In this document: positions 1-64,000 of the stretch, in pieces
Numbering within the stretch: position 1 is the stretch's first letter
Layout: every line of letters starts with the position of its first letter
Notes under the pieces: model-generated
The model's database searches: none
The model's input: only the letters and a program-made list of their open reading frames with translations
Told to the model about the DNA's origin: nothing
Assembly: GCF_000189635.1 (NCBI RefSeq)
Contig: NW_002476145.1
Span: 1 to 64,000 of the forward strand
Direction: 5' to 3'
DNA from: Tetrahymena thermophila SB210
Taxonomy: Eukaryota; Ciliophora; Oligohymenophorea; Hymenostomatida; Tetrahymenidae
Length of the DNA stretch: 64,000 nucleotides
Translations under genes and position numbers: made by a program

Positions 1-158
1 ATAAAAAAATATTTATTAGAATAAAGATTTTTAACTAATTATTTGATAACTACAAACATTTTTTAATAAAGCAAAGAATAAAATTAATTAATTTATTTAT
101 TTATCTATATTTCTTTGAAAGTATTTATTTAATTAATAATTAAGAAATGAAAATAATT

Positions 159-2221
159 TCAATTATCACTTTAATTATCTTCATTATCTTCTTATTCTTC
201 ATCTTCATGCTCTTCGTCTTCATGCTCTTCATATTCATCATGATCATCTAATTCATTTTATTACTTTTATTCCTCTTCTTCATCATCATCTTCATTATCT
301 CCTTCATTTACAGTATTAATTCTATCTTTAACTTATTCTTCTAAATCTTCAAGCTAAACTGCTTTGCCTTAGCTTTTAGGCTTGACAAAAGATTTATTTT
401 GGGAGGCTTTTTAGGCTTTCTTTGACATAGATATATTATTGATGTTTATATCACTTGAATTTAATGATTTATTAAGATTTTTTTTATCAAAAAGAGCTGT
501 AACATTGTTTTATCTTAATTTTTCTTCATCCTAATCTTCATCTTCTTCATTTCCATCTTCCTCACCATCTTCATCGTTATTAAAAATCTCATCATCTTCT
601 TGGTTGTCTTTAAAAGTGCTTTTAAATAACTTTTGTTTCTGCTCTATTCTCTTTCTCTCTCTGATTTACAAAACTTTAATGATGATTATCATTCCAATAA
701 CAACACAAACTATTGATATTATAATTATTTTTATAGCAGGATCCATTTCTTCATATCCTATTTATTTTATTATTATTATCATCTTATTACTATTTTTTTA
801 TTTGTTTAAATAAATTACTTTCACAAATTCCTTTTTCTACATTTTCTACAAATTTACTAGCACACTGGCAGATTCCATTCAGAGGCGAATAGCTCTAGTA
901 GCATAAGGTGCATTTCTACTCATCTTTGCATTCTAAACACTTGTTACCACATTCTTTAATATTTTAAAAGGTTTTTATAACATTAATTTATAGAAATAAT
1001 TTATTTACATTAGCAAATAGGAGGAGAAATATTATTCACTTTGAGAAATTTATCAGATTCACATTAAAAGCATAAATATTAATTGTAACCATTTTCACTT
1101 TGGGATAGTGAGAGGATTTATTTCGGAGGATATGTTTAAATGTAATCTATGCCAATATTAATAGCTTCATCTGGTAAATCTCTAACTTAAATATTGTTTT
1201 CATCAAATTCTATTGCCTTTATTTAATTCTATTAGTTTTTAATAAGTATTTAACCTTGATACTATTATATTGCAAATTTAATGCTTGATATCTCATTTCT
1301 TAGCTTGAGTTAAGTTTGAGGTTTAGTAGGAGAGTTCTAATCATAGAGCATATAAGTCGATGTAGAATTACCTTAATTATCTGGAATTATCAACAAATTA
1401 TTTTAAAACACCCAAAATAAATATCCTTGTTAGTAATCACTGAATTTAATATTTTTTTCTATTTCTTAACTTAAAAGATTGACTATTACTATTTGTTTTG
1501 ATGTAAAATAATATATCTTTCCATCTGAATGAATAAGATTCTTTATAGGGTTTTCGTACTGCGTCGTTTCATTATATAAGTTGCTCAATTATCCATTTTT
1601 GAGCATCATCACTGATAGAGATCTTCCATAAACTCCAAAATATTATTAATTTCTAAATTCTTTTTAAAATTAAAAAAATTTAAATAAAAAAACATAGAAA
1701 TAAGTTTATTTACTGAAATTCATGATTCCCTGTACGTCCTTTACTTTGGTTTCAAATTAGTCTTCTAAGAGAGTAGAATTATTTATATTGATTAATCTCA
1801 AACTTCCTTGAATTAGCGCTACTACTAAATACTATTCTATATCAACAATATCTATAATTTTTTTATCTTCAAAATGAAAAACATTTTTTTTCTCATAAAA
1901 ATCTTTAACTTTCTCAAATTCTATTAATTGATATTTAGCTTTTTTGTTAGGATCTGGTCTTTTTAGTCTATCAGTTTCTGGATTTTTCTTCTAAATATTT
2001 TCATAATTAACATTCTCTACAGCTACCTAAAAAATATATGATTGACGATAGGTAAAAGGCTAGTCACTAATAGTTAAATTATTTGCAACCAGAGACTATA
2101 GCAAGCTCTAATTTACCTGAAGCTAAGTTATCTAGCAATTTTTAAAGGCATTAATAGTAGTGAAAATTTTCAAAAGCAATATCGATGCGACAAGTGTATA
2201 TTTTTTTATTATGAACCTCAT
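159..2221 (-). CDS. Type I membrane protein, cysteine-rich receptor-like, acidic cytosolic tail
   Basis: Ciliate-code gene of 630 residues in four exons. Introns are 1660-1713, 954-1008 and 758-818; removing them gives a length divisible by three. The first is also in frame if kept, so it is the least certain. Residues 1-25 form a signal peptide (basic start, then LVASILLLKIF). The ectodomain has alternating short hydrophobic strands (DIVDIEQYLVVAL, GKIYYFTSKQIVIV) that look like a beta-propeller. A cysteine cluster (CQQCGNKCLECKDEQKC) of the growth-factor-receptor/furin-like type common in ciliate surface proteins follows. One membrane span (IIIISIVCVVIGMIIII) leads into a basic stop-transfer and then a tail very rich in Glu/Asp. 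Start 2221 is the first ATG of the signal peptide; the stop is TGA at 159-161. Ligand and function are unknown. It is divergent with the next gene, across a 718-bp spacer. Confidence 0.8.
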
Positions 2222-2939
2222 CCCTTTTTTAATTTAAATTCTAAACAATTTTAATTAGTAGAACACTTTTTATTTATAAAAATATTTAGATACTCAATAC
2301 TGATAATTAATTTTTAAAGATAATAAATAAATAGATAGATTGATTGATTGATAGATACTACTAATGAATTTCTAAAATTAGTCTATAAGTTTTCCCATAT
2401 TATTTGAAAAAGCAATATTTAAATAATTAATAGTATATAATTATTTAATTATTTTGAAGTTAGTAGAATCAGTATTGTAACTTTATAAATAAAAATAATT
2501 ATTAATTTAAGTTTTTTGACATTTTTAAAAAATAAAATCAATAGATTTTAAATAAAGCTGTTAAAAACAGAGTAACAAATATTTATTTGTTGATGAAAAA
2601 ATTGTTTAAATTTATCAATTTTTTTCTTTATTTTTTGAAAAGATAATTCAGTAATTAGCCTTAATGAAACTTTTAAATAATATTGAAATTTTTTCAGTAA
2701 ATTAAATTAGAAAATGGGCATATATTTTATTAGAAAGATTGTTGGGCTAATAAATTATTTATGTTCATTTAATAAAAAATAAGAGTACTGAATATAACTA
2801 AGTTTATTTGCATTAATTTTAAATTTTTAAAGTAATATTATTCACTAAGAATTATCAACTTAATTTATCAAAAAAGTTGGTATTATAAATTGTAATCAAA
2901 GCCGATAAAGTAGAATTATTTATTAGTCACAAAATATTT
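2222..2939. other. Divergent intergenic region
   Basis: AT-rich spacer between two divergently transcribed genes, so it should hold both promoters. It contains a tetranucleotide microsatellite near 2321-2356. No open frame, RNA gene or recognisable factor site was seen. Confidence 0.5.
2321..2356. repeat. Tetranucleotide microsatellite (ATAA/GATA/GATT)
   Basis: Run of AATA, GATA and GATT units read directly from the sequence, in the spacer between the two first genes. Confidence 0.8.
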
Positions 2940-4613
2940 ATGATGAAATTTAACTCACAAGCTAATGAAGATTTTTGTGCATCCCCTCATTTTTTTATAG
3001 CATAAGGATTAAAGGAAAGAGGCAATAGTAATTTATCAAAAATCAGAATAAATAATTTTAAGGATTAGGAATAATATTTCGTAAAAAGAGAGAAATCCTT
3101 TGTGCTAGATTGCACAAACAAACTTAAGCTGCCAAAAGATTATAATTCGCTTTACGACAAATATATGGTTAATTTTCTGTCTAAAAATTCGACTTTAACA
3201 GATTTAAAAAGAGCTGGAATAGTAAAATTATTTTTGCTTTATAAAAACAAAATTTATGTTTTAATATTATTTTTTTACAAAATATATTAAAATAAATATA
3301 AAGATCTGTAAATATTAGTAAGATGGAAACCATTTGATTTTATTTGAGCATCAACAATAATAACAAAGGAGGAATTTAAATGAATTTCAAGATAATGTAT
3401 ATAGAAATTAAATATAATAAAATATTATTTATTTCATTTATTTAATTATATAAAGGTAGAACTACTTTAAAAGAAACGAAAAAAGTAATAATCCTTGCAC
3501 AATTTTTAAAAACTTCCTGAAATTCCAAATATCCAAGAGCAAAGAGAATAAAACCCATTAAGTAATAGAAGTCATAAAAGCAGTTGCGAAAAGCTTGCTT
3601 AAATAAAAGAATAATAATCAGAAAAAATTACTAACTAAAGCTATGAAGAAAAACTCCATAAATTAAATGAAAGCCTTAGCAAAGAGCACAAGTAAAAAAA
3701 AGTACAATCTATTATTAAGATTAGCACAAAATAAAAACTAAATTAAATCAATCCAAATAGTTACAGCAAAGATTCAACTTAATCTTCAGATTAAAAATAA
3801 CCCAACTCAAAATATATTTCTGTCTCTTTTCGAAACAGAAACTAAAGTTCTCATTAAATAGGTTCCTATAAGATTAGAGAATAAGATTAATTTAATTTAA
3901 AGATTAATCCTCTTTATAGAAAATAAATTAATTCTACTTCATAGCCTAGAAATTTAACTCATAGAATTAATAATTCAATAGAGAACTCTCCTAAATCTCA
4001 TGCTGTTAATTCATTTCAGTAGCAAAATGATTCCTCATTATAATAATAAATAGATTCTTCATAGTAGCTATAAATAAATCAAAGCTACCTAAATCTAAAT
4101 AATTCAAGTCATCACAAAAATTTGTCAGGTTAAAAAAATACGTAGGATTTTATTAAAATCTATGACAACAATACTTTGCCGCAAAGTCGTTATTAATTGC
4201 CTAATACAACGTTAAAAATATAAAAATTTAAATTACTCTCTTCATTCACAAATAACAAATATTCTATACCCTAACCCTAAATAAAAACTTTAGTAATGCA
4301 AAAAAAATGTAATTCTAGCAATATTAGTCTCAATAATATTAATAAAGAAGAAAATAGTAAGTAAGAAGAAGATGTTCAAGCATTATCAAAAGATGAGTTT
4401 CAGAAGATGATCTAAAAATATAAATAAAAGATAGAAAAAAAATTGAAAATAAATCAAGATTAAAATGAAGAAAATGATTAATAAGTAGTTTAGAATTAAG
4501 AATAATAATCTAAAATTATCGAATAAGATAAATTGAATAAAATTAATGATAATCTTGAAGAGAAGAGTTAAATTAATAATGAAACAGATAATAACAAAAT
4601 AAATATTTAATGA
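2940..4613 (+). CDS. Hypothetical Q/N/S-rich protein
   Basis: Three-exon gene (2940-3221, 3304-3396, 3456-4613) of 510 residues. All phases close, and TGA is at 4611-4613. Tandem ATG codons at 2940 and 2943 form the start. The first 130 residues look folded (a KLPKDYNSLYDKYM segment and an ICKYQQDGNHLILFEH segment). The remaining 380 residues are low complexity: Gln, Asn, Ser and Lys rich, with many TAA/TAG glutamine codons. A short poly-Gln run lies at the end of exon 2, and the C-terminal 100 residues are strongly charged (KEENSKQEED type). There is no signal peptide or membrane span. I do not recognise a domain. The copy of CCCTAACCCTAA at 4269-4280 is inside this coding frame and is not a telomere. 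Confidence 0.7.
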
Positions 4614-6255
4614 AATTAGATAGTTACATTTTTTAAGAAAAAAAAGTTTCACAAATATTAATTTATCTTTTTCTTTATTTATTTATTAATCACCTCACTC
4701 TCTCTCCTCTATAATTTCCTGGCAAAAATAAAAAATTTGAAAAAAGTATTAAGTTTGCAAAAGGTAAAAAGATAAAATAAAACTCAAATACATTTCTAGG
4801 TTTTTTGGTATTATTCTAAAATAAATTATACATAACTTGCTAGCTATCTTTTATTTGATCAAATAAATTAAGTTTCCTTTTTGTAAAAATATAAACATAA
4901 AAATAAAATAATTACAATAAACAGTTTGATATAACTTAAATTTTGAGTAACTAAACCAAGATTAAAACTAAATTTTATATAATCCAACAAAATATTAACA
5001 ATAAAGTATTATTAGATTGAGTCATAATAAACTTTTAATATGCTAAAGAAAATTAAAAGCGTAATTATATCCTAAAAAAAGTTTTGAAGTTTAAATTAAA
5101 TTTATAATTAAAGATTTTATATTATTTTGGTTTGGATTTTTTATATTTTAAAAATAATTTTTGTCTATTAGTAATTTAGGATTGATATAAAAATCTTTTG
5201 ACAGTTATCGTACATACTGGCAAAAAGTATAATAAAGAGCAGAATCATATGAGACAAATTAGATAGTTTCTTAAATATTAATAATTATAGTATCTGTATG
5301 TAAACATTTGTTGTAGTATAGTCATTTTACTTAGACTATTTTAAGGTAGAAAGATATATATATGTAAATAAATAAAAAAAATAAAATTTTCAAAAGAATT
5401 AATAATTTATCTATGTAGTATTTTATCAGATTAAAAAATATCTAAAATGATGATAATGATTGTTAATTATTATAAAATAAATCATATACAAAGAAGAAAA
5501 AATTTTAAAATAAATATCTTTGAGCCACCTAATATATCCTTATTTCCATATTCTAACTAATTTAACAAAAACAAATTTCAATTTAAATTTTATCTTTTTC
5601 AACTTTTATCATCTGTTTATTTTATTTGATTCATTCAACTATTTTAAAATGATATATATATCTATGTTAATCGTTTATATATTAGTTAAATTTAAGAATA
5701 CATATAACTCTTTAGTTTATAACTATTTTTGAAAGCTCTTAGATATCAACGAAATATATCAAATCAAATCGAAAACATCTTTTTTAAATTATGTCTTTAA
5801 AGCAACTGTGAATTTCTCTTATTTTTTTAATATTAAATGAAAGGGTTTTAGATTAATACAAATAAAAAAAACATATTTTATTTAATTTTTGTTAGCTTGC
5901 TTGCTTGTTTGTTTGAATGCAGTTGGTTTTTTTTTTTTTTGATTTATTGGTTGAATGACAGGAAAGAGAAATTTATATTATTGCAAAATAAAATAAAAAT
6001 TTATCACAATAAAAATAAATAGCAAAGTGAATAAATAATAAAAGATAAAGAAATTCCAACAAAATTTATATATAAGTAAATAATAAAAGTAAAGGAAAAG
6101 AATAACAAAGTAAAATAAAAAGCAAAAAACAAAGCAAAAAAGAAAAAAAATATTAATAAAAAAGAGGAAAGTAAACAAAAAAAAAACACTCACACACAGA
6201 AGTAATAAAAATAATAAATACTCACTACTCACTCATATAGAACAATTTCATCGAG
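4614..6255. other. Intergenic region
   Basis: AT-rich spacer between two same-strand genes. It holds a TTGC/TTTG simple repeat at 5895-5915 followed by a T run. Apparent hydrophobic frames at 5520-5732 (+) and 5978-6232 (-) are low-complexity T-rich artefacts without coding features. Nothing else was seen. Confidence 0.5.
5895..5915. repeat. TTGC/TTTG tetranucleotide repeat
   Basis: Three TTGC-like units followed by two TTTG units, then a long T run. A CAAG/CAAA version of the same motif occurs at about 7236-7262 inside an intron of the next gene. Confidence 0.7.
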
Positions 6256-9155
6256 ATGAATAGCGAAAGTGAGTTGCACAAAAGCTAAATGACAAATAGC
6301 CCTAGTCCCAATGCAGATGTGATAGATAAGAAGAAAAAAACAAAGGATAATATTATATTAGTTAACCAAAAACCAAACAGCGGAGGCGGAGGAGCTATTT
6401 CTAAACCATAAAATACTAGTGCGAGTAGTTCTGATTTGAGAGTAGTAAATGCAATTATCATTTATTTGAGAACACTTTATATTTAATCATGTAAAAAAAA
6501 AAATTAATAAATTATCTTTTTAGTAATAGCATAAGGAAAATATAAATAGCACAAATTAGATGATAATGGGCCCCTTTGAGAAGAGTATTTTAAAGGACCA
6601 CTTTTACGGGTTCCCTAATTAGTAGCAAAATGCTTCATAATCCTCTTCTACTTCAACCTATTAAACTGCATTGAATATCGCGCCACATTTAAACGGATAA
6701 CCAAATTAGATAAATTAGTTAGGTAAATTAACATTTAAAAGAATTACGATTTATGCATATAGAAGCATTCATACCTCTCCATCATTTGTCTTGTATAATT
6801 TATACAAATTAATTTTTCTTCACAGTTTATATCTTCAAAAGAGAAAAAGGAGAGATTAATTGAAGAACATTTATGAGAGAATAAAATGAAAAGCAATAAA
6901 AAAGTTTTACTCGCATTCAACTGAGATAAACAACATTAAATATGGTTAAATAAAATTTTTTATATCAAATAAAAAATAGGAAAACTGCCTGATTATAATA
7001 AGAATACAAATTACTATTAAGAGTTTTGGAAAATGTATTACACAAACGAAGTCATCATCTCAAAATTAAACGAATATAAAAAGGAAATTTAGCAAATAAG
7101 GGATAAGGCAGACCGATTAGAAGTAATTTAATATTGATTTCCACTTATAACATTTTAATTCAAATGCTTTCAAAATATATTGTATAATGCTATCTATTCT
7201 CATTCAATTTAGCAAGCTAGCTAGAAGCTAATATAAAGCCAGCAAGCAAGCAAGTAAACAAGCTACCAATATTCAACTCCGATTATTTAAAATTAAATAG
7301 TTATCCCATGTATTTATTAATAATTGGATACCGACTAGCAATACTAATAGCTTGACTGATAAGATAAATTTTTTATGAAGTGCAAAAAATAATATTTTTA
7401 AATTAATAAATAAACATATAGAGTTTTTTATACATTTCTAAAATTTCTCCAAATTGAGCATTCTAAAAAATATTTGTAGCAAACGCAGACTTTCAATTTT
7501 TAGAGATTTATTTACACAAGAATTTTATAAATTCATAGTCATTCAAGCGGTTTTCATTTCAAATGTTTTATTTTTCTAATTTTTGTAGAAGTAGGAAGTT
7601 ATTTAGGTATGTAGGAGGAAAGTTTAAAATAATACTATAGGCTTGTTTATCAATCATTAAATAGAATTTAGTTTTAATTTCTTTAAATTTAAAATATTGC
7701 AAAGACGGTGGTAAAACCCCAAACATTTTCTAATAAATAAAAACTATTTTTTTAGGCAAGTAAAAATAAATCATCAAAAAGCAATTTTTAGTTAGGTTCT
7801 ACTTTATATCTCTAAAACTTTTCATAGAGCTGGTTTTGAATTATTTTTTTTTAAGATTAATTACGCGAGATTAGTCCATTATATAATAACTTTTAAAATA
7901 AATTATTCCGCTTAAAAAAAAATTATCGCAGCCAAGCATTTTTAATAAAAGAATAAATAAATAAATGACAAAAGTTCAATTTCAAATAGATAGATCATAT
8001 TTGAAAGCATTTTTTGTTATCTCATTTTAAATATTTAATTTTTTAATTATCAAATATATTTAGCAAATGATCACCCATTTGGATGATGGCATTTCTCAAG
8101 ATTAGGACTCTAAATCTTAAACTAATACAGTACAAAAAACTAAGAAAAAAAATCGTAGATGTGCCTCAGATATTTAAAAAGACTTTTAAGTAAGCTTTTA
8201 AATTAATTAACTTTTGAATCATAGCCAAGAGATAAACTATATTAATTATCAAGTTATTTTTTAAACCAAGATTAAGTTCCTCAAAAATAAATTTAAAACT
8301 TTAAAAATAATTGAAAATGATCATTCATAAATAGTTTAGAATAGTATTTGAACATTTTCTGCGTTAAATATTACGAAACATCATTATATAAACATCCTAA
8401 TGAAATTAATAAATATTTTGTAAAGAATCTACTACTATTTGCAATCACACTACAAAGAATTAATTAGAAAATTTCTGAAACATTATAATAATCTGATATA
8501 ATATTTATATTTTTCTTTCAATATTCTTCGTAATTAAAGAATAGAGAGAGGATTTTATTTTTTCCTTCTATTTTCTTATAATTAAAAGTATTAAAAGTGG
8601 TTGCCCAATATAATCATATGAAAGATAAAATAATAAATTTGTTACTTAAATTAATTAAACACATTTCTTGCTTTCCTCATCTTATATATAATTAATTTTT
8701 AATTTTATAAAAACAGTGTCCTTATGATAACTGCACTAAAACTTATGGAAGTGAGGTATCTTTGAATCTACATATTAAAATCAAGCACAATGGTGGTAAT
8801 AAGACAGAAAGAGAAAGACTTGCTGTAAAATTTATTTTCATTTAAAAATTTTTATTTAAAAAATTAATTAATTTAATAAAAGAGGTAAATATTTGCTGCT
8901 AAAATTAATGGAGAGGAAATACCTGAAATGAGTCTCAATCTACCACCTGGCTTTATGGAGGTAGTAACATAATTTAAATATTATATATATCATTAACTAA
9001 AAACCAATAAATATATTTATAAAATTTAGGAAATCAATAGTGGAGGAGCTAATAAAAATGAATATTACAAAAAAAATCCAAACAAAGACAAGGACAACAA
9101 AACAAGCAATCATGATAAACAAAGTGAGTCGAATTAAACTTCTAGTAATAAATGA
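6256..9155 (+). CDS. C2H2 zinc-finger protein
   Basis: Multi-exon gene of about 320 residues. Exons are 6256-6444, 6524-6722, 6980-7122, 8064-8189, 8717-8824, 8883-8960 and 9030-9155. The first donor could also lie at 6442. An alternative model adds a small exon, 6894-6944; it keeps frame but needs a 35-nt intron. The N-terminus is Ser/Gln rich. A helical segment (EFWKMYYTNEVIISKLNEYK) predicts a coiled coil. A single classical finger follows (CPYDNC, then HIKIKH) and runs straight into NGGNKTERERLARQIF and GFMEEINSGG. A C-terminal finger joined to this basic helix suggests nucleic-acid binding, but the target is unknown. The 941-nt intron 7123-8063 is large for this window. The tail is Lys/Asp/Asn rich, and TGA is at 9153-9155. 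The finger is well supported; upstream joins are less certain. Confidence 0.7.
7123..8063 (+). other. Unusually long intron of the zinc-finger gene
   Basis: GT at 7123 and AG at 8062-8063 join two phase-0 exons. The 941-nt interval is AT-rich and has a CAAG/AGCT repeat patch near 7206-7262. I found no extra exon in it, but a small one cannot be excluded by eye. Confidence 0.55.
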
Positions 9156-11286
9156 AGAAACTATCAGTACTAATATATAAATAATATCAATCTCGAGCTT
9201 TAAAACTATAATAAAAACCTAAAAATTTGATTTTAAAATTGTTTCATAGTTTAAAAATATTATACTAACTAACTAACCATACCATACAATCTACTTAATA
9301 CTTTAAATTTAGTTGAGATTTATATAACAACAAACAAACAAACAAAAAAACAATAAGAATAATAAAAAACTTAAATAAAAATCAATCAAAACCCTTTTAA
9401 TTTCTTGCCTAATCAATTCACACTAAAAAATAATTGCTCACTTTGTCAGAACCATTCATTTATCCTTTATCTATTTTAATATGCATCTTATAAAACTCAA
9501 AAAATTAACATATGAAAGCAATAAATAATTAAAACACACTTTCTGTGTCACTGACTGTTCTATCATATTTGTAAAATTAAAGCTAACATCAAATATATCT
9601 CTAAATAAAACTCAAAATTAATTGGTTTAAAGCTGAAGTGAATTAAAAGAATAAGTAAATTTGAATAACCTTTTTAATTAAAAAGACCGTTCTTAATTGC
9701 TAAAATATAAAACAATATTTTAACTTTGCTGTTAATTCTGAAGCTATTGGAGGAAATAAAATTAACAATCAAATTTCATATTCATTTCAAGCTAACTTAA
9801 ATAGAATCTCTATCACATTAACTTTAATAAAACGAGAAAAAATTGGGCTTCAAAATAAACAATCTAATAAAAGGAACATTTAAGTGAGAATGCTTACCTA
9901 AATTGCTTAATATAATTTTATATTTTATGAAATTTAAAATAATCTATTATTAATAATTACCATCTTAATTCTAATCTTTGTATCAATTATCTATTGCAAC
10001 ATTCTTAAAATAATTTATTGACTGCTAGTGAAATTTAAAATGAATATCAATCAATTAAACTTTTAAAAGTTAAATTAATATACCAAACAAATAATCAAAT
10101 AAAAAAAATAATTATCACATAATACAAATAAATAAAATAGTAGATATAATTAGAACTAACTAACTATCTTACTACATGAGTGACCTATAATGCACTTCTA
10201 AAATTGAAAATAAGAATAAAAAGATATCAATTAAGGCATATATCTATCCACATCTATCTATGAATCTATTCTATTAAAAATTAGTCAAATATATGTAATT
10301 ATATTGGAATATTATATTGATTACAATTCATTATAATATCACACCTAATAATGAATGATATATAAAATTCATCAATTTTACATTATGAATTAAATATTAT
10401 TTGTAATTGGTGTTTTTCCCTTTTTATTCTGTTTTCATGCAATAAATAAATCCATTTAAATTTATCTTATTTTCCTAATGTTTTATTTTATTAATTTTGA
10501 AATTGATAATTTTTTTTAATTTTCGACAACTTCATAATCAATATCTTTCTAAAAAAATTTTTAAATTTACAATTATTTAAAAAAAAATAAATTATTTAGA
10601 TAAAAAAGCAAAAAGAAAAAAAAGAAAAATCAAATTTTAAATAATAAGTCTTCTTAAGTTTTTAAAAACAATAAAAAAAACCTATTTCATGCAACGATGC
10701 CCGATAATTATTTTAACATATACTAAGAAAGAGGACATAAATATTTAAAATTTAGAGAAACATTCTTATCACTGCGATAAACGAGGCATTTTCAAAAATA
10801 TACAAAATCTTTTCTTTTTATAAAAAAATTGTTTATTAAATATATAATTAGTATTATTTAAAACAATTATAGCAAATAAAAGAATAAACACAGCAGAAGA
10901 ATGAGCGGTTAATCCTTCAGCTTGATGAATCTAGACAGAACAAATTTTTATAAAAAAATGACTTCAATTTTTAGATTAGCAGCAAAAATAAAAAGAAACT
11001 TAAATAAAATTATAAATAAAACAAAATTAAAAATAAATAAATAAAAATAAAATAAATATAATTAATAAAAAAGAAATTAATTAAATTAAATATACATTAA
11101 AACAATTAAAGATTAACAGAAATAACAAATTAGATAATAAAAAATTCCATATTTACTTGATTTTTTGTAATATTAAGCAATTTATTAATTAAATATATTT
11201 TAAAAATTAAAATAAAAAGCAAATTTTGAAATTAAAATTTTGTTAAATAATTTAATTAAGATATTTTGTAAAAAACTATAGATCTA
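9156..11286. other. Intergenic region with a possible orphan exon
   Basis: About 2.1 kb, AT-rich. It holds a CAAA repeat at about 9328-9350, a 119-codon open frame at 9665-10021 (listed separately), and an almost pure A/T stretch at about 10980-11060. A locally GC-richer patch lies at about 10690-10795 (GATGCCCGAT and GATAAACGAGGC). No tRNA-like fold or known snRNA was recognised there. Confidence 0.4.
9665..10021 (+). pseudogene. Possible C-terminal exon or remnant of a membrane protein
   Basis: A 119-codon frame between two TGA codons, with no internal ATG start in a sensible place. Its composition is coding-like: a polar stretch (EAIGGNKINNQISYSFQANL) of ectodomain character, a basic linker, and a C-terminal membrane span (LLLIITILILIFVSIIYCNI) ending a few residues before TGA. 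Upstream, 9430-9640 contains short frames with Cys-x2-Cys or Cys-x3-Cys, broken by TGA. Either earlier exons were missed or this is a decayed gene. No complete model could be built, so the entry is tentative. Confidence 0.3.
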
Positions 11287-11739
11287 ATGGATTCTACACT
11301 TTCTAAGGGTGAAGACCTATTTAAATATATCCCATAATTTCACTTAGATGAAAACGGAAGATTTAAATATATCCTTATTTAGTTAAAGTTTAAAGATGAA
11401 ATTCTTTATTTTGTTAGAGGAGAAAAAAAATATAGTTTTCATATGGAAAATTTTGAAAAATTTGCTCTTGATTTAAGAAACTGTGGGCTTAAATTTGATT
11501 AATTTGAATATGAAGAGGAAGATGACAATATTGTTTGCAAAGTTTAAAATATTCCTTTCCAACTAATTTGTGTAGGTGGTGGTAGAGTTGAAATTAGCTA
11601 AGAGAAAAAGAGCCTTTTTATTTATGGATACTCATAGAGTTTTGGAAGAGCAGACCATACTATTGCTTTAGAAATATCTAAAAAACATATTTAACATTTT
11701 CCATAAGAAAACTTCACTTGGAGTAATGAAGGTTATTGA
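11287..11739 (+). CDS. 14-kDa phosphohistidine phosphatase (Janus/PHPT1 family)
   Basis: Uninterrupted frame of 150 residues with TGA at 11737-11739. This family removes phosphate from protein histidines and acts in the cytosol. The family landmarks appear in order: FKYILIQLK near residue 26, VRGEKKYSFHMENFEKFA near 45-60, CVGGGRVEI near 95, and LFIYGYSQSFGRADHTIA near 110-125, with a C-terminal WSNEGY end. These match the animal PHPT1 pattern (KYVLI, EYHADIYD, GGGRI, VYGYS, WANDGY). The His in SFHMENFE sits where the catalytic His of PHPT1 lies. The length is close to the usual 125-140 residues, and the N-terminus is slightly extended. No intron, signal peptide or membrane span is seen. It converges with the importin-like gene downstream. 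Confidence 0.9.
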
Positions 11740-12715
11740 TTTATAAAATAAAATATTATTAGTATAAATACCAAAAGTATTTAAGTGTATTCTATTTTAT
11801 ATTAGTTTTTTATTTCACTAATCATAATTAAGACATTAAAAATTATTTTACAAATAAAGTTATAAATCATTAAATTAAATTGTTTTTTTATTCACTTTTT
11901 TATTTTTTTAGATTGTGAAATATTTTATAAAATGAAGTAATTGTATTTTTAATATTTTGAATTATAATTTCAAAATTATAAAGAATAAGCTCCTAAATAA
12001 ATCAATATGTTTTTGTATTCTTAAATGCTAATAAATCTTTTAATTCTATTTGTCTTGAAGTGTTTGCCTTACTTAACTCTTAGTTCATATTTTAGTGTTA
12101 AAAATTATAAAATAATTTTTTTAATTTTATTTTTTTTTAATGTTTAAGCAATCAGGTAATTAATTAAATAAACTAATTCCTTAAGATTGATTTTGGGTTT
12201 TTAAGTTTTTTTACAATAGTTCTTTAAAATTGTTTACTAAAAGCCTTAAATACTTTTTTAGACCCATTTTGGAGGTGTTTTCCCCAAAAAATGGTTTTGT
12301 GTGAACATTTATAAAGGTGATGAGAATTTATTCCATATTTTTTTATAATTAATTAATTATCATATTTATTTATATTTTTTTTTTAATATTATTTATTTAT
12401 AAATAGCAAGAAAATAAATTTATTAATTGTCAAAAATAAAATTAATAAAAGTGATTTTATATTTTTTAAAAAATGATTGTTTATATACACACACACACAC
12501 TACATTACATAATCTTTTTTCATTTAATTAAATCAACAAAATTTACTAATTAGCTGCTTTTCTTAATTCATTATCAGTTTTATACAAATGTTTTAAATTT
12601 TTAAAATAAAAAAATTAAATTTAGAAATCGAAACACTTAATTCTTAAATTTTTCTATTTTATTTTAAATTATAAATATATAAATGAAAATAATATTTTGT
12701 TCATATAATTTGATA
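11740..12715. other. Convergent intergenic region
   Basis: Spacer between the 3' ends of the phosphatase gene and the importin-like gene. It is T-rich and carries a short AC dinucleotide repeat at 12487-12500. No open frame or structured RNA was recognised. Confidence 0.5.
12487..12500. repeat. AC dinucleotide microsatellite
   Basis: Seven AC units read directly in the convergent spacer. Confidence 0.8.
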
Positions 12716-14390
12716 TCAATTTAAATACCTATTTTCAAATTATTGCATTTTTTCAACTATTTAGGAAGAGCTCTAACTAATCTGCTCATCTTATGAAGTA
12801 ATGCAGTTTTATACTACTTCAAAAATATTATTTTTGTATATTTGTGTTATAGTAAATTATGTAAGCTATTCTTCGAAATCCAGCTCAGAATACTAGATCA
12901 ATAAAAGTAGGCTCCATATGATTGGTCTTTGGACTTCTAAGCCATGGTAGAAGTTGTTAAAAGCTAATCTAAACACTTAAAATAATGAACAGTTGTTAAT
13001 GAAACTGTAAATATCTTCCAATAATTGAATTTTAAGTATTATGTTTCGGATTAGGTAGAGTATTTCGAGGGCTATTCCTAAGTTGCACCTTTGCAAATTA
13101 GTTATCAAAGATTTTAATATTTTTTTGTTAGAAGAAATAGAAATTGCGTAGTCTACTGAATCAGCAACTAAATTAGATAATATATAATAAGATTTTTCAG
13201 ATGTATAATTATCACTTGAATTGCAAAGGACAGCCAAATTTTTAACCAAATCTGATTCGAGATAAATACTTACAGCTTTGAATTACTTTTCAAGAACTTC
13301 ATTCAATACTTCGAGGACTCTCTAAATTACATTTTTGTTTTTCTTTTTATAAAAACGAATCAACTTTTATAGTTTTGCTATAAATTAAGAATTTGATGCC
13401 GCTTCTTATAAAAATAAACTTAAAATAGAATACTCGCATAAATTATTACAAACAATGCAGATTAATTCTGCATCATTTTAATTCTTTTCGACACTTGGAA
13501 GCCACTCAAAAAGAAGTTAAATACAATCTCTCTATCTTTACTCATTTTATACATCTATAAAGTACTATCCAATCAGCTTTAATAAAATGAACTATATCTA
13601 AAACGAAGATTACTTGTTTAATAAGATAATCCTAAAGTAATAGAACAAATTTGATTCAATAATATATTTTATTTGTTCTGGAAACGAATAAACACAATTA
13701 CACAAAATACTTGTTCCTGTCTAAACTATCTAAACATTTTAATGAGAAAGTAAACTTTCAAATAGTTCAATCTATCCTTCATCCTATATAATAATATTAA
13801 TTCAATAATCTTTAATGACTTAAGTAAAATTAAAACTTAAAAAAATAGAATGTAATTACGATAATCGCGAAAGGAAGATCTTAAGTGGTTGACATTTAAA
13901 ATAAAATATGACTTAAATTAAGTAGAATATTCTATATTTAGTTAGCATCCTGAAGTTGTTAACTAGAAAAACAAAATTATTTAAATAAACTGACAACTTG
14001 TGCTGCGTTTTTATTTGAACATTTCGAAATATATTTATTGCCCTATTTTAGCATTTTTTTAATATCAATTACTAATAAAAGAATGTCCATATTATTTTTT
14101 TTAGTCTCAAAATATTCCTAAAGCTGATTAAATTTATTTTAAATTAACTGGTATTCTTCATTCTCAATTTACTCAGTTAAAATGATGCTATCTTCTTACT
14201 GCTCCAATGATTATTGCTTAAAATGTGTAGATATTGTACTAAAGAATTCAACTTTATCAGAAGTACTCAATATCCTTTGTCTACTTCTCTCAAGCTAATT
14301 ATTTCTCTTCCTCTTTCTAATTTCTACATTAAATTATTCTTTTTTAATTGAAAACACTTCTCTCAATTCCTTTTCTTCAGCAAAACTCAT
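12716..14390 (-). CDS. Importin-alpha-like armadillo-repeat protein
   Basis: 532 residues in two exons with one intron at 13784-13859; the length closes in frame. Importin alpha carries proteins with nuclear localisation signals into the nucleus together with importin beta. Residues 1-45 hold a basic segment (EIRKRKRNNQLERSRQR) that fits the importin-beta-binding domain. From about residue 90 the protein is all helical, with armadillo-type repeats. A clear example is the DEGQIELFESLLSHQNVQ segment followed by QTGTSILCNCV, the counterpart of the importin-alpha pattern of a Gly turn plus LLSSP. Later repeats (YILSNLVADSV, ALEILYLIRNI) keep the hydrophobic spacing but lose most of the canonical Trp and Asn residues that bind localisation signals. 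It could therefore be a divergent importin alpha, as ciliates use several for their two nuclei, or another armadillo adaptor. TGA rc is at 12716-12718. Confidence 0.75.
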
Positions 14391-16573
14391 AGTGAGGTCT
14401 CAGTATAAAAAATTGTATTTTTTTTTATTTGATTATTTATTTATCAAAAATTTTTGATCAAATTAATATCTGTTAATTTCAGAAGTGTATTTAAATTGAA
14501 ATTCTAAAAATTATATGATAATCTTTAAATAACCCTTGCTAAACTATAATTCATGTTAGCTCAGATTTTAGCAAAGATAGTTGAAAAATTATAAAAAATA
14601 GATATATTTTTAAATGTAAGAAAAGGAATAACCAAATAATTTATTTTTAAAACATTTCAAAATTTATTTTCCAGAATTGTTTTAATTGTATTTAAAATTT
14701 TAATAAAAAAGAAAAAATAAAAATAATGTGACATTAATTTTTTAGTTGTTTGCCATTAAATAATTATTTTTATTAAATGAAAATAATTTCAAAACAAAAA
14801 TTATTAAACTAAATAAATAACTCATTTATTTTTTAATTGCAATATAAATTTACTTCTTTAAATTCAAAAAGGAAACTATCACAACTCACTTTAAAACTAA
14901 TAATAATTAATTCAAAATCTTTTGATAATTTATGATTTTAAGTAAATGGTTAAGGTTTTATTATTCAATTTATGATTAATTAGAGTATGAATATAAAATT
15001 TCTTTAAAAAGTTCAAAAAAGAAAATAAATGGCTCAAATAAAATAAGTTATGACAATTAATAAATTAATTTATTTTAATTTTATATTTTTATTTATTAAT
15101 AACTTTTTTTTACGTTATATTTAATTCATGAAAAGCAGTAAATTTAACTAACCAATATTTATTTTTCTATTTGATAGATAATATTCGTCTGATTTTGACA
15201 AGTACATATGTATTTAAATACTAAAAAGTAATAATTATTATGATATATAGTAAGCTTTTTTTTCGCAAGAAGTAAGCAAGATAAGATAATATAAATCTTT
15301 TTTAAAAATAAAAGTTTTAGTTTGTATAATTATTTGGGATATGTTGCTTCCTTTAAATTTGCAGAAACTTAATTTAGTTTGGAGAGATAAATTATTAATA
15401 ATATAGAAAGTTAGAACTTATTAATTTTTCTTTTAAGATTTCTCTATATCTAATTTTAAAAGTAATTAAAAATAATTGAGTGAAAATTTAGAGTTCCTTA
15501 CAGTTCAAAATATTATTTGTAAATTTTTATAATATATTTTTGCAATAGTTTTTTATTAATAAATTTTAATTTAAAGCTGAATCAAATAATCAGATTTTTT
15601 CAATTTATTAGTAAAAACATTTTTTTCCACAAAACTAATCTGAAAAATTCTTACTTACTTACTTCTAAATAAATATGTAAAATTTTTTAGATTTAATAAG
15701 TCGATTTTGCTAAAAATATAAAAATCTTCATTTTTAGTTAACTATTCGAAAGAAAGTTATAGAGGTTTTAAGATATTTACATCCATTAGCAAAAAATTAA
15801 AATTTACACAAAATCATAATCATCGTTCTAACATATGTATAGTATAATAAATTCTTAAGACTACTTGAAGCAATATTTATGAATTATTAGCCAGCGGTGG
15901 ATACGTTGCTAAAAAATTGAGATAACTATAATTTTTTTTTTTGGCTATAATGAAAAAATTTATATTTGTGTACTCTTCAACAGAAATAATTTATGAGCCA
16001 AATTTAATTTTTAGAAACCAATTATGGTTAAAATATGTTTTTATCTATATCAATTATTTTTTATTTAAATTTGCTGATTATTTGCTTGGAGCTAAATTAC
16101 AATTGTTTCTTACTTTTTTTCTTCTTCTAAAACATTAAGAAATGAAAAAACTGTTATTTTTTTGAAATAAAATAATCATTTAAAATAAATTTTATTAAAT
16201 TTTTTATTTTAGATTTAAGGCAACATTCAAAATTATATTTTTTTTTCAAATTTATCATAGAAATGAAAAAGACATACAAATAAAATTGTTGATGCTTTTT
16301 ACTGACTTATAGTCAGAAGAACAGTTATACCACAAATTTTACATAGTTTTGATAGAAAATAATTAAATATGTGTAAACAAAATAAAAATAGAGGTTCACT
16401 CGCTTTTAGTATTTCACCAAATAAATAGCTTTCAGTTTATATAAAAGTAATCGCAAAAAGAATGGTATAGAGAATATTTGTTTGTTGTGATCAATAAAAG
16501 TATAATAAAATTTTTTAATTAATACTTTCAATAAACTCGTTAATTAAATTAAAAATTAGCTTAAGTAATCTTC
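14391..16573. other. Divergent intergenic region
   Basis: About 2.2 kb of AT-rich DNA between two divergent genes. A small frame at 15941-16138 (+) is hydrophobic and low complexity with no supporting features. A locally GC-richer patch (AGCGGTGGATACGTTGC, about 15892-15911) precedes an 11-12 nt T run at about 15930. It might be a Pol III transcript, but no known RNA was recognised. Confidence 0.4.
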
Positions 16574-18817
<2,244 letters not shown>

Positions 18818-20882
18818 CTAAGTTAATATTTATGATTAAAATTATTTGTAGCTAGGCTCAAATTAATTGCTTACATTTGAAAACTCAATAAAAGAATTTA
18901 ATTTAATTTTCCACTTATAAAAAATTATAAATAAGAAAAAAACAAAAACAATTTTCCATAACTTGAAATTAATTGATAGAAATAATTAATTAATTATTTT
19001 AGACATATTATTGTTAATTAATCAATTTCTTAGTGAATATATTAATTAACTATAAACTCATAAACCAAAATTTTCCTTACCAAATTATCAAATCAACTAT
19101 TTATATAAATATACATATGATTTAATTATCTTGTACAAATTTATTTACAAATATATTATTGTTAAAATATACAAATAATAATCAATTACAAAAATTTTCT
19201 ATATATTATAACCATTAAAAATCTAAATCATATTTAATTACTTATTTGATTATCATTTACTTTAAAAGCAATTTTAAATTTTATTTACTTTATTTATCAT
19301 TTTATTCTTTTTTATCTTTTTAATTTGGATTATGAATTTTATGATTAACTATTTATTACCCATCCAATAATTATGGAAACCAAATCAAAAATCATTAAAT
19401 ACAATGACTCTCTTTAAAATTTTTATATATTATTATAGTGCTCGTTTCAATAATTAAATTAATAACTTCTTTATACTACAACTCTCTGTTTATGTCAATT
19501 AAAAATTAAAAATTCATAAAAAAATATTGACAAAATTGCAAAATTAATTATTAATTTTTATTTTAAAAACAGAAGATATTTTTTTGATCTGCTTTTTATG
19601 ATTTTTTTATTCATTATTTTTATTATTTTTGTTTTGAATGCTTAACATAATTTTCTGCATATTAATTGATTATTTAATTAAGAAAAAGAATAATATATAA
19701 AAAATTAAACAAAAATTTACTGCAAATTTTCAAAAATAAAATAATATAAATTTATTTAATATTAAAAGTATTTAACAGTTTGGTTTTTTGTTTTTATTAT
19801 ATCTTTCATTAAGCTGAAGAAAAATAATTAACATATTTAATTTAAATTAGATAATTATAATTAATTTATAAAAAAATACATAGATTTTTAATTAAAAGTT
19901 CTAAGATTATTTTTTTATAGCAAAATGCTTTGTTTTCTTTTGTTTATAGTGAGATTAAGACTATGTTAATACTAGAACCTTTTATCATATCTTTTTGTAA
20001 TTATAATTATTTGATTTCTTAAATGTTTAAACTTTTATTAGAATCAGAAATTTTTAGAGCTTAACCATAATTATTAATTAATGGATAATATTTAATCGTA
20101 ATGTATTTCCTAGTAAGGGTCTACATATGTAGTATTGCATATTATTTTTTAACTGATAGTAGAATAATTTTTCAATATTTTTACGGATTACATATTTTTT
20201 AATATAAGCACACAGCTAAAAAAATTAAAAGAGAGAAATTTACTTATTTAATTTAAAGAATTTTTATTTATTTACTCTTTTTAGAAAATAGCACTTACTG
20301 AAAAGAACTAGTACAATTGTCGATTAAATCATTATGAATAATAAATTACTGTGCTTCTCAAAGTAACAAACAAATCAAAGATTTTTAATACAAAAGTTCA
20401 GAAATAATAACAAATTAAATTGAATTCGTATTCTTAAAATAATTCATAAAACATTTTTTTTGGAATAATTTATTTGATAAATTTAAAATAAAATTTGTTT
20501 CATAATATTAAAAATAAGTGTGAAATAATCACAAATAATGATTTATATCCCTTACAACATGTGGAAATAATATAAAGTTAAGTAAAGGGGGATACATTCC
20601 ATTTATAGTTAATGTTAAGCTTAAATATCTAGTATGATCTTATTCTAAAACTATATATGAAAGTATTTAGATATTTAAATTAATTAGTTAGTTAAGCATT
20701 AAAAAAAAATGGTTCTACTATTTATCTACCTGCCTACCTATTTTTATTTCTTACTATTTATCATAAGAATGAATGATCATCTTAGTTTTAAATATCCCCT
20801 TCCAACTCTATGTATTTTTTATAATTAATTATTTAAAAATAAATTAATTAAATTATTTTAGAGTTTAGCAATTTATTAAAAT
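18818..20882. other. Intergenic region
   Basis: About 2.1 kb of very AT-rich DNA, made mostly of A/T homopolymer runs and TTAATTAA-like words. No open frame with coding composition, RNA gene or repeat family was seen. Its 3' part must hold the promoter of the acid phosphatase gene. Confidence 0.5.
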
Positions 20883-22328
20883 ATGTCTAACTTGTTAAAG
20901 ACTATTGTTATCTTACTTGCAATAACCACTGCAGTTTATTGTACAGTAGATGAATATGATCGCATGAAAAAAAGTACTCTTAAGCTTGTTGTTTAAATCT
21001 ACAGACATGGTGCTAGATATCCTATTTATGATAAGACTTATGATGCAGCGGAATAAAAGAAAATGAATGGTGAACTCACTCCTGTTGGTATACGTTAACA
21101 ATTTGAACTTGGTAGAAAGTTAAGAGCCGAATATATTACTTCTTCTAGAGCATTTTTATCAACTAGCTACAATCCTCAAGAGTTGTATGTTAGATCAACA
21201 GATGTTACTAGGTATTTATTTATTTACTAAATTTTAATTAATTTATAAAATTCATTTTATTTAAAATAATTTTTAAAAAGAACACTTATGTCTGCTGAAA
21301 GTCAATTAGCTGGTTTATATCCATACGGCACTGGTCCTAAAATCCCTACTTAAGTTTAAGGATATTCTGCAGATTAAAAAAAGCAAATTTTAGATGCACC
21401 TTACAAATTCTTTGACTAAAGTATTAGTTAGGATATGACTGATGATGCTAATGCAATTCCTAATGGCTATTAACCTATTCCCATTCATACAATTAGTTAA
21501 AATTAAGATAAACTTCTTTTGGGTATGAGTTATGGTTGTCCTAACTCTTAAAAGTGGACTGCTTAAAACAAATAGAGTGATGAATGGAAAAGAATTAACA
21601 AAGAGTTAAGTGACACTATCTCTAAGTTTGCTAAAATTATGATAAAAGATGAAACTTAGCTTGCCTCTTTTGACTTAACAAGCTTACAATAAAATATGGA
21701 TACTCTCATTAGTGATTATTTCTAAGGAAGAGATATTCCTACTGAGATGAAGGATAAAGATTTCTGGGAAAAAATTGAATAGTTACTCTACTTAGAAATC
21801 CATTTAGAATTATTAAAGACAAAGCAATAAAAGCAAGTATCTATTACACCATTCTTCAATTCTTTGATTGGTTACTTTGAAAAGAAGTTGAACAACACAG
21901 CTCCTTACAAGTGGTACATGCACTCTGCTCACGACACCACTACTTCTATGATATTAGTTGGTATGAATTTAACTAGTTGGGAGTGTATGGAACGTTATCA
22001 CACTAACTAATTATAAAAAGATGAAGTCTGTATCTACCAACCTACTACATATGCCACTAATCTTATGTACGAGCTTAGAGAAGATCCTGATACCCATCAA
22101 AATTTTGTCATGTTTTCCATGAATGGATAGTACTTGCCCATATGTGATTAAACATCTAAATACTGTGACTACGAAGAATTTAAGAGAAGAATTGCTTAAT
22201 AAGTTGTACCTGATTTTGATCAGTAATGTGGATTTATTGAGGCTAAAGCTGCAGAAGTTTAATAATACACCTTCTCTTCTAGTTTAACTTTTATAAGCAT
22301 TAGTTTACTTCTTTTATCTTTACTTTGA
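20883..22328 (+). CDS. Histidine acid phosphatase, secreted or lysosomal
   Basis: 458 residues in two exons (intron 21212-21280), with TGA at 22326-22328. Histidine acid phosphatases hydrolyse phosphate monoesters through a phosphohistidine intermediate, usually in lysosomes or outside the cell. Residues 1-20 are a signal peptide (LLKTIVILLAITTAVYC). The nucleophile motif RHGARYP sits near residue 43, and the downstream VRSTDVTRT carries the second conserved Arg. The proton-donor HD motif appears as HSAHDTT near residue 345. Paired cysteines in the C-terminal third fit disulfides. The last 18 residues are hydrophobic (SLTFISISLLLLSLL) and end at the stop, as in a GPI-anchor signal. The length matches the family. 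The intron splits the codon inside TDVTRT, which restores the motif exactly and supports the model. Confidence 0.92.
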
Positions 22329-23622
22329 TTATTATAAATATCAATCCTAATTTATTTGTATTTGTAAATATATTTAGTTTTTGTTTTAAATTTATCTCAG
22401 ATTTAATTGGCAAACAAACTTGTTTTTAATTTAATCAAATTTTTAACTTATCTAATAATCTCCTCTAACTATATCACCCATTAATAAATAAATTAAATTT
22501 TTATGATTTTTTGTTCCCTTTTTTTTCAAATTTACTTACTTATTTAACCTATAAAATAAAAATAAAATGAATGAACTATTATCACTGTATTTCCTCGGAT
22601 TGGTTTTAAATCATTCATAATATATTGGTGAGGAGTTTTTTATAATAATACATGAAAAATTAATATTTCTCGTAATGATTCAAACAATAGTTTTGAGGAA
22701 TTAAGGTTATTATTATTTACTCAAAATTAAATAGTTAAAGCGCATTAAAAATACTTTGTTAATTAAATTAAAAATTTAAATTATTTAATATTTATTAAAA
22801 ACATTATCCTATTTAACTAAAGAAAAGATATTATGAACTTTATTTTAGTAAAAATTATGAATTAGTATTATAAATAAATTTATAATAGAATCTTTCATAA
22901 CGAACAATCTAAACAGAATATATTTTAAAATATTTTAATCAAAAAATGATTTTAAAATTTAGAATATTTAGAACATTTCAAAATATTTTAATATTCTCAT
23001 TCTAATTAACAATTAGAAATATTCTGTGATTTTTGTAAATAATTTTATTCCTTACTTATTTTTTTAATAAAAAAAAATTGAATTAAAAAAATTTCTTTTA
23101 TTTATCTTAAAATTTAAGAATGTTATATGATTGTGATAAACTTCTTTGTTTTATAATCAATTTTATAAAGCTTTGAATTGATATTTCATAAAAACATATT
23201 TAAATTAAATTCTTTGTATACAAATATTCAAATTCATAATTTGATTTTAATTATTGAATATTAATATTAAAATATGCTTAAAAAATAAAATCATTCGAAT
23301 TTTGAGATTTTAAACAAACACATTTCTAACTAAAAAATGACATAATAAATTTAAAAAAAATAATTTATTAAATTAAGTATTTACCATTAAATGTAATTTA
23401 ATAATATATGTAATATGCATTTCTCAAATTCATGTGTACATAAATTATAGAAGAACTAAAAAACATGTAAAAATTAATTAATTACTTTTTTTTCAATGTT
23501 TTTTATAATTGGAAAAATATTGATTGGGACTTTACTATTTGAGTTTGTAGAAGTTATTATAGATATTTTGGTAAATTAAAGGATATATTAATAAAATATT
23601 GATTGTATTATACTAAATAAAT
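22329..23622. other. Intergenic region before the array
   Basis: About 1.3 kb of AT-rich DNA with several TTAAAATATTTTA-type inverted words near 22920-22995. No coding frame or RNA gene was recognised. The 3' part should contain the promoter of paralogue A. Confidence 0.45.
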
Positions 23623-26600
23623 ATGGATAAATAAAATCGTAGTAAGAAATTTGATAAATAATCAGTTTTTCTAAAAAGCCTCCTTAATTACTTAATAGCA
23701 TTTTTTATTTTTACTTGCCATGCTGAATGCTAATATAATAACCTTAGTTAACCTTATCTAATATTTAATAAAAATGAATAACAAATTATGTATAATAAAT
23801 GCACAAAAAATGAAAATTATTAAAAAAACAACTACAGCAGAATGCTGTTATAAGATGAATTAAATTCTATAGTTTATGTAAATCCACTTAAAAAAGAAAT
23901 GTACCCAGAACCTTTTTAATAAGTAACTTTATTCATGTATTTTTGAAATAATAATAATTAACAAAATTCATTTTTCATTATGCCTTTAAGATTGTCTTTT
24001 AATTTTCTTTCATTCACAAAAGGATACAATATAAAAAGGATCAGAAGAGCCTACAACAATATTTATGGTGGTAAGAAAATATTTATCATATTTTAACATC
24101 AAAATTGATTTTTCTAATGCAAACAGCCAAAATCAAGCACTGTTGATATCATTTTCGATTTAAGGCATGTCTAAAATCAAATATAAAAGTCTATAAGCTT
24201 TAGCTATGGCAAAGACTGGGATGTAATTATTTGAAAATACTAAAATTAATTTTTTTTGTTTGAATCACTTACTTATTTTATATAAATATTAAAATATTTT
24301 TATTCATTTTTTGCTTAAGAAGAATTGATTGATGCAGGAAATAATATTTTAAAAACCTAAAATTCAAAAATGAAATAGATAGATAAATAAATAAATAAAA
24401 TTGATAATACCCAATTAACTAACTAAATGACTAACTTAATAACTAAATTACTAATTTTGTTTATATCCAATTAAAATTAATTTAAAGATAGAATATACAG
24501 ATACAATAAATATATTAATTAATAAATAATATTGCCAACAGATTGCGATTTCTACAAGCTAGAGTTTCACTTTAGGTAATTGGACACAGGACTTTGAATC
24601 AAATAAAATTGATCTACCTGAATCATTTTTAAACAGCACGAATTAAAAAACAGATAGTCATAAATTTGTTTTATTTGCTTATGAGGATATGCATCTCATG
24701 ATATTCATAAGAATTCTTAAAATAAAATTCAGTTCTTTAAGTTCTTTATTTATTTAAACCACAAGTGTTCATATCTAAACTCCATATCGAGCTTCTATGA
24801 AAAGTGGACTGATATTTCCTTTCATATTGTGGAGTAATTCTCCTGTAAATTTACCTTTAAATTTACCTGAAATGGTCAATCCGAATTAAGATTATCCTTT
24901 AAGCATAGTTTCATACACTACTGCAAATCCTTCTTAGCATAATCATCCAATAAACCTGACTCAATCTTCAGCATATACATATTACATAAATAATGATAGA
25001 TATTGGAAGAACTTGCATTAACTGGTTATACCTTACCTGCCCTATTTTACTAATTGTAAAAATTATGGATAATTCATTTATCTTCATTAAATTATAGAAA
25101 ACCATGAGTTATGCCATCTTGTTGACCCAAAGGATACTGAGCCTATTAAATAAATTAGTTTTTAATAGGAACCTGTTTCTGATTAATGTGAAGATTTAAA
25201 ATTTGAATGCATAATGGATGATGCATTTTATTCTTCTAATGCCCTTCCAAAGTTATACTAATTACCAAAAAATACTAATCTATTTTATATGTCTGCTAAT
25301 CCTGTTGACATTTAAGATATCTCTGTTGATGGGCTTTCGTTCAAAAAGAGTGAATTAATCCCGGTTGTTTCTTTAAATTAAGTTCCTGCAAATTATCTAC
25401 CAGCAAGTATTGAGCTCGCTATTAATTATTACTAAGTTGATAAATACCATAAAAAGATAATCAAATGTGAAATGGAGTTTAAGTCTCTTATAAATAAAGA
25501 GACACTATCTTAATAATCTAATTTCACATATGAATTGCGTTTTTCATTCCATTCTATGAGCCATGCTGAATTAGCTATTGCTTTTGCCTTAGATTATCCT
25601 ATCTACTTGATTCTTTCTTGCATAATAGGTTTATTCAGTATTGCAATGATTTGTATATATTTTGCCTTCTACAAGATTGGAAATTTGTAAATACTAAAAA
25701 AATTTAATCAATTTATCAAAATTAAATCAATAAAATCTTATTTATAAATTTTAAAATAATCAACCAATTAATTAACATTAATGATAAGGTATTTTTATTA
25801 AGCTTAAAATGATTATTTTTTAAATAAAAAAAAGTTTAACAAGAAGAAAAATAAAGACCTCGTCAAATTATTTCTTTCTTTCTTTTCATGGATTGAAAGA
25901 ATTATTTCAAGAAGTTTATTATCATTTAACACTTTACCCGCCAATAATAAAGGGAATAGTTATATCATTTTTCCCTAAAATAATATTATTCACTATTTTA
26001 TCTGTCTTGATGATTGGGACTTTTTGGGGATACACTATTATTGGCTGCAGTAGTTTAACTGATGATTATTTATGCGAGAATTCTCTTTTTGAAATTTTAT
26101 TTGTAAATTTTATCATTTGTTGATGGGAAATAAATAGATTTGTAATATTTATCAAAATAAATAAAAAGTAAGAAAATATTGCACAGGAAACAAGAAGAGG
26201 TAGGCTAGGAATAAGTTTAGTTGTTATTGGATTTTACATATGTGTTAGAATGGCAATAGTTTTTATTCCAGATACATAAGAAGATAAAATATAAGAAGAG
26301 GTTACTAAATTCACAAAGAAAAATCCTGAATTTCGATACAATATAATTTCGATATTAAAATTTCTTTCAGATGAGCCTAAGCTTTTGAAAAGCGAATCTT
26401 ATGATGGAAATATATGGAGAGATAAAGTTTGGAGCAGAGGATTGTTTATATTTATAACAATACTGGTACTAGTTTTAATGGTTATTATTTTATACCTATC
26501 TTTCTCTGTTTACTATGCTACAAATATTTGGATGTTTATATTTATACTCAAAATAACATAAATTATTATTGAAGAGGGTCTCAAAGTTTATGTAGAAAAT

Positions 26601-29600
26601 GAGCTCTTGCTAGGGAGTTTAAGTTGTGTTATGAGTAAATTATCAAAAGATTAATTCAATATATTATCATTCATTTTTAAAAAAAAGCTATGATAAACAC
26701 AATATCTGGATTAGGAGCAGAAAATTACTTTGCTTATCTAGTAAATGTTTTCGTTGCTCTTGGAATTATGTGTTTCGAAAAAGTGAGTTAAGTGTTGATA
26801 GTAAAATAAATATCTCGAAGTTTATTCAAAGCATCAAAAATATTGAATAAATGGATAGAGAAGTAAATAATTGAACTATTTGAAATATCAAAAAAATAAT
26901 AATTATTTATTTTTCTTCAGACAATTTATCACAAATGATAATGAAGAAACAGAAGAAAATGATGAAGAAGATGAAACAAATGATATAAATAGTTAATAAG
27001 AAAAAGAAGAATTTCATTTTAAGAAATAGGAAAATATAAGAGATGGTATATTCATTATTTTATTTTATTTTATTTGTATAACCCTTTTTTTTTAGATATT
27101 AGTGAAATTGTCCTAACAGAGATTTATGAGGAGAGTTTTGGTTCCATTGAAGATGATGGTAAACTATTTGTTAAATTATTTTTTGTGGTTTAATTATTTA
27201 AAAAATTTATAAATAAAAATTAAAACAAAGATTAGTTAAATTTATTTACCAAAATTTAAAATATAGAAGCTGAAACAGTTGAAGTAAAAAGGCAAAGCTT
27301 GTAAATAATAAACTCAATTGGTGATGTTTATCAAGATAAGTTAATTGAGATCAATAAATAATAATAATTAACATCTAAAGTAAGAAGTTATAGCAGCAAT
27401 AGTGTGGAGTGTAATAGTGATCAATTATAGGATTAGTTTGAGATCTTATTTTAGCACATTTTCGATAAAAAGTTTATGAAAAATTATAAAAGGAAAGAAA
27501 GATAAGAAAGCTTAACAGAAGACGAGGATTAGCAAACTTAAAAACAAAAAAATTTAGAAAAAGAAGAAAAAAACAAGTAAGTTAAAGTTTTCACAGACTT
27601 TTGCTACAAATCTCTGAATATCTTAGAACTTGTAAATTAAAACTAAATTTCTTTCTTTCTTACTTTAAGAATTTTGCTATTAAAATATTTTTAATAAATA
27701 AATAAATAAGCCCATTCAAACAGCTTTTCTTTGGTTGTTTTATGATTCTAATTAAATATTTACTAAGTGGAATATCACAAAAGAAGGTCTTGTATTTTAT
27801 TTTCTTTTCTCTATATTTGCTATCCCTTTTCAAATATGTGTAGATATTCTTTTCATCAAAACTGTTGAATAATATCACGGGGTTTGTATTAAAGATTATG
27901 TAAAATCAGTAAAAGAAAGATATATAAATAGAAAATTTAACTGGAAAGCAGATGATACCTCTGATGCCTTAAACTACCTTGAAAAAGAATACTAATATAT
28001 TGATGCTTGGTGCTTTTCCTCTTAGCTTTTCTTTTGTTACTGTATATTCTTGGCTGGTAACTCTAAGATATTTAAAATGTTTCTATTTAAGCTATTGATT
28101 TATTTTTTTTATTTTAATTAAAGGTTCTATAAGCATTGTTTAAGGTGCAATTACAATAATAAATAATCAATATAATTTTTTAGGAGATTAAAAGCTTACT
28201 ATTATAATCATAATATGGGTGGTATTTTGCTTTTTAGTTGAAAGACTATGCTTTTTTTTTTATGAACATTCATAAATATGGAAGAAAGATTAAAAATTTA
28301 CAAAAAAGATACCTAAAACTGAAGAAGAAATAAGTTTAAAATAATAAGCACATGAATAGATTTTATCAATTTAAAATTTTAATTCCCCGAACATAACTAG
28401 ATAATTACATAATCAAAATACTTTTAGAAGGTAAGAAAAAATTGAAATGGATTTATCGCCTTTGCAGGTTAATTCAAATAAAGAGCCTATGACACCAAAT
28501 CAAATTCTATCAAATATTGATCCAAATAAATTGAAATACCAAAATACTTTTTTTGCTTAAAAAAGCCCATTTTAGTTCGCAAGGTAGACTTCATCAAGAG
28601 AAAATTTTAACAAAAAAAGTGATGATAGACTGTTCACTTTTAATTAAGGCGTTTTAAGTTAATCTTAATTCCAAACTAAATAATCAATCCTAGCTAATCA
28701 ATATACAAGAAAATTTTCTACATTTAACAAGAACACTATTAACAGTAATCCTACAATTTAAAAGTTTTTTAAAAGATATGAACAAAATTTATATGATGAA
28801 GAACTTGAATACGAAGATTTCTTTAAAGAAACGGCTAAAGAGATTAATAAAAATATATATTTAAAAATGTATCTTGACAGAGAGGTAGAAAATGCTTATG
28901 AGCAAAGTATTCTAGTCCATTCCTTTATCTTAGAAAATCTCTCAGAATAAAAAATGCAAACGTATTTTTAATATTTAAAATTTGTTTAATTAATAAATTA
29001 AAATTTATATTTTAGAAGTCCTTTGGCTGATTTGACAAATTTAGTAATACAGAAATTTAAATACTCTCAAAATAGTGATTAAAAAAGATTTTAGTGGGAA
29101 TCTTACAAAAAAAATTTCAAAAAAGTTAAGAAATACAAAGAGCGTGTTCAAAAGTTATCAGAAAAGAAAATTCACCTTTTAAATCACGAATACAAAGATG
29201 AAAAGTTTCTTCAAAAATTTATTAAAAGAAATTAAATTTGGATAAGAAAAAATATTAATATTATGTTTGATGACCTAATAAAAGGAGTGTCTCAATCCTA
29301 GCTTCCATTGTATTAAATTAAAATATTTTCCTTTTAAAAGTTCATTTATTTATTCAATTTTTTTTAATTTAAAGACTGAGAAATCATATTTTAGAAGGTT
29401 TTAATCAAATATATGGAGATATAAAATAAGGTTCAGATAATTAAGTAAAATCTATAGTTTAGGATTAAATAACTAAATAGGAAGCTTAAAAGTATATTGG
29501 AACTTATGTACACTATATTTTAAGATATTGGAGATAAAGATCAACTAATTTATAAATTGCTTAAAATGTAGTTGGTGGATATTTGCTAAAAACTAATAAT

Positions 29601-31478
29601 TCATAAAATTGTGAGTATTGTAATAAGAATTGGGGATTATAAGTGTAAACAAAGGAAAATGTGGAAGATCTCTTTAACATTTTTTATAAAAATGAGTGCA
29701 GAAGAATAAAATTTTACTTTAATGTTGTTTAGTTGTTTGAAAAAGATTGTTTAGTTATTGATAAAAACACCTATAAAAGAGATAAAGAAAGATGTAACAC
29801 ATTGAAATCTCTAAAATTCATAAAATTTTAAGATCCTATGTTTCAAGAAGACTTTAATGAGAGTAATGAAAATAATATTTTAGATAACTCAAAAGATTTT
29901 GATGACACCTATAATAATGACAAATCGTATGATGATTAATAGATATAATTATCTTCTTAATAAGAAATAAATTCTTATTAATAAAGAAGGAAAAATTCTA
30001 AATAAACTGCCTTCTTTGTTGAGCACTAAAATTTAAGTAAAGAAAAGCTATCTCAAATAATGAACAAAAAAAAATTTATTGAAAGATGGTAAGAGTTCTT
30101 TTTTAAGAATGCAACTTTTGTCAGTGTCTGCTTCTAATGCAATGAGGAAGCTATGGAGCAATTTATTTATTAAGTTTAAAGAGAAAGGAAAATTAAAGAA
30201 TAAGAAGATCTTTTATTAAAATAGTATTAATAGCATTTAGTGAAACTTAATGAAATAAATGACAATAATATTTTACACGAGCTTGAAGAATAAGATAAAA
30301 AAGATATCGAGTATGAAAAAATTGAAGAATTTGGCTCTAATTACAAATAAAATAGCTGGAAGAAAAAAGATTAGAAAAAATTGAAAGGAACAACGATAAT
30401 AGAAGAAGACTTTTGTGAGAGAGTTATTAACGAAGTCGTAAATGAAGTTAAAGAAGATGAGGAAGATGATACAGGCTATTACAATAACTTAACTATGAGA
30501 GTAAAATCCTTCTCTAGTAAACCTTAGAGGACATCTCTATTTAATATAAGAGAAAAGGCTGATTCAGCTTCTTCAAATAAAGTTGACAATGTCTCTTCAT
30601 TTTCTCCAAAACATTATCAAAGTCTTTAATTAATAAAGCTTTAAAATATTGGATTCGATTAATAGAATAAAAATAAAGATGAGTGTTAATCTCATACTTA
30701 AAGAGAATCTTAAGATATTCAATAAAATCAAAAATCTCTCCAAACTAATAGAGGTAGCCTTTTTTTAAATGCTAAAAATAGCAGTAAAGAAATCCATAAT
30801 AAATCATAAAATTCAGGTGAAAAATCTTTTAACCACAAAAGCAACAGCAGTAGCAGTAATAGTAGTGAAAATAGTAGCAGCGAGAACAGCAGTGATTCAG
30901 AGTCTCGACAACAAAATGATAGCAAATTATAAAGAAAGAAATCGATTCATCTAAAAAGCAATAAAAGTTTCAAGTCACATGAATCCAAAACTCATCCTTT
31001 AACTTCAGAATAGTTAATAAAATCTCATAGTTAAATTAATAATTCAGTTTAAAGAGATAATAATAATAATATAAATAACAATAAAGATAAAGAGCATATT
31101 TAATTATTAGATCCCCAAAAAATATTAGGAGAGTATAAATTATAAAAATCAAGTAATACCTTAATTACATCTAATAATGAAATCGATGCTTCTAACTTAA
31201 ATAATTTCATTGAAAATCCATCAAATTTAAATTAAATTATGAGTTAATAGAAAAAAATAATAAACTTTAATAATATTTAATAGAGTAATTATTTTAACAA
31301 TATAACTATTTAAAAAACTGAAAATGCTTAAACTGAAGATTTTTTCTTCTAAAGTGCAAGAAATATTTCATAGGATTACTAACAAGCAATTAGCAGTTAA
31401 AATTAATACATAGAAGAAGTATTAAATTATTCTAGTAATATTTCATATAATAAGTAATCCAAAAATAAAGAAAACTGA
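23623..31478 (+). CDS. Array paralogue A: giant polytopic membrane protein, unknown family
   Basis: 2204 residues, 14 exons: 23623-23922, 24023-24070, 24127-24222, 24542-25686, 25835-26102, 26187-26634, 26688-26862, 26921-27045, 27096-27158, 27267-27631, 27711-28056, 28124-28961, 29016-29309, 29375-31478. Every phase closes. Residues 20-35 are an N-terminal hydrophobic anchor or signal. The ectodomain, about 35-500, has VNPLKKEMYPEP, IIFDLRH and cysteines (NCKNYGQF, QCEDLKFECIMDDAF). Spans lie near 505-528, 555-583, 623-643, 706-730, 735-755, 770-795, 1030-1060, 1105-1130 and 1142-1162. A GCSSLTDDYLCENS loop follows the second. The tail has a Lys/Glu coiled coil near 1410-1500, CEYC near 1582, CFQC near 1755, an NSSSENSSSENSS region and ESKTHPLTS. 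I do not recognise the family. Start 23623 gives the anchor; an internal ATG at 23788 would lose it. Confidence 0.85.
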
Positions 31479-32007
31479 TGTTTAACTTTAAATAAATAAG
31501 TTTTTGGATATTCAACAAATTATTTTAAATTCTTAATAATAAAAAAATTTAATTAAATTTTTACAGTATTAACTCTATTTTTTTTTGATAATTTAATTCA
31601 TAATTTGAAAAATCATTTATATTTACAGTTAATTTTAATTAAAAAAATGGATAGAAATTTGTTATTTATTTTTTGGATTAAAAAAAAATGATTTTAATGA
31701 TTGTAAAAATGTGGATTTTTTAAATTACTTGTTTTTTTTGAATTAATTGAAATATTCAATAAATAATTTGTAGATTCGTTTATTAAAATTAGTTTCAGTA
31801 AAAAAACATTAAATATAATTAAACAACATAGTTTTTAATTAATTAATTAATATATTAAAGCTTTTATAAGTTATTCAAATTAATCAGTTTTTTAATCAAA
31901 GAAAGTGAGTAATTAGATTGAAAAAATTTAATAAACAAAATCAACAAAGTAGAAATAATTAACAAATCTAACAATTTGAATCAATATAATTATAATTCAC
32001 TATTAAA
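31479..32007. other. Intergenic region A-B
   Basis: 529 bp of AT-rich sequence between the stop of A and the start of B. It has TTAATTAATTAATTAA words near 31838. No gene or terminator-like structure was seen. Confidence 0.5.
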
Positions 32008-35000
32008 ATGATCAAATTTTTGTTTTTGGCCTTTATTTTTTATTTCTAATTGAATTTGATCATGCCAAAGACCTTTAAATCATAAAATGTAATTAATTCT
32101 TGATGACTCTATTAAGCTAAGCATAAATTACTTTATGAATTAAACAAATTAGATTCATAGTGATGATGATTCACAAAATTTTAAAATAAAAAGATCACTC
32201 CAAGGAAGCTAATAATTGTAGACAGATGAGATTTTATATGTAACACCATTAAAAAAAGAAATGTATCCTGAACCTCTTTTTTAAGTAAGCAAAAAAAGCA
32301 TAATTTTCAAGAAAAATTGATTTTATAAAATAAATACTCTATAAATACTAGGATGAAAGATTATTTGATTTTGAAGAGCCCATTACTATAATATAAGTGG
32401 TAAGTACATACATATATATTGTTTTGATTTTGTTTGTTTCAAAAATGGATTTTTAAAATTGCTTTTAAATATTAAATTAAAATAAGAATCAATCTAGTAG
32501 CTTTGATATAACATTTGATTTGAGACATATTTATGACTTGTAAGATAGTTTAGAATTCAAATATAATAGAGATTGGGATGTAAGAATTTAAAATTATTTT
32601 TAATAGTTGTTAAGTAACAAATATCTTATTCAATTACATTGTGCTACTTTTTAAAACATTGCTAATTTTTATTAAAGATAAAAATAGATACTAATGAGCT
32701 AAAACAGCTTCTAATTGCATAAAAAATTTATTCATTTTCAATACTTTCAATAATAATATTATATTTTAATTTATTAACTACTACTTTTCTAATTTTTATA
32801 GATTGCTATTGCTGTCAATAATACATTTTATTTGGATTCATGGAGAAATTAAATAGATGATTATATAATCGTTCTTCCTGAAACATTCGAAAATGATAAT
32901 ATTATTAAGGAAGATAGCCATAAGTTTAATTTATTTGCATATTATGACTTAAATGTTATGGTTTTTATAAGGATCTTAAACTCTACTTTCTCAAGCTTTC
33001 GAACTTTATTTTTTTAAACGGTTACTTTTAATATTAAAACCCCATATAGGTCTATTTACAATTAGAATAAGATTTTTGCTTTTGTTCTTTAAAACGAAGG
33101 AATAGTTAACTTACCACTTAATTTACCAAACATGACTGCTAATACTTAGAACTATCCTAATGTTATAATTTCTTATTCAACGGCTAATTCCTCGGATTCT
33201 CTTTTCCCATAAAACATAACGCAGGAAAGTATTTACAGTTCATATGTAAATAATGATAGATTTTGGGTAAATATGCAGCAGTTAACCATTCCTTATATCC
33301 CTTATTTCTCAAACTGCAAAAATTATGGATAATTTATGTATCTTCATGATATTATAGAGGATGGAAGTATATGTGATTTAGTAACTCCATAAGAAACTAA
33401 ACCTGTTAAACAATTAGGATTTTAAACAGCACCTGTGTCAGATAAATGCGAGGTAGAAATAGAATGCATTATGGATGAAGCATTTGTTTCTTCTAACGCA
33501 TTACCTAAATTATACGAACAGCCAATTTTAACTAATTTATTTTACGTAGTTACTAACCCAATTGATCTGAATGAAGTCACAGAGAATAATTTGATTTTTA
33601 AACCTGAGGAATTAATTCCAATTATTGCTAGTAACTAAATACCTTAAGGACATTTACCAACTTCTATAGAGCTCAAACTGAGCTACTATTAAGTAGATAA
33701 ATACACGAAAAAGATTATAGAAGCAGAAATAAAATTTGGAAGCTCTGTAGACATCACTACATTACATAATTAAGATCAATTTTAATATAAATTAATTTTC
33801 AATTTTCATTCAATGAATCATGCAGAGTTAGCTATAACTTTTGCTTTAAAATGGTCAACTTACTTGGTACTTTCATCTATCATAGGAACCTTCTGTGTAA
33901 TCTTTATATTTTTATACTTTCTCTATTGGAAGACAGCTAATTTGTAAAATTCGATTTTAGAGTTTTTCGTGTTAAAAATAAATTTTGTAAAATAAGCATC
34001 GTAAGAAGGAAAGTTATCACAGACTCTAAAAACTTTCTGATTTCTGTAAATAGATTAAAAGAAATTTTTGTTGAGCTTAGATTTTTTCTTTCTCTTTACG
34101 TCCCCTTTATATAAGGCATAGTTATATCAATAATTCCTTATTTTACTTTGCTATTTATTGTTTCTGTAGTCATGTTAGGAGGATTCTGGAGTATCCCATT
34201 TTTTGGATGTAAAAGTTTGACAGACGATTATATTTGTGAGAACTCTGTTTTTGAGAAATACTTTGTAATTAATTAATTAAGTTTAATTCTTATTTGAGAA
34301 TTCTTTAATTAATTATTTTTAGGGCCATGAAATAGATTAATATTAAAGAAGAGGCAGACTAGGTGCTTCCCTAGTTATTATTGGGTTTTATCTACTCATA
34401 AGAATTTCTATTGTGTTTGTCCCAGAAACAACAGAAGAAAGAGTTTATCATTAAATAAAAAACTATACTCAAAGACATTAAAATAAGTAATATAATTTAT
34501 TGACCATATTAGATCATCTCTCAGATAGATTAAATATTTTTATGACTCAGTCTTATGATGGAAATATATGGAGAGAAAAAGTATGGAAAAGGGCTATTTA
34601 TTTGTTTTTGATTATGTGGATATTAATAATAGTTAATGTGATTATCACTCTGTCTTTTTCCCTTTTATTCGCTACCAACATTTGGTTTTTTATTTTCTTG
34701 TTTAAAATCAATCAAATTTTTGTTTTAGAGTGCACCAAGATTTATGTCGAGAATGAGCTTTAGTTGGGAACTCTTGCCTGCACTATGTGTAAAAACTTTT
34801 TTACTGAATTATTTTTTTAGCTAAAATATTTAAAACATAAAAGTGATGAACAATTCAATTTCAGGATTAGGAGCACCAGATTTTTTTGAGTACTTATTTA
34901 ATACATTTGTGAATCTTGGTATTTCTACTTATGAAAAGACTATTTAAGTCCTACTTGTTGAGTTTTGTTCTTAAAATACATTTAAAATGGTGGCTCGCTT

Positions 35001-38000
35001 TAAGAAGTGGTTAGATAAGTAAATTAAATTCACATTTTCATTTTATCTTTATTAATTATTAAAATTGTGAAATACAAAAGACAATTTTCACCTTAAGATG
35101 AACAAGAGAGTCTAGATGATGACGTTGAGTCAAGCTTGGAATTATAAAATAATTAAAAAGGTGAAGATAATGAAATAATCGAATAAGATAACCATAAGAA
35201 AGGAAAAGATTTTTTTGGTAATTTTTAATCTATTAATAACCATAATTTTAAATTTGGATATTTAAAATTAAGTAAATAGTGAAATTATGTTGACTGAAAA
35301 TTACCAAGAGAGTTTTGGAACAAATGATGATATAAGTAAGTTCTTTAATTAAAATGTTTTTTCAAAAAGCTTTTTTATATTCTGTAAATTTTTAATCTTT
35401 GCTTTTATGTGCAGGAAATCATATAATTGTTATGAGATTACTGTTTTTTCTTTATTTTCCAAATTTATTATTTTTAATTTATTTTCTAATATAATGACAA
35501 CTATGAAAATATATTTTTTGTTTATTTTCCAATTTGATTTAATAATATTTTAGAATATTTAGCCTGTTATATTTTTAGAATTCACTTTTTTATGATTTAT
35601 TAATGAAAAAAAATTAAATTAAAAACTATTATTTTAAAAGAAATTTAGTAGGAAAATATAACGGATTTCTAATAATAGGTATTGGAATAAGAAAATATAT
35701 AAAGAGAAAAATAGTACTCCAAAGAAAGTTTGGGAGATATGAGTTAATGTTAAATGGATTAAAGCTTTCAAAGCAAATATTTAGTTGATGAAGATTAGTT
35801 TGAGGATACTTTTTAAAGTGTCTTTGATAAGAAATTCATGAAAGGTTTTAAAAAATAAAATAATAAAAATCATTAAGAAGATTTAGAAAAAGAAAACAAA
35901 AAAGAAGAAGAAGAGCTCAGATTTAAATAAAATAAGATTTTTTCTGATTTTTGTTATAATACATTCACTGTGTTAGCAACAGTATATAAATTAATTTATT
36001 TATTTATTTAACTAATTTAAATTAAAATTTTTTATTTAATCAATAAAACAAGCCATTTTAGGTAATAGCTCTATGGATATTTTATGACTCGAATAAGATG
36101 TTTGTGAGATGGGTAATATCGAAAGAAGGCTTAGTATTTTACTACCTTTTCAATGTTTGGAATATCCCTTTTTAAATCTTTGTTGATATACTTCTCCTCA
36201 AGTCCGTTGAGCAAATCCACTAAGTTTCTATAAAAGAGTACGTTAACTTGTGTAGAGAAAGATTTAAAAACAGAAAATTCAATTGGAAAGCTGATGATAC
36301 TACTGATGCTTTAAAGTGCTTGGAGCCAACTTTACAAAAAATTGATGTCTGGTGTTTTTCTTCCCAGTACTTCTTTTGCTTAAGTGTATTTGTTTCAGGT
36401 ATTTGATAAATTGCTTTAATTTTAATTATTTTTTTATATTAAACTAATTATTTAACATTTCATTTTAAAATTCAAGGAATGATTTGCGTGTTATAAGGTG
36501 TACAAACTATCCAGATAAATAAATTTAATTTATTTGCAGATAAAACTTTAGTTTTCCTACTAATTTTTTGGGTATTGTTATGCTTTCTTATAGAATAAGT
36601 TTGCTACTTTTTTTATAATCATACATCTTTATGGAAGAAAGCAAGTAGTGAAAGTAATTAAGAAGATGAGAAGGAGAAAATAATTTCAAAAGAAAAAAAT
36701 GCCACAGAATTACTTGCAAAAATAAATAATATAAATATAATAGAAAATAAATGTAATACATAATTGTAAGAACTAGATTTAGATTGTTCACCTATTATTT
36801 AGCCTTAAAATTATGATTCTATTGTACAAAATAAAGAATCTATCAAACAAAATAGATTTTTAAAAAATATATCAAAAGCAACTCATTTCTAAGATATTAC
36901 AAATGTCAACATGTTAGGAGTAAGAAATGAATTATTTAACTCAGGTTTTTAGTTGAACTCTTTGAATGCATCAAGATAATCTTTATTTTCAAATAATTTA
37001 TATCAATAAAATATCATTGAAAAAAAATTAACTGAAACCATTTTGTAAAGAGTCCAATTTTAAAATAATTAAACTTAACAAAACTAAGAATAGGAGGACT
37101 AAATGCAAAAGAGAAATCAAGAATTTATTTTCAAAGAATAAGCTAAATTTATTAAAAATAATTACTACATTTAACTGTATTTGAAAGAGGAGATCTAAAA
37201 TGTAGAACAATATGATATTTCAGTTTAAAATTTTATTCATGATCATTTATCTTGTTAAAATAAATTTCAGTAAGATAAAATATCTAAATTAACCAAAATG
37301 TAAAATATATTTTTAATAAAAATACAGTGCAACCATTCAAGAAAAAATAGAAGAATTCATTAAAAGAGCAAAAAATTAGCTGAGTAATAAGTAAATATAA
37401 TAACAATGGCTCTCTTTTAGCTCTAATTTCTAAAAGGCATACCATTATAAAGAAAAAAAATAGAAGATTCTAGAGAAAAAAATTCGTTTCTTAAAAAATG
37501 AATACCAAGATGAAAAGTTTTTAAAAAAATTTCTTATCATAAATAAGACTTGGCTAAAAAAAAATATTAAAAATATGGCATATGATATAATAAGAGGGCC
37601 TTCTTCATCTACAGAAGATTAATCAAGGTAATTAATACAAAAATCTTATAGCAACAATATCACAACTTTTACTGACAAAAATTAATTTTTTAAAACTTTG
37701 TCTTTATTTTAAATTGATTTTTTTTATACTTTTTATCTCATCCACCTCAATTAGTTTAGAAATTAACTAATTTTTTAGCAGCACTTCCCAAAAACCCTCT
37801 GAAATTATTGAATAAGAGAAGGCTTATTAAATTTCCTCTTAAAACCTTATTTAATTTATCTATTGATAATAAATAATTAATTTCTTTATTTTAATTATAT
37901 GAAAAAAATAATTTATTCTCATCAAAAATTAAAATAAATTGATTAAATTTTATTTTTTTTGATCAATAATTATTCAAAATACATTTTTCTAATATTTATA

Positions 38001-40121
38001 ATTAATTTCTTTAAGGTAAATTTTATATTATTGTATAAAATGATTAGGTTAAGAAATGAAATAATTGAGTAATTTAAGATTATAGGGGGGAATTTAAAAG
38101 AAGCTACAGTTATATCTTCTTCAATATAGGTCTAGCCTGTCCAAGGAAGAATTCTTTCTTAAAAAGTGTCTCAATAAATATAAGGCACATATATTCAAGG
38201 TATTATAAAATACTGGAAAATGAGAAGCTAAATACTTTAAATCGCTGAGTAGTGTATAGGAGGTTTTATGCTAAAATCTTAAAATAGTTATTGTGAATAC
38301 TGTTGGAACTAGTGGGGATTACTTGTTTAGGCAAAAGAAAATATTGAAGATACTTTTAATTTATATTACAAGTATGAATGCAGCTTTTTAAAAGCATATT
38401 TTAACGTAAAAACTTTGTACGAATAAGACTCTTTAATTTTAGATACCAAAGGATATGAAAAAGATTTAAAGAAGATTAAAATTTCAAATAAAATTTTCTT
38501 TTTAAATACAAAGTTTTTAGAAGAAGATATTTACCATGAAGATCTTCTTCAAAACTGGGAGAATTCGAAAGAAGATAATTTTAACTCCTTGTAAAATAAA
38601 CAAGGTAAAGAATATACTTCTGTATTAAAAGAAAATTTAAAAGAAAATCTTCTCAAACAATTTTATGTCTAAGATATATCTAGTGATATTAGAGTGAATT
38701 AACATAAGAAAACTTTTAATAGAAAAAGATTCATTGAAAGATGGCAAGAATTTTTCTTTTTGAATACAACATTTTAGACTATTTGTCTAAAATGCAATGA
38801 TATGGCCTAAGACTAGTTCTTAAAAAATATATAAGAATATAAGAGAAAACCTTAGTAGGTACTAAAACAGCAACAAGATCTCATTAAAAAGCAGCTGAAG
38901 GATTTGTATTAGAAATAAAATGATCTCTCTAAATTAGATGAATAAGATGAATTTGATAATTCAAATGAAGTCGAAGAAGAGATTTAAAAATAAGGAGATT
39001 AGAATACATTTTTCTAGACAAAAAGTATAAATTAGTATGCAGATGTAATACATGAAGAAAATTAAGAAGAGGATGAAGAAAAGTTAGAAAAGTAAAAGGA
39101 AGACAATGATGTTACTTAGTTATAAGATATTGAATATAGAAAAATAAACAAAGAATAATCATAAGAGCAAGAGCAAGTAGAAGAATGTTCAGTTTTTACT
39201 AGAAATACCCCTTTAAAAACCTCAAGTTTTTCATAACACAGATAACAAAAATTAAATTCATAAGATAATTTAATAGATGATGAAGATAATGAGCTCTTAC
39301 TTGATAAATAAAAATCACCTCTATATTCAAATTCTCCACCTAGTAAATCTATCTATTAACTTGAACTTTAAAATCAACTTTCATCAATAAATAATGAAGT
39401 TACTTATGAAAATGATTATCTTACTGAAAATATATCATAAAGATTTACTAAAGATTAAAAAGTAACTGTTTTTTAGGAAGAATAAGAGAGTAGCAGCGAT
39501 TCGAGTGATTCAAGTGAACTTAGTGAATAAATGAACAAAACTGAATAGTGTAAAAAATAAACTATTTTTAAATCTAATGATATTAGTATTGATAAAGACT
39601 AATAAAAAGATTTTAATAGTAAAAAAGAAAGTAAAATTTATACACATAACGACTGTGATGATATTAGTAGTGATAGCAGTTGTAGTAGCAGTAATAGCAA
39701 TATTGATCCCTAAAAAATAATTCAGCTTACAGAAAAATCAAGAAAAAGCAAGAAGAGTTTTAAATCGTATGAGTCTAAAACTCATCCTATAAGCTCTGAA
39801 AGTTTTCATTTAGAACTAAATAAGTAAGAAAAAAATTTATCGAGAATGAGCTAAGCTGAAATGAATCAATACTTTTTATACCCTAATACTGGAAAAAATG
39901 TACAATTAAGAAAATTTTCTACTAATTAAAGCCATAAATTGATAAATATACCAACAACAGAAGGCTAATTTCCTTTTCTAAGTTTATCATAAAAGCTAAT
40001 ACAAGAAAACAAAAAAATAAATTTTGAAAGAGACATTCAAAATAATTCTAAATATGAAGAAAATAAAATTGATTAATAGAATTTAAATTAAATAGATGAG
40101 TAAAGCAATCAAAATTCTTGA
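32008..40121 (+). CDS. Array paralogue B: giant polytopic membrane protein, unknown family
   Basis: 2164 residues, 15 exons: 32008-32088, 32117-32284, 32352-32399, 32487-32579, 32802-33943, 33997-34264, 34323-34788, 34844-35018, 35081-35217, 35273-35335, 35641-35981, 36053-36398, 36477-37269, 37328-37627, 38048-40121. Exon 1 is a signal peptide (IKFLFLAFIFYFQLNLI). Its 28-nt intron is unusually short, so that join is the weakest. The ectodomain repeats A: VTPLKKEMYPEP, ITFDLRH, NCKNYGQFMYLH, KCEVEIECIMDEAF. The core keeps GCKSLTDDYICENS, SYDGNIWREKVW, FNVWNIPFQIFVDI, NRKFNWKADD and WCFSSQYFF. The tail has CEYC near 1555, FIERWQEFFF, CLKC near 1719, and SYESKTHPISSES near the end. It is closest to A by motif wording. 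Confidence 0.85.
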
Positions 40122-41066
40122 TTAATTAATTCAATTTTAAATGAAATAGGAATCAAAATATTTAATTAAAAATAAAAAAATGGTTTTTATTAAATTAAAA
40201 AATAATTTTTGCTAAATAAGTTAAGTAAAATAAAAAATAATTTGTATTTTTTTAATATTTAAAACACATTTTATTTTGTAAATTTGGATGTAAAAATACA
40301 TTTATTTTTTAAACTTGAACTCAAATAATTAAAATTTATTTTTTTTTTGCTTCAAAACTAAGAAATGTATGTTGAAATCTATTGAATTGTTATTAATATT
40401 ACATTTTCAATATTTTCAATGTTGCATTTACTTTTCAAAAATTTAAAATTTAAATTACAATAAATCATCCATTAATCATTAATTTTCATCAAATTTCCAA
40501 CTCTTAAGTATGATTAATGAGTATTTTAAGATGAGAGCTAGCAGGATTTCACCTAAAAAACAATAAATTACACTAAAATATTATTATAGATTTTATTAAT
40601 ATATCAATTTTATTTTTAAAATTAGTTCTATTTTTTTTACCTTTTTTTACTGGTTTTTTTATATTAATAAATGTGTTCAAAAAATTTTATATTTGATATT
40701 TCTTTATAAAATCAAAAAATGATGATTTTCTAGATAATAATTGGCATAATTTCATGATACTTTCGATTTAATAAATTTTTTATAATTATTCGTAATTTGA
40801 GTTTTTAACTCATAATACTAATTCTCTGTAGAAGTTTAATGTAAATGTAATATTTTAAATTAGATAAAATATGTACTAGAACTCTTCATTTTGATTTTGA
40901 GTTAAATAATTTAGAAAATAAATATATTCTTTTAATTGTTAATTTGTGTCACAAATAATTAAATTGTAATTATATTTATAATAATATTTTTTGTTAATTT
41001 TAGCGATAGCCATTTTTTTTCAAAACTGACTACAATTTATTATAGAGGGTAGAACATTATTATAGA
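40122..41066. other. Intergenic region B-C
   Basis: 945 bp of AT-rich sequence. No open frame of coding composition, repeat family or RNA was seen. The 3' end must hold the promoter of C. Confidence 0.5.
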
Positions 41067-44000
41067 ATGAATTGGCACATATTTATATACATTACAACTC
41101 TTTTTTAGCTAGCCATTTTAACTTAGATCTAAAATGACATCTAAGAATAAATAACTTAATATGACGAACAAGAAGATAAATCTAAATTGACAAAAACAAA
41201 TTTTACAAATTTATATAATAATTATAGTGATTAAATTCATAGAGCATTCAAAAATCGTATATTATAAGACTCATCCTCTTCTATTTTAGTTAATCCTTTA
41301 AAAAAAGGCATGTATCCTGACCCTATAAATAAGGTATATTCCTCCAAAAATAGTTATTTTTAGATTGTTAATTATAAATGAGTGCTTAATTTACTTAAAT
41401 AAAAAAGGATAGGTAATAAACATCTTATGAAGAAGCTGATGCAGTATTTTAAGTGGTAGATTAATAATATAGTTTAAATATGAATACATTTATTAATTCT
41501 TAAAATAAAAGCCCAGATAAAGTATCGTCAAAATATCAATAGACTTAAGGCATCTTACAAATTACACAACAAAAAATTCTAACAATTTAAACTTTGTTTA
41601 TGGCGACAAAAAAGGATGGGAAGTAATAAATCTTTCTAACTATTACAATCTAAATACAAATTTAAATTTTGCTTCATAACTTTGTTAGTTAGATTCTTAT
41701 TTTTGAATGATTACAAAAGAAAAAAAATAAAATAAATACAAAACTTTGTTACAAAAAAAAAATGATAAAAAAATTGAATTATTATTTAATAATAACATAT
41801 TTATTTATACTTTTAATTCAAAGTTATGATTTAGTAACTTCAAAAAACTATGAAGTCAACTTTATTTTAAAAATAATAAAATATTAATTTTTTAAAATTT
41901 AAGATGATAGCTAGCTTAAATCTTTAAAGTTATTTAAAATAATTTATAATTTATATGATTTGTTAATAAAAGATAGTTATTTATACAATAGACACAAGCT
42001 AAGACTATACAAATTTTCAGTAAGGAAATGTGATAGCTTTACCATATATTTTTACTAGAGATTCTACTTAGAAAATAGATGCTCATCTCTTTACAATATT
42101 TGCATCAAAAGATATGTTTCTAATGTTTTATTTAAGAATTAATTTATAATATTTCTCAAATTTAAAACCTCTTTTGGCTTAAAGTTCATCTCTAACAATA
42201 AAAACTCCTGAAAGAGCCATTTATGGATAAAACAAAGCTTTTGGATTTGTTATAATGAATAATTAAGCTGTAAACCTTCCTCCTGCTATGCCAGTTATGA
42301 AGTCAGATAACTCTTACCCTGATACTATAATTACTTATTCGGATTTGACAAAAGATAAAAGTAATAGTTCATTAATTTAACCACTAAATATAACTGAAGA
42401 TGAAAGAGTTTATAACTATCTAATTAACAATGATAAATTTTGGATTAATCTCCAATAAATAACAGTACCTTTTATTCCTTTTATAAGCAACTGCTAAAAT
42501 TATGGGGAGTATATTTTTTTAAGTGATGTAGTGGAAAGCGAAAAAAATTGTGAATTATACACTCCTGAAGAGACGATAGTTGTTAATCCTTTTGTCTTTT
42601 TATAGAATCCAAAATCAGACACATGTGAAGATGTTGAATTTACATGCATATTGGATGACGCTTTTTTTTCCTCTACACAGTATCCTAAATTTTATGAATA
42701 GAGTTTCTAAACAGAATTGTTTAAAATGACAGCTGATCCTATTGATTTCTAGCAAGATATTTATATAGATAATGTAAATTTTGACCCTTTAAATTTAATT
42801 TCTGTAGTATTGCAAAGTTCTCTTCCATCTACTAAACTCCCTAAAGAGATAACTTTAGAAATTGGATATTATTAAGTGGATTAATATAAAAAAAGAATTG
42901 TAAAAGCAGGAGTGACTTTTGGTCAAATGATAAATAAAAGCAATGTTGATCAAAGCTCCCCTTTTACTTATAAATTTATTTTAAAATTCATTTCTTTAGG
43001 TCATGCTGAGCTTGCTATTAATTTTGCTTTTAACTTACCTGTTTATTTTATCCTCTCTTCAATTATAGGTACTTTCAGTATTATAATGATCTTTTTCTAC
43101 TACTGTTTTTATAGAACTTCAAATATGTAAATTATTATATTATTTTCAGCAAATTTTGATAATTCCTTTTCAGTTTAAAATGAAAAAATAAAATAAAATC
43201 TTTTTTAATAAAATAAAAAAAATACGTAAAAAAATAAAATAAATTACCTAATTATAATAAAGAGTATTCAGAAGAGTTGTAGAAAAGAAAAAGGAGCTTT
43301 TTATTACTTTCAAAAGCTTAAAAAGAGCATGCTATGATTTGTGGGAGTTTCTTTAGCTTTACAAATCCTTATATCTAGGAATAATTCTGGCATTCATTCC
43401 GAATTTCATAATGCAGTTTTTTATCTCATTTTTGATGCTAGGTGGTTTTTGGAGTAATCCCTTTTTTAATTGCAGTGATCTTTCTACAGAAAGAATATGT
43501 GAAACCTCTATATTTGAATCTTTTGGAGTAATATATTACTATTAGAATCAATATATTTTAAAAACATAATGTCAATTTAATTTATTATCATTTTTATAAA
43601 TAAATTTCAAAGCTATGCAAAAATAAATAATTCAAGTAAACTATGTTTTATTACTATTAAGAATCTTTTACTTAGTTAATTCAATTTTTTCCCTCAGCCT
43701 AAATAGCTAATCTATTTATATTATGAAATCAGTCAGCATAATTACTACTATCATAAATTTTAAACTTAAATATGTAAAAAGATTTATTTGTTAGTTAATA
43801 CAATATTTGAAAATCAAAATAGGCCGCTTAAGTCCCTTAGTCAAAAAGGAGAGGTAGATTAGGATTAACATTTATAGTAATTGGATTTTATGCAATAATT
43901 AGAATATCATCTCTTTATATTCCTATTAGCTAGAAAGATAAAATTAGGGATGCTGTAAAAAATTATAAAAGCAATTAAAGTGGCAAAAAATAGAATAAAT

Positions 44001-47000
44001 TTTTCGAAGCTATTTCAATACTTGAGGAAAAAGTGGAGCTATTTACTTCAGAATCTCATGATGGAAATATTTGGTAGGATAAAATATGGACCAGAGGATT
44101 GTTTATTTATCTTACGATTTTAGTCATTATAATATATATTGTTGTTATTTATCTCTCCTTTTCTACATATTATGGAGCAAATATCTGGTTTTTTACTTTT
44201 ATCCTTAAAGCATCTTAGTTGTTTATCGGAGAGTGTTTGAAGTTATATATCGAAGATGAGCTTCTTTTAAGCTCTATTTCATGCATTATGGGTAAAATCC
44301 TGTTATGTTTTGCACCAAACATATATAAGTATTTTATAAAAATAAGGTATGAGTACTTCAATCTCAGGTCTAGGTGCTATTGACTTTTTTGATTATTTGT
44401 TTAATACTTATGTTGCTCTTGGTATTTCAACTTTTGAGAAAACAAGTTAAGTTATAGTTGTAGACTCTATAGTTGAAAGTATTGGAGAATATGGTCCATA
44501 AGTTTAGAATTATATTTCAAAGTAACATATATTTTATTTATGATTGATTAAGCTTTTAGAAATAAAATTTATTTGAACTGACTGATCATAAAAAGCACAA
44601 TTAATACTAAAAAAATAAAATATGTTTTTTTTATTTTTGAAAAGAGTTTTTTAGATTGAAAGCAATGAGAATGAAGGGTAAGAAGGAGAAGAAGATGAAT
44701 TATCTAAAAATAAACATGATTTATTAAATGATAATTAAGAAAAAGAAGATAACTAATCCCAAGAAACTGGATAAAAAGGTAAGCTATTTTAAAAAGCAGA
44801 TATTTATTAATAAATAACTTTAATTAAGATTTAGGAAATAGCTCTATATTCCTGACTGAAAACTGCGAAGATAGTATGATGTCTATTGATTTTTAAGGTA
44901 ATAAATAATTAATTATAAATTTTTCTCAACTTATTTTGAATTTTTAATTCATAGATTTCAAGTTAGATGAATAAGATGATAAAAAGCATAATTTGAAATA
45001 ATAAAACAGTATTAAGCTTTTGAATGGGCATAAAAATTTAAGCAGTCCTATAGCTAATAATCTAAATGATGATTAAAACAGAAAACTTCAAAGCTAATAC
45101 TCTGATGGTGATAATGAAGAAGACAATATTTATTAACAATAATATGAAAAAGATTCTTTAGAATTAGCGTTTGAAGAATTACTAAGATAAAAATTTACTA
45201 AAAAGGCATAAACTTTAATGGTTAGATAATAGACTAAAGCTAATTCAGAATAAGAAAATAAAATAGACTTGAAATTAACTATTACAATAAAAATGTTCAC
45301 CGATTTCTGTAACAACACCTTCACCTTGATTTCAACAGTAAAAATATTAATTTATTTGTTGTTATTATTATTCAAAATTCACATATGAAAAACCTAAACA
45401 TTTTTTTGAAATGAGCTTAATAAATAAATAAAAATATTTTTTATTAATTTTAAAAGCAAAATTAATAATCATTATTCATATTATGAATAACTTTTTATTT
45501 TTAATTATATAGCCTTTTGTTGTTGTTTGCCTTTGGATGTTTTATGATGCTAATTAAATGTTTGTGAAGTGGAATATCAATAAAAAAGGTATTGTTTATT
45601 ACTTTTTGTTCAATGTCTTAAATATCCCGTTTACAATGATGGTTGATATGCTGTTTTTAAAGACAAATGAGTAATTTCATGACATTGGTGTCAGAGAATA
45701 CTTTACTTTGAAAGCTGAAAAATTCAAATCTCGTTTTCTTACTTGGAAGGCTGACGAAGAAGAAAAAGATGAATTACATTCACGTATTGAAGGTGAGTTG
45801 AGAAATATTAACATGTGGTGCTATTCTTCTTAATAATTCTTTTGTCTATTTATTTTTGTTGCAGGTATTTAAGAAAGTTATTATAATTAATAAAAAAAAA
45901 TAATTTAATGAAAAATAGGGGGAATAGGAGTTATCGAAGGTGTGCTGACAATTATAGTTAATAACTACAACATTTTTAGTGATTCTTCAAGCTTTTTTTT
46001 AATTTTTATACTTTGGATACCAATTTGCTTTTTATATGATTTTTTAATTGTCAATTTATTTCTTGAAAGAATTTGGGGTGTAAAAAAAGAAGATGAAGCT
46101 GAATCAGATGCAGGTGCAGGTGCTAAGAGTGTCAAAAATATTATTGAGCTAAATTCTCCTAACAGTAATCTTTCTAAGCTGAATTAGTTAAAAAATTCTT
46201 TCACTAAGCTGATCCAAACAAATAAAAAGCAAAAATAACCTTTAAAAATAACAGTTTTAGATTAATAATAGTAGGCAGTTATTTTTTCATAAGACAATTT
46301 AATGCAATAGGGAAGTGATTAGTAGTTACAAAATGAAGAAAATAATATTATCACTGCCATGTAATTTCAAACAGGTAGGTTAGGTCACTCTATTAATAAT
46401 GAAGTTGAAAGAAATTAAATCATACTTAATCAACCTAAATAAAAAAATACACTACCCCAATAACTTCAAATTAAGTAGCTGACTCTTTAAAATACCATAA
46501 AATCAGATTAACATGAATTTTATTCCATACTAAAATAATCAAATGATGATGATAACCAATTTGAGTAAATGAAAGAATTAAAAGAAAGTTTAGAAAAAAA
46601 TAGGTATCTTAGACTATTCTTTGAAGAATAAATTGACTAAATTAATGATTATGATATAAGTATCCATCAGTTTATATTATCGTTCTCTTAATAAAAAGAA
46701 GAAGATAAGTAAATTTATTTTAAGTCTTCAAAAAGCAACCTCTCCTTTTAATTATAATTATTTTTTATTAATAGAGACAGACTATATAAGCTTTTCCTCC
46801 ATAATTTCAAGCGATTCAAGCTATAAAAAGATGCTTATGACTAGTTTAAAAAACTGAAGAATATAGACATTAAAAAAGCAGTATATGAGAAAGAAAAGAA
46901 AGCAAAATATTAAGATATTAAATCTCATTTTACTGAAATTGAATACAAAGATTAGAAATTCCTTACTAAGTTCTTAAAGTTAAATAAAGTTTGGTTGAGG

Positions 47001-49103
47001 AAAAACATGAAGCTCTTCTTTGAAGATTTGCTTTATGGAGAATCTAAAAAAGAGCTGCTCAGGTAATTAATTAAAACTTTTGTTTATTACTTTTTTCTGA
47101 TTGTTTTTTATCTACATTTTTAAAAACCATTATTTAATTTTTATAATAGATTAAGGGAGTCTATCCTTACTAATTTTAGCAATATTTATGGAGAGATTAA
47201 AGTTTAAGGAAATTAATAGGTGATATAAGTTAAAGAAGTCTTTTAAAATGTTGTTTAACCTTCTAAATAGGAGATAGCTCAACAGCTAGATTAGCCCTTT
47301 GCACAAATATTAAAAATTTGGCTTAGAAGAAGCAGGATTTAAAAAATTGCTTAACAATTAATTGGTGGTTATTTTTTAAGAGCAGACTCGATAAGCTGTT
47401 GCTACTGCAAATCTAATTGGGGACTCTTAGTTTAGTGTAAAAATAAAAGTGTTGAAGATCTATTTCATGATTTTTATAAAAGAGAATGCAAAACTTACAA
47501 AATTGTTTTAAATGTATTAGAACTATTTGAAAATAACAGGATAGTTGTTAATCCTTACATTTCCCTATAGTAAAAACTGTTATCTTACAACTAACAAAAT
47601 AGCAACTCTTTAAATTAAAATGAGTATCTAGATTATTTTTCAAGTCCTTAGCGGTCCTTTAGAGAAGATTATGATAACTCAGAAAATGAGTACTAAGATA
47701 CTCCAAATGATTTTATTGACTATGATGATCAGTAGAATCATAATTAAAGTAATTAAAATAATCTCTAAAATAATACAATGCTATTTAAATAGAGATTTGT
47801 TGATAGATGGTAAGAGTATTTCTCTTCTCATGCTTAACTGATATCTGTCTGTCTTGAATGCAATGATAAAGCCTAGAATTAATACTTAAGTAAGATAATA
47901 GAGCAAAGATAAAAGAAGGAAAGAGAGCTAAAATTACTAAGAGACGCTTTACTTGCTTTAACAGATTCAAAAAGTAGCTAAAATCTTCGCGCTCCAACTT
48001 TATAATAGCCTGAGGAACAAGATAGTTTAAAGAGAGATCCAAGCATTCCTAATTTTATTGTTAACAATTTTAACTTTAAAAAGGGAGGAGAAAATATCAT
48101 TAATTAGAATTAAGTCATACAAGAAGAGAATTGTGAAGATTAAAGTTATATTGAAGATAAATTGAGTAAATTTGAAGATTAGCAAGATATGAGTGGAGAG
48201 TATACTTTTCACAGAAAAGAAGAAATAGAGTAATACACTTAACAAAATTATGACCAGAATGAAGAGGAGGATGAATGTAATAATTAACAGTAAGAAGATT
48301 AGCTTATTCAACCTACTAGAAGGTAAAGCACAAAGTTAAATTAGAGCTCAAGGACAATTAAGTCTGAAAAAAGAACTCACCCTTAAAATCAAAATCAAGA
48401 CAATGGATCCGAAGCTAATGAAGAAGATATTAGAAATATTAATGAATAAATCGTAAACAGATCTTTCAGAGTCTTGTCTGCTAGAAAAAGTTCTGTAGCT
48501 TAATATGATGATAGTTATTAAGAAGAATAACCAAGCTAGTTAAATGATAGTAAAAATTCTGAAGATGACAGTGAAAACAGTAGCACATATTAAGAATAAG
48601 ATTAATAACCTTAATATGAGAGTAATAAAGAAAGTAATAATAATCATAATGATGATGATGAACAAGAGGAGGAAGATGATGATGAAGAAGACGAAGATGA
48701 TGTACATAATGTTGAAGAAGAAGAAGATTAGGATAATGCTAATCAGCATCATCATGATGGATAGTATATGAGTTAGGATTTACTTTCTAAAAATACAAAT
48801 GATAAATAAAATATATTTGAATAAAATCTTCTAGCATCTTATGATAAAAATATTGTGAACAAGAATTAATAAAACAACATTCCTTTAAACAATTTATTCT
48901 TGCCAAAGGATTCTTAAGGTTCTAAAAATCTATTTTAGTTAAATGAAGTAGACGAATTAGAAGAAGAAAACAGAAAATCTACATAGAAGAGTAATTTAAA
49001 AGATCAAATTACGGAAAGGAGCTTAGAAAATTTAAAAGTAGAATATATTTATGAATAAGATCAAATAAATGGTGATGAATAAAATAATCAAGAGGAGAAG
49101 TGA
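41067..49103 (+). CDS. Array paralogue C: giant polytopic membrane protein, unknown family
   Basis: 2152 residues, 14 exons: 41067-41333, 41408-41455, 41512-41622, 41973-43126, 43263-43527, 43823-44291, 44347-44521, 44645-44778, 44829-44897, 44955-45337, 45513-45864, 45919-46708, 46775-47062, 47150-49103. The signal peptide is contiguous with the first ectodomain exon (NWHIFIYITTLFQLAILT). Family marks are VNPLKKGMYPDP, ISIDLRH, NCQNYGEYIFL, TCEDVEFTCILDDAF, NCSDLSTERICETS, SHDGNIWQDKIW, and a WCYSSQQFFCLF span. The tail has CCYC near 1584, FVDRWQEYF, CLEC near 1735, and SEKRTHPQN. It also has an exceptional acidic run near 48640-48730, mostly Asp/Glu with a few His. It differs from A and B in the 265-nt fifth exon. 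Stop is TGA at 49101-49103. Confidence 0.85.
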
Positions 49104-49545
49104 AAACATGAAAATCTAACTGATTACATTAAAAAATATTGAATTAATTTTCAATGTTAATAAATAATATTTTATAAATCTACATTATTTAAGCAAATTC
49201 AACATTTATTTAGTTAAAATTAATATTTTTTATTAAATTTTACTCAATTAAATAAATTTTTCATATTATAAAATCCAACATTTAATTATTAATGCATATA
49301 TGCATAAATAAATAATTAGAGATTTGAGTTTTTTATGAATTAGGTAAATTTAATGGTGATCAGTAAAATAAATAATCAAGATGAGTAGTGAAAATTTTTA
49401 GTTAAAACAATATGTTTGATTAAAATATATTTAATTAAAAAATAAAGTTTAGTTTCTCATTTATCAAATCCACCAATAAGAGCATACATCTATAAATGCA
49501 TAAATAAATAAATAAATAAATAAATAATTAGAAATCTTAATTTTT
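49070..49545. repeat. Diverged tandem duplication of the 3' end of C
   Basis: Two imperfect copies, about 280 and 200 bp. The C terminus text AATGGTGATGAATAAAATAA near 49077 recurs as AATGGTGATCAGTAAAATAA near 49352. Both then run through a TCAAGA...TGAAAA stretch. Farther on, an ATCC(A)ACA..ATGCATA..CATAAATAAATAATTAGA stretch near 49270-49325 recurs near 49465-49535 with an expanded ATAA run. The second copy is outside the coding frame. Confidence 0.6.
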
Positions 49546-50110
49546 GTTATAAGTTTTTTTCCTTATTCAAATTATTTGGATTTAATAAATTAAAATAATT
49601 AAAAAAAAAATTTTTTTATTATTATAAAAATTATATTTTTCATTTAAAAATAAATAAAATTTTAATTAAATTATTTTTTTAAATTTTGAAAAGAGTTTGT
49701 TGAGTTTACTTTTAAATTAAAGCCCAAAGCATTTGAAATTTATAATAAAATTCATATTTATAAATTAGAATGGTGAAAATAATCATATTTAATTATTTTT
49801 GAATATAAAAATATAAGATAAAATTCAGCTTATCAGAATACTTGAATTTTTAATTACAATAATAAGAAATATGCCTATAAATTTACCTATTAAATAAAAG
49901 ATTTATTATCCATTTAAATATACATTTCTTTTTATGTGCTTACAAACAAAATGTAATATTTATTACCAAATAATAATAAATTGTGGATTTGATCTATCTT
50001 TTATAATTATCTAAATTATCTCTAACTTTAACAAATGCTCTTTACTATAAAATATTAGTCAAATCTTTGAAATTTATTAAGCTTTATAGAATAATAATCT
50101 ATTCATAAAA
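49104..50110. other. Intergenic region C-D with duplicated flank
   Basis: 1 kb of AT-rich DNA. Its first half repeats part of the 3' end of C and the downstream flank (listed separately), and it contains an ATAA microsatellite at 49499-49528. No gene was recognised. Confidence 0.5.
49499..49528. repeat. ATAA microsatellite
   Basis: About seven consecutive ATAA units, inside the second copy of the duplicated 3' flank of paralogue C; the first copy has only about three. Confidence 0.85.
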
Positions 50111-53100
50111 ATGAATGTTAAAATCTAAGGAAAAAAAGAAATAATTCAGAAAATACCCTATTTTTTATATTATATTTTTATATACATAGCAACTGTTCTA
50201 GCTCAACAGAAGTATGAAAACATTCATTCAGCTAAGTAAGTTTAGTTTTCTTTTTAGCATTTAAGCAAAATATTTTTATTGAAAATGAACAATAAATAAA
50301 TATAATTTATCAAAAAGCTAAACATAATACTTTGGATAAAGGCATTTAACTCTTTCTAATACATTTTTAGTGAATCCTTTAGCTAAAGACATGCATCCAA
50401 GCCCTCTTTACTGCGTAAGATTTATATAAGCATCTTGCTAAAATTTAAACCAATTTAATTATTACATTATAATCATTAAAAAGCAAGCTGAAAAAAATTA
50501 CTAGAATCAGGAACCAAATTGTATTTTTTAAATAGTAAGTTTTTATTAATGGAATATCAATGAATTTAGTATTAATCAAATAATTAGCCTGTACAAAGCG
50601 TTGTGATTATAACTTTTGACTTTAGACATATCGTGAACATTACAAAGATTAAAAACATAGACTTTGATTATGGAAAAAATTGGGATGTAATTTTTAAGAA
50701 TAACTAACTTGCTAATTAATTAATTAATTATCAAGTTATTAAATGAGTTTTATTTAACTCCCCTCTTTTTAAATTTTTCAATAACAGTTTTTTATTTATT
50801 GATAGATTTTAATTGCTACTAACAACACTTTAAAATTGGATGATTTAGATAATGATTTAAGTCCTTTTTAAGTTGAATTACCATAAATGTTTTTAAATAG
50901 CAAGAATACAAAGGAATAAACTCATGTTTTCAAATTGTTTGCTTATTAAGATCTAAATTTAGTTTTATTTATTCGGATTTTGAATCAAAAATATATTAAT
51001 ATGAGAATGCTATTTTAGCAAACGGCTAGGATCAAGATAGAATAACCATATCGTTCGAATTATGGATAAAATAAACTTTTCATGTTTGTGCTTTAAAATG
51101 AATAAAAAATTAACCTTCCTCTAAACATACCAGTCTTAGAACCTGATTAGTCTTATCCACCAACCTTAATTACCTATTCACCACTTGATAATAGTGAAGC
51201 TCTTCAAAATGCTTCTTTAACATCATATTAGAATATTACATACTAAAGTAACGAAATATTTTGGAAAAGCAAAGAGTAAATTGCAATTCCTTATATTCCT
51301 TATATGAGTAACTGTAAAGGCAGTGGGTAATTTATTTATCTACATGAATATATTGAAGATCCAAATTATTGCGAACTCTAAACTCCTTAAAATACTATAC
51401 CAATTAGGTAAATTGAGTTTAAGTAAATACCTGTTTCTGATATATGTGAGGAGATTAAATTTTAGTGTTCACTCGATGAGGCCTTTAATGATAATAATAA
51501 TTTTCCAAAATTCTATCAATAAAACAAAGAGGCAGAACTATTCTTTATCACATAAAATCCAATTAATATAGATACTGATCTTACAGGAGAAAATAGCATA
51601 AAGTCACTGAGTTTAATCCCAATTGTTACAAAAAATATTGTCCCTTCTTCTACTCTTCCCAAAACCATTACTCTAGAAATCAACTACTATCAAGTTGACA
51701 AGTATACAAAAAAAATTATAACTGCTGAAATGAGTTTTGGATCATTCATTGAAGAAAGTAGCAATAGCTCATCTTCCAATTTTCAGTTTAACTTTATCCT
51801 TTCATTTCATTCAATGTCACATTCAGAGCTGGCCATAGCATTTGCTCTTGAATGGCAGGTATATCTCATACTGTGTAGTTTAATTGGGTCTCTCTCTATT
51901 TGCTTTATATTAATTTATCATATATATTTTAGGATAGCAAATATGTAATTAATTAATACTTATAATTTCATTTTAAAATTTTAACAATTTTTTGAATTTA
52001 AACACAAAAATAGAATTTTCAGAAGAAAAATGTTGAAAAATAAAAATTCTTTTGAATTTACTTTTGTTTTCTTCAAGAAAAAACTGAATAGTGTGAGGCA
52101 TTACATTAAACTCTATTAACCTATCTTATCTGGTGTGATTCTTGGAGTATCATTTAGCTTTTTGGTTTAAAGCATAGCTTCAATAGCAATGCTCGGAGGC
52201 TTTTGGGGATATTCGATAGCACCATGTGAAATGCCGACAACTGATTCAGTATGTGAAACCTCTATTTTAGAAGTTCTTAATGTAATTTAATTACTAAAAA
52301 AATAATTTTATATTCAAAATTTAAAAATTAAATAAAATACAATAAATAAATAAGCAAGTACTATTAAAAAGAATTTACAATATTTTGTTAATTTTAATTA
52401 TAAAAATACTTACAGAGTACAACAATAACACAATATATTAGAAGAGGAAGATTGGGTTATACACTTATTGTAATAGGGATATATGGTTGCATAAGAATTA
52501 CTGGAGTTTTTTTTCCTTCATCCACATAAGATAGAATAAACAAAAATGTTGATGATTGTATTAAAGATTCATCTGGATAATAACAAAAACTACTCAAAAC
52601 GCTTAACAAGTTAAAAGAAAGAGACAAAATGATGGTTACTGAATTTTATGATGGTAATATTTGGTAAGAAAGAATCTGGAAAAGAGGATAGTATCTGTAT
52701 ATGTCGATTATTGTTTGGACGATTATGTTAATCATATTGCATTTATCTTTTTCAGCCTTTTATGCATAAAACATTTGGCTGTTTACAGCTCTTTTAAAGA
52801 TAACATAAATTTTTATATAAGAAAGCTTAAAAGTTTACATGGAAAATGAATTGCTTACAAGTTCTTTTAACTGTGTAATTGGTATAAAATTATTTCTTTA
52901 TATATTTTAAAAAACTTTAATTATTAAAAGCCATTTATTTTAAATTTAAAAAAAAAATATTTTGGTGTTTTATATTTTTTCTTATTAAAGAATTTACTCT
53001 TAAAAATATTTTTAGTTGAAAGCAGTTTCTTTTCAAAACTTTAAATATGGAAATTTTATTTTGTTTTTTATTATTTATTTAATTAACTATAGCAACCACT

Positions 53101-56100
53101 CTAATTGTATCAGGTTTAGGAGCTCTTGATTTTTATGAGTATTTATTCACATATTTTGTTAGTCTAGGAATTTCTACCTTTGAAAAGACCAATTAAGTTA
53201 TTCTTGTACATCATGTTTCACATAGGGCATTTAAGTTTGTAAAAATATTTAAGAAATGGATATAAAAGTAAAAATTCTATTAATGATAATAGATAAAATA
53301 AATAATTTTTTTAAATAGATAGTTTTAATATGAAACTAATGAAGATGAATCCACTTAATCTTAAAATAATGATAATTTTGGTAATACTATTGATGATGAA
53401 ACAGATAATTAAAATAAGAAATTAGATGGTAATTTTTAATTTTGTTATTAAATTCTAAATTTAATCAATATACAATTTAGATAACAGTGAAGTACTCTTA
53501 TCTGAAAGATATGAAGAAAGCATGGATACTTATGATGCTAATTGTAAGCTAAGTATATCATTTTATTAAAGTTTTGAAATTTTGTTTTAATAAAATAGTT
53601 GACTAATAGTCTTTCAAAACTTACGGATAACTTCATTTGTAAGATTTAAAAACAGAAAATAATGAAAATATGTTTAGCTCTACTAAGAAGAGAATAAATT
53701 TTGCAGATATTTAATAAGTAAATGAGCTGATTTAATAGGCATAAACAGAAGAAGATTAGCAATAAATAAATTAAAATGAAAGCTTTGATGAATTCGAAGA
53801 TAAATTTTAAAGATTCTTAGATCATAAAATAACAAAATCTTTCATGAAGTCACATCCTGAAAACGAAAAATAAAAAACATAAGAGCAAGAATACAAAGAA
53901 AATGGAAGTTAAATTATTAAAGTTTATACAGATTTTTGTAACTGTTCACTCACTATGCTTTAAGCTGTAAATAATTCTAAAAGGAGTATAATCAAAGTTA
54001 TTTTTTTATTCAAATAAGCCATTTTAAATTGTCTAAATGTGGATGTTTTATGATGCAAGTTAGACTTTTATTAGGTGGCGTATCAAGAAAGCAGGTTTGG
54101 TGTTTTATTTGTTGTTTAATGTGTCAAATATACCTTTTTAGATAGTCATGGATATTCTCTTGCTCAAATCTGTTGAGTAGCTTCACTAACTTTACATATA
54201 TGATTATGTAAATTAAGTTCGTCAAAGATATCAAAACAGAAAATACAATTGGAAAAGAGATGATGAAAATGATTTTTTGAAGATGGTAGAAAAAGAGGTT
54301 TAATACATAGATATCTGGTGTTATTCTTCTTAATATTTTTTTTGCTAAAGCTTGTTTTTAGGAAGTAAAATCTTATTAGAAAATTAATAATTTATTTACA
54401 ATTCATTAAAAAGGTTCAATGGTTGTCATAAATGGATTTCTCACAGTTTTAGCAAACAAATATAACTTTCTAAGTGATGAATACTTAGTTACAATAACTA
54501 TATTATGGATAATAGTATGTTTTTTAGTCGATACTGTCTTAGTTTACATTTACGATCATATCTCTTTGTGGAAAGTGGAGGATAAAATCAAATCTAAATA
54601 ATAAAAATTAAATGAAGACGTAATTGATGAAATTAAATTAACAGAGTAATAGTTAATACCTACAGAACATTTGATTAAGGATTAATAACAGTTATTTTAA
54701 GTAACAGAAGTTTATACTAGAGATTTTAATAACTTAACAGCTGATAAAAAATGTTTAGAAACAATAGAAGACATTAGATAACATAATATGCCAAATAATA
54801 TTTTTTCAAGAGATAATATCATCTTCAAATAAAGCTCAGTATAAGAAAAGCTTATTAAAATGTAATAAAACCATAGGTTTGGTAATAATGCCAAATTTAG
54901 TAAAGGGTATTTAGAATTTGAAAAGAAATTTTCACTTCTTAATTAGCTTCCAGACTCTAGCTAAAGCGATTTCGAAAGATAATAAAATTTTAATTTTAGT
55001 CACCAAGCCAGTTAAAAAATATACTAAATTTTAAATGAACAAAATAATGAGTTTAGTGAATTGAAATAACTTATTTAGAAAAATAAATATATTAAGATGT
55101 TCTTTTTAGATGCTATAGGTATGATCAAATAGTCAGACTTAAGAATACAAAACTATTTATTAGAGTTGTTTGAGGAAAAAGAAACATTAAAGTAAATTTT
55201 TTATTATTTAATTTTCAAAGCTAAAATTTAAATTCTTAAATTAACAGAAGATAATTTTAACTTTTCAAAAAAGTTTAATAAAATTTTTTTTTTATTTTTT
55301 AAAAATGTTTAAATTTAATTTAAATTTTCATGTAATACTTTAAAATTAATTACAATATTACCTTATTTTTTATTAATTCAAAAAATCTTCAATTCATTTA
55401 ATACTTAAATTTTATAGATTTGATAAAGTTAAAAACTTTAAGTTTATGTTTAAAACTTTTACAATTTAGATAATTTAATTTATTTTTGCTGCATTTTTAC
55501 CTATTACTTATGAATAATATTTTATTGATTAAAATTGATTATTTAATTTAAAGCATAAACTTAGAGATGAAATTTGTACAAATAGCTGATAAATATAGAA
55601 AATAGGATCCTGAGCCTTATAAAAAATTATAAAAATGGCTTAATATTAGAGAGAGTATTAAAAAATCAGTGGTCTTAAAAAATAAAATACTGAAATTGAA
55701 GGAACTAATGCCAAAACTTGAAAATAACGAATATAAAAATGAACAATTTAAGATTAATTTCTTAAATGTTAACAAAAAATGGTTTTAAAAAAACATCAAA
55801 TTGCTATTTGAAGATTTAATGAAAGGAGATTCTAAGAACTAATTAAAAAAGTAATTAACATTAGTTTTCAAATATTAAGACATAATATTTAAATATATAG
55901 AAATAGATAACTAATATTATCAGGATTTAAGAGTATTTATGGAAAATTAAAATTGAATCGTTTTAAAGGAGATTAAATTTCTAATGAACAGAAGGTTGAG
56001 TCATCTATAAAATGGTTTGAAACTAATAGCTAAAAAACATCTTTTAAAAACGCTGCTATGATTGTAAGATATTGGCTTCTTAGGTCTAGAGTATAAACAT

Positions 56101-57747
56101 TAGCTGAGAAATGTGTCTCTGCATATATGCTTTAAGGTGAAGGCAGATGTTGTATTTACTGCAAATCTTCTTAGTCAATCACTAAATAAATTTAAAACTC
56201 TAATATCGAAGATTTGTTTCTTAAATTTTATAAAAGAGAATGCAGAAAATACAGATAAGTAAATATTTTATCTAAATTTTCTTTTCACTTCATTATTTTA
56301 TTATTTTAAAATGATTATTCTTCATATTAAAAAATAACTTTTTATCGTAATTAAGTACTTAAATGTGTTTTAAATTGTAAATGGAATCACTAAATAGAAA
56401 GGGAAATTAATTTCTCATGGTTCTTCAAGAAGATAAACAAAAAAATTTGATGATTTTTTACCACTTGATAACTTCTAAGACTCAATAATAGAGCACTAAA
56501 CTGAATAGAAATCCTATTTTCTTTCAAGGTAGTAAAAATTTATAGAATCTTGGTAAGAGTACTTTTTTTTAAATGCAAAATTCATCTATGTTTGCTTGAA
56601 GTGTAATGATATTGCATAGAATGAATACCTTTAAATAGTCTCAAAATTTAGAAAATGGAGTGTTTAAATGCATTTATTAGAAATAAACAGTCAGCGAAAT
56701 AATATTATCAAGGAAAAAGACGAGGAATCTGAGGGATAATTAAATAACTCCTATTAAATAAACTCTTCACTTCTTATTAGTAATTTTGCTCTTCACAAAG
56801 AATCATACTCTAAAGATGAGTTAACTCCAAAAAATAACGAGTAGGTAGGTTAGCAATTTATCACAGATTCAATTTTTCATCCAATTAATCCTCAATAAAA
56901 TAAATATCAAAATACTGTTCAAGCAGAAAATTAAGTAATAAAAGAAGAGAATAATGAGGATTAAAGCTAAGCAGATAGAACGAACTATATTGATCAGGAA
57001 TTCTTTTCTCCTTAACCTTAAAGAAAGAAAAGTTCAATAAACAGTATGCTCAGTTTAAGAGTAACAAAAAGTTCAACAAAACCCTAATACCCCTAATCAA
57101 ATAATCAAAGTCCTTATAAACTAAGCTAACTAGGAATTAATAATAGCTAAAAATTAGAAAATTAGCCTTTAATATAATTAGATATTAAACATGAAGGCAT
57201 AAATAGTCAAAATTACGACTCAGAAAAACAAGGAATTTTGTAGCCAGAAACAAATAAAGATTAAAAAGATTGTATTGATGATCAAAAAACTAGTAGAAGT
57301 GCTAAATCTATCTAAAAAACTCATCCTGAACCCTCTTAGAATAATTTAGATGATATAAAATTGAAAGACAATACCATAATTGATTAACAAATTTAGCTGA
57401 TAAATAAAAACTTAGAAATGAGCTAAAACAGGTCTTTTCGTCTTGTCTAAACAGAGAAGTAAAAAGTATTAAAGGACTAAGAGTAAGATTTTCTGCAAGT
57501 AATTAACAGTGAATAACTTTAAAAGAGTGGTTCTTAGATAAATTTTAGTGAATTCTCTCCAGGTGTTATAAATTTAAACAAAAAATTTATAAATATTTTC
57601 TAAGAAAATAATTAAAATGAAAGTAAGTTTAATTAGAATAATGAAGTCTAATCCCTAAAATAATATAATGAATATTCCTAAAACTAAGAAGAAAGTAGCT
57701 CTTACTCTTCAGAAAAATCATTAGACAAAAATATAGATGGCTTTTGA
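50111..57747 (+). CDS. Array paralogue D: giant polytopic membrane protein, unknown family
   Basis: 2041 residues, 16 exons: 50111-50235, 50318-50414, 50484-50534, 50588-50686, 50806-51944, 52014-52281, 52416-52881, 53093-53267, 53319-53428, 53481-53543, 53599-53966, 54019-54364, 54414-55191, 55554-55850, 55907-56258, 56356-57747. The N-terminal signal reads YFLYYIFIYIATVLAQ. It keeps VNPLAKDMHPSP, ITFDFRH, ICEEIKFQCSLDEAF, a PCEMPTTDSVCETS loop, FYDGNIWQERIW, NRKYNWKRDD and WCYSSQYFF. It is the most diverged copy. The tail is shorter, the CIYC (near 1543) and CLKC (near 1657) knuckles are closer together, and one extra intron (56259-56355) splits a tail block that is continuous in A-C. The THP motif reads IQKTHPEPS. 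Stop is TGA at 57745-57747. Confidence 0.85.
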
Positions 57748-60700
57748 TAAGAGATAACTAAGCTTTGTTAAATTAACTTATAACAAAAATATTACTCCTC
57801 TTTAAAAGAAATTATGATCTACTCAGAAAAAAAATATCATAGTTTTTTTTATAAAAAAAGATATTAATTTTAATACAAATTTAGACAAAAAACTTTATTT
57901 AAAATTAAGATTAAAACAATTAAAACTTTTTAAAGAAATTTAAATTAAAATAGAAACATTTTAAATTATAGTATTATAAATATGGTTTTAAATATAATTT
58001 CAATTTTTTATTGTAAACTTTTAGTTAAATTTGTAGCACAATTAATAACTTAAAAAACTATTTATGGTAGATTAAAATTTAAAGTAGATAAACTTATTTT
58101 CTTATTTTAGATAGCCAAAAGAAATTATTTTTAATCTGACAAAAAGAATTGGTTGATATATATTTCAAAAATATTATCAAATTATCTATTTATCTATTGA
58201 ATATATTTAAATATTATAATAACTTTTTATAATTTACTTTTTATGGTTATATAAACAATAACTCAAACAATATACAAAAAAATAATATTAATATCTTTAA
58301 TATTTATAAAAATAAATACTTTCTTTATTATTTTATACATATCTTCTTAATACTTTATGAAGTTTACATTTATCAAAGCATTTCAAATCCTACCCCTTAC
58401 TAATCTTACTAAATACATGAATATTAATATATACTTACCTACCTACCTAACTTAAAAGTACAAGAATAACAAATTAATTTTGATTGTAAAATATTATATT
58501 ATCAAAAATATTAGATTAATTTGTCCTTTCAGCTTACACTCACTAATTAAATACCCGTTGAGTTGCATGAAAATGAACATTTTTATTATATGATAATTAT
58601 CAAATATTAACAGCTTCATAAATTTTTGTGGAATATATATACCTGTTAAAAAGGTTAATAGATAAATTCCTTCTTAAATTTAATTAAAGATACACTGTAA
58701 TTTAAAGAAAGGCTAAATTTATGTTTAATATTTAAAAAGTTTTGATTTTTCATTAGAATAACTTTACATAAAAATACAATAAAGATTTTTTAAAATCATT
58801 TAGAATTTAGTATTTAAATCTTTGATGTTAAATATATTTTTAAAGAAAATAAGCTTACCTTGGTTGATTGATTGATATTTATTTTAATTTGTTTAAATAA
58901 ATATCAAATTAATATTCTGAAATAAATAGAAAAGGATTGTGAAAAAATTATTATTATTTTTTATTTTTCAATTTTGATATTTTAAAAAAAATATAATTGT
59001 GTCAAAACATAAAGGATGTGAACAAAGTTTTTCTAAATTTACATTAAAAATATAATTTTTATCTTATTTATTGTTATTATAATTAACAGAAATTTAAAAA
59101 CTTAGAATAATTACATTTTTTGTTGTTTTTTAAAAGTTAAAAAGAAAATCCATCTGATCTTAATTTAAATAATTTTTGAATCACTTTTACCTGATTTTAA
59201 TGAGTGAGTGATGTAATTCAAAAAGCAATTTAAATCATTTCAGTATTTTGTTTATTAACTTATTTATTCATTTATTCAAGCATGCTTTTTAAGATATAGT
59301 TTTTTACATCTAAAAAAATCCAAATATATAAAATTTGAATAAATATTTTAAAAAGAACATACATATGCACGTAAAGAATGAAATGAAAGATATTAAGTTG
59401 AGGAAAGTTTACAAAAAAAGAAACCCTGTAGTTAATATTTATGATAAATTGTGGGAGCTTAACAACAATTTTGAATTTATATATTTTTTACTAAATAGTC
59501 TTTTTTATTATTTCAAAAATTAATAAATCTTTATTTTTTTTCTTTCTAAATTTTTACCCTACCCAATCAACTCCCAGCTTCTAATTTTCTTTTTTATTAT
59601 TTAGATAGAGAAAAAGCAGTTCAAAACTCAGAAGAAGATCGATTGACAGCAAAATTATTATAGCCAAAAAGAAAATTCTAAAATGTAAATACATTATAGT
59701 GAATACAATTTGTAATAAACAAAATAAACTCAAATCAGTATACTTGCATTTATATTTAAATCAAAATACCTAATCCTTATAAATTAGGTATAAACAAGAG
59801 ATTGTATTCTAATTGATATTTATTAAATTATTTATAAATCTTCATTTTGTATTCATCAATATTAATTGGGGAGCGACTAATTTTTTAAAATTTAACAAAA
59901 GTACTGTATTCTTTGTATTCTTCCTTCATATGTTTTATAATTCCTATCCACTTTTTTCTTAAATTAATAAATAAACATAAGTAACTTGATCAGATAAGGG
60001 TCCTAAACAGAGAAGCTTCTATTTTTGAAAAAGAAATATTATTATAATATATTATATTACTAGACCAACTTTCAAATAAATAAGAAAGTCATACAGTTTA
60101 AAATTTTTTTTTTTTCTACAAAAGTGGTTTGAAATTATTTTGGCATTTGCATATAAAAAAATACTATTAAAAAGCTGAAAATAATACTCTTTAGAATAGA
60201 GCAAAAAGTATTTGTAGCCAATAAGTAATTTATTCTTAGATATTTAATAAAAGACTGAAAGTTGTGCTCTAAGTTCTAAGAAGCTTGCTTATCTAATAAG
60301 TAAATAAAAAAACATACAAATTTTGTTTTTATTTCTTTTAAATAGGACTTAATTAGCTAGTCAATGGTTTATTTTTAATAAAGAAGTTATGACGATTTAT
60401 TTTGATTTTGTTTTATGATTTAAATAATCAGAGTTTCTTTTTATAAATGAGCTATTAAGGCTGTATTTGATTATTTGTAACATCACTAAATCTAAACAAT
60501 ACTTTTGTTATTTTTTAATTTCTTTACATCATCACAAATTGATTATTAATTAATGAATAGACGCTATTGTAATAGAAGTCTTAATAATTAATTTCTAAAA
60601 TACTTAAGGAATATTTATTACTAAAATTTTATTATTTTATTTTAAGAGTTTGCTTTCAAACATTCTTTTGGAAATCTTTTTATATAAAATCCAAAATAAT

Positions 60701-61953
60701 TTGCTTCATTTATCATTTTCAAAATCACACCTATTTATCAATTTTTCATGACTATTAATTTATTTTTTCTTATATCTAAAATAAAATATCTGAATATATT
60801 TAAAATTGTATATTGTATTTTTCTGTTTCTAATTAATTTTTAGGTTTTTTACTATTTTTGTAAATACAATTCATTGTTAAAGCTATAATAAAAGAAATTA
60901 AGATGAACTATTTTCTTTTATACAATAAGTATTTTAAATGAAATTATAAACATTTTTAGGCATTTACTAAATTAATTTATGAAAGTTTTTTTTAAATAAA
61001 TAAACTGTAATGATATTTTATACTTAGCATATAACCTTAAAAAACTTATGTAATTTAAACTGAATTTAATATATTTAAAATAGATAATCAAATTATCCAT
61101 TTCTCATTTTTACATTCTAAAAGAAAAGAAGTATTTTCCTTATCTTTTTTTTCAGAAAGTTAATTAAAAACTTGGTAAGTATTCTTTATATTAATTTACA
61201 TTATTAGCAGAAATAAATTCTTATATAATAAACAAAATATTTATGAAAATAATTTATTTTTCTATTTTTAGCGAAGATAAGTCACTTATAAAGCATATAT
61301 TTATTATAGTAGTGATATTAATATTTTTATTTTTAGAGAGTTGAGAAAAATGAAAATTTAGTTTTAAATATAAAAAACATCAAAAAATACAATTAAATAA
61401 TGATATTTAGGATTTATTATAATTAAATTTTCAATTAAATATTTCAAATAAAACAAATAGCCTTTGATATATCTATTTGATTATTTTTAACACAAACAAT
61501 CAAAGAACTTAGAACCCAAAATAGGTTTTTAAACTTAATTACATGTTAAATTTATAATATTTTAAAATGAAAATGATTTTAGAGTAAGACTTATTTATTT
61601 GGCTTAGATGATAAACAAAACTTTCTAAATTATATTCTAAAATTATAAGCATAACATTATGTAAATGTTTGTAATTATAGAATGTGTATATTCAGAGAAT
61701 AAAAAAAATATTTTGAGTTATAACATTAACTAAATTAAATATAATATAATTGAAGTAATACAAACAAGTGCAGTTTTTATAAATTTAAAATACTAAATAA
61801 GTTAAATTGTTTATCATGAAACTTGAGTTGAAATATTTTTAGAGTAGATTTATTTTTCTATTAAATTAAATTCTTAAGTAATAAGACAGAATGAATAATG
61901 TTTGTTTGTTGTTAAGAATTTTATATATATGTTGGAAGGTTATTAAAATACAT
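57748..61953. other. Long convergent intergenic region
   Basis: 4.2 kb between the 3' ends of D and the transporter gene. It is mostly very AT-rich with no coding composition. It holds a TACC repeat near 58435-58448, a possible small gene at 59365-59702, and long A/T runs. No RNA gene or mobile element was recognised. Confidence 0.45.
59365..59702 (+). CDS. Possible small two-exon gene, unknown
   Basis: Tentative 76-residue model: exon 59365-59497, intron 59498-59604 with a poor GTCTTT donor and a good TTTAG acceptor, and exon 59605-59702. Exon 1 is basic (KDIKLRKVYKKRNP). Exon 2 reads like real coding sequence (REKAVQNSEEDRLTAKLLQP) and ends at TGA 59700-59702. The local GC content rises near the acceptor. 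There is no family match and no signal peptide. Without the splice the first frame runs on through T-rich sequence to a TGA near 59643, which is less convincing. Confidence 0.3.
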
Positions 61954-63876
61954 TCAAATTGTTTTTATCAGCTCAGTTGCTAAAGACAAATCTTTATAGA
62001 GTTGCATTTCGATATCTTCTTTGCCATCTTCAACGTGGACATAATCACTGTAAATTGGTTTTCCATCTTCTTTATAAAGATCTTCAAAGAATTGAATAAT
62101 GTAATATGTGAATATGCAGTATAAACCGTAACCAAAGAATTAGTTAAATCTTAGCATTTCCATGAGATATTTATACAGAGGAAGGAGATCCATTACGATA
62201 ACACTAACTAAGTTGGAACAAGCAAATGAGAATTGGTGAAATTCTGGAGGGAGAATAATGTTGAGATAAGTTTAGAGGACTGTCCAAAGCATTTCGTGAG
62301 TTCCTTTTGCTATAATAATAGGGATTAAGGATAATATGATGCTTAATGTGTAGCCATTTCCAACTTCTTAGTTTAAGGGGTCAAAAAAGAGACAGCTAAT
62401 ATAAGAAACACCTACTATAAAGAATGAAACTCTAAGAATTTATCTTTCTGGGAACTTAATGATCAAGAATGTTGCACAAAAGTTACCTAGGAATTCAAAA
62501 ACAGTACTGAAGGCAACATTAGTGTAAATGTCACCACCGAGGTCTCCCATAACTAGCAAGCAACCAAAATATGCTATGTTTGTTCCAAGCCAACATAAAA
62601 TGAAAATTACAACATTTTTAAAATACTTTTCATTTTCGTGTATGCTCTTGAGCTAGTTTTTAAAGTCTTCCCAAGCAGTAGTATTTGCCTTAGGACGTTT
62701 AGTTGAAGAACTGGGACTAGCAGTGCTCTCATCCATGATTTTCAAGGATTCATCCAGTTTTTTCTGTTAAATACTTGCAGCTGCAGGTGCTTTAATTGTG
62801 AGTTCATGTTTATCTGTATCTAGCAAACGTTAATTTAAAGCATTTTTCTTGATAACTTTCTTTAAAATACTCGAATTGTTGTTTACGTTAATGTTTTAGC
62901 TGCTAGGTATTTTTTGAGTAGAAGTGCTAGGATTTTGAATTTAAGTACTGCTTGTAGGAGTATTAGCAGCAAAGTTAGATTTTGGTGGCTCAGAAGCTTT
63001 GTTTTGTTTACTAGCATCTTATTCTGATAATTATTGCTTTAAAACAGGTGGTTGATATTTCTACTATTGTTATTAACCTAATTAATTTGAATTTCCAAGA
63101 GGGTTGGACAAAAACGAATCAGAAACAGCATTTTAATTTTGTCTAGAGATAGGTCTTAAGTTAGTAGGCTTGAAGTAAATCAGAAGGCCAGTGAGAATAA
63201 GGTAAGGAATACCTGCAAAGATGACAAGAGATTATCTCCAGAAACCAAAATAATAAGTAAAAAGGCAGTATAGAAGCATGAATACAGGCCATGCAGTGTT
63301 ATATATTGAGGGACCGAATTTGCTTAAAACACCATTAAAGAAGAAATTGAGGTGAGCAAAAATGATACTCATGTAGAGCCCATAGTAAGTGTTCCACACA
63401 AACAAAATAGGAATGAGTAAAAAAGGATTAGTAACGAAATAGCTTAAGCAAAGAAATATTCCAGTGATTAAATTTCCGTAAATGAAATAATTATATTGCT
63501 TTTTGGGGTGTATGTAAATAGCTGTACCAACGACAAAAGAGAAAATCTAACCAGCAGCCATCATTGTGAGAATAGCTGTTTCTATGAATTTTCTACCACA
63601 GTATAGATTGAATTCCATTGAAATGGAGTTGATCTAAGGGTAATCAGTAGAAATTCTATACATCACATTAGAGCTACAAGCATCAGCTTCATCACAAGGT
63701 TCATAGATTTATTAGTTATTTGAGTCGAAAGCTCCTAGCTTGGCACAATAAAATTGAGGACGATAAAAAATAATAGGAATAGTAGCATAAACGCAGCCAT
63801 TAAGAGCAAAAATGAACCCTAAAATGGCAAATCTACAAAGGGTGTTATAATCAGCAATACGAGCAAAGGCCTCCAT
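61954..63876 (-). CDS. Major facilitator transporter, SLC22 (organic cation transporter)-like
   Basis: Uninterrupted 640-residue frame, stop TGA rc at 61954-61956. Twelve membrane spans fall in two sets of six. The first starts directly after the N-terminus (FAILGFIFALNGCVYATIPI) and the second near residue 390 (VVIFILCWLGTNIAYFG). A long loop between spans 1 and 2 carries several cysteines (CDEADACSS, YCGRKFIE), as in the SLC22 extracellular loop. A 150-residue Gln/Ser/Pro-rich central loop separates the halves, and the C-terminus is acidic and cytosolic. Substrate is unknown; organic ions or sugars are possible. The start at 63876 is the first ATG in frame, 12-16 residues before span 1 as usual for the family. 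The frame reads on upstream with coding-like composition except for one TGA, so the true N-terminus may be longer. Confidence 0.85.
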
Positions 63877-64000
63877 TTGATCAGGCAGATGAAAAGTAAA
63901 TCAAATCAACTTTAAGAAAGAAGGTTCTTTAGATTATGGATGGGTAAATAAACCACTTTGGTTGTAAGGGTATAGGAAAATGGGAACAAGAGGTTTAAGT
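63877..64000 (-). other. Coding-like sequence upstream of the transporter start
   Basis: On the minus strand this stretch is in frame with the transporter and rich in Pro, Phe and Leu codons (PIFLYPYN, SKEPSFLKLI). One TGA lies just upstream of the chosen ATG. GC content is higher than in the neighbouring spacers. It may be an earlier exon, a 5' leader or a disrupted N-terminus; the window ends here. Confidence 0.35.

Follow-up and report, generated by a model that had tools for sequence, protein, structure and literature searches.

Ciliates commonly have large families of membrane proteins restricted to their lineage, and a newly detected one has to be set against the membrane proteins already described. 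The nearest look-alike of the family reported here is meckelin (TMEM67, PF09773), which is encoded in the same genome and in which a Cys-containing ectodomain is followed by several spans, an order like that of the present proteins. The Tetrahymena mating-type proteins MTA and MTB and their partner MRC1 are likewise very large ciliate membrane proteins, and MTA and MTB also combine a long outer N-terminal part with several C-terminal spans. According to excerpts of the published accounts, the mating-type proteins carry five predicted spans and a Cys-rich growth factor receptor (furin-like) domain, and the MTA/MTB gene pair lies head to head (PMC10901506, PMC3608545). A third point of reference is MDD, the mucocyst docking complex, an alveolate-restricted membrane complex whose description, in the excerpt available, mentions LamG/ConA or carbonic anhydrase domains in some subunits, and charged pore-lining rather than classical hydrophobic helices (PMC9159632); it resembles the present family in being built from membrane proteins of restricted distribution, which occur in ciliates and other alveolates.

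The locus analysed here differs from MTA/MTB, as these are described in the excerpts, in that its proteins have about nine predicted spans instead of five, and in that its genes are arranged head to tail, all on the plus strand, rather than head to head. No Pfam match to a furin-like or growth factor receptor Cys-rich domain was obtained in the cores of the four array proteins (A-D) or in two of their relatives (E and G). The kind of protein, a large multi-span ciliate membrane protein, is familiar, and the commonness of such families limits the surprise; the family itself looks new.

The array and its gene models

The window, i.e., the whole 64,000-nt stretch of DNA analysed, sits in contig C342, and the genome searched comprises 101,022,631 bases in 445 contigs. 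The G+C content was 18-26% in 31 of the 32 2-kb blocks of the window and 33% in the final block. Long frames were open only when TAA and TAG were translated as Gln, with TGA as the sole stop; TAA was read as Gln 114-126 times, and TAG 27-44 times, in each of genes A-D. This code and the base composition resemble those of a Tetrahymena macronuclear genome. Early automatic gene models, in which units were merged or introns retained, were dropped, and hand-curated models were used instead, built with an inter-unit similarity bonus followed by correction of the exon borders by hand. In these models genes A-D are intact, each with one open frame, and all introns have a GT donor and an AG acceptor. 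An earlier note on this DNA had proposed four head-to-tail genes on the plus strand, and this arrangement was confirmed for the predicted genes, which have their own ATG and TGA and are separated by 529, 945 and 1007 nt (A-B, B-C and C-D, by coordinate subtraction). The limits given in that note, 23623 and 57747, were exact, but its protein lengths of 2041-2204 residues only came near the curated 2060-2244 residues.

The predicted proteins share one layout, in which a hydrophobic N-terminus and an ectodomain precede about nine spans; an acidic linker, two pairs of the C-x2-C type and a low-complexity tail of 865-1031 residues complete it (Table 1). Exon lengths recur, so that an exon of 175 nt is found in all four genes, exons of 466 and 48 nt in three and exons of 268 and 346 nt in two; some other copies come close to these lengths. 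Eight intron positions are common to A-D (no more than 3 alignment columns apart and in the same phase), and five of the eight also occur in E and/or a further relative, F. This agreement is partly built in, because A-D were curated side by side and E and F were modelled with a bonus for matching A-D; the splice ends themselves are not produced by either procedure.

Table 1. Coordinates in the window of the curated genes and of the predicted features of their products.
Feature	Position	Strand	Remarks
Gene A	23623..31478	+	14 exons, 2244 aa; curated model, single frame ending TGA
A, first exon: signal-like hydrophobic stretch; NPL..MYP motif, conserved	23623..23922	+	hydropathy peak at residues 14-32; motif aligned in A-D
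A, main ectodomain exon: four Cys invariant in 7/7 members, then span 1	24542..25788	+	
A, positive loop, span 2, two-Cys outer loop	25835..26102	+	
A, spans 3-5 with RRGRLG and DGNIW motifs	26169..26634	+	
A, SGLGA motif in a segment of weak hydrophobicity, either span 6 or re-entrant	26688..26862	+	
A, exons of the acidic linker, including the short conserved motif SEIVLTEIYEESF	26921..27631	+	
A, span 7, span 8 (invariant Asp), start of span 9	27711..28056	+	
A, remainder of span 9, span 10, start of predicted cytosolic tail	28124..28961	+	
A, last exon: CEYC and CFQC pairs, low-complexity tail	29375..31478	+	
Gene B	32008..40121	+	15 exons, 2155 aa; curated model
B, main ectodomain exon and span 1	32802..33961	+	
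B, last exon: CEYC and CLKC pairs, tail	38048..40121	+	
Gene C	41067..49103	+	13 exons, 2199 aa; curated model
C, main ectodomain exon and span 1	41973..43225	+	
C, last exon: CCYC and CLEC pairs, tail	47150..49103	+	
Gene D	50111..57747	+	14 exons, 2060 aa; curated model
D, ectodomain, span 1 and span 2 in one exon	50806..52281	+	
D, last two exons: CIYC and CLKC pairs, tail	55901..57747	+	

Dispersed relatives and divergence of the copies

Besides A-D, matches to parts of A were found in the genome on C117 (plus strand, E), C273 (minus strand, F) and C39 (plus strand, G), and searches of the genome with family parts found no further copy on contig C342. This brings the family to at least seven genes in the genome, of which the array is one expanded branch and the other three are dispersed, so that the array, which the earlier note regarded as the best candidate for an undescribed system, is not self-contained. 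A profile of A-D matched E and F with an E value of 3.5e-98 over 1009 columns, and a profile of A-F matched G, the most distant member, with 3.4e-46 over 913 columns; over TM7-10 the identity of G to A-D was 19-26%. Genome searches with TM7-10 of G recovered G and A-D only, and those with the four-Cys module of E recovered E, F, A and B only, counts that are lower bounds. The models of E, F and G are rougher than those of the array, and probable parts of neighbouring genes were trimmed before alignment (the sequence preceding the start selected for E and F, and that on both sides of G); with these models the members are roughly 1300-2250 residues long. A maximum likelihood tree of the seven members grouped A-D with support of 98/99, A with B with 94/97, which is under the mark of the tool, and E with F with 100/100, and the placement of G is unsure because of its very long branch. 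As judged by eye, a frame upstream of E on C117 resembles the ATP-binding part of an ABC transporter, and one reading like a peroxisomal acyl-CoA oxidase adjoins G downstream on C39.

Within the array the copies have diverged considerably. Over a 1228-residue part of A, the identity to A was 49% for B, 38% for C and 41% for D, and the ectodomain exon of A matched its counterparts far beyond chance (E values of 1.3e-123 for B, 2.7e-97 for D and 5.9e-88 for C). Pairwise identities among A-D were 38-50% in the ectodomain, 44-52% over TM2-6, 43-55% over TM7-10, 23-35% in the linker and 25-34% in the tail. As ectodomain and spans have diverged alike (38-50% versus 43-55%), there was no sign of a fast-evolving recognition face. 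Synonymous divergence ranged from 1.24 to saturation and nonsynonymous divergence from 0.33 to 0.90 (Nei-Gojobori, A+T bias uncorrected); dN was below dS in all 30 region comparisons and was lowest, or tied for lowest, over TM7-10, and the ratios are rough because of the synonymous saturation. The near-saturated synonymous sites, together with dN below dS, indicated that the array copies are old and constrained, the linker and the tail least so. At the level of sequence, these comparisons demonstrate a family of seven members with invariant residues and coding constraint.

Comparison with described families

Pfam-A scans covered the cores of A-D, the proteins E and G and the four-Cys region of A, and gave nothing above the cut-off; the best value, an E of 0.026, fell in the charged linker of E. 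Against PDB sequences, a four-member profile that included TM2-6 found only chance-level, unrelated chains (E 4.8 or worse), and seven-member profiles of ectodomain-TM1 and of TM7-10 found no match. In particular, no Pfam match (A-D cores, E and G) or PDB-sequence match to the TMC/OSCA/anoctamin, polycystin/TRP or GPCR families was obtained, a comparison made at the sequence level only. Viral contigs and a prokaryotic genome collection contained no relative of the patterns and profiles used. In the literature no described family was named among the matches listed, a search in which subscription journals mostly fell outside, and the genes may stand in genome databases under generic names. The initial impression that no described family matches thus holds within Pfam-A (parts scanned), PDB sequences and the viral and prokaryotic collections.

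Meckelin was tested because its parts come in a similar order. The PF09773 model found two meckelin loci elsewhere in the genome, on C306 and C302, a positive control which indicates that the method reaches ciliate meckelins, and among the members scanned, E, G and the cores of A-D, it had no match with an E value of 5 or less. When the seven members were compared with the two meckelins of the genome by hhalign, an E value of 0.096 over 21 columns was obtained, with 0.64 for the reversed control, and the subsets gave 0.27 (A-D), 0.63 (G) and 0.27 (E and F); at these values there is no profile similarity to the meckelins. The two meckelin loci, C306:134904-137631 and C302:19066-20976, are separate and roughly modelled; in the rough model of the C302 locus a long Met/Gly/Gln-rich insertion is present.

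The family could still be a distant branch of a known one, such as meckelin or TMC/OSCA/anoctamin, that has drifted out of the range of sequence profiles. The broad order of parts shared with meckelin and the fast sequence drift seen in G would agree with such an origin. We nevertheless consider it quite improbable, since PF09773 finds the meckelins of this genome and no family member scanned, the meckelin alignment is far poorer than the match that joins G to the other members, and no Pfam family scored below the E of 0.026 given above.

Topology, conserved residues and possible roles

When hydropathy was averaged over A-F, strong peaks were observed at positions corresponding to residues 502-520, 605-623, 668-686, 747-765, 1082-1100, 1158-1176 and 1194-1212 of A, and weak ones at 773-795 and 799-817. 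Further peaks appeared in single proteins, at 823-841 of A, 978-996 of B and 1045-1063 of C, and we take the last two as span 7. The count of about nine spans proposed earlier is therefore plausible, with seven strong peaks in its favour, but the rest are weak, and eight to ten spans are possible. The putative N-terminal signal, which had also been proposed, passed the hydropathy threshold in A and B (peaks of 1.73 and 1.90); in C and D no N-terminal peak exceeded 1.5, and their weaker hydrophobic starts were seen by eye. The average N-terminal peak of A-F was 1.3, and a crude scan gave a hydrophobic start for G. In all seven members the loop between spans 1 and 2 is positively charged (5-15 Lys plus Arg versus 0-6 Asp plus Glu), which should place this loop inside and the N-terminal part outside, and with an odd number of spans the tail would then be inside. 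These charges support the predicted N-outside/C-inside topology, and the hydrophobic starts lend it partial support. Potential N-x-S/T sites (3-10 in the N-terminal part) are weak as topology evidence, because the linker has 0-6 of them and the tail, which is predicted to be cytosolic, has 8-21 in A-F.

The seven-way alignment contains 62 columns identical across all members. Four ectodomain Cys residues are invariant, a Cys pair in the loop between spans 2 and 3 is found in six of the seven members, and a Cys at the start of span 9 and one in span 10 are found in seven and six members, respectively. An Asp in span 8 is invariant (7/7). This residue and the conservation of the span regions, the highest within the array, are what would be expected if a solute or a lipid were moved by the nine-odd spans, with the ectodomain and the cytosolic module in a purely regulatory role; such a transporter or lipid-handling role seems unlikely to us, as no Pfam family passed its cut-off in the parts covered by the scans and the searches of PDB sequences yielded no meaningful match. 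The DGNIW phrase noted at the outset is present in all four array proteins. The linker motif (SEIVLTEIYEESF in A), whose pattern was drawn by eye from the same family sequences, is exact in five of the seven members, one residue off in B and absent from G, and the pattern occurred in 1 of 8000 shuffles of A-D.

Exactly two C-x2-C knuckles occur in each of A-D, as had been read from the sequence at first sight. The first pair is conserved in all seven members, and the two Cys of the second pair in seven and six; the only exception is F, in which an exon end may be missing from the rough model at this place. From these two conserved pairs the four-Cys module is probably a zinc-binding one. As for the coiled coil proposed in the earlier note, the region around the pairs was predicted, with low confidence, to be mostly helical. 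The model of the predicted cytosolic four-Cys module had a pLDDT of 53.0, and a PDB search with this low-confidence model was without match; the ectodomain model reached 37.8, and the alignment used for folding was without the fragments holding span 2. These structure predictions are too weak to name a fold.

A KTHP/RTHP motif is present in the otherwise low-complexity tails of all four array proteins, and no copy of it was detected in the models of E and F or in the shortened one of G; 0.4% of shuffled proteins held it, and the related tails are not independent. The long tails, this motif and the possibly helical four-Cys region would suit a protein with a structural or docking role at the ciliate cortex, the cilium base or a secretory-organelle membrane, with the low-complexity tail as a tether, and comparable alveolate-restricted membrane complexes such as MDD exist (PMC9159632). 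The LamG/ConA and carbonic anhydrase domains mentioned for MDD were not found by Pfam in the parts scanned (A-D cores, E and G), and the excerpt describes MDD helices as charged and pore-lining and not classically hydrophobic (PMC9159632), so that we regard a docking role as rather unlikely, if the most credible of the alternatives to a sensor. A structural or transport role fits the data as well.

Our preferred reading, which we hold tentatively and at less than even probability, is that of an undescribed, anciently duplicated ciliate family of receptor- or channel-like surface sensors with the N-terminus outside and the C-terminus inside. Such proteins would most likely be located in the cell surface or a continuous membrane. 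The N-terminal half, braced by disulfides from the four invariant Cys residues, would meet a ligand, a partner cell or the matrix; the bundle of about nine spans, with the Asp buried in span 8, would relay the signal as a conformational change or an ion flux; and inside, the probably zinc-binding four-Cys module and short acidic motifs may recruit partners in the cytosol or the cytoskeleton. The tandem copies would then be variants of one sensor with differing outer faces. If this reading is true, the family would represent a new type of surface sensor or channel for a ciliate lineage whose genes are routinely knocked out and tagged; even without a function, at least seven constrained proteins with no Pfam match in the parts scanned amount to an annotation gap. 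A more specific proposal, for which we see only a slim chance, is a new receptor-channel class, this genome being the one searched among ciliates, in which the disulfide-braced ectodomain would gate a pore containing the span-8 Asp, the putative zinc module would report its state inside, and the tandem copies would form a sensor repertoire.

Other frames of the window flank the array. Directly upstream of it, a gene at 20661-22325 (plus strand) carries a histidine acid phosphatase domain (His_Phos_2, E 9.6e-22). Downstream, a 648-residue frame at 61957-63900 (minus strand) has a G+C content of 33%, much above its surroundings; by eye it resembles a multi-span transporter, and its best Pfam match was EF_assoc_2 (E 0.15). 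Further upstream, at 16166-18814 (plus strand), a single frame encodes a Myosin_TH1 tail domain (E 6.8e-12) followed by a protein kinase domain (E 9.2e-28), two domains that are not usually joined in a single protein.
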